Assembly: GCA_019633425.1 (NCBI GenBank)
Contig: WSUB01000064.1
Span: 1-64,000 of the forward strand
Reading direction: 5' to 3'
Origin: Tulasnella sp. 424
Taxonomy: Eukaryota; Basidiomycota; Agaricomycetes; Cantharellales; Tulasnellaceae
DNA: 64,000 nucleotides
In this document: piece by piece, positions 1 to 64,000 of the stretch
Layout: every line of letters begins with the position of its first letter
How positions within the stretch are numbered: position 1 is the stretch's first letter
Position numbers and translations under genes: made by a program
Notes under the pieces: model-generated
Told to the model about the DNA's origin: nothing
The model's input: the letters and a program-made list of their open reading frames with translations, nothing else
Databases searched by the model: none

Positions 1-600
1 CAGAGCGGAGGCTTTGCCGAGACTGTCGCCGATGTCGGGACGAATTTGCAGGGCCTCGGAGTAAAGGTTGATGGCCTCGCTGTACTCGTTTCGAAGTCCA
101 TGCACCTTGGCGAGACCGGACAGAGCGGAAGCTCGGCCTGTTGTGTCGCCGATGTCGGTATGGATTTCCAGGGCCTTGGAGTAGAGATTGATGGCCTTGC
201 TGTACTCGTTTTGAAACTGATGCACCCCGGCGAGACTACATAGAGCATCAGCTCTGCCTCGCCTGTCCTCAATGTTGATACGGATCGGCAGCCCCTCTGA
301 GCGCACGGCGATGGCCTCATTGTACTCGTTTCGAAGCTGATGCACCTCAGCGAGACCCCACAGAGCGGAGACTCTTCCTTCCAAGTTGCCGATGTCGGTA
401 TAAAGTTGTAGGACCTCGGAGTAGTGCTCGATTGCCTCGCTGTACTCTCTTCGAAGTCGATGCACTTCAGCGAGACCTGACAGAGCGGAGGCTTGGCCCA
501 TTATGTTGCCGATCTCGGTACAGATCCGATGAGACTCGGTGAAGCAGGCAAACGCCATCGCAGAGTTACCGGACAGCTGCTCCATCTTCCCCCTCTCCAT
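1..600 (-). repeat. Tandem 120-bp (40-residue) TPR-coding units
   Basis: Five successive units begin with a variant of cagagcggaggct about every 120 bp (near 1, 121, 241, 361 and 481). Read on the minus strand each gives a helix pair of the type ALSGLAKVHGLRNEYSEA. The 40-residue period, rather than 34, matches kinesin-light-chain-like or NB-ARC-associated TPRs. The units differ by scattered substitutions and keep the frame, so they are under coding constraint. The array continues beyond the left edge. Confidence 0.8.
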
Positions 601-2290
601 CAGAGCTCTAGACGAGGATGTGCGGGAAACCGCTGAATCTGGCCTGTATGTTGTGTCTGGGGTGACCATCGGCTATATCATAATGGGTCAATTGCATTTC
701 ACGAACTAGAAACCAGGATCACTCGCCATATCATAGATCACATCTAGACAGTCTACAGCCGTCGGTCTTTTGCTAGGATCAATGCTCCAACACGTGGTCA
801 TGAGGGAGCAAAGCTTCTCAAACAATGACACGCGGGCATGCTCATTCATGGATGGAAGATCTCCGTTGATGACGCGTTCGACGACAGCGGAATCCGCCGG
901 GACATCTTGGAACGGGATGAAATTCGTCAGAACCTTTCTCAGAGCAAATTTGTAAGCCTTGGATACCCGTCAAATTCGAAATTAAGAGGTTACCTCATAA
1001 ACTATCCATCCCAATGCCCATATATCACTCCAGACGCTCATTTGGTCGTCATTCAGCAGCTCTGGAGCAGCCCAGCGAAGGGTGTATAGGTTCCCCGTAA
1101 GGGTTATGGTTTTACTGAGGGTGGAGAATATTGCTTGGAGCGACTGCGGTCGGTTTTGGACCAGCCACGGTCGTCTCTCAAGATCATGTTTTGTGAGGCG
1201 ACGAGCAGAGCCAAAGTCGGTAATCACTGCGCGGTGATTCCAGTTTACTAATACATTGAACTGCGTGGTTCAGGAATAAGATTCTCAAGCGTATTATCAT
1301 GGCACGTCTGGAGCTTACCGACTTCAGGTCACCGTGACATATGGATGGCTTTTGGCTATGAAGGTATTCCAACCCTCTTGCTACGTCTTTGATCTAGAGT
1401 ACAGAGAATCGGAATTGGTTCAACAAGGAGTCTTTTGGTCTTACCAACGAGATCCGCTCTGGAATTTCCCAATCTCGTGAAGCTACAAAGTCCTTTAAAT
1501 TGCCGTGCTCTGCCCAAGGAAATACCAGCCAGATTATATCCTTGGATAGGTCCTCAACGAACCCCTTGAGCTCGACGATGTTTGGATGAGAAAGTTCAAC
1601 TAGGAATTCCGTTTCCCTGAGTGCCAACTGGAAGAGCTTAGCTCCTGATGAACATTTGACGGAAGTAAACTGGGCGTGCTTACTCCCACTACTTGCTCTA
1701 TATCTGTATCATCTGCTATCCTCGGTTTCTTTACTGCTACGAACTTTTAAATCAGGGTTTGAAATCCGCTCAACGCTTATTCCGAAGGAGAAGCAAAATC
1801 GATCACGACCGACCTTTCCTCGCCAACAATTGTCACGATTAGACCCGTATTTCTGTTTGTCATCTTTTTCTTCACAAAGCTCCCCTCTGACGTTTTGCTG
1901 GTAGTCCGCAGCTTGTCGAATATGGTCATCGGATTCGGAGGACTGACGGCTCAAGTGCAGAACTTGGCTCGAGTTGAAGGACTTTCTCCACCAGTATCTT
2001 TGGCCGCTGCTGCGAAGAAGAACGGCTTTTGATACTGTGGCATGCCCTCCATGGAATTCGCGGGCGCCCTCGGGAGATTTAATGCAGGAAGGACGAATTC
2101 GCCATTTCTCCAGCTTCTCCATTCTCGCCCTCTACGAGCGATTTCATTCGGTGAGTTGTTAGAACCATACTTCGAAATTCGGACGCGACGCACCAACTTG
2201 GCGCTCAGCTTGAATCCACTGCGAGAATCACTTGGGTCAGATCCGGCCGAGTGAGGAATGTCAGCAATGTCCCTTTCGTGTTCCATCAAG
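1..2290 (-). CDS. Protein kinase with C-terminal TPR repeats (3' end off window)
   Basis: Seen: minus-strand exons give an ordered kinase domain. A glycine-loop-like GGHATVSKA lies near 2050. VAVKKPRI (beta-3 lysine) is at about 1745, then ALRETEFLVELSHPNIVELKG (1560-1625), a CHGDLKS catalytic loop (near 1335), VITDFGSAR (near 1210), a WAAPELL substrate loop (near 1060) and CWSIDPSKRPT (near 790). After an intron the chain continues into TPR units to the window edge. Known: HGDLKS in place of HRDLK is common in basidiomycete tyrosine-kinase-like families, and TPRs bind partner proteins. Inference: a cytosolic signalling kinase. The start is uncertain: an ATG near 2286 opens a plausible first exon, but the splice into the glycine loop was not settled. 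The C-terminus is missing because the gene runs off the left edge. Confidence 0.78.
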
Positions 2291-5200
2291 GGCTTAGCGG
2301 AAAGGGAATGAGTGATACAATGGATCGATGATCAGCTATGAGTCCCGAAGATGCAGAGGGAAGCAAGAGAACTTCGAGGTTTCGTGGAGGAAGAGGAGGT
2401 GAATCAGTGAGTCCTAAAAGGCGCCCGGAGTGTTCACAGCATCGTCAACTCGCCGTCTGCCTCGAGCCTGCCTCGAGGCAAAGGACCGCAAGGGGTTAGT
2501 TGCCGGCCCTGGACGCGTTCCAGGTTCACCCTGGAGTTTTCAATGAAGACGAGGTTGATTGATTGAGGGCTTCTTGCTTGAATAATTATCTCAAACAATC
2601 CGGTACGGCACGATAAAGCTAACTACTGTACATGCTTAGGTTGAATTCGGGTGGAGGCTTGTTACGTCGGCTGAGTCGTGCCTAATAAGCTCTGTCACAC
2701 GTCACGAGGTGGTATTGTAAGAAGGAACTTGTCGGACATGTCCGGGGTTTTAAGAGGGCAATCACGAGTTTGGGCACGCCCAAGTTTTCATGTTGGGTAT
2801 GCAGTACTACTGCTGTCCTCCATAGTGTATCATCGATTTGCCCCGCCCCGATGCTTGGTGGCCATTACTCGCGCCGGGGGTAAGGGGAAAACCGCTCAGA
2901 ACTTGGTTCCAGAGCCTTGGTTCGTTACAGCAGAGTTGGGAACTGCAGACAGCGTTGGCTGAGGCGACGAAGCAGGTCAGACTTGGTCGTACGTAAGTAA
3001 GGCGGCGACTGAGTTGGATCCGTTATCTTGGTTCCCACTAAGAAGCAACCTCGCAATAATCCCTCCCTTGCGTTTCGCTCAGCAACTGCCTCATCAAGCT
3101 AGAGAGAAGGCTGGTGTTCATTGGCCAGTGTTCGGCAAGTCATGGCGACGGGCGCATCATCAGGAAAGAGCCCAGCACGGCTTTCACAAGTCAAAGTGTA
3201 GATCTCTCCGAATCGATCAGATTCCGGATTTGAACAAGCGGAAACCTTAAGTAATTTGCGGGGCTGTCCAGGTCGCGGAACAATGCGGATACGTACGTCA
3301 CTGTGAAACCCGGCAACTTGTCCTAACTGACCATGCTCGCATGACGTTACGTCAGAGACTTCCCTCCTTATGATCATGTGATAAGCTGGAAATGACCTCG
3401 GTGAACAACCCCAGAATTGTCAAGGTCTCTACCTCCGGAGTCGTCACCTCGCGCAACGTGACCCAGCGCTCCGTCGCCGTCGGGGACAATGAGAATCTTG
3501 ACCGCCACTTCATCGCCATCGGGAAAACTTTTCCAAACTCCGACGCTTTAACATCACAACGGCCGACGACTGAATCTGATCGCCCGCCTTCAATTCTTCG
3601 ACGATCTTCTCGACGTGTGTCGTGCTGTTCCGCAATGCTGTGTTTTCGAATGAAACTGCGGTCTGTCGTTTCACTCTTATCTTATCTCTCCTCACTCTCC
3701 TTTTCCGTTCCCATCTTCGTCTTCGTCAATATCGTGTGCTCCATTTTGCCTGCTTGCTTAGAGGCTAGTTTGGGACTGGTTTAGTTAATACTATATTTAT
3801 TTAGTTTGTTACCTCAGGCAATCCAGTAGTTGGGGAAGGAAAAGGCCAGGGAGGTTTACCTCCCTCGGGGTCCTGCGGGTGGGAGGGATGAGTGAATCTC
3901 AAAACACCCCTTCTATACCCAGGTGGAAAGCCAGGGGTGGATGGTGGGTGGCGATGATAACACCAATCGCGAGTGATTGACCCATATGCTGAGAATGGGT
4001 CACAAGGGGGTAGAGGGAGAGAGGAGGCTTATTGGGCGTGAGATCTTCGGTTTGCCTCACTCAAGCAGCACCACTAACTTGCGTCAGTGCTTGCGTTTCG
4101 CTTCTCAGGCTCCTCCTTGTCATCGTCTTTGGTACCGCAATCTTCCAACTCCAACAGGCTCATCACCGATACTCCCGTCTTCTATACCTCCGGTCTTATT
4201 GTCCTCTTCGACCCCGCTCCTCCCACACCCAACATCCTCGTACACCCCTGCTTGGATATATTTGGTGCAGCCCGTTTTTGTAATTGCGGCTTTCGGTTGA
4301 ACAGGACAAAACAAAAATGGTTGCCTTTCTTAAGTTGAGCATTAATTGGCGAGGCAATTCCGGCTTCGTCAGAGACAAGAGGTATGGCTTTGGATGTGGG
4401 TGCAGCAATCGAGCGATTCGGTTGCAAGGTGCCACAGTTGAGTTTATCAGCAGTAAGATAGAAGTATTAGGAGTTGTTGCGTCAAGACAATCCAAACCTG
4501 GAAACAGCAGGTCAGAATCGGACGTCGGTGGTGTCAGAACTACAACCGGCTGGCACGAGGAACCGGTCGAAACGTCTCGCCGCCTGGAAGTTGCTGCAGG
4601 GCCCACGCCACGGAGGAAGTAAGCAACATCGGCAATAACGGAGTACTGGGTTCGGTAGTGCCGGCCCCAGCACGGTTACTTGAACAACCGGTTGCCTGGC
4701 GACGGGCTCGGCGTGCCAACGCCAGCGACACGTCAGCATCCCGAAGTAGCGGTCCTGTTGTCCGAGCTTCTATCACGCGCCCGTCCCATGACCATGCACC
4801 ATGCGGTCGTACTGCGCAATTGTCCTAGTTGTCCATGCTTCATGTCTTCTGTCTCAGTCTTATCACCGCTGCCATTGTTCCCGTCCAGATATAGGCAGAT
4901 GTCTCGGTACCGAGGGGTCCTTAGGTCCTCCGTATATAACCCGCGCCTGGAGAGGGGATGTCTCTCCAACGCAACAACCTTGTCTACCCCTCCCCCTACC
5001 TAGTCAACAATCTAAAGGCTTATTGCCCCCTTGTCTCTGAATAGCCACTCGCATGCCTCCCTTGCCTCCCCCCAGTGGTTAACTTGAATAAGGTGCCAGC
5101 CCTTATAATCACCAAACGCTTAGTCAGACATTAAGGACCTGAGTCGCCCCCATGCCCAGTCCTGACAGGTGGGCCGGTTTTCATTCCCAGGTGTGTCGAA

Positions 5201-5560
5201 GTGAGTTATAAGAGGTTCTGTAGTGGGATCGCGCTCGGGGATGCCGGCACCTGATCGCCTCTAGCTACCGATGTCATGTTTCGCAAGCTGGTCGAGGATC
5301 TGGGGTTCCAAGGATTGGGCCCGCAAAGCGATCATGTTACAGTGGTTTTTCATAGGTGTTTTCATCCCTCGAACATCGCGTCGCCCCGGCCCTCAGGTGA
5401 CAAGGCGATTGGTGGAACACAAACAGAGGTTCTGAGGTAGCTGGCCAGAAGAGCTGGGAGTTTGATAAGACTCGGAGGGGTGAGGAAGGGATCGCAAAGA
5501 GTCTGGAACGCCGTCCCTCCCTTCAGCTTGTTCATTGGATCGAAGTGAAAACGCTGAATG
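2291..5560. other. Gene-poor stretch, no confident gene
   Basis: Short open frames exist on both strands, but none has a recognisable domain, consistent splice sites or continuity into another exon. The part up to about 2.5 kb is presumably the 5' flank of the kinase gene. A minus-strand frame at 3099-3377 (92 codons) and several overlapping frames at 4030-4620 could not be assigned. A possible kinase-like remnant near 3.4-3.6 kb is listed separately. I see nothing else that can be supported. Confidence 0.5.
3415..3600 (-). pseudogene. Possible kinase-like remnant
   Basis: On the minus strand about 3520-3440 reads FPDGDEVAVKILIVPDGDG, which looks like the beta-2/beta-3 segment of a kinase around an invariant VAVK lysine. 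The preceding frame (ending near 3510) is closed by stops. No catalytic loop or DFG follows. It could be a decayed copy of a kinase like the neighbour at 1-2290, or chance similarity over a short span. Confidence 0.22.
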
Positions 5561-5574
5561 TCAGGGCACATCAC

Positions 5575-6290
5575 TAGATTTATACCTTCGTCACAGTCAG
5601 ACATGAAACGACTTGCAACGCACTCAACTTCTCCCTCCTTGAACTGGCTCGTCACCCCCGAGATCCAAGAGGAGCTTCGTAAAGAAATCGCCGAATTTGT
5701 CGGCTCTGGTGCTGGCGGTGAACCAACGTACAAGGAGTATGAAAGCAAGTTGCCGTACCCACACCTAGTGCAACGCCATCCCTCTCCGCTTCCCCATTAC
5801 CACACCATCCGGCAAACAACTCGACTCCATCCGAGTCAAGAGAGGCCAGGTAAGGGCAACTGGACTCGTTGGGCGAAAATAGAGATGCGTTACCCTTGTA
5901 GCTAACATTCCACCCATCGCTATCAACCGAAACACCCCTGGCTGGGGACGACGTCTTCCGCACCCCAACGATGGCTCGAAGCTGGAGGATTACCCGCTCT
6001 AACTTCCCTTACCCAAGGATGGTGCAGTATCTTCTCGTTCATCGAAGGTTCTAGGATATGCATTGGCTTCGATCTGGGTGAGTTTCATGTTTCAAGAAAT
6101 GCCGGTGAGCGAAGGGGGATTCTGATCTATGTCAATCGACTAGCTGTCTTCGAGTACAAGGTCATCATGACCACTTGACTCTAGAACTTTGAATTCAAGG
6201 ATACAGGCGACAAGCTCGAAACTCAAGGCTCGTCCAACTTGCAACCGTACGTTGTGGGCCGGAAGCGGGAGGCAAATTCTTCTCATTGTG
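5575..6290 (+). pseudogene. Cytochrome P450 relic (I-helix to C-terminus)
   Basis: Plus-strand P450 landmarks appear in order but in shifting frames. An I-helix-like RHETTCNALNFSLLELARHP is followed by EIQEELRKEIAEF, the latter in another frame after an apparent extra C in a CCCCC run near 5655. Next come YKEYESKLPY, a degraded K-helix (QTTRLHP in place of ETLRLHP), an INRNTPGWG segment, then a heme loop FSFIEGSRICIGFDLG (near 6025-6080). Last is a LAVFEYKVIMTT ... NFEFKDTG tail interrupted by stops. Known: FxxGxRxCxG and ExxR are the P450 heme and K-helix signatures. Frameshifts, the E-to-Q change and stops mark it as dead. It belongs to a different P450 clan from the 47-64 kb cluster. The N-terminal half was not found. 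Confidence 0.75.
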
Positions 6291-6654
6291 AAGGGATTTG
6301 CATCATTAAGATGCTACGTGACCCCGCACTTCCGTAGTTAGAGCAATTCCCCGCTCTTTTATTTCTTTATTCTGTCCAATGTGGACTGCACGGGGTCATA
6401 TCCTTTTCTTTTCCTTCTGTTTAACTGTCGTTCATGCATTCACCCACTCTCGCTCGACGACCACACTGGCACACCCTCAACCCCAAGGTCCTCTCTCCCC
6501 TTCCCGGTTCCTACCATTTCAATTATCTCGGCTGCTTTACTGGGTTTCTCGCCGTCTCCCTCCTGCAGCTTAATTGGACTAGACACAATGTCTCCTCAGT
6601 AGTACACCCCTACTACCTAGTTTTGGAAATATACCATCATCTGGGAACATCTCT
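6291..6654. other. Pyrimidine-rich tract, no gene seen
   Basis: About 6365-6600 is strongly C/T-rich on the plus strand, so several overlapping frames stay open without resembling any protein. It separates the P450 relic from the F-box-like fragment. It may be promoter-like sequence of a lost gene; no start or domain can be tied to it. Confidence 0.35.
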
Positions 6655-7020
6655 CTAGAGTGTAAGTGTGATGAGCCATGGTCCCACCCGGTTTATCCTG
6701 AATTGATTGGCGTCGCAAGGGATTGAGCCACAGCTGGGATTTGAACGGATATCGAGGAAATGACTGATATCCGAGGTGAAGAGTGCCTCCAGGGGATCAC
6801 CCCTGACGTTGCAGCCTAATTCACCAGATATGCAGTTTGGTGCGTGAATAGAAGCGAGGAGTTGGTTTGTGATCGAAGTCGCGAGTACACATGTCTCCAG
6901 TGTCGCCAGAATTGGCATATGGACGGGATTTGAAGATGGAGTACTAGCGTCACCGACAAAGATGACATCTTTGATAGATAGGGACTCTAGACCTGGGCAT
7001 GCGGAAAGGACGACCAAGAA
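6655..7020 (-). pseudogene. F-box/LRR-type protein fragment
   Basis: The minus strand encodes about 120 residues containing LSACPGLESLSIKDVIFVGD and later HMPILATLETCVLATS. This spacing of L-x-x-C-P-x-L-x-x-L resembles the LRR part of basidiomycete F-box-like proteins. Nothing upstream continues it: at about 7020 the frame enters GC-rich direct repeats. There is no F-box and no intact start. It is probably a truncated gene remnant; a small lineage-specific gene is the alternative. Confidence 0.38.
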
Positions 7021-7025
7021 AACAG

Positions 7026-7234
7026 ATCACTGTGTCTGAGTTAGCACTGGCCGGGGAGTGTGTGCTGGCAATCTGTCCCCGCCCGACTGACTTCCCAACA
7101 CGCTGTCCACGTCTTTCTTTTATTTCTGCTTGTAAGTCACTTCTCAACATTAGACTCAAATCGTGTTTACTAACTACTCTCGCTAAACATATCACCGTGT
7201 CTGAGTTAGTGCCGGCCGGGGAGTGCGTGCCGGC
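7026..7234. repeat. Pair of diverged 44-bp direct repeats
   Basis: Near-identical 44-bp segments occur at 7026-7069 and 7191-7234 (atcacYgtgtctgagttag followed by a GC-rich YRCYGGCCGGGGAG core). The differences I count are all transitions, and most turn a CpG in the second copy into TpG in the first. The pair abuts the broken end of the F-box-like fragment. Possible ends of an inserted non-autonomous element, unproven. Confidence 0.5.
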
Positions 7235-9240
7235 CGGCGGCAGTAACTCACTTCTTGCCGTTATGCCAGTATGGACCGTACGGAGTAATCCGTCTGTGTA
7301 AACCAGTGTGCGGTTGAATTTCCCGCTGAACGTGGTCAGAATTCCGGGAGAGATCAACGGCCGAAATTCCCGCCTGTCAGCTTTTCCACCCAGTGGCAGA
7401 GGAATCAAAAGTACGTGGAATCTGAAAGTACAGACCGTCTAAAATGCCGGCGGCCAAGGGACTCTGACCCTAGTGCAGTTTACCCGCTATATGATATTTT
7501 TGAATGTGGTCTTACCTTCCTGTCCGACGCTCCCAGCGGTTGTAACTTTGGGTTACATACGATCATCTGTATTTGATGAGAGAATTAGTTGAGATGCCGG
7601 AAGACCGGTTTGGTTTGATATTTGCCCTTGTTTGTTACTTGCTTGCCATCACCCTGCCCAGGACAAGGTCACCTCATAGATAGAATTCACACTAAGTGAA
7701 AGCCTTCAAGATAATATATTATTCATTCTAAGGAGACACTCTCAAAATTCTGGCCTGATAGCACCAAAACTACAGTGTCGGCAAGAATACTTAACAGATT
7801 GGGGGTTGCACTTGGCCAATTTGCAAACCGACACAACGGCATTACAAAGCCACCAAACCCTGAATATTTTACGGATCGAAGTACCTTTCAGTAGGCTACG
7901 CCGCGAGTCAACACGGGGTTGAAAGAACTACTGTACTATTTCGATCTAACAGACGCATGTGGGACACCGGGACAAATTTTTTACCGGCGCAACCTTACCG
8001 GCGCGGCAATTTGGGACGGCGCGACTGATGGGGACCGGGGGACAATTTTTACCCGAGCGGTTCCCAAGGAGCTCCTCGGTCCAAGGCTGTCTGTCGGCAT
8101 CTCAGGAACTCTGAGGAATGAGCTCAGAAATTTAGACTTTTGTGGCGCTTCAGGAGCACTCAGCCTAAAAGAAACTGTTTGTCAGCAATCAGCGACCGGT
8201 TTACGTTGGTAGGCAACTTTAATCAGCGGAGATGTCGGCCTTTTCGAATTCAACCACACCCATGCACACGTCATCATCCCTCTTGGTCTCTCTCGTCCAG
8301 GACCAATGACCTCGATGGCTACCCAGAACAATCGTGCGTAGCCATGTCTTCAAGAGCAAAGTCAAGGGCACTCACATGCACGGTTATCTAATTTTACAGA
8401 GATTGCTTGAATGCCCCATGTAGTAACTTGTTGGGCTTTCAGGAAAGGTCGGGGTTCGTTTCCGGAGTGATAACAACGAGCATGAAAACTCAAATCAGGC
8501 AAAGACTTGTCCTAATTGGGATCGAGGAACTCCTCGTCAGGAAGTCATGCGGCTGGACAGGGCGCATCCCGTCAATCCTACGTTTCTCCTGCTGCCCATC
8601 AAGAATCGGTGGAGCATAGGTTTTTTGAACCTGGGCCTGAGTCTGAAGATGGGTACATGGATTGATCGCATGTGCCAATGTTGGCTGTTGCGGCCGGTTC
8701 CTCGGAAATGCGAGATTGTAGGGCGAGGACCTTCTATGGTTGCTTGGGAACCTCGTCCCATTGACTTTTCCGCTAATACATACTATCTGTATATATTCCT
8801 AAGCTCTTTTTTCAATATTTAATTCTTACCGGCGGGGACACTTGTCCCGACCGGCGGAGACCCTCGGGACCGAGGGACATTTTTAAAATTTATCGGTCCT
8901 AATAGGGGGTCGGGACGCGGGACATCCTTTAGATCGATATGGTACAGTATGAAGGGTTCGTCCAAGCTGGACGTTCGAAAGGGGAGCTTCTCCTAGGCAC
9001 TTTGAGCATTCGCCAGAACCAACAACAGCAGCTCATCGTGTTTGAGGGGTCGGAAAACAGCCCGCGGTAAGAATCTTGGAAACCGTCTTGCAGCCAAACC
9101 ATCCACCATCCATAAAGGAAGAATAAGAGCTAATATAACCAAAAAAAAAAAAATCAAAAAGATCACGCGAAACACCCAATCCGAGAGAAATGAACCGAGA
9201 AAGAAAAGTCCCGGAAATGTCATGTGGTTCGTTTGGATCA
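7235..9240. other. Non-coding, repeat-bearing interval
   Basis: No gene supported. A motif ggaccgRgggacaWttttWa occurs at 8032-8051 and again at 8867-8887, both within unusually GC-rich ground carrying several gggac/gtccc words. gggaca-ct-tgtccc at 8835-8848 is a perfect 6-bp inverted repeat. This looks like the remains of a mobile or satellite element flanking about 0.8 kb of unassignable sequence. From about 9040 the sequence becomes the 3' flank of the T1a gene, including an A-tract at about 9141. Confidence 0.4.
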
Positions 9241-9259
9241 CCCACGTTAGGCAAAATAT

Positions 9260-11186
9260 TTACTGCCTGCCCTTGGCATCCTGAGAGACGAACGGCTGAG
9301 CGGACGGACCAGCTTCGTCGTAACTGGGAGGAGGCTGATCATGATCAGACGGTCCAGCAGACGCGGACGCCGCCGCCGCCGCTTCAGCGTGTTTATCAAA
9401 CGGATCCGCGGAACTCTCGGTGGCGGACGTCGGCGGGGCGGGTGTCCCAGCGATGCTCGGACCAGGTTGAGGTGCCCCGTAGTCGTTCATGTAAGGCAAC
9501 AAGCTGGCTCGAGGGTTTCCGGCGGCGGAGGATGGGCTGCTGCTTATGACGGACGTGCGGTTCTGGTTGGGGCTGGTGTGGCCTGGTGCGGAACCTGGGT
9601 AGTACGTTCCTCCTCCGACTGATGCTCGTGGGTCGTATCCTCCTTGTTGGGACATGCGCGGGTCGGCGGGGTATGGGGTGCCATTGTTGTAGCCCGGTTG
9701 AGAGTAAGGCGAGGAGTAAGCTGGATCGGCCCATCCTGGTCCGCTGTTGGGATAGTGTGCGCCGGGGGTTGCGGAGGCGTATGGATCTGCGTTCTGCCAA
9801 GGTTGTTGCTGTTGCGGGTAGTAGTAGGACGATTGTGGCTGAGCGGGGTCGGTCCATGGTGTAGACAGAGTGTTGACCATCTCTTGCTGAGCTTGACCTG
9901 GTTCTCTCCTCCTTGCTCCGACGGGGACGATGACGGGGTAGGCATGGTGCGCTGGTGCGCTGGCTCCGGGTGGGAGGGTGCTAGCGTGGAATTGACCTTC
10001 GAGTCCTGTCGTTGGTGGTGCTGTGCCGCCGTATCCGCCTCCAGCGACAGCTGAGGTGTCCATTCCTCCGCCCCCTCCGCCTGGCGCCGTTCCCGCTGGC
10101 CCACCGGCACCTCCACCACCTGCACCAGCACCAGATGTCTCAATACCTGTTCCGCCATAGTTGGTAGGAGGGACGTGGTGCCCTGCGTGTCCTGGAGCGT
10201 GCTCTACGCCCGTACCGCCGCCGCCGCCGCCACCTCCGCCAGTGGTTCCACCAATATCCTAAGTGAACGCACATCGATAAGTGAACTTGTCCCAGCCAAC
10301 TAACGAAAAAAAACGGGTCTTACAGTCTTCTCTCCTCCATGATGCCCGTGATGTCCGCTCTTTCCTCCACCTCCCGCTTTCCAGAACTTGAAGTAGAACA
10401 CTGCACCAGCTACGATCGCCAAGCACAAGAGACCGGCTACGACTCCTCCTGCGATCGCCGCGGTCTTGTGGGACTTGTGTCCGATCACGACGGGGTCGGG
10501 CGTTTGGGTTGGGCTGGCGCTGGATGAAGTCGAGGTGGCACCTTTTTCAATTGCGCAAGGATGGTTGGTCGTGATTAAATGATATCACGAAGATGAAAAA
10601 TGTGACATGTTCGAACTTACTCGATGATACTGGGAGCGGTTGAGGAGTCGGGGAGGGAACGAATATCGATGAGGAGGATGTCAAGGTGGAACTCGTTTGT
10701 GCTGTCGTAGTGGTGGTGGAGGTCGTTGTAGTTGTCGTCTGCGTGTTACTGCAAGACGTGTCGAATTGCGTTCCAACAGCGACGGGATCCCCAAAATTCG
10801 TCACATAGTTGGTATTGAATTCGGTGGGCGTGATATACGTCGGAGGGTCTGCCAAACAGCGCGGCGCAACGATTAGCTCACGCTTCTGGCAGAGCAATCT
10901 AAAACGTCGCCAAAAAAGACATTACTTTACCTGAGGAAGTGCTATAGCTCGTATACACGGTTGTTCCATTCGGACATTCGACCTGCCTTATAAACTTGGC
11001 CGAGGGAGGTCGGATATACCGGCGAAAAATAACATCATTATACGGCAAACACGAGGTGGAGTAGAAAGTTTGTGTAACTTCTGCTCCAGGGTGGGTGATA
11101 GTTGTCGTGATCGTCTGTGTGACTGTTTGGACGTTGACGGGTGTCGAGTAGACGGTCCGAGTTGGGTTCGTAACACACGCAGCCAT
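9260..11186 (-). CDS. T1a: single-pass membrane protein with PPxY tail
   Basis: Model: exons 11186-10931, 10848-10621, 10541-10324 and 10258-9260, all GT-AG, closing at 566 aa. The N-terminus is MAACVTNPTRTVYSTP, with no signal peptide. The head is Thr/Val-rich and carries cysteines (YSTSC, a VECPNGT site, FDTSC), then a Thr/Ser stalk (about 120-185). A transmembrane helix lies at about 187-209, followed by KFWK and a Gly/His segment. The tail (235-566) is Gly/Pro/Gln/Tyr-rich with YPVIVPVGARRR, YDPRASV and PPPSY (about 543-547). Positive residues after the helix imply N-out/C-in. Known: PPxY binds WW domains, for example of Rsp5/Nedd4 ligases. Function not recognised; a surface sensor or adaptor role is inference. 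T1b is its tandem twin. Confidence 0.82.
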
Positions 11187-12015
11187 TGCAAATGGACCAA
11201 CGGACTTCCACAGCAGAAGGAGAAGGGGGAAGAGGAGGAAGAGGGAGGGTGGGAAGGGCCAAAGGGGGAATGGGAACGATCAGACAGTCGTTTTTATTTA
11301 TTGTGGCTGGAACTCAATGCTTGGCAAAAAAGGCACCGACCGAGTGTCTCTGATTGGCGTGCCTGAAAAGGATGAGCGTCGGACTATATTTGGGATCAAA
11401 GCACCGCTCTCCATCGGACGCATCGCCCCCCCATTCTCAACCCTTACTTATAGTAAGCAGCCACACACGTAAACCACTCAAATGCCAAGACGGAAACTAA
11501 TAAACGGCGCGGAACGACAAGCTCTTTCCTTGCCAGAATGAAACGAATTTGACGCGGAGTCTTGTGACTTGTGTGACGTGGGAAAGAGGAACATGCTCGC
11601 AGCGCAAATCGCGCCGAGCCGGGATTGACTTTTTATAGATCGATGCCAACTATAGAACAATAAGGAAGAGAACCGAACGTGGGCGAAGTGTCCATTAATT
11701 CCAACCGGACTGTGAAAGTATCATAAACACCGAGCGTGAAAAGCATGAATCAATGGCGGTGCAGTGAGGCTCGCAATCTCCCGTTCTGAGAGTTCTCTCA
11801 GAGATAGGAGAAATGCACCGCAATAACCCAAAGAGTCGTATCAAGGAAACATCGAGATGGAGTACGTGTCTTCAAGGTAATGGGAAAACGTAAGAGGAGA
11901 AAAAAGCTTGACTTCCTGTGCCAGAGAAAAGAAATAGGGGGTGCATAACGGAAGCTCACAAAAAAAAGTCCACAGCCACTCAAGACGCTTTTCCCACCCA
12001 AGTAGCGCCTACCTG
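11187..12015. promoter_or_regulatory. 5' flank of T1a merging into 3' flank of a T2 fragment
   Basis: The flank begins directly upstream of the T1a ATG. A TATA-like AATAAATAAAAA (minus strand, about 11288-11300) sits roughly 105-115 bp before the start and is conserved before T1b (about 14385). The rest matches 14300-15060, including a conserved region containing agttctctcagagatagg. No extra gene is seen. Confidence 0.5.
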
Positions 12016-12212
12016 CTAAGCCTGCCTGCCGCATCGAAGACAAGTCCACCGATCTCGCACGCTCAGCTTCGGCGTAACTGGGAGGCGGTGGGTCCGGTTC
12101 CGACTGCTGCGCGGCGACTTCCGTGTTGTTGTTGAACGGGTCGCCCGCTGCGCCCACCGTCGACGTGGGTGTCGTATTACGGGAGAACCAACTGAAGCCG
12201 TGGCTGCCGCTG
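12016..12212 (-). pseudogene. T2 C-terminal fragment with PPPPSY
   Basis: The minus strand encodes AGDPFNNNTEVAAQQSEPDP, then PPPPSYAEAERARSVD, nearly the same as the end of T2a (15087-15290). Similarity stops abruptly at about 12212, where the T1 3' flank begins. A small duplication (gcctgcctgcc) also displaces the original stop. It has no start, head or membrane helix, so it is a by-product of the tandem duplication rather than a gene. Confidence 0.85.
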
Positions 12213-12333
12213 GTTATAACCAAAAAAAAAAAAAAACAAAAAAAAAAATACCCAATCCGAGAGAAATGAACCAAGAAAAGAAAAGTCCCGGAAACGTGTG
12301 GTTCGTTTGGATCACCCACGTTGGGCAAAATAT

Positions 12334-14294
12334 TTACTGCTTGCCCTTGGCATCCTGAGGGACGAACGGCTGAGCGGACGGACCAGCTTCGTCGTAACTG
12401 GGAGGAGGCTGATCATGATCCGACGGCCCGGCAGACGCGGACGCAGCCGCCGCCGCCGCTTCAGCGTGTTTATCAAACGGATCCGCGGAACTCTCAGTGG
12501 CGGACGTCGGCGGGGCGGGTGTCCCAGCGATGCTCGGACCAGGTTGAGGTCCCTTGTAGTCGTTCATGTAAGGCAACAAGCTGGCTCGAGGGTTTCCGGC
12601 GGCGGAGGATGGGCTGCTGCTTATGACGGACGTGCGGTTCTGGTTGGGGCTGGTGTGGCCTGGTGCGGAACCTGGGTAGTACGCTCCTCCTCCGACTGAT
12701 GCTCGTGGGTCGTATCCTCCTTGTTGGGACATGCGCGGGTCGGCGGGGTATGGGGTGCCGTTGTTGTAACCCGGTTGGGAGTAAGGCGAGGAGTAAGCCG
12801 GGTCGGCCCATCCTGGTCCGCTGTTGGGATAGTGTGCGCCAGGGGTTGCGGAGGCGTATGGATCTGCGTTCTGCCAAGGTTGTTGCTGTTGCGGGTAGTA
12901 GTAGGACGATTGTTGCTGAGCGGGGTCGGTCCATGGTGTGGACAGAGTGTTGACCATCTCCTGTTGGGCTTGACCTGGTTCCCTCCTCCTTGCTCCAACT
13001 GGAACGATGACGGGGTAGGCGTGGTGCGCTGGTGCGCTAGCTCCGGGTGGGAGGGTGCTAGTATGGAATTGACCTTCGAGTCCCGACGTTGGTGGTGCTG
13101 TGCCGCCGTATCCACCTCCAGCGACAGCTGAGGTGTCCATTCCTCCGCCCCCTCCGCCTGGCGCCGTTCCCGCTGGCCCACCGGCACCTCCTCCACCTGC
13201 ACCAGCACCAGAGGTCTCGATACCTGTTCCGCCATAGTTGGCAGGAGGGATGTGGTGCCCTGCGTGTCCTGGAGCGTGCTCTACGCCCGTACCGCCGCCG
13301 CCGCCGCCACCTCCGCCAGTGGTTCCACCAATATCCTAAGCGAAACGCACGTCGATAAGCAACTCGTCTCAGCCAACTAACGAAAAAAAAGGGTCTTACA
13401 GTCTTCTCTCCTCCCTGATATCCGTGATGTCCGCTCTTTCCTCCACCTCCCGCTTTCCAGAACTTGAAGTAGAACACTGCACCAGCTACGATCGCCAAGC
13501 ACAAGAAACCGGCTACGACGCCTCCTGCGATCGCCGCGGTCTTGTGGGACTTGTGTCCGATCACGACTTCGTCGTGGGTTGGGGTTGCGCTGGTGCTGGA
13601 TGAAGTCGAGGTGGCGCCTTTTTTTCAGAACAGGATGGTGCTCGTTAGGTGATGTCGTGAAGATGAAACATGTACATATATATTGGACTTACCCGATGAT
13701 GCTGGCAGTGGTCGAGGAGTTGGAGAGGGAACGAATATGGATGAGGAGGATATGGATGAGGATGATGCCAAGGTGGAACTCGTTTGTGGTGTCGTAGTGG
13801 TGGTGCTGGAGGTCGTTGTAGTTGTCGTCTGGGTGTTGCTGCAAGACGTGTCGAATTGCGTTTCAACAGCGACGGGATCCCCAAAATTCGTCACATAGTT
13901 GGTATTGAAGTCGATGCTCGTGATATACGTCGGAGGGCCTGTCAAACAGCGGCGCAACGATTAGCTGTTACAGCTCAGGCTCCAACAGATCAATCAAAAA
14001 AGCGTCGCCAAAAAAAGACATTACTTTACCTGAGGAAATGCTATAGCTCGTATAAACGGTATCCGCACAGTAGGTCGCGGTCGACGTCATGTCCTCCTGC
14101 CTTCTAAACTTGGCCGAGGGAGGTCGGATATACCGGCCAATAATAACATTATCACACCCCGAGGTGGAGTAGAAAGTTTGGGTGACTTCTGCTCCAGGGT
14201 TGGTGATAGTTTTCGTGATCGTCTGTGTGACTGTTTGGACGTTGACGGGTGTCGAGTAAACGGTCCGAGTTGGGTTCGTAACGCAGGCAGCCAT
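12334..14294 (-). CDS. T1b: single-pass membrane protein with PPxY tail
   Basis: Model: exons 14294-14030, 13938-13693, 13617-13400 and 13335-12334, closing in frame at 576 aa. Introns sit at the same positions and phases as in T1a. The last exon is nearly identical to T1a, while the extracellular exons diverge: after YSTSG the head differs (IGRYIRPPSAKFRRQ, then CADTVYTSYS instead of the CPNGT site) and the Ser/Thr stalk is longer. The membrane helix ([20 protein letters not shown]) and PPPSYDEA (PPPSY about 553-557) are kept. Start chosen at MAACVTN by alignment with T1a. Intact on sequence grounds. Confidence 0.82.
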
Positions 14295-15086
14295 TGCACC
14301 GACTTCCACAGCAGAAGGAGAAGGGGAGAAGGGGAGGAAGTGAGAAGGGCCAAAGGGGAGATGGGAACCATCAGACAGTCCTTTTTATTTATTGTGGCTG
14401 GAAAATCAGTGCTTGGCGAACAGGCACCGAGTGTTTCTGATTGGCGTGCCTGAAAAGAAAGCGCCTATATTTGGGCTGCTCACCATCGGATGCGTTGCAA
14501 CCCTTACCTATAGTAAGCAGCCACACACGTAAATCACTCAAATTGCCAAGACGGAAAACTAATAAACGGCGCGGACCGAACAAAGCTTTTTCCTTGGCCG
14601 GAATGAAATGAATTTGACGCGCGGGGTCTTGTGACTTGTGTGACGTGCAAAAAAGTAAAATCGCGCTGAGCCGGGATTGACTTTTTTATAGATCGATGCC
14701 AAGTATGGAACAATAAGGAAAAGAATCGAACCGCGTGGGCGAAATGTCCATTAATTCCAACCGGACCGTGAAAGTATCATAAACACCGAGCGTGAAAAGC
14801 ATGAATGAATGGCGGTGCAGTGAGGCTCGCAATCTCCCGTCATCTGAGAGTTCTCTCAGAGATAGGAGAAAAGGCAAAGACTCTACTGCACTGCAATCCG
14901 AAAAAGTCGTGGGTCTGAAACATCAAGTATCTTCAAGGTAATGGGGAAAAACAACGTAAGACGAAATCTTGACTTCATGTGGAGAGAGAGACAGAGAAAG
15001 AAATAGGGGGTTGCATAACGGAAGCTCACAAAAAAAAAGTCCACAGCCACTCAAGACCTTTTCCCACCCAAGTAGCGCCTGCCTGC
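14295..15086. promoter_or_regulatory. 5' flank of T1b and 3' flank of T2a
   Basis: Duplicate of 11187-12015, with the same TATA-like AATAAATAAAAA about 100 bp before the T1b start. Part of the T2a 3' flank (about 14600-15030) recurs in diverged form before T2b's end at about 21350-21730. No gene seen. Confidence 0.45.
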
Positions 15087-17440
15087 TTAAGCCTGCCGCA
15101 TCGAAGACGAGTCCACCGATCTCGCACGCTCAGCTTCGGCGTAACTAGGAGGCGGTGGGTCCGGTTCCGACTGCTGTCCGGCGACTTCCGTGGTGTTGTT
15201 GAACGGGTCGCCCGCTGCGCTCACCGTCGACGTGGGTCGCATTACAGGAGAACCAACCGAAGCCGTTACTGTCGCTGGCGACGCCGCCGCTGCTGGTTGC
15301 GGAGAACTAGAGCTCGAGTCGACTTTGGTTGGCGGCAGAGAAGCCGTCCGACCGTGTCCCGGTGTAGACAAGAGGTACGTCGTCATAGCCGGGGAAGTCG
15401 AGTTCGTTCGACTATGATCCGCTGAATGCGCGTTCGACTTTTCGTCCGACGCCGCAAACGCAGGGGCTGGTGGTGCCAGTGGAGCCGCGATGGTGGTGGT
15501 GGTGGGGACGTTCGTCGGGGGACCTGAGACTACAGACGCTCGAGGATCAAAGTACGATCCTTTGGACGAGCGAGGGTTGGCGTTGGACGGGTCTTGTTGA
15601 GCAGCGGGAGTGGCGAACGGGTCGGCGGGGTTGTAATAATGCTCGGTCGACTGTCGACGTTGCGCGTACGCTGGGTCGGCTGACCACTGACCTCCTCCCG
15701 CCCCGTACGAGCCAGAAGCCTGAGCGAAAGGATCCGTGTTGTTCCCCCACGGCTGCTGTTGCGGGTAATATTGCTGCTGCTGATTCGGATCGAACCACGG
15801 TTGGGGTACGGTGTTGAGGACCGCACCTCCCGGCTGACCGTACCCCGAGTCCCGCTTTCGCGCGCCGACGGGTACGATCACCGGGTAGATGTGGTGGGTG
15901 GGTGGACTAGCGCCAGGTGGAAGAGGGTGGGGGTAGGAACCTTCCAACCCAGTTCCTGGTGGTGGTGGTGCGTGCCCTCCGAATCCACCTCCTGCACCCC
16001 CACCGGGAACGTTTGCACCGTATCCTCCTCCTGCGCCACCGGGAACGTTCGCACCGGCTCCTCCTCCGCCTGCTCCTGAGCTTTCGATTCCAGTGCCGTT
16101 TGGATTGAACGGAGCGTGCGGACCGTGGGGAGCGTAAGGAGCATGAGGAGCGTAAGAAGCTCCTCCAGGTGCGGTCCCAAGCCCTGAACTTCCGGCCCCT
16201 CCGCCACTTATAGGATCGGGATCAATGTCCTGTAGCAAAACCTCAAGTACGTCAGCGTTATTTTTGAAATTCGAGCCATCTTTCCGCGAGTACTAAGACG
16301 TACCCCTTTCTCTCCTCCATGATCCCCATGATGCCCGTGCTTCCCATGACCTCCTCCTTTGCCACCAAAGAACTTGAAGTAGAAGCCTAAACCTATCAGA
16401 ACCGCGAGAGCGACGACACCAGCGGCGATTCCTCCAGCGATCGCTCCGACCTTGTGGGAGTTGTGGGAGAGGACGACTCCTTCTTGGGTTGGGGCCGGGG
16501 AGGAGCTGCTGGATGAAGATGAGGTTGTTGTTGCTACGAGAGCTGGGGTTAGACTTGGGTGAGTTGTGATGAGGAGGGTGGACGTTGAGGAAGGAGAAGG
16601 AGATGGCCTGGGAGTCGGGGTCGGAGTTGGCGTCGGAGTTTCTCTCGGTGTTGGCGTAGGCGTGGGTGTAGGCGTGGGTGTCGGCGTTGGCGTCGGAGTA
16701 GGCGTTGGCGTAGGCGTCGGAGTCGGAGTCGGAGTTGGCGTAGGAGTCGGAGTCGGCGTGGGTGATGGTGTCGTGCCTTCCGAGCCAAGGAGAGACCAAG
16801 TTCAAGGGTGTCCAGAAAGTTCAGCACAAGCAGAACAAAATTAGGAAATCCAAGGGAGGGGAAAAAATAATAATAATAAGCACTAACTCCTCGTAGAAGT
16901 TGTAGTACTAGTACTTGTACTAGAACTCGTTGAGGTTGAGGAGGACGTACTTATTTGTTGACAACTCGATCCGTATTCCGTCGCAACGGCGACAGGATCC
17001 CCCGGGTTTGATATTACTTCCTGTTGGAAATTGACCGTGGTCTGCACCGTACCGGGCACTTAAAACGATCAAAAGGGAGGGATGTCAGAATCTCTGTAAA
17101 TAATGAACCAACAGGGTCGGCGGCGGTTGAACCACCTCCAACCTCGCGGCAATTCGGAATACGATATAGCTCTCTCACCTACGCGTACCGAAGAGCTAAT
17201 AATTTCGGTCAACGTTCCATTCGGACATGAGCCTTCCTGTCTTTCAACTAAACGTATATCATTGCGAGGACGCCTACGACGCCGTGAGATTATAGGATCC
17301 GGGATACACGAGGTGATGGTGGTGATGTCGGTGACTGTAGAGCCTGGATTCGAGATAGTCGTCGTGACCGTATTCGTGATCGTCTGCACCACCTCTGGCG
17401 TCGAGAATAAGGTCCGCGTTGGGATTGATACGCAGTCCAT
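15087..17440 (-). CDS. T2a: Pro/Thr-stalk membrane protein with PPPPSY tail
   Basis: Model: exons 17440-17179, 17058-16888, 16776-16304 and 16229-15087, total 682 aa. The head starts MDCVSIPTRTLFSTPEVVQT and includes ITTITSC, an Arg-rich patch (SRRRRRPR) and a CPNGT site. The second exon has NPGDPVAVATEYGSSC. Exon 3 opens with a (PT)n stalk, then a helix (about 256-278) and a Gly/His/Lys inner segment. Exon 4 begins DIDPDPISGG, carries YPVIVPVGARKR, YFDPRASV and MTTYLLSTPGHGRTASLPPT, and ends with PPPPSY (about 660-665) and AEAERARS. Adjacent T1 and T3 genes share the architecture and strand. Single-pass N-out topology is inferred. No known product recognised. Confidence 0.82.
16610..16775. 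repeat. Imperfect 6-bp repeat coding the (Pro-Thr)n stalk of T2a
   Basis: Runs of GGNGTN hexamers (plus strand ggcgtaggagtcggagtt) encode alternating Pro-Thr on the minus strand. Because the unit is 6 bp, all frames remain open, giving spurious (GV)n frames on the plus strand. It is shorter than the equivalents in T2b and T2c. Confidence 0.8.
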
Positions 17441-17999
17441 TTAGGTGGTGGTGGTGGGATCAACCTCGGAGGAGGGCGGCGTCAAGGAAGGGGGGGAAAA
17501 GGGATAGGAGAGTGTCGGATGGGTTGCATTCTTTTGCGGGGCGGATGAGTCGAGTTTGAGCACAGGTTCTAGGCCTCGTGTTGCAACGGCCAAGCGTCGG
17601 CAGGCAGTGGACTATGTGTTGCTATACTTAGGTCAGGTTAAGGCGGAGGTTCTTAGGACCATCCTCGTTCAGTCCTTCAGGGACAAATACGTTGCACCGC
17701 CTCACACGCCACAACAGCACATGACAACACGAGGAGAAGGTGACTACAGCGCGAAGCGTCCATGTGACTAAACTATACTAAAATGTCTTTAATCGCAAAG
17801 TCCATATAAAGTGTCCTTGGCTGGCAAGATCAGTCCAATTAGCATACGGCGTCCATAAACCTTGAGAGTGTTTGATCGGATGTGAACAACCCTGCCAAGA
17901 TAGGCATGGCGGCTCCGAGGAATTTCATTTCAGGATGCGTTTCCCGCTCCAACGAAAATCGCACCGCCATCCCCGGTAACTATAACCCATCCCACCTTT
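17441..17999. promoter_or_regulatory. T2a 5' flank and T3a 3' flank
   Basis: About 17560-17720 recurs upstream of T2b (about 24480-24650) and T2c (about 30840-30990), including a core like ttcagggacaNNtacgttgca, so it is a candidate conserved promoter. The part next to T3a (17820-17990, tccaattagcatac and gcatggcggctccgaggaa) recurs after T3b, T3c and T3d. No gene seen. Confidence 0.5.
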
Positions 18000-19561
18000 C
18001 TAGTGTTGGGTTACGAAAAACTGCTCTTCCAAGCCACCAACTTCGTTGGAAGAAGCTGTTCCTCTCGACTGTGACGTTGCGACATCGCTATAGCTCGGCG
18101 GAATCTGATTTGAGCTCGACGGTCTACCTCTGGCCGTGGTTGGGCGTGTGGTCGACGGCTCAGAAGCTGGCGTCCAGGGAAGGGCTCTTGGGGAATCGGC
18201 GTGGTTTCGAGCTGGCTGTGGAGAACCTGAGCCCGTGACGGGAATGTTTGGCAGAGGGCGAGGTCGTCTTTGCCCTGGTGAGGTTGGTGAGGTAGGAAGG
18301 ACTGAGAGGGCAGAATCTGGCCTCCTAGTTGCGTCACTGGCTGGGCCTCCTGCTGGCTGTGCGGCGGTTCCAGACGTGCGTACATCAAAGTACGAAGAAT
18401 TAGCAGTGCCCGTATCGTTGCGAGCCTGGTCCCGCTCGGCAGGGGTAACTGCAGGGCTGTAAGACTGATATGATAGGTTCGGAGATGGTGATGACGTGTG
18501 CGTTGGATCGGCTGGAGCTGTTCCTCCCGCAAAGGATTGCCTTAACGGACTGGGTGTACGAACGAACGAACTTGTGCTACTGAGACGAGACGGCTGGCGC
18601 TGGTTCGGGTTCGGCCACACCGTTGGGAATACTTCCAGTACTACGCCTTGCTGCCCGTAATCGGGGCTCCTGCGCGGCGGAGGGTCTGCGGGTTCAGCGA
18701 CGTTTTGGACATGAAGTGCAGTTTGGCTTCTTCCTTGCGGAGGCGCAACGTAGAGATATGGGTTGAATCCTTCGGAACCCGCGACAGTTGGTGGTCCTTG
18801 CCCTGCGACTCCACCTCTTACCGCGCCCGGAACGCTGTCACGAGCATCTATTCTAACCAATGTAGGGCCACCTGCGGCGCCCTCTCCATTGACGAGGTGA
18901 GGAGATTGGGGAGCTTGTCCGACTACGCTTCTACCTCCAGCTCCAGCACTTGTGACGTCTTCGTCAGTCAGGGGGACCGGGTCCGGATCCAGGTCCTGCC
19001 GTCAGAACACTAAGCTTCAAGCACTCGGTGACCTTGAGACGAAAAAAGTTTTCAACTCACAACTTTCGTACTTCCACGGTGGCTGTGACGCCAATGACGA
19101 CTCCCTCCACCACCACTGCATTTCTTCCGAAGGGACTTGAAGTAATACGCTACACTGATGATCGTTGCAATTACTACCACTGCGATAGAAAGTGATCCAA
19201 GGATGATTCCAGTCTTGTGAGGGTTATGGGTGGTATCCGTTGGGGAAGGTTGGGGCACGTCGAGCGTGCCGAGGATAGCATATGCACGGAGTGGCGACGC
19301 TGAAGCTGGATTGGATGTTCGGGAGAGACTTTTTGTTGATTCTGTTGTGCTAGAAGTAACGCATTCGTTGAATTTGCTAGGACAGTCGACCTGACCAGGA
19401 TGCTGACGTTTGGCTCGCTCATCCTGATCCGTTGAATAGACGGTAACGGACTTATCATCTATCACAGCTGCCCCTGAGCTTGTACGTATTGTTGTGCTTG
19501 TCTCTATGGTGGTCTTGATGAGAGTAGAGGTGGCATTCGTTGGAGCGGGCAGGTAAGGCAT
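18000..19561 (-). CDS. T3a: two-exon membrane protein with PPSY tail
   Basis: Model: exons 19561-19061 and 18995-18000 give 498 aa. The head is MPYLPAPTNATSTLIKTTIE, with a possible kexin-type site (AKRQ) and DCPSKFNECV. The membrane helix is at about 118-141 (GIILGSLSIAVVVIATIISV), then KSLRKKC. The last exon begins DLDPDPVP and has FNPYLYVAPPQGR, YFDVRTSG, a PxxP-type RRPRPLPNIP and IPPSYSDVA (PPSY about 466-469). Fewer introns than T1, T2 or T4, but the intron after the helix is kept. T3a is the only T3 member with an intact frame plus PPSY, so it may be the functional reference copy. Function unknown. Confidence 0.8.
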
Positions 19562-20499
19562 AATAGCGAGAGATGGACCCTAGGAGCGATCGAGCGCATT
19601 AAAAGGGACGAGGGTGCGATGCCTAGTCAAGAAGAGAATGCTGTCCAGTCAGCTCTCTTGTCTTGGCTTGGGTGGGGCCTCACCTTCTGGCACAGGTCAA
19701 AGTCACGTCCTCGGTGCCAGACGGGGACATCGTGTTTAGGCTCCTTCGATCGCTCGAGGATGCACCTCGCTCAGGGTCGACGTTTCCGATCATCTGTCCC
19801 ACCCCCCAACCCCCCTCATTGATTCAAAAATGCCAAGGGAAATTTTCAGGACTCGCAGCGCTGAACGACGACCGATAGATAACGAAGCAAAAGACTCTCT
19901 GATGGGGAAAAGCGCTCACGAAAACTGAAATAGCTTGCGGCAGAACGGGGTTGTGGAGGTGCAATGGGAGGGGGAATAGCCTTGTTTAGGGGGGTTCGGA
20001 AGATATCGATTAGGGAAAGCGGCGATCTGCACTGGGGAGGAGGGGGTGAGTGCCAAGCGATACCCAAGGTACCTCGCCTCCCCCCCCCGTACTGCGATCG
20101 TGATTCAACAACAAGCAATAAATGCTATGCGGAGGGCCACCCTCGAAAATACATACTCATACGCTTGAAATATACTGTCGCTATAAAAAGATTGGTGAAA
20201 CTCCGACGCAAAGTTTAAACCTTCAGAGCTCGGAGCCGTAACATTCTTCGTCACGGTAGCCCCATACGTCACAAAATCTTGGCACACATGCGAGCCATGA
20301 GACTGGTGAAAGGCAATCACGCCCCAATCTCTCCAAAAACGGTCTAAATTGAATCGAGCTCAAGCTCGGAATCCAATTGGGCGCCTTGGGCCTACAGATG
20401 CGTTGGAAGTACTCATATACTTCATCGAGACTTAAACATCCTTTTAATATATGCTAACTAACTGGTGCGTAATCGGCTCCCGCTAGAACGAAATTTCGT
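19562..20499. other. T3a 5' flank and block X copy a
   Basis: The first part is the T3a promoter side; gggacatcgtgtttaggctc (about 19725) has counterparts upstream of T3b and T3c. About 20150-20320 matches block X copies near 27.5, 33.5 and 37.3 kb (around cttcgtcac and cccatacgtcac). A 9-base C run occurs at about 20080-20090. The minus-strand frame at 20105-20320 is not alignable in frame with the other X copies, so no gene is called. Confidence 0.45.
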
Positions 20500-21260
20500 A
20501 TACTAGACTAGTGCTAATTCTGGGTAAAGTTCGTGTATCGACTTCGGGATGTCCTTGGCCTGAGGGAATGGTCGAACCCCGGAGCATTATGGTCCAAGTT
20601 CAAGGTACTAGCTGCGCTATTCAAATAACCTTTGATAGCCTATCATTCTGGGAGCCGCAAGCTGATCATCGCTCAAATAATGGGAGAGCAGCGTGTTGAA
20701 CGACGCCCGCTATGACCGTCGATAGTACATGCATATCGCTGGCATGGGGCGCTAGGAGCATGTGCCAGATTCGACTCTTGCAAACGGATTCGCTCAGCTT
20801 CGTCGGCGAGGTCGCTCTAGACTCAGCGGGCGGGAGGGGGGACTGGTGGTTCCAGAACGGAGGTGCGTATGTGGGACGAGCTCGTCCTGTCAGGGTAGGG
20901 AAGTAAGGATCTCGGGAGATGGGAGGAAGAGGCAACCTCGTTTTGCCCCGGTAAGGAGGGGATGGGGACGGTGGATTCTCAAATGATTATGCTAAGTGTT
21001 ACATGTTAGTGCAGTTGAAACGGCGGGGGTACTGGTGATGGCAACGTCCGACTACTCCGTCGTCACGGTGTCGGCTGAGGTGACACTCCGTCTGCGGTTA
21101 TGTCTTCCGAAGCGATAGCAGCATCCCTAGTCATAGTTTCTTCCGAAGTGCCACATGTAATGATGCGTCCATCAGCAGTTGCATCAACATTCGAATTCGA
21201 AGACACAACTGGCTTTTAAGTGACAGCTGGCTGTGAGGTGGTAATGAGGTCTATGGCGAT
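20500..21260 (-). pseudogene. T4 relic a
   Basis: Decayed match to the intact T4 gene. About 20520-20700 matches the T4 3' flank (38120-38290), 20700-20990 resembles the last-exon and 3' region, and 21010-21200 matches the Thr/Ala-rich extracellular exon near 39845-39990 (shared catccctagtcatagt). The membrane exon is missing, and stops and indels break every frame. It sits where T4 would be expected in the first T2-T3-X-T4 module. Confidence 0.7.
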
Positions 21261-21764
21261 GTAGTCCGAGATGAACTCGAATGCGGACTTCTACTAAACG
21301 ATTCCGTATACTAAGCAGCGCAAACAATCTTTCGTCTCGGATGAAATAGATTTTAACGGATCTTGTGACTCGGTGACGGGGAAAGATACCCTCGCCGCGT
21401 AGATCGTGCTTTTCCGGATCGATTCCAGGAACAACAGAAGAAAGAAGTGATTGTGGTGAGAAAGGTCTATTATTGCAATTTGAGCGTGGAGTGTCATAAA
21501 CAGAGAGCGTTACAATTTGAAAGCATCGTGCATAATGGCGGTGCAGGAGGCCCGCATCTCATCTCAGGTCTTGCCTCCAGAGAAAGAAGAACCAAAGACT
21601 GTACTCCACCGAAATACAAAAAAGTCGTGGTCATACAGATCAGTGTTGCGCATGTGTCTTCAAGGAAATAGAGAAACATCAGATTGAAATTTGGCTTCAG
21701 GCCCAGTTTCTGTGAAGGCAGAAAAACGGGTGATGCGTAAAGGAAGCTCACAGCCACCAGCGCC
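21261..21764. other. T2b 3' flank
   Basis: About 21350-21720 is a diverged match to the 3' flank of T2a (14600-15030), with the same landmarks in order: cttgtgactcg, a gatcgattcc area, tcataaac, aatggcggtgca, aaaaaagtcgtg and tcttcaagg. It shows T2b arose with flanks included. No gene. Confidence 0.55.
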
Positions 21765-24385
21765 TCACGACCTTCCCACACCCTCCACTTCCGTCGACGA
21801 ATACGATGATCTCGAGCTCTCAACTTCGTCATAACCAGGGGGTGGTGGGTCTGGATCCGACTGCTGTTCCACCACTTCTGTGTGACTGTTGAACGGGTCG
21901 CCCGTTGCGTTCAAAGCAGCCGACGTCGATGTGGAGCTGATGTCTGGGTAACCAGTCGGAGTCGTGGTAGTTGGTAGTGCCGGCACCGGTGGTTGTCGAG
22001 ATCCAGAACTCGAACCAGGTCTGGTTGGTGGTAGGGAAGCTGTTTGGCCGTGCCCTGGTGTGGTTAAAACGTAGGTCGTCATACTCGGAGAAGTCGAACG
22101 CGTTGGGTTGCGATCCTTCAGGGACGGATTCGTCCTTTCATCCGTCTCAAGTATGGGGCCGAGTGGACTAGCGGTTGGGATGTTTGTTGGGTAATCTGCT
22201 CCAGACACTCGAGGATCAAGATATGGTGGCGTGGAAGGAGGAGGGACGGCATTGAACTGGTAATGTTCAGAAGTAGGCCTCGAGAAGGGGTCGTTAGGGT
22301 TGTAATAAATGTCGCCCGACTGTGGACGTTGGGCGGCACCGTACGTATACGCTGGGTCAGCCGGCAAAACATCCATCCCTCCTCCATGATACTGCCTAGA
22401 GGGACCATAATAATGGTTTGTATCCTCATCTGTCGCAAGTATGGGGGCTAATGGCGCAGCGAGAATGTTTGCTGGATGATCTGCTATGGACGATCGAGGG
22501 GTGTATTGCGATCCTCTGGAAGAGCGGTAATTGGCGTTGAAAGGGCCTTGTTGAGCAGCGGGGGCCGAGAATGGGTCGTTGGGGTTGTAATAATTGCCGC
22601 CCGACTGTGGGCGTGGAGCGGAAACGTAGACTGGGTCGACCGGCTGACCAAAGGTCGCTCCAACAGAGTACCGCCCAGGTGGCCCAGAAGGATAGGCAAA
22701 TGGATTGGCGTTATCCCGAGTTTGTTGTGGGTAATACTGCTGCTGATTCGGATTGAACCCGGGTGTGGGTGCAGGATTCAGGACACCACCGGCCGGTTGA
22801 CCATACTCTGTCCGCCTCCTTCGCGCACCAACGGGTAAGGTCACCGGGTAGCCGTTTTGCGTGGGTGGGCTAGCTTCAGTCATGGGTGGTGGTGGTCCTT
22901 GCCCTCCGAATCTACCTCCTGCACCACCTGGAAAGTTCGCACCAGCAGCTCCTCCAGCAGCTCCTAGCCTCCCGATTCCATTCCCGTCTGGATTAAGGAG
23001 AGGAGCCTGGGTATAGCTATGTGAGTTCCTAACACCTGGACGTCCTGCTCCGCCAGCTGTAGGATTGTACTTAATGTTCTGAGGCAAATATATTAGCGTG
23101 ACGTTCTAAAGTGCACCCACAAATAAAACTTACCCCTGAACGCCTCCCTCTGCAGCACCTGAAGTAGAAGCATACCAAAATCCCAAGAGCGATAATGCCA
23201 GCTACGACTCCCCCAGCTATCGCTCCGACCTTGTTGGAATTCTGGGAAAGGGAGACTCCATCCTGGGATGGTACCGGTACGTCGGGACTGGACGAAGTTG
23301 TTGTGATCACGAAAGCGGAGGTCAGACTTTGGTGGGTTATTGTGAGGCGGGTGGATGTTGGGGAAGAAGAAGAGGATGATAGAGAGAGCGTGGATGTCGT
23401 GGTCAAAGATGAGGTCGGAGTAGGACTTGATGTTGATGTAGGGCTTGATGTTGAAGTAGGGCTTGATGTTGATGTAGGGCTTGACGTTGTCGTCGGGGAA
23501 GATGTAGGGGTCGGGGTAGGTGTCGGAGTAGGCGTAGGTGTTGGGGTTGGAGAAGGAGTCGGAGTAGGTGTAGGCGTCGGGGTCGGAATAGATGTTGGAG
23601 TAGATGATGGTGAAGGTGTAGGTGTCGGGGTCGGGGTAGGTGAAGGCGTAGGCGTAGGTGTAGGCGTTGGAGTGGTTGGCGTAGGTGATGGTGAAGTTGT
23701 AGGGATAAGTGTAGGTGTAGGTGTAGGCGTTGGAGTAGGTGTAGGCGTCGGCGTAGGTGTCGGACTTGGCGTAGGGGTCACCATAGGGGTTGGCGTGGGA
23801 GTCAGTGTCGGCAGGGTAGTCGGCATCAGGTCTGTCCAAACGAATGGTCAAGGCGAAGAGTTCAAGGGTTCACAAGGTCAGCACGGCACATAAGAATTAC
23901 CAAGACGAGAAATCCAAAAATAGAAAACAAATACTGACTCGTCGTAGTACTTGCACCATCATCCGTTGAGGTTGAAGCCGTACTTAGTCCACAACTCGAT
24001 CCGCATCCCGTCTCGGCGCTTGTTATTAGTTGCTGGGTCACGAGCGTGGTGATTATCTGAGGATTCTCTTAGAAATCACAAAAAAAAAGGTGTTGCTTAT
24101 TAGGGTTTCTCTCCGAGATGAAGTAATCAACCGACTAGGGGTGGCGGTGGCTGTTGAACGGAGCAGCAATATTATATGGCTCTCACCTGTGTGTACTGTC
24201 CAGCTAACAACTGTGGTTGGTCCATTTGGACACCCATCATCTTGGAGACACTCGGTGATGATGACAGTATCGGTGATGGTAGCTCCGGGACTCGTAAAAA
24301 CTGACTGGATCGTGGGAGCAACTGTCTCAGTGATTGTGAATGGTGTCAGGGATAATGTTTGCGTTGAAATTGGTATGGAGGCCAT
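21765..24385 (-). CDS. T2b: long-stalk membrane protein with PPPPGY tail
   Basis: Model: exons 24385-24187, 24067-23939, 23831-23134 and 23078-21765 close at 779 aa. The head is [15 protein letters not shown] with ITEC and DDGCPNGP; exon 2 ends in a SSCGLSTAS region. Exon 3 has a long stalk mixing (PT)n and four SSPTST units, then a helix (about 313-333) and [10 protein letters not shown]. Exon 4 has [13 protein letters not shown], a duplicated NPNDPFS/ILATDE segment, [20 protein letters not shown] and PPPPGYDE (about 753-758). The first Cys of the family start (MxC) is lost. First T2 of the 6.3-kb tandem pair. Intact; function unknown. Confidence 0.82.
23420..23825. repeat. Stalk repeats of T2b: 18-bp and 6-bp classes
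   Basis: Plus strand about 23425-23490 has four 18-bp units of the type gggcttgatgttgatgta (minus strand SSPTST). About 23510-23825 is an irregular GGNGTN hexamer field coding Pro-Thr and Pro-Ser. Length and composition differ from T2a and T2c at the same place, while the membrane exon edges are conserved. Confidence 0.8.
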
Positions 24386-24919
24386 GGTGGGTCAACTTCG
24401 GGGGGGGGGGGGCGCGAAGACGAGGGAAGGCGCGAAAGGCGGGACGAGGAGAGATCGGATGGCCGCCTTTCTTTAGCGAGCGGTTGGGTCGAATCTGAGC
24501 ACATGTGCCGGCCTCGTGGTGCAAAGCGAACAATTCGGGCCAGGCGTAGCCGCATAGGAGGTGTACTGCGCTAGTTAGGCGGCAGGTTGTTGGTGCTTCT
24601 ATTTCAGGGACGAGTTTGTTGCATCGCCTCATAACGCCACAAACGGACGTTACGGCGAGCTTGAATGATGACTGTATTTCGAAGCGTCATCAAATGCAAA
24701 CTCCAAGGAGACTTAAAGCGTCTTCGGCTAACAAGGTCACTCCAATTAGCGTACAGCGTTATTAAATACGGGAGTTCTTGGGAATGTCGATCGGATATGG
24801 ACCCTGCCAAGCCTGGTCGGCGCCGGTGGCTCCGAGGAGTTCATTCGACTGCTTTTGACGCTCAGATGAAGATCGCACTGCCAACACCAGTAACCAATCA
24901 ACTCCACGCGAGCTCCGTT
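24386..24919. promoter_or_regulatory. T2b 5' flank and T3b 3' flank
   Basis: A G10-type run (about 24400) lies 15-25 bp before the T2b ATG on the plus strand. Flank words shared with T2a and T2c follow (about 24480-24650), then the T3-type 3' flank (about 24730-24905, tccaattagcgtac). No gene is supported. Confidence 0.45.
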
Positions 24920-26749
24920 CTAGTGTTGATATACGAACAGCTTCTCGTCCAAACCACCAACTTTGTCCGAAGCTGACCCTCTCATCCGTGACGTTGCGAC
25001 ATAATCATAGCTTGGAGGAAGTTGGTTTGAGCCTGATGGTTCACCTGCTCTGAGCTCGGTTGGGCATGTGTTCGATGATTTCGACGCTGACGTCCGAGTT
25101 GGGGCTCTGAGGGATTCGGCGGTGCTTTGAGCAGGCTGTGAAGAATCCGGGCCCGTAACAGAAAGACCAGGAAGAAGGCGCGGTCGTCTTTGTTCTGGTG
25201 AAGTTGGAAAGACAGAAGCTGCAGAATCTGGCTTCCTAATCACTTTTTGGGGTGGGGCTTTTGCTGGCTGTGCCATCCCAGACGCGCCTACAGCAAAGTC
25301 CAGAGAGTTGGAGGTGTCAGTACTGATGTGAGTTTGGTCTCGCTCGGTTGGCGTAGCTGAAGGACGAAAAGACTGACGTGTCAGGCTGGGAGACGGCGGT
25401 GAAGTGGACCTTGGGTTAAGACCCCAACTTGTTCCCTCAACACGGGACCGCTTTAATGGCATTGGTGACGAAATGAACGGAATTTTATTGCTACGCAACT
25501 TCTGGCGTTGGTTCTGGGCCGGCCGCGCTGTGGGGAGAACTTCCATCGCACCTTGTTGCTCATAATCAGAGCTGATGTGTCGCGTATCTGGGAGTGCATC
25601 GACGGGTTGGGCATGACGTGTGGTTTGGTTTCTTTCGGGTGGAGGTACGACGTAGGGATACGGGTAAAGTCCTTCAAAGGCCGCGGCACTGGGTGGTGCT
25701 TGCCATCGTGCTCCGCTTGGAATGCTTTCACGAGCGCTTCTTCCAACCCATGCAGGGCTGACTAAAGAGCTCTCTCCATCGGTGGGGCGAGGAAATTGAA
25801 AAGGTTCAACAACGACGCCCCGATCTCCAGCTTCAAGACTTTCGACACCTTCAGCCGAAGCGTCCAGGTCCTAACGGCAAACCCTGAGATCCAAGCATTT
25901 CGGCAAATAAAAATACTTTAACTCACAATTACAATTCTCCTGCCTGCACGGCGGCTGCGACGCCAAAGAAGACACCCTCGACAACCGCATTTCTTCCAAA
26001 GGGACGTAAAACAAAATGCTAGACTGACGATTGTGGCGATTGCGACCACCGCGATAGAGATTGATCCAACTATTACTCCAGTTCTGTGGGGATTATGAGG
26101 GGTACTGGTTGGGAAGGGATGAGGGATGTCGAGGGTGCCGAGTGTAGCAGCTGCACGCAAGGGCGAGGCTGAAGCTGGGTAGGATGCTCCGGAGGAGAGG
26201 AAAGGTGTGAGCTGAAGCACCACATATGAGGGAAAACCGCAAACGCATGGTAGCTTACTGATTGGTGGGGAGACGCTTGGTTCGGAGGTGCAACAGTTTG
26301 CATACTGCATCTCAATTTCAATAGTAGAGGAAAGGTTTGTTGTCGATTCAACTATAATTAATGGGCCTGCTTTGATATGGGCATCTACTATGTGTACAAT
26401 AAGAGAGAGGCGTGGTTTCCTGTCACAACGCTGTGCTACTGACCCAGCCGCCGGAGAGAATGTGTACCCTCTTATGGACATCGGTGGCATGCTACGTAAA
26501 TCCAATCGTTCTAGGGGTAACACATTCGTGGAGCCCGCTTGGGCACCGGTCAACCCGTTGGGGGTCCCGGTGATGACCACGAACCACCTCATCGGTGTAA
26601 TAGTCCGAACCGCCGGTAACGGCCCCATCATGTGCGATAACTGTCCCTGGACCCGTGAGAAGTGTCGTAGCTGTCCCTGATGTTGTTTTGATATGCGTGA
26701 GGGTTGGGTTGAGGAGACGGTATTCGTCGGAGTGGGTAGGCAAGACATG
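24920..26749 (-). pseudogene. T3b: frameshifted T3 copy
   Basis: The last exon (25870-24920) is open and starts DLDASAEGVES. It contains LYPYPYVVPPPERNQ, a degraded PxxP site (RRPRLLPGLS) and LPPSYDYVA, so PPSY is kept. The helix segment (GVIVGSISIAVVAIATIVSL, near 26050) is intact. The first exon is broken. From the aligned start ATG (26749, MSCLPTPTNTVSST) an AACCCAACCC duplication adds 5 bp relative to T3c and leaves the IKTTSGTATTLLTGPG frame. The donor used by T3c (GGAGGTGAGT) is GGATTTACGT here. An upstream ATG could rescue the shifted frame, so some expression is not excluded. Confidence 0.7.
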
Positions 26750-26766
26750 GCAGCCGGGGAGGGGTA

Positions 26767-27110
26767 TCTCTGGCAAGAGAGCATTAAGTGGGGCGGGAGT
26801 GCAGTTTGATGAATACTCGAGATGAGAATGCTGTGGGATGGGAGGAGCCGCAAAATGTGTGCAAGCTCGTTGCACAGGTAGAGACGAGTATTTGGTGCCC
26901 AACACGACATCATGTTTAGCCTCTTCGAAGGATGCAAATCTCTGGCAAGAGAACATTAAATGGAGCGGGAGTGCAGTGTGATGAATACTCGCGATGAGAA
27001 TGCTGTGGGATGGGAGGAGCAGCAAAATGTGTACAAGCTTGTTGCACAGCTATTGACAAATATTTGGTGCCCAACACGGACATCATGTTTAGCCTCTTCG
27101 AAGGATGCAT
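26767..27110. repeat. 172-bp tandem duplication upstream of T3b
   Basis: Two adjacent copies, 26767-26938 and 26939-27110, share tctctggcaagaga through cctcttcgaaggatgc with few differences. The segment is upstream of T3b and single-copy upstream of T3c. It probably duplicated promoter or 5' UTR sequence. Confidence 0.85.
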
Positions 27111-28004
27111 CTTGCGCAGGATTTGCGGCTACGGTCTTCTTGACCTTCGAATGCGCCCTACTTCCAAAATGCCAAGAGGATTTCGAAATAGAACATCCCA
27201 GATTGGGATTGCTCACAGAACCTCGAACCAGCTGCGGCAAAACGGCACTTATAAGTCGCGACAGGCAATGAACGAGGGAATAGGCACACTCAGGGTATCG
27301 GGAAACGATCGAATAGGTAAAAAGGCGCAGGACTACACTGCGGAGAAATGAGTCTAGCGCCAAGAGAGACCAGACGTATTCGTCCAATCACTGCGGGGCT
27401 TGCCATCCGGAGCACCACCTCGTGGTAAGGATGGTCTGGGAAAGTAACTGTGCTTGTAAAGAGACAACTTTATGGAGACTTTGGTGCGAATCACAATCGC
27501 AAGGACTTAAAGCCGCAATATCTTCGTCACAATGTGGCTCGCCAGTAGTATGTCACGAAGATGGTGGTGATGCCTTAGACCCTTAAATTTTCCTAAAGCT
27601 GCTAACATTAACACCGAAGTCTGAAAAAGGCCTTTGCCGAGGCAATAGTCGAGAAGAATCAGCGCAGAGCCCATTCCCGATCCACGCCTCTAGCTTAGGG
27701 CTCCTTGAGACGAGGGCGCAGGTTGTTTGCTTTGACGCCTCCGGACTTCGGCAATGAATTTATTGGATCCCAATGGGTGCAGTCAATATTAAGTCTATGG
27801 AAGCATCGTGGTGCACGGAGCCAGGAGCTGCAGCCAGATTCCGCGCGCGACGGTGAATCTCCTAGAGTTCTGACGTAGAATGGAAGCCACTCCCTTCGTT
27901 CGATTCTTCTTCTTGAGGCAAAATGCTCTCCAAAAGATCCACTCACACCGATGACTAGCCAGGCAACGAATCGAGGTCCCTCCTCCAGAAGATCACACAT
28001 ACTC
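27111..28004. repeat. Block X copy b
   Basis: Matches 33130-34020 (copy c) and, more weakly, 36900-37830 (copy d) and 20150-20320 (copy a). It is always just upstream of a T3 gene. Landmarks: ccagctgcggcaaaacggc, cttcgtcacaatgtggctc, and a segment (27695-28000) where both the b and c copies give NIDCTHxDPI on the minus strand. No stable full-length frame is shared, so it may be a dead gene or a long regulatory region. The copy is cut at 28004 by the tandem junction. Confidence 0.6.
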
Positions 28005-28050
28005 TGTCAAAACGGGCGATGCGTGAAGGAAGCTCACAGCCACCAGCGCC

Positions 28051-29996
28051 TCACGACCTTCCCACAACCTCCCCCTGCGTCGACGAATACGATGATCTCG
28101 AGCTCTCGGCTTCGTCATAACCAGGAGATGGTGGGTCAGGGTCCGACTGCTGTTCCACCACTTCTGTGTTACTGTTGAACGGGGCGCCCGTTGCGCTCAA
28201 GGCAGCCGACGTCGACGTGGATCTGATTCCTGGAAAGCGAGCCAGAGTCGTGGTAGTTGCTGGCGCCGGCGCTACTGGTTGTGGAGATCCGAAACTCGTG
28301 CCAGGTCTGGTTGGTGGCAGAGAAGCTGTTTGACCGTGCCCTGGTGTGGTTAAAAGGTAGGTTGTCATGCTCGGAGAAGTCGAACGCGTTCGGTTGCGAC
28401 TCGCTACGAGCGGATTCGTCTTTTCATCCGTCGCAAGGGTGAGGCTGGGTAGAGTGGCGGTTGGGGTGTTTGTTGGGTAATCTGCTCCAGACTCTCGAGG
28501 GTCAAAATACGGTCCTGTGGAAGGAGGAGGACTGGCATTGAACTGGTCATGATCAGAAGTAGGCCGCGAGAAGGGGTCGTTGGGGTTGTAATAAATATCG
28601 CCCGCCTGTGGACGTTGGGCGGGACCGTACGTATACGCTGGGTCAGCCGGCAAATCATCCGCCCCTCCTCCGTGATACTGCCTAGAGGGACCGTAATAGT
28701 GGTTCGTATCCTCATCTGTCGCAAGTATGGGGGATAATGGCGCAGTGGGAATGTTTGCAGGATGATCCGCTACAGACTCTCGAGGGTTGAATTGCGATCC
28801 TCCGGAATAGCGATAATTGGCGTTGAAGGGGCCCTGCTGAGCAGCGGGCGTTGCGAACGGGTCGTTGGGGTTATAAAAATTGCCGTTTGACTGTGGGCGT
28901 GGAGCGGAAACGTAGGCTGGGTCGATCGGCTGACCAAAGGTCGCGCCAACAGCGTACTGCCCAGATGAACCAGAAGCATGAGCGAAGGGATTGGCGCTAT
29001 TCCGAGTTTGGTGTGGGTAATACTGCTGTTGATTCGGATTGAACCCGGGTGTGGGTACGTTATTCAAGATACCACTAGCCGGTTGACCATACCCTGTCTG
29101 CCTCCTTCGCACACCGACGGGTAAGGTCACCGAATCGACGTTTTGTGTGGGTGGACTCGCTCCAGGAGGGCCACCCGGGGGTGGTGGTAGTGGTACCTGC
29201 CCTCCGAGTCCACCTCCTGCACCATCTGGAAAGTTTGCACCAGCGCCTCCTCCAGCTGCTCCTACCATCCCAATTCCATTGCCATTTGGATTAAAGGGAG
29301 GACCCTGGGCGGCATAGCCATATGCGTTCCCAACACCTGGACCTCCTGCTCCTCCGCCAGCTGGAGGATTGTAATTTATGTTCTGGCGCAAAATGTCATA
29401 TCTGTTAGCGTGACGTTCACCTACCTTTCCCGCAAATAATACTTACCGCTCCATGATGCACGCTCCTCCCTCTGCAGCACTTGAAGTAGAAGCCTATCAA
29501 AATCCCAAGAGCAATCACGCTAGCTACAACGACCCCAGCTATTCCTCCGACATTCAAGTTGGAATTCTGGGGAAGGGCAACTCCACCCTGGGGTGGTGCG
29601 GCGGAGCTGGATGAAGTTGTTGTGATCACGAAAGCGGAGGTCAGACTTTGGTGGGTTATTGTGAGGCGGGTGGATGTTGGGGAAGGAGAAGAGGATGATA
29701 GAGGGAGGCTAGAAGTCGTGGTCCAATCTGAGGTCGGAGTAGGGCTTAGTGTTGATGTAGAGCTTGGTGTTGGCGTCGGCGTGGGTGTTGGGGTAGGAGT
29801 AGGCGTAGGCGTTGGGGTCGGAGAAGGGGTTGGAGTAGATGTAGGCGTCGGGGTCAGAGTAGGTGTTGGCGTAGTTGTTGGCGTAGATAAAGCTGAAGGT
29901 AAAGGTGTAGGCGAAGGTGTAGGTGTAGGCGTTGGAGTAGGTGTAGGAGTAGGGCTTGGCGTAGGGGTCGGGCTCGGAGTAGGTGTCAGTGTCGAT

Positions 29997-30040
<44 letters not shown>

Positions 30041-30752
30041 AGGTGTAGGTGTTGGCGTAGGTGTAGGCGTCGGTGTAGGAATTAGTGCAGGGGTCAGCGT
30101 CGGAGTTGGTGTGAAAGTCGGCGTCAACAAGGCTGTTGGCATTAGGTCTTTCCAAGCAATTGCAAGCGAACATCATGTTCCAACGATTGGCCAAGGCGAG
30201 AAGTTCAAGGGTCCAGAGAGTTCAGCACGGCATATAAGAATTGCCAAGATAAAGAAACCCCAAAAATAGAAACAAGTACTGACCCGTCATAGAAGTTGTA
30301 ATACTTGTACCATCATCAGTTAAGGTCGAAGACGTACTTATTCCACAGCTCGACCCGTATTCGGTTTCGATGGCAATGGTATCCAAGACGCTTGTTATTA
30401 GTTCCTCAGTGATAGCGAACGTAGTGATTATCTGAGGATCCTCTTAAAAAATCGAAAAAAAGAGGAGGACATATCGCCCGTTAGGTTCTCCGAGGTAAAG
30501 TAATCAACCAAATCCGGGCGGCAGATCGCAGCAGTGTGTTACATAACTCTCACCTGTGCGTACTGTCAAGGTAACAACTTCGGTCGGTCCATCCGGACAC
30601 CCATCATCCTGGAGACACTCGGTGAAAGTGACGGTATCGGTGATGATTGCTCCTGGACTCGTAAAAACTGACGTAATCGTGTAAGCAGCCATATCGGTGA
30701 CCACAAACGGTGTCAGGAATAAGGTCTGGGTCTGAATTGGTACGCAGTCCAT
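28051..30752 (-). CDS. T2c: long-stalk membrane protein, PPxY degraded
   Basis: Model: exons 30752-30554, 30442-30284, 30147-29447 and 29382-28051, closing at 796 aa. The head is [20 protein letters not shown] with TFTEC and DDGCPDGP. Exon 2 has [11 protein letters not shown], the conserved Cys site lost in part in T2b. A long (PT)n stalk precedes a helix at about 321-341 and FYFKCCRGR. The tail parallels T2b ([40 protein letters not shown]), but the terminal motif reads PPSPGYDE (about 770-775), so the P-P-x-Y core is lost. The frame is otherwise intact. Unknown function. Confidence 0.82.
29755..30125. repeat. Stalk hexamer array of T2c with a perfect GTCGGT core
   Basis: A GGNGTN hexamer field codes Pro-Thr on the minus strand. 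About 29998-30036 contains an almost perfect GTCGGT run, the most homogenised part of any stalk here and so probably recently expanded. The third minus frame reads (DT)n and the plus strand (GV)n; only the PT frame connects to head and helix exons. Confidence 0.8.
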
Positions 30753-31267
30753 GGTGGGCCAACTTCGGGGGGGCGGAGCGAAGACGAGGGAGGGAAAGGC
30801 GGGAAGATGAGAAATCGGATGGTTGCCTTTCTTCAGCGGGTGGTTGAGTCGAATCTGGGCACGCGTCTCAGCCTCATGGTGCAAAGCGAACAATTCAGGC
30901 CAGGCATTGGAGGTGTATTGCGCGAGTTTGGCCCCTTGTTGGGATCATCAACTTTCAGGGACAGGTACGTTGCATCACCTCACACGCCACAAATTTGACG
31001 TACGTGACGACGGAGTAGAACGTTGACTTTGCGCCACGAAGCGTCACTTAACGCAAACTCCATTACGCTTGCAAGCGTCTTTGGCTAACAAAATTGGCCC
31101 AATTGTACAGCGATATTAAAAACGAGAGTTCTCGGAGTGTCGATCGGACAACCTGCCAAGAGAGGCACGCGGGCGGCTCCGAGGATTTCATTTCAAATGC
31201 TTCTGACGCTCAAACGAAGATCGCACTGCCAGCACCGGTAACCAATCAAATCCATGCGAGCTCCGTT
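30753..31267. promoter_or_regulatory. T2c 5' flank and T3c 3' flank
   Basis: Close match to 24386-24919, including the ttcagggacaggtacgttgca core near 30953 and the T3 3'-flank words near 31100-31230. No gene seen. Confidence 0.45.
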
Positions 31268-32899
31268 CTAGCTATAGTGTTGGTTTCTGAAGAGCTCCTC
31301 GTCCAAGCCACCAACCTTGTCCGAAGCTGACCCTTTCAACTGTGACGTTGCAACATAATGATAGCTCGGAGAAAGTTGGTCTGAGCCTGATGGTTCACCT
31401 GCTCCGAGCTTGGTGCGGCGTGTGGTCGATGGTTCCGAAGCAGACGTCCGAGTTGGGGCTCCGGGAGAATCGGCGGTGTCTCGAGCCAGTGGCTGTGACG
31501 ATCCTGGGCCCGTAACAAGAAGACCAGGAAGAGGGCGCGGTGGTCTTTGTCCTGGTAAAGTTGGAAAGACGGAAGATGCAGAATTTGGCTTCTTAATCAC
31601 TTCTCCGGATAGGGTTTTTGCTGGCTGTGCCATCCCAGACGCGCGTAAATCAAGGTCTGAAGAGTTGGAGGTGCCAGTACTGATGTGAGTTTGGTCCCGC
31701 TCGGTAGGCGTAGCTGACGGGCTATAATACTGACGTGTCAGGTTGGGAGACGGCGATGAAGTGGAGCTTGGGTCAACACCCCAACCTGTTCTCCCAGCAC
31801 GGGTCCGCTTTAATGGCATAGGTGAAGAAATGAACGGGATTTCATTGCTACGCAACTTCTGGCGTTGGTTCCGGGCCGGACGCGCTGTGGGGGGAACATC
31901 CATTGCACCTTGTCGTTCATGATCAGAGCTCCTGTGTCGTGTTTCTGGGAGTGCATTGACGGGTTGGGCATGACGCGTGGTTTGGATTCTTTCGGGTGGA
32001 GGTACGACGTAGGGGTACGGATAAAATCCTTCAAAGACCGCGACACTCGGTGGTCCTTGCCATCGTGCTCCGCTTGGAATGCTTTCACGAGCACTTCTTC
32101 CAACCCATGCAGGGTTACCTAAAGAGCTCTCTCCGTTGCTGAGGCGAGTAGATTGAAAGGCTTCAACAGCGCCCCAATCTCCAGCTTCGCCACCTTCAGC
32201 GGAAGCGTCCAGGTCCTAACGGCAGAACCTGAGATCCAAGCATTTCGGGACGTAAAAATACTTTAACTCACAATTACAACTCTCCTCCTTGCACGGCGGC
32301 TGTGACGCCAAGGCAGACCCCTTAGACCACCCCCTTTCTTCCAAAGGGACGTGAAATAAAATGCTAGGCTGATGATTGCGGCAACTGCTACTACCACGAT
32401 AGAGACAGATTCAGCTATTACTCTAGTCCTGTGGGGGTTCGGAGGAGTGTTCGAAATTGCATAGTGCATCTCATTTGCAATTGGAGAGGAAAGGCTTGCT
32501 GTCGATTCGGCTATAATTAGTGGGTCTGCTTTTGCTTGGGCATCTACTATGTGTACAATGAGAGAGAGGCGTGGTTTCCTGTCAGAACGCTGTGCTACTG
32601 ACCAAGCCGCCGGAGAGAATGTGTACCCTCCTACAGACAGCTGTGATATGCTACTCACCTCCAATCCTTCTAGAGGTAACACACTCGCTAAGTCCGCTTG
32701 GGCACTGGTCAACCTGTTGGGGGTGCTGGGGATGACGACGGACCATTTCATTGGCGTAATAATCTGAACCGCCGGTAACGGCCCTATCATGCGCGGTGAT
32801 TGTCCCTGGACCTGTGAAAAGTATCGCAGCTGTCCCTGATGTGGCTTTATGCGTGAGGGTTGAGGAGCCGGTATTCGTCTGAGTGGGTAGGCAAGACAT
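31268..32899 (-). CDS. T3c: T3-type membrane protein lacking PPxY
   Basis: Model: exons 32899-32659, 32528-32272 and 32215-31268 give 481 aa in frame. The head is MSCLPTQTNTGSSTLTHKAT with a DQCPSGLSECVTS cysteine pair, then a helix at about 118-139 (SVSIVVVAVAAIISLAFYF) and SLWKKGGG. About 70 residues present between head and helix in T3b are missing. The last exon starts DLDASAEGGEAG and has FYPYPYVVPPPERIQ and a PxxP site (RPPRPLPGLL). The terminal motif is LSPSYHYVA in place of PPSY (about 448-451). Start fixed by alignment with T3b. Probably translatable, but the WW ligand is gone. Confidence 0.72.
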
Positions 32900-33129
32900 A
32901 GCAGGGGGGGAGGGGGAAGCAAATCTCTGGCGAGAAGAGCACTACGCGGGGCGGGAGTTCAATGAAAAGTCAAGATGAGAATGCTGTCCACCCGCCTTTA
33001 TTGTTCTAGCATAGGAGGAGCCGTAAAAGATCTGCAATCTTGTTGCACAGGTGAAGATGAGCATTTGAAACCCAACGCGGACATCATGTTTAGCCTCTCT
33101 TCGGAGGATGTATCTTGCGCAGGGCCTGC
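32900..33129. promoter_or_regulatory. T3c 5' flank
   Basis: Single-copy equivalent of the 172-bp segment duplicated before T3b, with cggacatcatgtttagcctc at about 33079 and a downstream tcgagaggatg-type stretch. No gene. Confidence 0.4.
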
Positions 33130-34190
33130 GGCTACGGCCGTCTTGACCTTCGAATGCGCTCCACCTCCAAAATGCCAAGAGAATTTCGAGAACACAGCAC
33201 TGAAATATGACATCCCGGATTCGGAGTGCTCGAAACCTCGAACCAGCTGCGGCAAACGGCACTTACAGTCGCGACAGGCAACGAACAAGGAAATAGCCAT
33301 GCTCAAGGTGTCGGAAATCCATCGAATAGGTAAAAAGGCGCAGGACTACACTGCGGAGAAGGGGGTCTAGCGCCAAGAGAGATCGGGGGTATTCGCCCAA
33401 TCACTGCGGGGCTTGCCATCCAGAGCACCTCGTGGTAGGGAGGGTCTGGGAAAACAGTTGTGCTTGTAAATGGGCAACTTTATGGAGACTTCGGAGCGAA
33501 TCACACTTGCAAGGACTTGGAGCCGCCATATCTCCGTCACAACGTGGCTCCCCAGTATTTCACGAACATAATGGCGATGCCTTAGACACTCAAGCTTGCC
33601 TCGAGCCGCTGAAATTAGCACCGGAGTCTGATAAGGGCCTTTGTCAACGAAATAGTCGAGAGGAATCAGCGCAGAGCCCATTACGGGAACCACGCCTGTT
33701 GGTTAGGAAGAACGGCTCCTCGAGACGTGGGTACAGGTTGTTTGATTTGACGGCTCCGAAATTCGGGAATGAACCTATTGGGTCACAGTGGGTGCAGTCA
33801 ATATTAAGTATACGGAAGCATCCTGGTGTACGTTGAGCCAGAAGCTGCAGCCGGATTACCCGCGCGCGCGACCGCCGATGTCCGAGAGTTCCGTAGAATG
33901 AAAGCCACTCCCTCCGTTCTACCCTTTCTCCTGAGGCAAAATGCTCTCCAAAAGCTCCACTCGTATTAATGACTAGTCAAGCAACGGATCGAGGTCCCTC
34001 TTGCAGAAGATCACGCATCCTCTGTCGACCCGACACTTCCAGATTCGACCATCGTGATTTCTTATAGCAGGATAAAGTGCTCATTCGCGGAGTCATACAA
34101 GCCTTGGAGCAATCGTGAGTGTTGGGTCGGCAGACACTGATGGAGAACGCGCCAGCGAGAGTGCGATAGCTCCTTGCGACTGAGGACGTC
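33130..34190. repeat. Block X copy c (longest)
   Basis: Counterpart of 27111-28004 plus a further stretch (about 34060-34170) shared only with copy d (37890-38020). There the minus strand gives similar peptides (LPTQHSQMSQGLY-like in d, LPTQHSRLLQGLY-like in c). Stops differ between copies. The conserved short peptide windows hint at a decayed multi-exon gene accompanying T3; no family is recognised. Confidence 0.5.
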
Positions 34191-34319
34191 TTTCAATTGA
34201 CATTTAATTTGGAAATTGGCAGCATATATTTCGAATCCCCCGACAACAAAACATCCATATCCTACCTACTAAATGCTCCTTCACAAATAAAATAGCAATC
34301 AGCTGTCGCCAGAGCTTCG

Positions 34320-34610
34320 TTCGTTGATGTTACGGTAAAGTCCGGTCGATTGGCTTCGAAGTGTCCCTGCGCTGCAGAAACGTTTGAAGCTCGGTCCGTC
34401 ATAGTATTTCAGGCTACCAGCTGCGCTCGTCGAGTAACCTTCCACGCACTGTCGCCTTGGCAGCTGCGAGCTCACCGCTCAAATATAAATAGGATGGACG
34501 CGTGGGGGTGAGGCGAGCCCCGTCGTCGCCCATTCCAGCCGAAGTGACACCTGTATCCCTGGTCGTGGTTTCGTCTGAAGTGTTACCAGCGTCGGAAGTA
34601 ACATATGCAT
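34320..34610 (-). pseudogene. T4 relic c
   Basis: About 34330-34490 matches the T4 3' flank: the minus strand gives GYSTSAAGSLKYYDGPSF, against GYTNSAASSSKYYDVPSF beside the intact T4. About 34500-34600 matches the Thr/Ala-rich extracellular exon of T4. Everything between, including helix and tail, is deleted. It then joins T3d's 3' flank with no T2 gene between. Confidence 0.65.
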
Positions 34611-34913
34611 ATGATTAAATTACTGGAAAATAGCATTAAACGCAAGTCCATAACGATTACGGTATCAGTCCGATTAACTTATGAGGTGATATATAAAGAA
34701 GAGACAGTTCTCCGGCCCGGGAGCGATCGATTCAATACAATACGGATGAGGATAACCTGCAAAGATAAGCATGGGCGGTTCCGAGGAGTTCATTTCAAGT
34801 CTTTCCCACTCCAACGGGGATCGCACAGCCAGCCCCAGTGAATGATAAAGAGCTGCTCTTCCAAGCCACCAACCTCGGACGGAGGTCACGAAGCTGCCCT
34901 CGCGACCGTGACG
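34611..34913. other. T3d 3' flank
   Basis: Matches the T3 3' flanks (gcatgggcggttccgaggag at about 34771). It also keeps the former last-exon end: the minus strand still reads SEVGGLEEQLF after a stop, so part of this flank was coding in the ancestor. Confidence 0.5.
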
Positions 34914-36689
34914 TTAACTTACGGTATCAGTGTAATTCACCGGAAGCTCATCTTCTGGACTCGTTGGTCCCCCTCCCACCTCGGTTGGGCGTGTAGTCGA
35001 TGGTTTGGAGGCTGACATCCGATATGGGGGTTTGGAGGGACTGGCGATGGTTCGAGCTGGCTATGTAGAGCCTGGGCCCATGACGAGAATGCTGTGGCTG
35101 CCTTTGTCCTAGTGAAGTTGATGACGATGTTCTTGGAAGGACTGAGGTGGTAGAATTTGGCTTCCTAACAGCTTCTCTGGCTGGAGCTTTTGCTGGCCGT
35201 GCATTCCCAGATCTAGACGCCCGTACGTCAGAGGATAAAGAACTAAGGGTACCAGTGCTTCTGCGAGTTTGGTCCAGCACGGTGGGAGCAGTTGAAGGGC
35301 TGTAGAACTGATATGACAGGTTGGTAGACGATGCGGTGGACGTTGGGCCTACTCCCAAACCTGTTCTCCCGACATAGGGCCGCTTCGGTGGATTGGGCGA
35401 GGAGATGAACGAACTCGTGTTTCCATCAAACAGCTGACGTTGGTTCCGGGTCGACCACACTGTGAGCGAAACATCCATGACGGCTTGTTGTCCATGATCA
35501 GAGCTCCTCAGTCGCGCGTCTGCGGGGGCGGGGACAGGTTGGGCATCACGTGCGCTTTGGCTCAGCCTTCCTTGTGGAGGAGCCACGTAGCCCGGATATG
35601 GGTAAAATCCTTCGACAGAGGCACTCTGCCCTCCAACTTCACGTCTGGCTCCACTTGGAATGCTCTCGCTGCTACTTCCTCCAACCCATACAGGGCGACT
35701 TCTAGAGCTTTCTCCATCGGTGAGGCGGGGAGCTTGGGGGGCTTGCCTGACTACGCTGCCACCTCCGGCTCCAGGACTGTCGACACCTTCTTTAGTCCAA
35801 GACTCCAGGTCCTAACGGCAAGAATCTGGGGTTCAAGCATTTCAGTGACGTGAAAAAAATTTAACTCACAGCTCTCCTGCTTGCACGGTGGCTGTGACGA
35901 CCACCTCCACAGCCACAGCATCTCTTCCGAAAGGACATGAGGTAGAATGCTAGACTGGCGATTGTAGCAATCGCTACTACAACGGCAGAGATTGATCCAA
36001 CTATTATTCCGGTCCCGCGGGGTTTCAGACTAGCCTTCGTTTCGGTGGGATGAGGGAGCTTGAGAGTGCCGATTCGGAGTGCGTCTGCGCTTGATGGCGG
36101 GGTTGAAGCTGTGTAGGATGTTCCAGAGGAGACGGGAGACATGAGCTGAAGCACTACGTATGAGGGCAGACCGCCAGCACGTGGTGCTAATTCACCACTT
36201 ACTGATTGTTGGCTCGGGGGAGAAGCTACGTTTGGAGTTGCAACATTGCGTCTTAATTGCAACGGGTGAGGAAAGGCTTGTCGTCGGTTCAGCTATTATA
36301 ACGAGGCCTGCTGTGGTTCGGGAGCTTGCTATGTACGCAGGAAGAAGAAGAAGAGGCATGATGCCCTCTTGAGCCATTCAACGCTCCGCCGGAGGGATGG
36401 GAATACCCGCTCACGGACAGGTTTGGTACGTTACTCACATTCAATTACGCCAGAAATAATACATCCCTTGTATCCACTTGAAAAGTCGTACTGTAGAGAG
36501 CGTTGGTGCTGACACAACGTCTCGTCCGATCGCGAGTCGGCGGAATCCGTTGAACTGATGGTAACGGTCCCATCATTTGATGTAACTGTGCCTGAACGCA
36601 CGTAAAGTGTCGTGGCCATCCCAGGTACTAGCTCGATGAGAGTAGAGGTCGAAGAGACGGTATTCATCGAACTGGGTAGGCAAGAGATG
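34914..36689 (-). pseudogene. T3d: decayed T3 copy
   Basis: The last exon starts at 35811 (DLESWTKEGVDSPG) and keeps YPYPGYVAPPQGRLSQSA. After LGQRQPQ the frame shifts; the original frame contains a stop in the GST*PA stretch and ends early at ELPVNYTDTVS. The PPSY site is thus replaced and the C-terminus lost. The helix GIIVGSISAVVVAIATIASL (near 35980) is intact. The aligned start ATG is ATC (36689), although an internal ATG follows at codon 8 (SSMNTVSS). Several independent lesions make it a pseudogene. Confidence 0.78.
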
Positions 36690-38140
36690 GCAACGGGAGG
36701 CAGATCCCAGGTGAGAGACCGTGAAGAGGAACGAGCGTGCAATGAATAGTCGAGATGAGAATGCTGTCCGCTCAGCCTTATCATCCAGGCGTTGGAGCAG
36801 CCGCAAAAGATCTTCAATCTTGCTGCACAGCCTGAGGTCAAGGCCCTAACGCGGACATCACCGTTTAGACTCTTTCAGAAGATGCATCCTGTTCCAGGTC
36901 TACGCCGTACGATCACTGGTACCTGTCACCTCCGCAGCGTTGAAATATGACAATGGGTCGGAGATTCCCGACTGGGAGTGTTCACGGTACCTCGAGGCAG
37001 CTGCGGCCGAATGGCGGTTGCACTTGCCACAGGCAATGAACAAGGGAATGGCCCGGCTCACTGCATGCCGAAGCCATCGAGCAAGTAAAACGGCGGGGGA
37101 TGAGACTGCGGAGAAGGGGCTAGCCCAAGGGAAAATGCAGATCTCCGCCCGACCATTGCGAGACTTGATGTACGGGGCACCGCCTCGCAGTGAGGAGGGT
37201 CTCGCAAACCACCGTAGCTCGCAAAGAAGCATCCTTATCGACGAAGAATTCAATGTAAATTACACTCGTAAGCTAGAACTCGGGCCCATAACATCTCCGT
37301 CACGATGTTGACGATCCATACGTTCCGAAGGTAATGGCGAAACCCTCAGCTCCCGGAATCCGTTTCGGGGCTCGATTGGGATTTGGGCTTCGAATTGGAA
37401 TTCGACCCCGAACCATCAAGGAAGTACCCGCGAGGAATCAGCACGGAACCCCTTGACGGGTCTTGCATGTTAATGGCTTTTTGATATGTGGATGCAGCTG
37501 GTCTGATCTGATGCCCCCGGACTTCGGCGATGAATCTCTCGGATCTCAATGGGTGCGACCAATCCCCGCCCTATGGCAGCGTCTTAGTAAGCGTCGAGCC
37601 AGCTGCTGTAGCCAGATTTTGCGGGCACGACCGTGAAATGTCCACTCGAGGTTTCGCTGAAGTTTTGTTTGCATTGTGGCTAGCCCCTTCGTGCTACTTC
37701 TTCCCCCTAAGGCAAAAATGCTCTCCAAGAACTCTCAGTACTGTCCTATCTATCCTAGATACCGGGAAACTCGCCAGTATATCGATATCTACTCGCACCG
37801 AAAAACCAGTCAGGTAACCTAATTTCCTCCAGAAGACGACACACTCATTCTCGGCACCATAATTCCATAGTTGATCATCACGAGTTACGATGGCAGGATG
37901 AAGCACTTATTCACGGCGCCATACAGGCCTTGGGACATTTGCGAATGTTGGGTTGGTAGACGTTGATGGAGACACCTGTCAGCCAGTATTTGACAACTAC
38001 CTTGCGAATGAGGACGTCGTTCGATCTACATTAGCTTTGACAGAATTTTTTTTCAAAGTAATGAAGCATACGTATTTTACCTACTATAAACTCCTACAAA
38101 AAACTAGTAACAAGGTGTCGTAGATGTAAAAGTCCTGTCT
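36690..38140. repeat. T3d 5' flank and block X copy d
   Basis: About 36900-38030 aligns with X copies b and c (ctgcggccgaatggcgg, catctccgtcacgatg, ccccggacttcggcgatgaat). The minus strand reads SVLIPRGYFLDGSGSNSN near 37380-37450, which I cannot match to a family. T3d and T4 flank it, giving the order T3-X-T4 of the module. No gene called. Confidence 0.5.
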
Positions 38141-38347
38141 ATCAAGTTCGGGATGCCCTTGCCCCGGAGAAACATGTGAAGCTCGGTACATCATAGTACT
38201 TCGAACTACTAGCTGCGCTGTTCGTATAACCTACCATGGTCTGTCGTTTTGGTGGCGGCCTGAGGCCGATCATCATCATCGCTCGAATATGCGAGAATAA
38301 CTCTTTGAATGACGCCCGCGACGGTTGTCGCAAGAACATGCATATGC

Positions 38348-40430
38348 TTATTGCTGGCTTGAGGTGCTACCGGTATGTGATAACGTTGACTCTCGTAAAC
38401 GGGATCGTTCGGCTTCGTCATAACTGGGGGGAGGCAGCTCTGCAGGACTCAACGGACGAGAAGCAGGGCCGAATGGGCGAGCGGTTAATGGCTCTAGGGC
38501 GGACGTGCGTGCGTAGGGCGAACTAGCCCTATCAGGGTCGGGCGGTGGGGAGCTCGAGAGTGTACCAGGGATGGAAGGAAGTGGGCGGCCCCGTCCTGGC
38601 GAGGAGGGACGGAAGGAGACGTCGGATTCTCGTTTGCTGCCTCCTTCGCTACTTGGAGCATTCGCGAGCAGCAGTGGTGCGTCAGACGCGCGTGAGTCAG
38701 TGTACATAGTCTGCTTCTCGGCCGACGACGAGCCCGTTGGATCAGTTCCTCCGACCGAGGACTGCCTCTGTGAACCTGAAGAGGAGGAGAGGGGAGCTGC
38801 ACCGTTCTGGACGTATCTCAGCTGGCTCGCATCCATCCACGGTGTAGGCAGAGTGGATTGTCTGAAATCCGACTCTCGCTTCTTTGCCCCACCAGGGACA
38901 ACAACTGCGAAGGGATCATGGTGTGCGGCTGCCGGAGCTCCTGCTCCTTGCACTCCGAGTCCGCTTCCTCCTCCGCCCGGTGTTGAGCTCCCAATATCCC
39001 CTGCACCACCAAGATAGGGAGAGGGGAGGGGGGGCTTTTCGGCTCCGTATACGTTCTGGGCGCCAGAACTTCCGAAACCTCCCAAAGGCGCAGGATCCAA
39101 GTCCTATTAGCTCAAAATAGTGAGCGCGTAGCTCTTAAGATGCACAGAGTTTAACTCACAGCTTCCTCGCCTCCGGGATGGCTATTAGCGACGTTGCTAA
39201 CCCGATGGCCACCTTTCTTCTTAAAGAACTTGAAGTAAAAAGCCAGAGCGGCGATGACCACAAGCACCACAACGGCAGCAGCAATTGCCCCAGCTATGAT
39301 ACCGATATTACTGGTTTGACGAACGGGAGTGACTGGGATGGTTTGCGTAGAATTGGCGGTGGTAGAGGCCGGAGTCGGCGACAAAGTTGAAGGTATAAGA
39401 AGAGTTTGGACTAAGTTGGAGACGGTGACGATGGTCGAGAAGACTGTGACAGTGGGCTGAGCGCGTGGGGTACCTATCCAATATATGAGAGCGAGGAGAA
39501 AAGGGATGTGTTAACTTGCACGAGACGCCGAAGGCGGGAACGTACTCGTTGGCTGTGGTTCTGGTGTCACAGTTGACACATCATGGGTAGTGACTACTGC
39601 CGTTACGGTGGCACCCGGTTCAGGATAGCAAGTGGTTGAGTATTGTGTTTCAACCGCTTGAGGGTCTCCAAATCTTGTTGTCAGCTGCTCGATTATAATG
39701 AAGCTAGATATGATTTCAGGAGGCACTGGAGAATCGGAAGGAGACGCGAGTCCCCGTTATATCGTTAGCAACAGGATGCCCCGAGTCGACGATTTATCAG
39801 TGACTCACGAGTGGTTATGCTAGATGTTACATATTCAGAGCAACTGAGTTGGCGGGGGTAGCGGTAGCGGCGACGTCCGACGACTTCGTCGGGGGCCGCC
39901 GAAGTGGCACCTGCGTCTGCGTTTCCTGTGGCTTCCGAAGTGGCACCTGCATCCCTAGTCATAGTGTCACCTGCAGTGTTACCTGCATCCGTCGTTACAA
40001 CTGCGTCCGTGGTTGCAACTGCATCTGTCGTTTTCTGGCCATCTGGAGTGCTACCTCCATCTGCGCTTGGACTTGCGGCTTCAACCCTGGAAGTGGTTAC
40101 AACAGGCTCTGAAGTGACAACTGGTTCTGAAGTGACAACAGGCTCGGAGGTGACAACCGGCTCTGAAGTTACGACAGGCTCGGAGGTGACAACAGGTTCT
40201 GAGGTGGTGATTGGGTCTGAGGTGATTGGGGACGTCGAGATTGGGTCCGTGGTGGTCGTGGTGGTCGTGGTGCTACCCGAATCCGAAATTCCAAAACATG
40301 ATGAAGTGGTGTAGACGTCGGTTCTGACAGCTCCTGGATTGGTATACACAGACACAGTTGTCACCGAAGTTGTTTCAACGACAGATGGTGTTGAATAAAG
40401 GGTTCCAGTGGGGATAGTCGTGCACGACAT
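38348..40430 (-). CDS. T4: membrane protein with EPVVTS repeats and PPPSY tail
   Basis: Model: exons 40430-39809, 39725-39546, 39473-39160 and 39103-38348 give 623 aa. The head is MSCTTIPTGTLYSTPSVVET, then YTTSSC, a TTTTTTTT run and six EPVVTS units (about 77-112). A TDA/GNT-rich part and RRRYRYPRQLSC follow. Exon 2 has TRFGDPQAVETQYSTTC. The helix is at about 325-348, followed by KFFKKK. The last exon begins DLDPAPLGG, has FAVVVPGGAKKRES, a PxxP-type RGRPLPSIPGT and LPPPSYDEAERSRL (PPPSY about 596-600). The only intact T4; two relics lie at 20.5 and 34.3 kb. Function unknown; a surface glycoprotein with a WW-binding tail is inferred. Confidence 0.82.
40090..40200. repeat. Six 18-bp EPVVTS-coding units in T4
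   Basis: Plus-strand units of the type ggctctgaagtgacaaca, six in a row, alternate two slightly different versions (ggctcggaggtgacaac and ggttctgaagtgacaac). They extend the Ser/Thr-rich stalk and are absent from T1-T3. Confidence 0.85.
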
Positions 40431-41588
40431 GCCGGTGGGTCGCTGATCCCGCAGCGGGGATGCGAAGGAGGGGGTGAGGGGGAGATCAGTCTGGATGAGA
40501 ATTCTCTCCCGTCACATTTATTTTGAGGCTTAGGTATTATCTGTGAACCAATTTCAACCTTGATGCACAGGCAAGTAGTCCATGCCAAGAAGATGTTAGC
40601 ATGGAGCCGTTTCTAAACCGCGCGATCACGCGCTTCGCCCTCCCCGTCACGCATGAGAACGCCGCAGAAATCGCCAAAGTGGCTCAACAGAACGGAAAAG
40701 GCAAATAAGATCAGATTCTGCTCGTTACTTCAATAGCGCTCATGAAGTACGCAGTCAGTGCCGGCAACGAAAGTATATCCTTAGCAATATTAGCCTATGA
40801 GCGTTCAACCACCCGATGGGCGGTGCGAGATATCGGCATCCCTGTATCCGGCAATTTATCGATTAGGTAAATTAAGACAAAGGTGACCTAGCTGGAGTAG
40901 ATGGGATCGAGACGGACAAGTGATCTCTACCACCTCCACTGTCAGCCAGTGCGTACGAGGTCCGTTCACAAGTGCCGGTAGTCCTGAGTGTCCTGAAGAA
41001 ATTACCTTTAATAAACGAGTCCCGCCATGCGATTTTAATGCAAACGAGGGTGACAGGCCTAGCTCTCATGTATGAGTCCTCCACACCCGACTTTCAAACT
41101 TCAAAGCGACAGAAGCCGCAAATTACGGGGCTTCCTTTCTACAGGAAATACGATCGCTTTTTTGACTGTAAATGCCCGACAGCAGTCAACGGGTCATGAT
41201 CCGCTAGGATGTGGTCCGGGCAGATCTCCTCGGAGTCGTGTCTGCAGGTAGGGTATCCTATCTGACTGCTCTACCTCGTCCCCCTGTGTTCCTGGGTCTA
41301 GGGGCTCGACCGATTTGCCGACGCCAACACGTTGTCCGGTTGAAGCTGGCCAAAATAGGCTAACGGCCTTATTACTCAACTCCGCGGCACATGTCCGAGA
41401 ATCGCCGAGGCCGAGAGAGGTCGTTGATCGCTCTCACCCACCAACCTGCTGCCTCCACTCTCCTTTGATATTCTTATAAAGTCAAAGCGCTCACCAAACT
41501 ATACCAATAGATTGTTCCGGCCTTCATAGAACTGTTGAATCTCCTTTACAATACAACTCACCTCCAGACGCATCGAAGTTGACTCCCA
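40431..41588. promoter_or_regulatory. Divergent intergenic region T4 / phosphatase, with TATA box
   Basis: No gene seen in about 1.1 kb. A plausible TATA element (CTTATAAA, 41473-41480) lies 109 bp before the phosphatase ATG. This region is the right-hand limit of the membrane-protein array; downstream genes are housekeeping-like. Confidence 0.5.
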
Positions 41589-42808
41589 ATGGCAAACGCA
41601 CCTACCAGGCTTTCTTCAAAAGAAGAATATGCATCATTCGTCGACAAGTTCGACACTTTCCTGTTCGACTGTGATGGCGTATTATGGCACGATGAGACGC
41701 TCGTCCCTGGCGCGGTGCAAGTCCTGGAGCACTTGCGAGCGTTGAGTGGGTTTGGAGGTCGGCCGTGGCACTCGAATCTTCCACGCTGACAATCCCACTC
41801 AGGGAAGAGGATTATCTTCGTAACAAATAATGCCACGAAGTCGCGGAAGAACTATAAGAAGAAATTCGATAGGCTTGGAGTACAGGCTGAGGTGGTGAGT
41901 CTCGCTTTGGTAACCACGCTGGTGGAGCATAGCAGGCCTGATGGATCCCCGCGTGACTTAGGACGAAGTCTTTGGGTCGGCATATGCTTCGGCGGTGTAC
42001 ATTTCATCGGTACTCAAACTCCCTAAAGACGAAAAGGTGTATGTTATTGGACAGGCTGGGTTGGAGGAGGAGTTGGATGAAGAGGGAATACAACGCATTG
42101 GCGGTACTGTCAGTGCGGATTCGGTCATCTTACATCGTGCCACTTATTCAAAATTCTGCATCTCTCAGGATCCCGCAGACAAGACCTTCGACTCCTTCGA
42201 CATAACCAAGTTCGAGCGCGACCCTGAGGTCACTGTGGTCCTGGCTGGCCTAGACACGGCGATCAACTACACAAAGCTGGCCAAAGCCATGCAATACCTC
42301 ACGAGAAACGAGAATTGTCGCTTCATCGCGACCAATGAAGATTCTACGTACCCCGTCGGAGGAGGCCAATTTCTTCCTGGTGCCGGATCCATCAGCGCAC
42401 CGTTGAGATACATCACCAAGACCGACCCAATTTCGATCGGAAAACCGAACCAGGCGATGATGGATACGATAAAAGCAAAGTGGGGAAGAGAGTTTTTCAT
42501 TAGAGAGGATGCCCGGCTTATGATCCTTTTCCTCCCCTAGGCATCACTTTGATCCAAAGAAGACGGTGATGGTCGGGGATCGTCTGGACACGGACATTAT
42601 TTTCGGAAATAAGGGCGGATGTTCAACTTTACTCGTCCTGACTGGTGAGCTCTAGCTATTTAAGAATGCCGATGATGCGAAATCTCATCCGTGAATGATT
42701 ACGATAGGTGTTGCGAAGGAGGTCGACCTTCGCCCCGAAGCGAATCCACCCGTGATGCCCGACTTTATCGTCGATTCACTTGGTGATTTGGCCGTATTGA
42801 AGAACTAG
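41589..42808 (+). CDS. HAD-family 4-nitrophenylphosphatase / phosphoglycolate phosphatase
   Basis: Model: exons 41589-41745, 41803-41894, 41962-42479, 42541-42644 and 42708-42808 close at 323 aa, the usual size. HAD motif I is [10 protein letters not shown] (nucleophile Asp at about 27), motif [14 protein letters not shown], the motif III lysine is in [11 protein letters not shown], and motif IV is [13 protein letters not shown]. Known: PHO13/PGP-type enzymes dephosphorylate 2-phosphoglycolate and related metabolic by-products in the cytosol. Cap-domain signature segments ([23 protein letters not shown]) are present. Intact. Orientation is opposite to the T array. Confidence 0.93.
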
Positions 42809-43036
42809 ATATAGATGCGTTTAGAGTTAAATAGATGACTGAATTCCAGATCATGTGCGTCACGGAGACGCTGCTTGGGACGGCGGCAAAGCGCGGGCTG
42901 GATGCTCCGGGTTGCCTGTGAAACGTAGAGTTCGAGTGCTGGTCGGAATTCCAACCGCAGATCGAGCGCAGCGACCAACTTCGCCTCCTGTCGTCATCTC
43001 CACATCGCTGCTCTTCCAGCGAAATTCAGATCAAGG

Positions 43037-44434
43037 ATGCGTTTCCCAATCATTCTCTTTACTCTAATTACATCCACTCTCGCTGCTCAGGAGGCTCAAG
43101 TCTACTTCCTCCCTCCGAACCCGACCCAGCATCACCAAGCACCCGCACTCAATCCGACTGAGGCCAATACTTTGATCTCGCACCACTTGGGATTGGACGT
43201 CTACGAGAACCTTCCCGATCAGGTTGAAGGATGGTGGCATAAAGTGACAGGTTGGGTGTATGGGAACGTCGTTACGAGCGGAGTTGGCCAGGGACAGCAG
43301 GACTCGGTTCTGATCGTAATTCAGAGTGATCACCCAGAAGGTTCGGGGACTCCTTCGGTTCACGCTGGTTAAAAATGCTGACGAACACGCTGCGGTGCCC
43401 GAAAACAGACTTCATTCCATCCGACATGAAGCAGTCGTTCATCATTCCCGATGCTCCGTCCGCGAGCATGTTCACCGACCTCATTCACGCTTACACGGAA
43501 CGGGCGAGCCACCTTTTCGACTCTGTATTCTCATCTCTCTCGCCTTTCTTGGCGTCTATCAAAGAGACTCCAGCATACAAGCAACTGTTGGATATATTCG
43601 ACCTTGCCGGTGAGGGTGCAAAGCATTTCGTGGAGGAGTTTGGACGGTTGGTGGAATGGGTAGATGAAGAAATTGAGGGCAAGTCGAAGGCAACCTCGTC
43701 ACCGGATGAGGACAAGTTCTCCGCTTTCGAAGTGAAAGGTCTCGCCGAGCTCGAAAAAGCGCAGGGAAGGGAGAGTGAGCAGTACATCACCGCCGCGAAG
43801 TCGATGCAAGCCGTCCTCAGCAACGTAAGTCTTGATTGTACGACGGTGTTGTAGAGTCACGGCTACTGATCTGATTATTCGTCCGACCATTTCAGCCCAA
43901 CCTCCAGAACCGTCAGGTCGCCATCGTGGTCGTTCCACCGGAAACATCTCGTCGCCAAAAACGCGCACCCCAATCCGCGGCCGATTCTTCCCTCCTGACT
44001 GCCTCCAACAACAAGGTCGTCTTCTCCACTTCTACATGCTTCAAGTCCAACGAAACGTGCACGGATAAGACAAGTGGTTGTTCCGGACACGGTAGCTGCA
44101 ACCCCGTGACTATTGCTGGAAAGACGTGCTACACTTGCTCTTGCGCCGTTACCAAGAACGATAAAGGAAGGAGGCAGTGGTGGGCTGGGCAGGCTTGTGA
44201 GCGCCTTGACATGAGCACGTAAGAGCTATCTCGTGGTTGCTTCCGCCCGTATTCGACGTCTGACGAGTACCTCGCTCTTCCCTTTCATTCAGCCCATTCA
44301 CCCTCCTCGCAGGAACAGCCCTCGCTTTGATTGTCTTGGTCGTGTTTTCGGTTGGTCTGCTGCAGGCGGTCGGATCAGAACAGCTGCCCAACACTCTGAC
44401 TGCTGCCGCTTCAGCCCACCCGAAGAGGGAGTAG
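43037..44434 (+). CDS. Vps3844/DUF3844-type ER membrane protein
   Basis: Model: exons 43037-43340, 43409-43824, 43896-44218 and 44293-44434 give 394 aa. A signal peptide (MRFPIILFTLITSTLAA) is followed by a lumenal region with VLIVIQSDHPEDFIPSD. A Cys-rich C-terminal domain (STSTCFKSNETC, GCSGHGSC, CYTCSCAV, WWAGQACERLDMSTPF) runs straight into a transmembrane helix (TLLAGTALALIVLVVFSVGL). This Cys pattern plus helix is the signature of the fungal Vps3844 C-terminal domain. Its role is poorly defined (ER/vacuolar sorting in yeasts). About 230 bp after the phosphatase, same strand. Confidence 0.85.
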
Positions 44435-45120
44435 AGGACGAGTGTACTATCATAATATATGTTTCCAGTTCCCTTCTCAATCAGGTTTCGAACGGAAGAT
44501 TCCCTGTGCCTCATCATGCGAGAACCCCGAAGTCCCCGCGATTCTGAGTATAAAAGAAGCTGTGACGTGAAATTTTACAAGGTTCTTCAGTTACTTCCCC
44601 CGTCATATAAATCCGTCCCGCTCGACCTGCTCCCTTTGGGATGTCGTTTGGGAATCGAACAACGGGTCAATGCACTGGAGATTGACAGGTTTGGTGCGAC
44701 CGTTTGAGGGCCACTCAGTTTCTTGGCGTTTCCTTGATCCCGACGGAAACCTCATTTGTACCGTGGCTTACAATTACAACAGGCTCATTAATGTCTAATA
44801 ATTCAGGTTCGAAGTAATAAATTTTGCTGGACGCTTTTGCTCGGTACTTTGACCCCAGTTTCGACAGCCAGATATGTGACTCTCGCGTGCACGGTGCACC
44901 TCACCCAGGCCGTCCTTGCTTTCATTCAGCTCCAAGGAGATGCCGATAACGCCGACGCTAACCAAAGAAAGTGCAAGCTCGGGCTCGGTGGGTTCGAATA
45001 CTTTAAGGCTTATTGATACACGAGATTATAAAAATACAGTCTACTACTTAAACACGCGATACACATGGGCTCCAGCAGAGCCATGAAACCCTAACGGCAA
45101 CCCCCTCCCGTCCTCGGCTG
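44435..45120. other. Intergenic, nothing recognised
   Basis: Convergent 3' ends of the Vps3844-like gene and the next minus-strand gene. Short open frames near 44840-45010 have no partners or domains. No RNA gene or repeat seen. Confidence 0.5.
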
Positions 45121-46699
45121 CTAGCTTTCAAAGCGTTGCATTATCGTTTTGTTTTGCTTCCGAGTCTCAGCAGCGACGACCTCCGGATTCTCACTCTCCC
45201 ACTGTCGGATCCTGGCAAACCAGGCTTCAAGGTCGGCTTGACTTTGTCCCTCAAACGTCCCCTTCGCGAGCCCCTGCGGATCATACTTAGTGGCGTACAA
45301 TGGGTAGAACGCCCTCTCGAATGAGATATCCCCTAATGTAACCGGACGTTCCATGGCTTCATCAAAGACCTTGGCATCCCAGCCAGGAGGCAGCACCGGG
45401 ACGATTGGGTTGTCGATTGCGTCCCAGACGTATTGCAGGGAGGAGCTTGGGCTGCGCATGATAGAGGGTGTGGCTGCCGAGTTCAAGTTGTCCTCCGCGA
45501 AGGGTGGGCTCTCGATATCACGCGAGGCGGGTGTTGGAGCGAGGGACTGCTGGCTGGATGGGGCGGGGGTCTCTGGGCTTGTGGCAAATGCCGTTGAGCG
45601 AGAGGCGAGAGATGAGTTGCTCACGGACCGAACCAGCGCAGGAGCTGGTATGGGTCGCGACAGCGACAAACCGAGGTTGGTGCCCAACCATTGAATCTCC
45701 TCGCTGTCTCCGTTTGGTCCGTTTTGTGATAGACGGACTCTTTTCCGAGAGTCTTGACGTTGATGCGACCGTCCCTTGGCGGTCTTCGTCATTCCGGATG
45801 TTCCGCTGGGACCCTCAGGGCCATCCGGTTCCTCCCTAGTCCTCTTGGATCCCGCAACCCTCGGCATAGCCGAGATACTCGCAACCGTGTCGAGAGATAG
45901 AGCCTCCTGAAGCGGTTTCCTTCTTCGTACGCCACCCGAAGCATCATCGCCCGGAACCTCCATAGAGGGGACGACGGGATGTCTGGGACCTCGTCGGTGT
46001 TGAGGAGGGCCTGGCAGCAGTGATTGGCTCCCCGCTTGATGGGCGCTGCCTCTGGATGAACTTCCGGCTCTCGAATCTTCAGTGCTGTGGTTATTGGATG
46101 CCGAGCTATGAAGCTCGGGAGGGCGAGGCGTCCGTCGTGCAAGAGTCTGGATGGCGCTTGAGGACCACGGAGGCTGCTAACGGAGGATTTGTGAGTTAAT
46201 TAAAGACTAAAGGAATTTAAGTCTATGCGCGCACGTTCTGTGGCGCACTGCCAACTGCGGTTGAGACCAAGGGAGAAGGCCCGTACGCCCCTCGCTTTGA
46301 GGCAAGGGATCCATTATCACTTCGAGGTAGGAGTGCAGGGTCGACCTTAATGTAGTGCAGAAGTTAGGTGAGCGCGTCAGGGGCATAGCAGGAAGCACGT
46401 ACCTGCCATTGCGCTACCTCAGGCAGCTGGGACGCAAATGTAACACGAGGAATCGGGGTTTGCCTTTGAGGCAGATTGGAAAGGGGAGGTTGCGTTGGAG
46501 GTGCTCTCTGGAGAGTGGTCCATGTCAAGCCAGGCTGATGTGGCGGCGGCCCCAGTTGGGGGATATGATATTGGACTGACGCCTGAGACTGACGGAAGGC
46601 GTTGCTAGAGCTTGCCTGCGATGGAATAGGCCATCCTCCAAGTATCCCCGCAATCTTGGCGTTCTTGTCAAGTGATTTAGACGCTCCCTGTCTTGACAT
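45121..46699 (-). CDS. Hypothetical disordered, Ser/Pro-rich protein
   Basis: Model: exons 46699-46403 and 46176-45121 give 450 aa, both splice sites GT-AG and phase 0. The N-terminus MSRQGASKSLDKNAKIAGIL is followed by Gln/Pro-rich sequence, then a long Ser/Pro/Thr-rich part. Two basic patches (KRTREE and SRKRVRLS) look like nuclear localisation signals. The C-terminal about 100 residues are more ordered (VWDAIDNPIVPVLPPGWDAK, FERAFYPLYATKYDPQG, WFARIRQWESENPEVVAAE). I do not recognise the family. A chromatin or transcription-linked role is a guess from composition only. Confidence 0.72.
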
Positions 46700-47207
46700 G
46701 GTGAGCAGGATGTGCTAGCGTCTGGAGGCTAGTAGTGGTGTGGATGGAGGTAGTTGGGAAGAGAAGCGAATAATAGATATCCGAACTTTGCCCTCCATGG
46801 ATTGTTTGGCGTCAAGTGACATTGAGTATTGTTTACGGTGGGCTGGGTCTTTGGCCCGTGCTTTTTGTTCTGGTTGTGGTTGAGCTGAAACCAGTCCGCG
46901 TTCAAAGGTCGCTTGATCACGTAATCAGCCCCTATGTCCCCTCAAAGAGACCCGCCCCATGTTGCCAGCCTGACAAGCCTGATGAGATCTGTCACTCCAG
47001 CAAGTTAGAACCACTAATGAGGTAGAGCTCCAAAACTCGTCAACGTTTTACAGCCGAGTTCTGAAAGGGCAAGAATTTACAATGAGTCTCGATCCAGCCC
47101 CGACAAAGGTCCCGAGGGTCCATGGTCGATGATACGCAAACTTTTGGCACACCGCGATTGAAGTCTCGATATCTAGATACACTGATGTTATCATGGATCC
47201 AAGGAGA
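46700..47207. repeat. 3' flank of CYP-1, duplicated after CYP-5
   Basis: About 46923-47207 matches 60463-60746, starting at aatcagcccctatgtccc and running through gagatctgtcactccag and caacgtttta. So the CYP-1/CYP-5 duplication includes nearly 300 bp beyond the stop codons. The rest is promoter side of the hypothetical gene. No gene. Confidence 0.7.
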
Positions 47208-49367
47208 CTAATGCACAGAGAAGCTTAGTTTCTCCCTCAAGTTTTCGTGCCTCGGGGTAAATTGACACTTGAAGTCAGTTGGCAAGCTGCAAGCCACTTC
47301 ATTAGTGCCCCCCGCATTATAGAATCCAAGACCAAGCGAAAAGTGTTACTTGCCACAAGACTGTTATATGGAACCTATCCGAATCGGTGTCCAGCGGCGT
47401 GGTATCCCCTTCAACTCTCCGTAGGCGGAATGCCCATAGAACCGAGGCCGCCATAGTCCAGATGACCCGGAAAGCCAACTCGCTGCCAGGACACCTACGC
47501 CGACCGTAGCCAAAAGTGAATTCTCGGGGATCGAGCTCTGGAGGAGACTGGAGATATCGCTCAGGATCGAACTTCGAAGGGTTTGGGTAGTATTTCGGGT
47601 TTCGCGTGATTCCCCTTAAGCAAGGCCGGAAGATAACGTTCATCAACGCCCGGTGACCGAGTAATATGTACAGGAGATCAAGCGTACCACGTGTTGGATA
47701 TGACATTTGTTCCTTTGGGAATAAAATATCCCTCGTACAGGTCGTCCTTTATTGAGGTATGAGGAACACCTAAGATCGAAATAACTGTCAGGCGAGTGAG
47801 GACTTATGGGGATCTTCTTCGTCAAATTTACCCCCTGCAGATGTAGGGCACCATCTGACGGTCTCAAGCACCAATGCATGGAGGTACGGTAGATGCTCTT
47901 CATCTTCCAATGTCGGAAGCCGGTCCTTACCCACTACTCGGTCGATTTCGGCTTGTGCTTTCTCCTGAACTAAAGGAAATAGGACCATGGCAAGGAGGAA
48001 GCCTCGTGTTGAGTTCAAAATCTGCGGTTGAACGGAAAGTGAGTGAATGCTGGGCCGCTGTCCAGTGCCAACCCTGCTCACAGTATCGGTCCCTGCTGTA
48101 TAAACGCAACAAAGCATTTTGAATCTTGGGCTATCATGACAGATTCTATCTGGGGAAACTTACCTGTATAAAAAGAAAACCCGCTGTGATCAATGGTCGC
48201 CTCGGCTTCCTCTAGTTCCTGGATATCTTTTGAGCCGCCATGATTCTGGTACAAGTCTTGCAGGCTATTCAGTATAAACGAAGACTTTATGTTGGGGTCG
48301 CCCGTTGACTATGCAGAGAGTGATAGAGGCTTGATTGAAATCGTGTGGAGTGGGACGGAGAAATAGGCTTACCAAGCCTTCTTTGACACTCTGGAACATA
48401 GCTTGCCTTATTTCGTCAACTTCTATCTTAAATTTGGCAGCGTCACGTTTGAACTTCATTCTAGGTAACCAATTTGGGAGACGCTGTACTGTAAACCCAA
48501 GAGAGTTGGTTCGGACAGCATAAATGTCGCGAAACGAACTTACAGGAAGGAATTAAATCTACGAGATAGCCTTGCATTGCTTGGAGTAAAATCTCAACAA
48601 CACGAGAATTGAGTTGGACAAAGTCATTGCCGTGGCCGTCTTCGCGTCTCCCGTACGTCAATTCGACGACTTCCTGGGCAACAACCCTTTAAAAGGTCCA
48701 CCGAAATAGATCTAGATGCTGTCACAAACTCATATGTGTAGGCTCTCTTACTTGTGTAAATCGTCCAAGAAGCTCTCTGGTCGAGTCAGTATACATTCGA
48801 GATATTCTCGAGCTTTCTGCTCGAAGATTCCCGAGTAATCCCTCTTGACGACCTCTATAGAAAGGGCGTGCTTCAAAAGGGTTCGCTGCTTCCGCCAGTC
48901 TGAGTCAAATCGACTAAACGGTGTGAGGTATCGCATTCCTGGATGCCAGGACTGGTTAAACGAAACCCTAGAGACCCCTCTTCTCAACTTCATGGGACTT
49001 ACCGACTAGCTCCGCTATCATAACAAACCTCGGTCGGTCGTTATAGATGGATCCCCTCTTTTCTAACAGCTCCCTCGCAATTTCGAACAAGTTTAGGATG
49101 AGATAGGGCTGTCCAGGGATTGTGAGCCAGGTCATGGGGCCGTACTGCTCTCCCAGTTTGGTCCATGTAAGTGCGAACTCGGACTTTGGCATATCAAGAA
49201 CATCTGGAAACACCAGTAGGAGACGGATTATATATCGTATCCGAGCCTTGCGTAGGTGAATGCTTACTTCCAATGAGGGGAAGCGGCCGTGGACCAGGAG
49301 GGTACAGAGAGCGATGTCGGGACCGCGTCCAATAAGCGTGAAGGAGAAAAAGAGCCAAAATGGGCGC
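47208..49367 (-). CDS. CYP-1: cytochrome P450, start codon not evident
   Basis: Minus-strand exons mirror CYP-5: a membrane anchor with [50 protein letters not shown], an AGTDT I-helix exon, LETVRW (ExxR), [29 protein letters not shown], heme loop [10 protein letters not shown] and terminal [16 protein letters not shown]. Known: class-II microsomal monooxygenase. Problems: the anchor frame meets TAA at 49368-49370 with no ATG, and the last intron has a GC donor (GCAAGT) where CYP-5 has GTAAGT. GC-AG introns can splice, but a lost start suggests early decay or an unseen 5' exon. About 90% of the fold is present. Substrate unknown. Confidence 0.75.
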
Positions 49368-50361
49368 TTATCGCAGCAACATACGAGGATAAACCGTGGC
49401 ATCGTTGCTTCGCACCAAGATTAAACCTCCAGAGGCAATCATACCAGTCAGTTCGAAGCAACACGATTGTACAAGGCGCTCACCGTCGTACCTTGATGGA
49501 GCAATGGAATAGATAACGTCCAACGGAAATCAACCGGTAACTTATGATTCTTGAATTCCGGTGTGTCTTGGCGTTTGACTAGTGTGAGGATTCACAAGTA
49601 GACGCCATGGTCAGCAGGGCAGCCAAAGGGATAGCAGAAGTACATTCGAAGGCTTCAACCGCGAAGCTTCCAGCCCGGTGCCAAAATTGCGATGTGGACC
49701 TGAACCTTTGTCCCCGCATCCGGCTTTTCCGCTTCGCAGGTACTCCAAGTGCATTAGTAATGTGTGTAGCATATGTGTACATATGTGAGAGTGGATTTAC
49801 CCAATATCTAAATCCGGACGGAACCTGCCGGGTCCAGATGCCGAACTTGCCTCGTGAATTACTCAAACCGCTTTCTCTGCGTCCTCTTCCCCTTTGTCCC
49901 AGGTATTCTGTACAATGAAAGGGCGGCCTGTAAGCGATTGCCACTTGCAACTCGGTAAATGAGCTCTCATTGTGCAGCTCTCGAAACGTCCCAAAGTGCC
50001 TACCGTCTCGTATCGCTTTGCGAGCCTTCCGTCCTTGCTCGATGGTCAGAAGCAGCTCGTGATAGCTGGGAGACCGGCAATGGTAAACCCTACACTACCA
50101 GCCGGGGGATACGCTCTCAAAGAGCTGTCCCCGGATGGGTTGCGAATTACGCGGAGCCATGTTCCTCCCGCCAATCAGACCTCAATAACCGGAAGACCTC
50201 TCCAGTTCTACTTACCGGAGTTTGGGATAACGGAGGGACCAAGAAAGGCTCCAGGGTTTGACCGGTTTCAAGCCAGCCACTCAGGGACGAGCAACTGCAG
50301 ACTCAGCTCAATCGAACGTTTTCGATATAATGACGAAAATGTGATTGCGACAGAACAACCC
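49368..50361. other. Intergenic, nothing recognised
   Basis: Overlapping frames at 49579-50382 on both strands have no domain, no partners across splice sites and no counterpart near the other P450s. It may carry the CYP-1 promoter. No repeats noticed. Confidence 0.4.
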
Positions 50362-52590
50362 CTAAAATACAAACAAACTTAGTTTCTCCCGTAGGGTTTC
50401 GTGTTTTGGAATAAATTGACACTTGAAGTCCACAGGAATACTTGAAATTCCCAAAGTTAGCACCTTTGTCATTCCAGAGTTCTACTCTAAAATAGTCTGT
50501 GACGGACCATATGGTATCGATGTTGAACCAGTCCGAATCTTTTTCCAACAGGGTGGTGTCCCCATCCACCCTCTGCAGTCGAAACGCCCAGAGAACAGAG
50601 GCGGCTATAACCCAAATAACTTGGAATGCAAGTTCATTTCCTGGGCATCTACGATCACCGTAGCCAAAAGCAAACTCTCGCGGGTCGAGCTCTGGCTGAG
50701 GCCCAAGGTATCGTTCAGGGTCGAATATGGAGGGGTTCGAGTAGTACTTTGTATTTCGACAGATCCCCCTGCCAGGCACCATCAGGAGCAGAGTGATCAG
50801 TTGGGGAAAAGAAGCGAGCCTGCCGATTCACGAGACTCAGCACATACCACGCGTTAGATAGGACCGCCGTGCCTTTCGGAATAAAATATCCATTGTAGAC
50901 ATCATCCTTGACGGAGATGTGAGGAAACCCTGCACGGCGTGTAATGGGAATGGTAAGATTATTGTGGCGTTCGATGTGTCGGTGAAGTAGAAATTACCTC
51001 CTGAGATTAAAGGGCACCACCTGTAGTTCTCAATAATAGCGGCCTGCAAGTAAGGCATATCCTCAAGATCATCCAAGGTTGGGTGCCGTCCCGATCCTAC
51101 GACGCGGTCGATTTCGGCATGAATCTTCTCTTGAACGGATGGAAATACGGTCATAGCCAAGAGGAAAGCGTGGAGAGTTAGAAAGGTCTAGCGAAGATAC
51201 CCAGTCAGCAAAAACGTTCGGGGTTGGTGTTATGGAGAACGCATGCGCACCGTATCGATCCCCGCTGCAGAGAACACCGTGGTTCAGAATCCCTGGAAAT
51301 TCAAGAAAGTAAAAACCAACCTATGAAGAACGAAAATCTGCTATGGCGAATCGCCGATTCCTTGTCCTCCAATTGCTGAGTGTTGTGCGATCCTTTCTGC
51401 GTGCGATGAAGTTCCTGCAGTTTGTTCACCATAAAGCAGGATTGAACGTCCGAGGCGCCCGAAATCTAAGTATGGGAAATGAGCCGAGGTGGACATCAGA
51501 TCTGGTCTCTCAGATGCTCACTACGCTTTCTTGGGTCCGTTCAAAGGCGCTTCGATTTATATCCTCAATCCCCTTATTCCATTTGGCAGCGTCGCGTTTA
51601 AACTCCATTCCTGGAAGCCAACTTGAGAGGTATTTCACTACGATTTGAGGTGGCCTGATTCATATGAGTGGCAATCAAAGAGGGAAGGGCTGCTTACAAG
51701 ATGGGATTAGGTCGACGATGTGCCCTTGCCACGGTGCTTGTATCACTGTCTCAACGACCTCCGTCACGTAGGAGCCGAGTTCGACGTAGTCTCTGCCCTG
51801 CTCGTCCCTAAGCCTTCCGTATGACAGCTCGATCATGTTCTCTGCCACAATCCTGCAGTGGTGTTATCATATCATTTCTTATGAGCATCCACCTGATAAA
51901 CACCGCAAACCGACCCCTACCTTTTCAATTCGACCAAGAACTTGTCTGGTCGGTCCAGCAAGCACTCTATATACTTTTTGGCCTTCCTCGATAGTAGTGC
52001 AGAGTAGTCTCTCTTGACAATTTTCGCGGTCAGTGCGTGCTTCAAGAGGGTGCGCTGCTTTCGCCACCCCGGCTGGGATTGTGCAAATGGCGTGACGTCG
52101 TCGAATCCTGCATCCGCACAGTTTCAATACCGACGTCTGGCGGTTCCTGAGGCTGGAAAGGCACTCACCCAATAACTCTGCAGTCACAACAGACCTTGGT
52201 CGATCGACATAGATAGAGCCTCGAGACCCCAAGAGCTCCTTCGAAGCTTCGAACGAGTTCAGGATAAGCAAGGGTTGACCGACCACTGTCAACCACGTCA
52301 AAGGGCCATACTGCTCTCCGAATTTATTCCAAGCGAGCGCGAATTTGGACTCTGGCATATCGAGAAGGTCTGTAAGTGTCAAAGGTAAGAGGGGTTTATG
52401 TGAGTGAGAGGACGGTACGTTTGAACGAGAACGGCTCACTTCCGATTATGGGGAGAGCTTTGGGACCCGGAGGGTGCAATAAACGACGCCCTGGCATCCA
52501 GTCTTGAATAAGATGAAAGAGGGCTAGGGCAGTACTCCCCCCGGTAGCCATATGGATAGTAGAGAGCTGCTTGGGTAGGTCGGACGACAT
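50362..52590 (-). CDS. CYP-2: cytochrome P450
   Basis: Start at MSSDLPKQLSTIHMATGGST with a hydrophobic anchor and HPPGPKALPIIG. The next exon NLLDMPESKFALAWNKFG begins at the same phase-1 intron as in CYP-4 and CYP-5. Further segments: [20 protein letters not shown], an AAGIDT I-helix, IIENYRW (ExxR), [40 protein letters not shown] and heme loop FGYGDRRCPG, ending DFKCQFIPKHETLREK. The penultimate exon has a weak donor (GTCCGT against GTACGT in CYP-3). Otherwise the full set of P450 motifs is present, about 500 aa expected. Closest local relative is CYP-3. Substrate unknown. Confidence 0.82.
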
Positions 52591-54430
52591 CGGGGGCAGA
52601 AACTTGAATCTTAATCTCGGAGCTCTAGAAAAACGGACATTTTTAAAGCGATCACGGTGGGTGGGCCTCCATGGCTCGTACGGGGAATGAGGTGTTGCGT
52701 AGGACATAAGATAAACTCAAGGTACACGCTTAACCAGCCCTGGGAGAGGTGCATCGCACAGACTGCGAAGCATGTATCAGCCCATCAACACATCAGACTA
52801 TGGCGAACGGAAACAGATCTTAGCGTGTGCGTTTCCAGGGTCAGAGCTACGGAGGCAGAGATCGAACATGTCGATGTCATAGGATTTGGGAGAGCTGGGT
52901 GGCGAGTGACTGACATTTTGGATATTGCCAGGGCGAAGAGATGCGGGATAACCACACTCTTAAGCATACCTCGCTCTTGGCGATGGTGCTATTTGTTCTT
53001 GCGCTCTTCCCGCTTCTGCTCATCCTCCTTTTGCTCTTTCTCTTTGCTCATCTCCCTTTCACGCATTCTCCTCTCACATCCCGCTTTTGTTCTTACCTGA
53101 CGCTTGGTCCTTTCTTGCTCAATCCTTCCCTCACTCACCCTCTTCCTCTTCCGATCGTCCCCTTTTAAAACGATCCCAATCTCCGCCCCTTTCACAAAAT
53201 GATATATTGCGTATTTTATTTCGCTCATTCTTTGTTTGTGTTTCTCCCCGCTTTGACCCCATCGCCTTTTTATTCTATGCTTTGGCCTTTCGTAACCCAT
53301 CCTTCCCCTAACTCCCGCTGCCGTAGCGAAGCGAGGCATGTCTAGTTATTTGTTAACAGCGTCATATTGCCACATCGAGGCATTTCATACTCGATGGTGA
53401 CTTGTCTTGATCGAGTGGGTGGAGCGGCCAAGGCGCCCAACTCCCACTACAAGCGATGGCAGGATTGAGATTTCATGGCTAATATAAAAATACCCGATTT
53501 CTCCGAAGAGGCCACAAAGCATGCGGAGATAATGCACGTGAACGGTAACGAAAGGAGGTACTTAGGAGGTTGCATTCAGTCTAGATGGAAATGAACGTCC
53601 GATGTCTGGAAGTCGCACCTCGTATGTTAGGGAGAAGATAGTCTGGAGTGGCTAGCGGATGGTGAAGAAGCTATATCTGGTTAGTGGTGGCTTGTGGGTT
53701 ACTTCACATCATTGAGCAGATTTGATGAGGTCGCCAAATCCAACATGAACGTTCGAGCTCCGAAGCTCCGCTTCAAAACCGCGTTTAGACTCCCTCGGAG
53801 GCCCTGGGTTTGTGCCTTCGCAAATGAGCCGACCTCCACAGATTTCGTACTATTTATTTGATGGCCTTCGGTGACCAGTCTTATAGCCTCACCCGAGCAA
53901 GTGATACAAGCTGGATCGCGAAGACGGCGCGGTGCACATCGGTGACCGTTCACCCGCATCAGTTTACTTCCAAACTCCGTGGCGCCCTTTCCTCTTGTGG
54001 AGACAGTAGACTCGTTTTGAATTTTGCGACCACCACTTCCCCGGTACAAGGCTCGCCAAGAAATGGCAAAGTCCCTGCTAGGCATCTGAAGTATTCACGA
54101 TATGCCTGCCTGAGGGTGCGCAATGCCTCTCGATTACGCCCTAGCTTCACTCGCACGACACGAACACCTCAGCACTCTCAACGGCTAGCTTAGAGAGTCC
54201 CAAGGATGACCACAAGGCCTTCCTCGTGTAGTACGTCGCAGAAAATGTGAACCAAGGCAAGGGCTCCTTTCCTTTTCGGACTGAGTTTCCACTCAGCCCA
54301 GTTGCGAACGCGTGGATCAGTATAGGCCCAAACGGAGACTAGCCTTGATTTTAACGCCCTACACTGAGGTGCAGGAGCACAACCCTTTTTTTAGATCCAA
54401 GCACGGGAATGCGATTGCGCTCAACAAACG
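52591..54430. other. Intergenic with polypyrimidine tract; weak minus-strand frame
   Basis: About 52965-53170 is a C/T-rich tract, so the minus strand codes only Lys/Glu/Arg there. A minus-strand frame at 53699-54085 (128 codons, ending FMLDLATSSNLLNDVK) looks coding-like in composition but has no recognisable domain. It could be a small hypothetical gene or part of one. No other features seen. Confidence 0.35.
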
Positions 54431-56655
54431 CTAAAGTACATGAGAACCTAGTTTCTCTCTCAAGCTTTCCTGTCTTGGAACAAACTGACACTTGAAATCC
54501 ACCGGATTGCTTGAAGTGTTTCGAGTTAGCTCCTTATCTGTTACAGAGCTCGAGTCAAAGGTAATCAGTGACGTACCATAAATTATCGATGCTGAACCAG
54601 TCCGAGTCTTTCTCCAGTGGAGTCGTGTCTCCTTCCACTCTCTTCAGTCTGAACGCCCAGAGGACGGAAGCGGTTGTCGCCCAAATAATCCTGAACGCGA
54701 GTTCGTTCCCCGGGCAGCCGCGACGACCATAGCCAAAGATAAACTCTCGGGGATCAAGCTCCGGCTGAGCTCCTAGATATCGCTCGGGGTCAAAGACGGA
54801 TGGGTTTCGGTAGTGCTTGGTGTTTCGAGAGATTCCCCTATCAGGTACCGTCAAGTGAGAAACGACGAGGTGGAGACCGAGCACAAGTGTTTGCGGAAAA
54901 CTCGTTCATACCATGCGTTAGATAAGACAGTAGTGCCTTCAGGAATAAAATATCCATTGTAGACATCATCCTTGACGGAGATATGAGGAAAGCCTGTAAG
55001 TTGTTCCGTTGAAGCGCTGAGGCCGGGTCAGTTCTCGATGTTCACGTGAGGTGGTACCTACCTCCCGCGGTCAGAGGGCACCATCTATAATTCTCAATAA
55101 CGGCCGCACGCAAGTACGGCATGTCATCAAGATCGTCCAAGGTTGGCGGTCGTTCCAACCCTACTACACGGTCAAGTTCAGCATGAACCTTCTCTTGAAT
55201 AGACGGAAATACGGTCATGGCCAGTAAGAAAGCGTGAAGACTGTGATAAATCTTGGGAAAGAACCCAATCAGTAAAACGAGTCGGGAGCAGCGTTACTGA
55301 GAAAGAAAGAAGGTGCACCGTATCGGTCCCCGCTGCAGAGAAGATTGTTGTTCAGGATCCCTCATTAATATCCAAATCCAAGAGAGTGAAAACTAACCGA
55401 CGAAAAACGTAAATCCACTGTGGCGAATCGCTGATTCCTCTTCCTCCAACTGTTGTAGGTCCTCTGATCCTTCGTGTCTGTGATAAAGTTCTTGCAAGTT
55501 GTTCACCATAAAGCAAGATTGAACGCCCGAAGCGCCAGAGACCTGAACAAGGAAAATCAGTCAAGGTCGACATTACATCTTGTCTCGCATTAGTTTACCA
55601 GACTCTCTCGTGTACTCTCAAACGCGTTTTGATTTATATCCTCAATCTCCCTCTTCCACCTAGCAGCGTCGCGTTTAAATTTCATGCCTGGTAGCCAGCT
55701 CGGGAGGTATTTCACTACGATTCCAGGTGGCTCGATTAAGATGCACTTCAACCGGGAAGCGAAAAGGCCACTTACAGGCTGGGATTAGGTCGACGATGTA
55801 TCCATGGATCGTTGCAGTCACGACCTCCATAGCATGGAGGTTTTGTTCGACGTAATCTCTGCCTTGCTCGTCCCCGAGTTTTCCGTATGATAGTTCGACC
55901 ATGTTCTCTGCCGCAATCCTACATTCGTGTCGGTAAGCCGTTTCTGACGAGCATTGCGGCTCCCGATATCATAAGCTACCCTGTACCTTTTCAAATCAAC
56001 CACGAACTTGTCTGGCCGGTCCAGCAAGCACTCGATATACTGTTTAGCCTTTCTCGATAGTAGTGCGGAATAGTCCCTTTTGATAACCTCTGCGGACAGA
56101 GCGTGCTTTAGAAGGGTGCGCTGCTTTCGCCATCCTGACCCGACTCGACTGAATGGTGTGACGTAGTCCAATCCTACGTTCATACAGCGTCAGGATCTAC
56201 TTCCGACACTTGCTGAAACTACCAAGAAACTCACCCATTAACTCGGCACACATTACAAACCTTGGTCGATCGACATAGATAGAGCCTCGAGTGTCCAACA
56301 GTTCCTTCGCTGCTTCAATGGAATTTAGGATGAGGAAGTTTTTCCCAGCAACTGTCAGCCACGTCAAGGGGCCGTACTGTTCTCCAAATTTATTCCAAGT
56401 GAGCGCGAATTTGGACTTTGGCATATCGATTAGATCTTTGCACCGGAGAAATATTCCCTGTATGTCAACATAAGACGGCGGGGCGTTGATTTCAAAAATC
56501 TCACTTCCAATAAGAGGGAGAGGCCGAGGACCAGGCGGATGTGGGAGACGACGCCTAGAGGTCAAATACTGGCCCAGGAGAAACAGAGCTAGGGCAGCGC
56601 CCCCTCCGACAGCGATATGAACAGCCGAGAGCTCTTTGGACGGGTCAGACAGCAT
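54431..56655 (-). CDS. CYP-3: cytochrome P450
   Basis: Start at [20 protein letters not shown], then an anchor helix and [12 protein letters not shown]. The following exon starts [18 protein letters not shown] at the shared phase-1 intron. Motifs: [20 protein letters not shown], an AAGTDT I-helix, VIENYRW (ExxR), [40 protein letters not shown] and heme loop [10 protein letters not shown], ending [16 protein letters not shown]. Known: ER-anchored monooxygenase needing CPR. Intron layout is as in CYP-2, to which it is closest, so the pair arose by duplication with intervening DNA. Head-to-head with CYP-4 across about 1 kb. Confidence 0.85.
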
Positions 56656-56701
56656 TGCAGGTAGAGAGTTCCCACTTCTTGACGCGAGGAAAAGAGGGGT
56701 G

Positions 56702-56709
56702 TTATATAA
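56702..56709 (-). promoter_or_regulatory. TATA box of CYP-3
   Basis: Palindromic TTATATAA, 47-54 bp upstream of the CYP-3 start. No other strong TATA lies in this side of the divergent region. Confidence 0.55.
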
Positions 56710-57629
56710 CCACCCAACATGCGCCTCAAGGGGATTGGTAGAGACAATCAAGCATCAGGGGTCTACTGGCTCGGTACAGAACTGTGTGTAAGACACAAAG
56801 CCTACATGCATAACCCCATGCAGAGGAGGGGTACCCGCAATACCTCCGACGCCCTGAAGCATCCCAACCGTATCGCTATCGGATAAGGAAAAGATGACTC
56901 GGAATGGCTTTCCGTAAAGCCGCCGTAGGTATTATAAGATCGCGAGTGAAGCCACCCTCCGCACCATCTCCCAGAAAGTGGGCGTATTCGGCTGGTCCAC
57001 CCCTCCAAATGTGAGAAACGACCAAAAGTAGTAGGCTGTGGTCGTGTTCCCGTAACACAACCCCTGTTGAGCTACGACGTCACCAAAGTACCATGTCTGA
57101 GAGGGTCATCATACGTGTTGTCTTCGGTTGATATAGAAGCGTCAAGGAATTGTGCAAGGAACGGTGTGGGAAAGGGGTGGAATGGTGCGACGACGAAGCG
57201 CAGTCCAATTCAAAACCAACCGTAATCCGCCTTCAGGAACGGTGACCGCGATCCCCTACACCACTCCTCCTCGTCAGAACCAACAGGCGACTCTCTTGCC
57301 AGGCAGCTTTTTTTCAAATGTGGTTCTGGCTCTGGCGGAGGTTTTCAGAGGCTGGGTGAGCCAAGCATTGGGGACTGGCATGTCCAGGGTCCCCCAGGTG
57401 CGGTGCGCGGGGAGAAGACGTAAAGTGAGGAGGGAGCTCAGATCTTACGCCTCAAACTTTTCCTATTTAGGCTTAATAAATTTACGATGCAACAAAGGCA
57501 ACACCAGAGAAGCTTCTTATCGCCAATTCCTTGGCGTTTGTTGGTGGGTGCCGCGGGAAGAAGCCCCCTTTTCATTCCAAGATATAAATTTCCCCCTCTC
57601 ATTGATTTTCCTCCTTCTCATACGCAGCC
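56710..57629. promoter_or_regulatory. Divergent promoter region CYP-3 / CYP-4
   Basis: About 0.9 kb between head-to-head P450 genes, with no supported gene. ATATAAAT at 57582-57589 lies 41-48 bp before the CYP-4 start and is a likely TATA box. About 57413-57500 (agaagacgtaaagtgagg onward) is repeated at 63541-63630 ahead of the CYP-6 pseudogene, marking it as part of the copied unit. Shared regulation of the two genes is possible but unproven. Confidence 0.55.
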
Positions 57630-59798
57630 ATGAGTGCTTCTCTTTCTACCAACGTCCTTTCTCTAGGTGCCTCCAGTCTGCTCCTCCTCCTCTTCCTACG
57701 GAAGTACTTGCAGAACAATGCACACGCGCGTTATCCTCCAGGACCTCGAGCGTTTCCTCTTATAGGCAGTCAGTGGATTCCTTCCTAGTGTAATCTCAGG
57801 CATTTCAATATTTGGATCAACGAACAGATATCCTGGATATGCCCATGGAACGATTCGTCCTCACTTATTCGAAATTGGGAGAAAAATACGGACCAATCAC
57901 GTGGCTCGTTGTGCCTGGACGGACTATCATTGTTCTCAATACGTACGAGGCCATGTACGAGATTTTAGAGAAACGAGGGAGCAACTATATGGACCGGCCA
58001 CGGGCGGCAATGATCCAGGATCTTGTTGGTGCGTGGACAGATTGATTCGCGACTAAGTTGCCATCTTATGTCCCTCCACAGGAATGGACTTCATTACACC
58101 ATTGCGTCAGGGGGACCAGACTTGGCGACGCCATCGCAAGTTCCTCCGACCAGCTCTCTCCCTCGATACGATAAAGCGTAACTATTCGGACCTTTTCCTC
58201 GCCGGCGCTCATCACTTCCTCGAACGCGTTGTTCGTGCACCCGAAGCCTTCCGATCTAGTCTCAAAAGGTGGGGTCTATAACGACCGGACCTTCGTCGTT
58301 AGGCGATCAAGCGCTTACGTCGTCATTCGTAGGAGCCTTGGCGAGACGATATCTGAACTGACTTACGGAGCACATAAAGATGACCAGGGGAACGATTACG
58401 TGGCGAAGCAAGAAGAACTTCTTGTGTACTCCACGCTCGCTTCAGCTGGCTACTTGGTTGACCTCTTTCCGTTGTGTGAGTATGTCCCGACCTCTCCTTT
58501 ACTTTTTTTCTGACCTTGGAAAAGTGAAAATCGTCCCAAGCTGGTTCCCTGGCGCCCAATTCCAGAGGGACGCGAAAAAGTGGAGACAGCATATGACCGA
58601 CTTGCGAAATCTAATGATTGAAGGCGTACAGAAGCGAATGGTATGCAAGCCTCTTACGAAGTTCACGGGCATGCGCGTTTGTGGAGACACAGTAACTAAA
58701 AGACCGCCGATGGGTTAACTAGGCAGCAGACGAAAGGCGCTCATGCTACGTTGTGGACATGCTTCAAGAGCTTCAGAAACTCAAGGAAGAAACCGGGGCC
58801 GACATTACCGAAGATATTCAGGCCGTATATGACAGCGGATTCAGCTTCTACCAGGGTATGCTACTTTTCCTTGCAGTTGAATCCAGTTGACTGATCCGCG
58901 CGCCTCCACGTATACGCAGCTGCCGCCGATACGGTGCAGATTCTTTCAGTTGCTGAGCGTCGAGGAAGGTTACTGACTCTCTCCGCCCCCCAGACCGAGA
59001 TCGTTTTACAGAACTTCTTACTTGCCATGACACTATTCCCCGAGGTCCAAGCTCGTGCGCGTCAAGAGATTGACCGCATTGTCGGAACGGGTCGTTTCCC
59101 TGACTTTGGCGACCAGGGCAATATGTCATACATTTATGCGGTCGTCCTGGAAAGCTTCCGGTGGAATCCTCCCGCGCCGTTCAGTACGTCCAAAGCATAT
59201 CCTCGCGATCTGTGATTATTTTAACAGCCCAGCTCATCGATATCAGTTGTTCCTCATGCAAGCCGAGAAGACGACACGTACAATGGATACTTCATTCCAA
59301 AGGGGACGATGGTTATCCCGAACGTTTGGTAAGTGGCAAACAACGGGTCTACTCATGTGATCCGCACGCTAAATGACAAACCGACTAAACGAATGACCTC
59401 CGTTTCAGGCAAATCTCCCGCGATCCTAATGTATACGAGGACCCATCCACATTCAATCCCGACCGGTTTATCAACGATCCAAAGATCCTCGATCCTCGAG
59501 ACTTTATTTTCGGATTCGGTCGGCGTGCCTGTCCTGGAAGCTACTTGGCATACCAGATGATCTGGATCTTTGTCGTTTCGACCCTGTGGGCGTTCGAACT
59601 CGAGAGGCCTGAGGGAGAACCACCTTTGGATAAGGACACTGATCGGTTCGACTTTGGGTTCCTTAAGTGAGTGGTTCTTCGGGATAAGGGAGCGGAACAG
59701 TGTTAACCCTCTGCCTTTCTAGCACACCTCTTCCTTTCGGATGCAAATTCACCCCGAGAAAGGACGCCATTAACAAGATCTCTGGCGCAACACAGTGA
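57630..59798 (+). CDS. CYP-4: cytochrome P450, intact, plus strand
   Basis: Complete 11-exon model: 57630-57768, 57828-58028, 58082-58268, 58333-58475, 58525-58640, 58723-58855, 58920-58933, 58994-59183, 59247-59328, 59409-59666 and 59723-59798, giving 512 aa. Anchor MSASLSTNVLSLGASSLLLL, YPPGPRAFPLIG, NILDMPMERFVLTYSKLG, a 14-nt exon coding the AADT I-helix, ExxR at about 364-367 (LESFRW), [27 protein letters not shown] and heme loop FGFGRRACPG (Cys about 443). The tail ends GCKFTPRKDAINKISGATQ. The only plus-strand intact member; a deleted copy lies at 63.5 kb. Oxidises an unknown substrate at the ER. Confidence 0.93.
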
Positions 59799-60462
59799 AC
59801 GCCAGTGGCGGACTTGTCGTTCTATCCGTAAGAGGAATTTTTGAGGATTTCAATCGGACTCTGCACTTTTATGCTACGTATACGCTTGGAATAGCCACGG
59901 TGTTCATAATATGTTGTGGTGTGCTTTTGCAACGCGGTACAATAAGCTTGCACCCGGAGTTATAGGCCTTACATTATTGTTTAATCTACACGATGTCAAT
60001 ATTGGGAGCTCTCACGTCTCTAGCTGCCTTTTTGCGGGCTTTTGGTTCATCGAGTTAATAGAAAAGGTCGACTGGCTGTTGGGAATCTTAGGGTCACAGG
60101 GAATAGGGCGATTTCCGATAGGAGAATCGCCCCCCGCTTTTGTATTATTTCCCCATGGAGAACCCGATATTTTAGTATATATAGCAATTCGATTACTAGA
60201 TACAATTAAATACAATGGAAATTACTATTAAATAATCTCCCCCTCGTACAACCGTCCTCCCCTCTCCGAGAAACATTCCAACACTGGCGGTGGACTACGG
60301 AGGTGAAAGACATCCAGACGTAGCTCGGTTTGAATTTTCATAGAAAAAAAGCGGAATCAAAAGCTTAGCATATTCATGTCGTGCACAGGAGTCGATTGTG
60401 TTACACAGGTGCGTTAAGAGGACCTGGCTTGGAGCCACCATCACGATATCCTCGAACACGGA
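59799..60462. other. Intergenic with a perfect hairpin
   Basis: gggcgatt at 60106-60113 and its exact complement aatcgccc at 60125-60132 form an 8-bp stem with an 11-nt loop. It is too far from CYP-4's stop (about 310 bp) to call a terminator. No gene supported. Confidence 0.4.
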
Positions 60463-60746
60463 ATCAGCCCCTATGTCCCTTCAAAGATACCCATCCCATA
60501 TCGTCGGCCTGCAACTCTGATAAGATCTGTCACTCCAGTAAGTCGGAAACGTCAATGAGGCAGAGCTCCAAATCTCCTCAACGTTTTATTGTCGAGTTTC
60601 AATAAGGCAAGGATTTCCAATGAGTCTCAATTTAGCAATAAAGGTGCCAATGTCCGTGGTCGGCGGATCCGCAAACTTTGCACAAACTGCAATAACTGAA
60701 GGCCCAGAATCCAGACACAACAGTGTTATAAGTGTATTCAAAGAAA
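60463..60746. repeat. 3' flank of CYP-5, copy of CYP-1 3' flank
   Basis: Diverged copy of 46923-47207, in the same order and orientation relative to the P450 stop codon. Confidence 0.7.
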
Positions 60747-62961
60747 CTAATGCAAATAGAGGTTTAGTTTATCGCTCAGGTTTTCGTGCCTCGGGGTAAA
60801 TTGACACTTGAATTCAACTGTCGAGCTGCAAGACACCCCGTTAGTGCCCCTCGCATTGCAGAATCCAAAACCGAGAGGAACACGTTACTTACCACACCCC
60901 TGTAATACGGAACCTATCCGAATCGGCGTCCAGCGGCGTGGTATCCCCTTCAACTCTCCGAAGGCGGAATGCCCATAGAACCGAGGCCGACATGGTCCAG
61001 ATGGCTCGGAACGCCAACTCGCTGCCAGGACACCTACGTCGACCGTAACCAAACACGAATTCTCGGGGATCGAGCTCCGGAGGAGACTTGAGATATCGCT
61101 CAGGATCGAATTTCGAAGGGTTTACGTAGTATTTTGGGTTCCGAGTGAATCCCCTGAAGCAAGGCCAGAAGAAACCGTTCATCAACGCTCGGTGACAGAG
61201 TAACATGTACAAGAGATCAAGCTTACCACGTGTTGGATACGACATTCGTTCCCTTGGGAATAAAATATCCCTCGTACACGTCGTCCTTTATTGAGGTATG
61301 AGGAATAGCTAAGTTTGATTTAACTGTCAGGCGAGTGAAGGCTTATGGGGGTCTTCGTCGTCACACTCACCTGCTGCAGCTCCAGGGCACCATCTGAGGG
61401 CCTCAAGCACCAAGGCATGGAGGTATGGTAGATGCTCTTCATCTTCCAATGTCGGAAGCCGGTCCGTACCCACTACTCGGTCGATTTCGGCCTGCGCTTT
61501 CTCCTGAACCGAAGGGAATAGGACCATGGCAAGGAGGAGACCGCGTGTTGTGTGCAAAACCTGCGGTTGGATGGAAAGTGAGTGAACGTCCAGCCGCTGT
61601 CCGGTGCCAACCCTGCTCACGGTCTCGGCCCCTGCTGTAAAACACACAACAAAGCAATTTAAATCTTGGCCTATCATGTCAGATTCTATTTGGGGAAACT
61701 TACCAGTATAAAAAGAAAACCCGGTTTGATCAATGGTCACCTCGGCTTCCTTTAGTTCTTGAACATCTTTTGAACCATCGTGATTTTGGTACAAGTCTTG
61801 CAGGCTATTCATTATAAACGAAGACTTTATGTTGGGGTCTCCCGTTGACTAGGCAGAGGGTGATTTAGGCTTGATTGAAATCATGGGGAGTGGAACGGCG
61901 AACCAGGCTTACCAAGCCTTCTTTGACGCTTTGGAACATGATTTGCCTTGCTTCATCGACTTCCATCCTAAATTTGGCAGCGATACGTTTGAAATTCATT
62001 CCAGGTAACCAAGACGGGAGATGCTGTACTGCAAACCCAAGAGAGTTGGTTCGGATAGCAATAAATGTCGTGAAACGAACTTACGGGAAGAAATTAGATC
62101 TACGAGATACCCTTGTATCGATTGATCTATAATCTCAAAAACATGAGAATTGAGTTGGACAAAGTCATTGCCGCGGCCGTCCTCGAGCCTCCCGTACGTC
62201 AATTCGACGATTTCCTGGGCAATAACCCTTTAAAGGTCCACCAAAATCGATCTAAATGCTGCCACAAACTCATATATGGAGGCTCTCTTACTTCTTTAAG
62301 TCGTCCAGGAAGCTCTCTGGTTGGGCCAGTAAACATTCGAGGTATTCTCGAGTTTTCTGCTTAAATAATGGCGAGTAGTCCCTCTTGACGACCTCGACAG
62401 AAAGGGCGTGCTTCAGGAGGGTTCGCTGCTCCCCCCATCCTGAGTCAAGTCTACAAAGTGGTGTGAGGTACCACAATCCTGGATGCCAGGACTCGTTAAA
62501 TGAAACCCTGGAGACGCCTCTTCGCAACGCCATGGGACTTACCGACTAGGTCCGCTATCATGGCAAACCTCGGTCGGTCGGTATAGATAAACCCTCTCTG
62601 TTCTAACAGCTCCCTCGCAACTTCGAGCGAGTTTAGGATGAGAAAAGGCTTTCCAGGGATTGTAAGCCAGGTCATGGGGCCGTACTGCTCCCCCAGTTTG
62701 GTCCATGTTAGTGCGAACTCGGACTTCGGCATATCAAGAACGTCTGGAAACACCATTAGCAGACGGATTATATATCCTATCCAAGCCTTGCGTAGGAGAA
62801 AGCTTACTTCCAATGAGGGGAAGCGGTCGTGGGCCAGGAGGGTATTGGGAACGGTGTCGAGACCGCGTCCAATAAGCGTGAAGGAGAAAGAGAGCCAAAG
62901 CGGTCCCAGTAGCAAGGGCTGCATTTGTGGTTGAGAGTCCGTTAAGAATGTACGAGGACAT
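60747..62961 (-). CDS. CYP-5: cytochrome P450, intact
   Basis: Complete 11-exon model from ATG 62961 to TAG 60747 gives 523 aa; exons 2-5 and 7-9 have exactly the same lengths as in CYP-4 (201, 187, 143, 116; 14, 190, 82). Anchor [50 protein letters not shown], a 14-nt exon for AGAET, LEALRW (ExxR about 373-376), [18 protein letters not shown], heme loop [10 protein letters not shown] (Cys about 452), ending [19 protein letters not shown]-1 is its near twin. ER-anchored monooxygenase; substrate unknown. Confidence 0.92.
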
Positions 62962-63540
62962 GTTATACGGCGGGTTTGGGGTCCCGGGGGGGGAGATCGT
63001 GTCTCTTGCTCAACAAGGAGAGACTTCCCTCTCTCAACCGAGAACGTCAGACTGCTTTATATAATGCACACTGTGTCGGGTGGCGAGTGGCACAGAAAGG
63101 GACGCCCAAGAAGACGGCAAGACAAACCATAGCAGTGGTACTCGGAATGTGACGAAGTCTACCGTGGAATTCGAAATACCATATCTACCGTGGAAATACC
63201 ATATTTGTGCAAGGCTGGGGGTGATTTCTTCGGTCGATACATGCAACCCTGAAATCGGGATAAGGAACCGTGTGGGCAATGAATATCGTGAAGTGACCAG
63301 GTGCACCGTGCAGCCCAGTTTGAATGAAAAGCAACTAGAACCTGCCTTCGATGCCACAACGCGCACCGCTACACAATACCTTCATTCTCCGTCCATCAGA
63401 AACAAATGTGCGGACCTGTTAGCTATACGCATGCGGTAATTCAGCTATAGCACTGGAATCTAACTACGCATAGAGGTTTCAGGACTTTGCCTGGTCAGAT
63501 CGGGGGAACCGATTCAAGCCTCTTTAGTGCAGTGCCGGCC
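62962..63540. promoter_or_regulatory. CYP-5 5' flank with TATA box
   Basis: TTTATATAAT at 63057-63066, about 96 bp before the CYP-5 ATG, is a likely TATA element. A stretch near 63165-63205 repeats taccatat(c/t)taccgtgga-type words. No gene seen; the plus-strand frame 63080-63439 has no recognisable content. Confidence 0.45.
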
Positions 63541-64000
63541 AGAAGACGTAAAGTGAGGTGGGAGCTCAGATCTTAAGCCTCCATTTATTCCTCTCGAGAA
63601 TTAACTCCGTCACCACAAAGGCAACAAAGGAGGACCTGCGATCCGATCAGCTCTCTCCCTTGATAGAGCGTAACCACTCGGACCTTTTCCGGGCCGGTGC
63701 TCATCGCTTCCAATTGACCGCATCGTTCGCGAGCCTGGAAACTTCCGTCATAGTCTCAAAAGGTGGTGTAAACCAAGACAGGACTTTCGGCGTAGCCAAT
63801 GTCCTGACCTCTTTGCTTTGCAGGAGCCTCGGCGAGACGATTTCGACGTTGGCTTATGGCGCGTATACAGATGACCAGGGAAACGAATACATCGCAAAGC
63901 AAGAAGAGCTCCTTGTTTACTCTACGCTCGCCTGGGCAGGTTACTTGGTCGACATCTTTTCCTAGTGTGAGTATGGGTCAGGTTTTATCTTGCTCTCTTT
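63541..64000 (+). pseudogene. CYP-6: internally deleted copy of CYP-4
   Basis: 63541-63630 matches CYP-4's upstream flank (57413-57500). Then, at about 63640, the match jumps to the middle of CYP-4 exon 3 (cagctctctcccttgata), skipping the anchor, exon 2 and start, about 0.6 kb. The exon-4 part is well kept (SLGETISTLAYGAYTDDQGN, LLVYSTLAWAGYLVDIF), but the exon ends in an in-frame TAG where CYP-4 has TTG. No start and a nonsense codon, so dead. It runs off the right edge. Confidence 0.85.

Follow-up and report, generated by a model that had tools for sequence, protein, structure and literature searches.

Tandem arrays of surface-protein genes that evolve by birth and death are a known kind of locus, and cell-wall sensors of the WSC/MID kind are rich in serine and threonine. 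These sensors are described as having a long wall-anchored extracellular domain, one transmembrane (TM) helix, and a tail, short in yeast, that acts on Rom2 (PMC6685044). Yeast Rcr1 and Rcr2 and insect Commissureless (Comm) carry a TM helix together with a PY motif on the cytoplasmic side; Rcr1/Rcr2 have a single TM helix, Comm has the extended motif GLPSYDEAL, and such PY motifs bind Rsp5/Nedd4 (PMC5578492). The same source reports that contact with Nedd4 is dispensable for control of Robo by Comm at the midline and that Rsp5 is dispensable for Rcr1 in chitin deposition. Rsp5 adaptors of a nonarrestin type have also been described (PMC9105457).

Here we describe an array of ten gene copies at 9.3 to 40.4 kb on the minus strand of contig WSUB01000064.1 of Tulasnella sp. 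424 (Table 1). The array shares tandem duplication, pseudogenes, and relics with other birth-and-death arrays, and differs from them in that its copy history is legible one block at a time; for this array, neither positive selection nor between-strain variation is established. Like Rcr1/Rcr2 and Comm, the predicted proteins combine a TM helix with a PY motif, and their PPPSYDEAE resembles the Comm sequence (PMC5578492), but their outer part is long, Ser/Thr-rich, and Cys-bracketed, their tail is long as well, and their genes lie in tandem. Compared to WSC/MID sensors, they have a similar succession of long outer part, TM helix, and cytoplasmic tail (PMC6685044), but no WSC or Mid2 domain was found in the four proteins scanned, and they end in a long tail with a PY motif. 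The kind of array is already known, while the protein family, which has no Pfam match, is new; it occurs in an orchid-mycorrhizal genus, and its tail motif predicts a partner.

Organization of the array

Copies were compared by blastn of the window, the whole 64,000-nucleotide stretch analyzed, against itself, and spliced gene models were made for the minus strand only. Family proteins matched the window in minus-strand frames. This self-comparison gave same-strand colinear diagonals, and from 15 kb on it upheld the reported order T2-T3-X-T4, with spacers forming part of the colinear repeats so that flanks align along with genes. What the earlier account had missed was a further tandem duplicate of the same family, T1a/T1b. 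By their sequences, the ten copies, some of them broken, are one family of predicted membrane-anchored surface proteins with four subfamilies, T1, T2, T3, and T4. Identity between copies was 61 to 87% over the main alignments and 96% in T1 tails. The PHO13-like marker named earlier has a weak HAD match under the Pfam cutoff (41962 to 42540). Comparisons with Rfam and a plasmid collection returned nothing useful.

An assembly artifact is unlikely because the copies differ to this extent and because protein P0005 of strain 425 has a tail identical to that of T2b (430/430 amino acids [aa]). T2a aligned with T2b and T2c at 64 to 70% in the main pieces, and T3a with T3b, T3c, and T3d at 65 to 68% (E 1e-88 to 1e-140). 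The model of T3a agrees with its public counterpart in 498/498 aa, and the first donor site of T2a was picked by hand to fit T2b and T2c.

Table 1. Features of the array in contig WSUB01000064.1
Feature	Position	Strand	Description
T1a	9260..11186	-	566 aa from 4 exons; tail with PPPSYDEAG; related to P0003 (Tulasnella sp. 427)
T2 fragment	12024..12213	-	3' fragment of T2 last exon, scar of T1 tandem duplication; 12024-12170 / 15091-15237 96% identical
T1b	12334..14294	-	576 aa from 4 exons; pairs with T1a in a tandem duplication
T2a	15087..17440	-	exons 17440-17179, 17058-16888, 16776-16304, 16229-15087; PPPPSY tail
T3a	18000..19561	-	intact; identical to public FRC04_009953
Xa	19601..20078		shortened spacer
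T4 relic a	20526..21260	-	~1.2-kb internal deletion, frame-breaking indels, gap through PPSY codons
T2b	21765..24385	-	779 aa from 4 exons; tail with PPPPGY; lost the first Cys of the ectodomain
T3b	24920..26748	-	exon 1 frameshifted, 5-bp difference from T3c; open tail exon with LPPSY
Microduplication	26766..27109		tandem, 172 bp, 91.9%; over T3b upstream region
Xb	26950..28008		noncoding spacer; end of tandem unit b
T2c	28051..30752	-	791 aa from 4 exons; lost its PY motif (now PPSPGY)
T3c	31268..32899	-	487 aa from 3 exons; lost its PY motif (now LSPSY)
Xc	32990..34026		noncoding spacer
T4 relic c	34004..34614	-	T4-downstream segment and exon-1 fragment
T3d	34948..36688	-	pseudogene without its start codon; reading frame of the tail disrupted ahead of PY motif
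Xd	36770..37760		spacer
T4	38348..40430	-	4 exons, 623 aa, LPPPSYDEAE tail; only intact T4 within the window

Duplication and loss

Among the tandem T2-T3-X-T4 sub-blocks, the most alike are those of a 6.3-kb duplication of T2-T3-X (units b and c) and a 3.1-kb duplication of T1 (9134-12213 / 12215-15278, 87%). Units b and c aligned over 21723-26103 / 28009-32448 (79.8%), 26298-26934 / 32457-33110 (79.8%), and 26930-28008 / 32915-34026 (78.8%). With duplicate ends at 21723/28008 and 28009/34026, unit b (T2b-T3b-Xb) is a head-to-tail duplicate of T2-T3-X, and because those ends leave T4 out, the single loss of T4 without trace that had been proposed is not needed.

Two further losses of T4 had been reported to leave relics, and both relics indeed align to the T4 region of unit d. 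Relic a, in which the internal deletion removed exons 2 and 3 and more than half of the tail, matched this region over 20526-20980 / 38129-38631 and 20974-21157 / 39802-39985. Relic c matched unit d over 34004-34460 / 37830-38252 and 34539-34608 / 39935-40004 (E 8e-9), with a weak protein match at 34495 to 34614 (E 0.033). Unit d is without T2, as had been noted, but the loss need not have been a separate event, since a single junction deletion (candidate junction 34608 to 34743) could have removed T2d along with the 5' portion of T4c. In addition to these relics, T3d is broken, and T3b, as judged from its reading frame, is probably a pseudogene or an altered gene.

A tree of 13 rows, containing the family copies and proteins P0001, P0002, and P0003, resolved the subfamilies, with T3 as (a,(d,(b,c))) and T2 as (a,(b,c)), the T2 fork at 94/93 being under the starred level. 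T1 grouped with P0003 (Tulasnella sp. 427), and T4 grouped with P0002 (sp. 427) and P0001 (source code 'lgn'). The array holds tandem paralogues of differing age together with pseudogenes, as a birth-and-death array does. The earlier scenario of a repeatedly duplicated three-gene block followed by losses is retained as to tandem duplication and later loss, but not as to X, which is noncoding. Overall, the array is a well-preserved yet fairly ordinary case of gene-family turnover via repeated local duplication and decay.

A reading of X as a gene did not survive comparison of units b and c, where 4/15 indels in X and adjoining spacer were multiples of three versus 7/7 in tail exons of T2 and T3 (7/7 versus 7/28 for spacers, p = 0.0005). 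Three ATG frames were listed per copy, and the top-listed frame was unlike between Xa, Xb, Xc, and Xd; all five genome matches of Xb fell inside the array. Stop-to-stop frames at 27695 to 28006 and 33644 to 33976 looked partly similar by eye. As a spacer, X and the T4-downstream segment aligned between units c and d (33020-34467 / 36800-38259, 61.7%, E 1.5e-102), and Xa is shorter yet present (19605-20078 / 32948-33397, 60.8%, E 8e-19). Upstream stretches about 80 to 150 bp before the start were common to T3b, T3c, T3d, and T4, one of two being found also in T3a; no 8-mer was common to at least six of the ten upstream regions.

Predicted proteins and a candidate ligase

T1a, T1b, T2a to T2c, and T4 have four-exon models on a shared exon plan. 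The predicted proteins consist of an N-terminal Ser/Thr-rich outer part (23 to 49% Ser/Thr in eight models, excluding frameshifted T3b), a TM helix with basic residues on its C-terminal side, and a tail of about 275 to 455 residues. In five of nine models (T1a, T1b, T2a, T2c, and T4) and in P0001, the outer part contains two Cys brackets (C-x41..42-C and C-x42..47-C), four Cys in all, separated by a linker of variable length; in T3 it is shortened. In T4 and P0001, another hydrophobic window, weaker than the TM helix, lies about 50 residues ahead of it, making 'single-pass' less certain for these two. At E 0.01, no Pfam family (the model for the Rcr family being RCR) matched T4, T1a, T2c, or T3a, the four proteins scanned; the array proteins would therefore at most work like Rcr/Comm adaptors, and not be members of those families. 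A structure model of P0001, poor overall (mean pLDDT 43.5, 4 sequences) and too weak for a fold search, has a TM helix block at pLDDT 80 to 95 and a helix directly after PPPSY.

A C-terminal PPxY followed by acidic residues, extended as in PPPSYDEA, is present in 7/9 models, and P0001 to P0003 likewise have a C-terminal PPxY; the motif is absent from T2c, T3c, and T3d (the last read by eye). The genome encodes a ligase of Rsp5/Nedd4 type with three WW domains and a HECT domain on contig C437 (HECT exons 78168 to 79119; WW domains 79446 to 80030 in one open frame, same strand). In total, 15 WW matches were found on 10 contigs, and PPxY is a short motif that another WW protein could bind.

These features point, with some confidence, to a tandem array of single-pass surface proteins whose turnover is controlled through PY tails by an Rsp5/Nedd4-type ligase. 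Since no hydrophobic stretch was seen at the N terminus, which would face the wall, the TM helix would serve as a reverse signal-anchor. The PY motif would dock the WW domains of the ligase, and either the protein that carries the motif or a membrane partner bound to it would thereby be marked for endocytosis; the outer part would determine what the protein senses or holds, and the tail how long it stays at the surface. Copies that lost PPxY would escape ligase-driven turnover.

Selection and alternative readings

Between T1a and T1b, dN was 0.116 in the outer part and 0.017 in the tail, an approximately 7-fold difference at amino-acid-changing sites, while synonymous divergence was equal (dS 0.138 and 0.106, respectively). 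The contrast in nonsynonymous changes gave a Fisher p of 3e-11, and residue differences with the scrambled block omitted gave p = 6e-4. Gene conversion is an unlikely cause of the similar tails because the two regions show no difference in dS (Fisher p = 0.42). Between T1a and P0003, 49/99 residues are identical in the outer part from residue 87 on versus 251/334 in the tail.

Such data could be expected of a recognition locus, for an orchid partner or nonself mycelium, in which variable outer parts on constant tails reflect selected diversity. By YN00, T2a exons 1-2 gave an omega of about 2.1 against T2b and 1.5 against T2c, and T1a/T1b exons 1-3 one of about 1.1, but NG86 gave 0.87, 0.70, and 0.77 for the same comparisons, and 0.84 for the T1 outer part; dN/dS is rough on Pro/Ser/Thr-rich sequence, YN00 ran above NG86 throughout, and T2a has diverged far from the copies it was compared with. 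For the T2 N-module, omega was 0.37 to 0.71 by NG86 and 0.9 to 2.1 by YN00 (exons 1-2). The diversifying or dosage selection invoked earlier may operate but is accordingly not established, with omega below 1 in all NG86 comparisons and several YN00 values near 1, those for T2a exons 1-2 lying higher. Outer part and tail of T4 are about equally similar to P0001 (54.8% and 52.3%), and the T2b tail, the sole piece compared between strains 424 and 425, was without polymorphism; we regard a recognition locus as improbable. Least credible of all is a recombining version, with fast-changing two-bracket outer domains on a conserved Rsp5/Nedd4-recruiting tail and a reciprocal division of labor between units b and c. 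If it were true, PY loss in c and outer damage in b (the T2b Cys loss and T3b frameshift) would make long-lived versus fast-recycled receptors, serving a plant or fungal partner.

A more serious competitor, possible though we lean away from it, is that the array is mostly neutral debris in which one or two genes (T1, T4) are conserved and the other duplicates, spread by unequal crossing-over, drift, copy number bringing no benefit. Relaxed, decaying copies would explain much of the array: the broken T3 copies, T4 relics, and three PPxY losses fit, and omega in the b/c tails was 0.6 to 0.8 by NG86 and about 1 by YN00, so T2b/T2c and T3b/T3c may be mostly relaxed. Long open frames are nevertheless kept in T2b, T2c, and T3c, and the b/c indels in tail exons keep frame. 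Sensors of the WSC/MID kind, with a wall-tied Ser/Thr-rich rod signaling through the tail to Rho1 and PPxY only tuning turnover, would match the Ser/Thr-rich outer part, TM helix, and tail, but the four scanned proteins contain no WSC, Mid2, or SKG6 domain and the PY-ended tails are long compared to the short yeast sensor tail (PMC6685044), which makes this reading unlikely. Should the outer parts prove to bind plant or fungal partners, the locus would offer a way into recognition in orchid mycorrhiza.

Relatives

In the protein searches, scoring was limited to the candidates with most shared words (7987 or 7988), so absence from other fungi cannot be inferred from them; in the T3/T1/T4 alignment search, FRC04_009953 was the sole return among candidates scored. 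Literature searches found no paper with PPSYDEA or PPPSYDE and none about the named strains, and 'PY motif' was absent from the basidiomycete tandem-family papers found. Outside the array, a predicted TM protein of the same genome (C396, 34.8 to 35.2 kb) is similar to T1a (E 2.9e-6), and loci at C26 (76 to 94 kb) and C2 (206.9 kb) reach only E 0.1 to 0.4; in a six-frame reading only, all three are low-complexity Ser/Thr-rich frames with a hydrophobic stretch, resembling T1a in its N-terminal, TM, or tail part. Genes of this kind are readily missed, since the outer part and TM helix are absent or wrongly predicted in two of the three public models from sp. 424/425 examined, FRC04_009955 (the tail of T2c) and FRC05_010990.

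Organization of the surface-protein array

The tandem array is real and well preserved, and its proteins form a family without a Pfam match. Self-comparison of the window, which lies on a 210,635-base contig (genome, 46.8 Mb in 448 contigs), recovered the four colinear units of the preliminary description together with their spacers; family matches fell in minus-strand frames. The array is larger than first described: T1a and T1b, at 9.26 to 14.29 kb, are further members of the family and constitute a 3.1-kb tandem duplication. This duplication has its right breakpoint within the T2 last exon, which leaves a 3′ piece of T2 at 12.02 to 12.21 kb.

Coordinates of features in the window
Feature	Position	Remark
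T1a/T1b duplication	9134-12213; 12215-15278	from self-comparison
T2 3′ fragment	12024-12213	alone between T1a and T1b; PPPPSYAEAE coding stretch; duplication scar
Units a, b, c, d	15.1-21.3; 21.8-28.0; 28.0-34.6; 34.9-40.4 kb	
Putative b/c head-to-tail duplication	21723-28008; 28009-34026	T4 outside both
Tandem microduplication	26766-27109	172 bp; T3b upstream region, including element common to T3c, T3d, and T4
Upstream sequence near starts of T3c and T4	32968-33051; 40488-40571	68% alike
Unit c/unit d junction	34608-34743	
Segment near PHO13-like gene	41621-41750	130 bp; 64.6% match to T4-downstream segment of unit c (34005-34130); perhaps further-unit remnant
Cytochrome P450 matches, right of array	50303-50782; 56197-56655; 61327-61812	single open frames; 56197 one below Pfam's cut-off

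Among public proteins, FRC04_009953 (Tulasnella sp. 424) is identical to T3a (498/498 amino acids), FRC04_009955 (same strain) to the T2c tail (443/443), and the C-terminal tail of FRC05_010990 (strain 425) to T2b (430/430), the first half of this last model being partly T2b DNA in another reading frame. Both FRC04_009955 and FRC05_010990 are annotated “hypothetical protein”; their outer parts are absent or misread, and neither has a transmembrane (TM) window.

T1a, T1b, T2a, T2c, T4, and the related protein P0001 carry four Cys in two brackets in the outer part (positions 4/46 and 71/118 in T1a, 3/45 and 197/240 in T4), separated by a distance varying from 6 to 152; the first Cys is lost in T2b, and T3 copies have a shortened pattern. 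Each protein has one strong TM window followed by 2 to 5 basic residues, with a second, weaker hydrophobic window in T4 and P0001. Seven of nine models (all except T2c and T3c), as well as P0001 to P0003, carry a C-terminal PPxY, and RPLPxxP, an SH3-ligand pattern, occurs in T3a, T4, P0001, and P0002. Two helices stand out in the P0001 structure model (mean pLDDT, 43.5), that of the TM segment and a short one directly after PPPSY, the remainder being low-confidence. No Pfam family was found in the four proteins scanned; this kind of system is already known, but within the reach of the Pfam scan and literature searches the family itself is new.

Broken copies and duplication history

Spliced models have four exons in T1a, T1b, T2a, T2b, T2c, and T4 (the first T2a donor was placed by hand to agree with T2b and T2c), two in T3a, and three in T3c. 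A 5-bp difference from T3c frameshifts T3b exon 1, and another frame remains open across the shift. T3d has ATC at the position of the T3b and T3c start ATG, and its tail is out of frame before reaching the PY motif.

Breakpoints suggest that the T2-T3-X-T4 block was duplicated into the present a, b/c, and d, after which T4 would have decayed in units a and c. The proposal that T4 loss left relics in these units holds: relic a lacks about 1.2 kb (exons 2 and 3 and more than half of the tail), carries frame-breaking indels, and has a gap that cuts the PPSY codons, while relic c consists of the T4-downstream segment plus an exon 1 fragment. The traceless loss of T4 proposed for unit b gives way to a probable head-to-tail b/c duplication whose ends exclude T4. 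Because the unit c/unit d junction runs the T4c exon 1 fragment directly into the truncated T2-T3 spacer of unit d, a single deletion could have taken the T4c 5′ part and all of T2d.

Indel patterns indicate that X is a spacer and not a gene. Between b and c, all 7 indels in the two tail exons had lengths divisible by three, compared with 4/15 in X plus spacer and 3/13 in the T2-T3 spacer (7/7 versus 7/28; P = 0.0005). T2 exon 3 (also 7/7) was excluded because it consists of short PT repeats with a unit length divisible by three; in the T3 outer-part region, 2 of 3 indels kept frame, the remaining one being the 5-bp shift. X may have a regulatory role, since its conservation between b and c (77 to 88% over windows of 300 bases) is close to that of the tail exons (83 to 90%).

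Selection on outer parts and tails

These sequence comparisons give good support for constraint on the tail of T1. Between T1a and T1b, dN and dS were 0.116 and 0.138 in the outer part and 0.017 and 0.106 in the tail; nonsynonymous rates differed (P = 3e-11) and synonymous rates did not (P = 0.42). After removal of a scrambled stretch surrounding the second and third Cys, residue differences numbered 18/149 in the outer part and 12/352 in the tail (P = 6e-4). Identity of T1a to P0003, which lacks its N terminus so that the outer-part comparison starts at residue 87, was 49/99 in the outer part, 251/334 in the tail, and 72/80 over the last 80 residues.

Two observations count against our reading: T4 compared with P0001 lacked any such contrast (161/294 identical in the outer part and 135/258 in the tail), and the T2b/T2c and T3b/T3c tails appear relaxed (NG86 omega, 0.61 and 0.82; YN00 omega, about 1.1). 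A rival role in recognition would draw support from T2a exons 1 and 2, where YN00 gave omega of about 2.1 and 1.5 against T2b and T2c, but NG86 gave 0.87 and 0.70 for the same comparisons. Diversifying selection in the array is possible but not established by these estimates.

A putative ligase partner

On another contig (C437), HECT exons (78168-79119) adjoin three WW domains (79446-80030, one open frame) on the same strand, the layout of an Rsp5/Nedd4 ligase, which the array proteins are predicted to bind. The array proteins are likely to work as PY-tailed surface proteins controlled by Rsp5. According to the literature (PMC5578492, PMC9105457), Rcr1 and Rcr2 of yeast, which have a TM segment and PY motifs, act together with Rsp5, and Commissureless carries GLPSYDEAL, similar to the extended PY motif of the array proteins; Nedd4 binding is described there as dispensable for the midline function of Comm.

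Relatives of the array proteins

In a midpoint-rooted tree of 13 rows built from the TM and tail regions, T1a/T1b grouped with P0003 and T4 with P0001 (source code "lgn") and P0002, the inside of the T4 clade not being resolved. P0002 and P0003 come from Tulasnella sp. 427 (Cantharellales); the T1 and T4 subfamilies therefore predate the split from sp. 427. T2 was sister to T1 and T3 to T4, a grouping that the likeness of T3c and T4 upstream sequences fits. T2 branched as (a,(b,c)), with support of 94/93, slightly below the starred level, and T3 as (a,(d,(b,c))), T3b having an unusual composition.

Searches of the same genome with a T3a frame and T4 gave no matches outside the contig, and T1a gave one at E < 0.001, on C396 (E = 2.9e-6). 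That locus (34.8-35.2 kb) is one of several Ser/Thr-rich frames with a hydrophobic stretch; those on C26 (76-97 kb) and C2 (205-207 kb) resembled T1a at just E = 0.1 to 0.4. A C2 frame overlapping one of these frames contains a PPPAYD motif.
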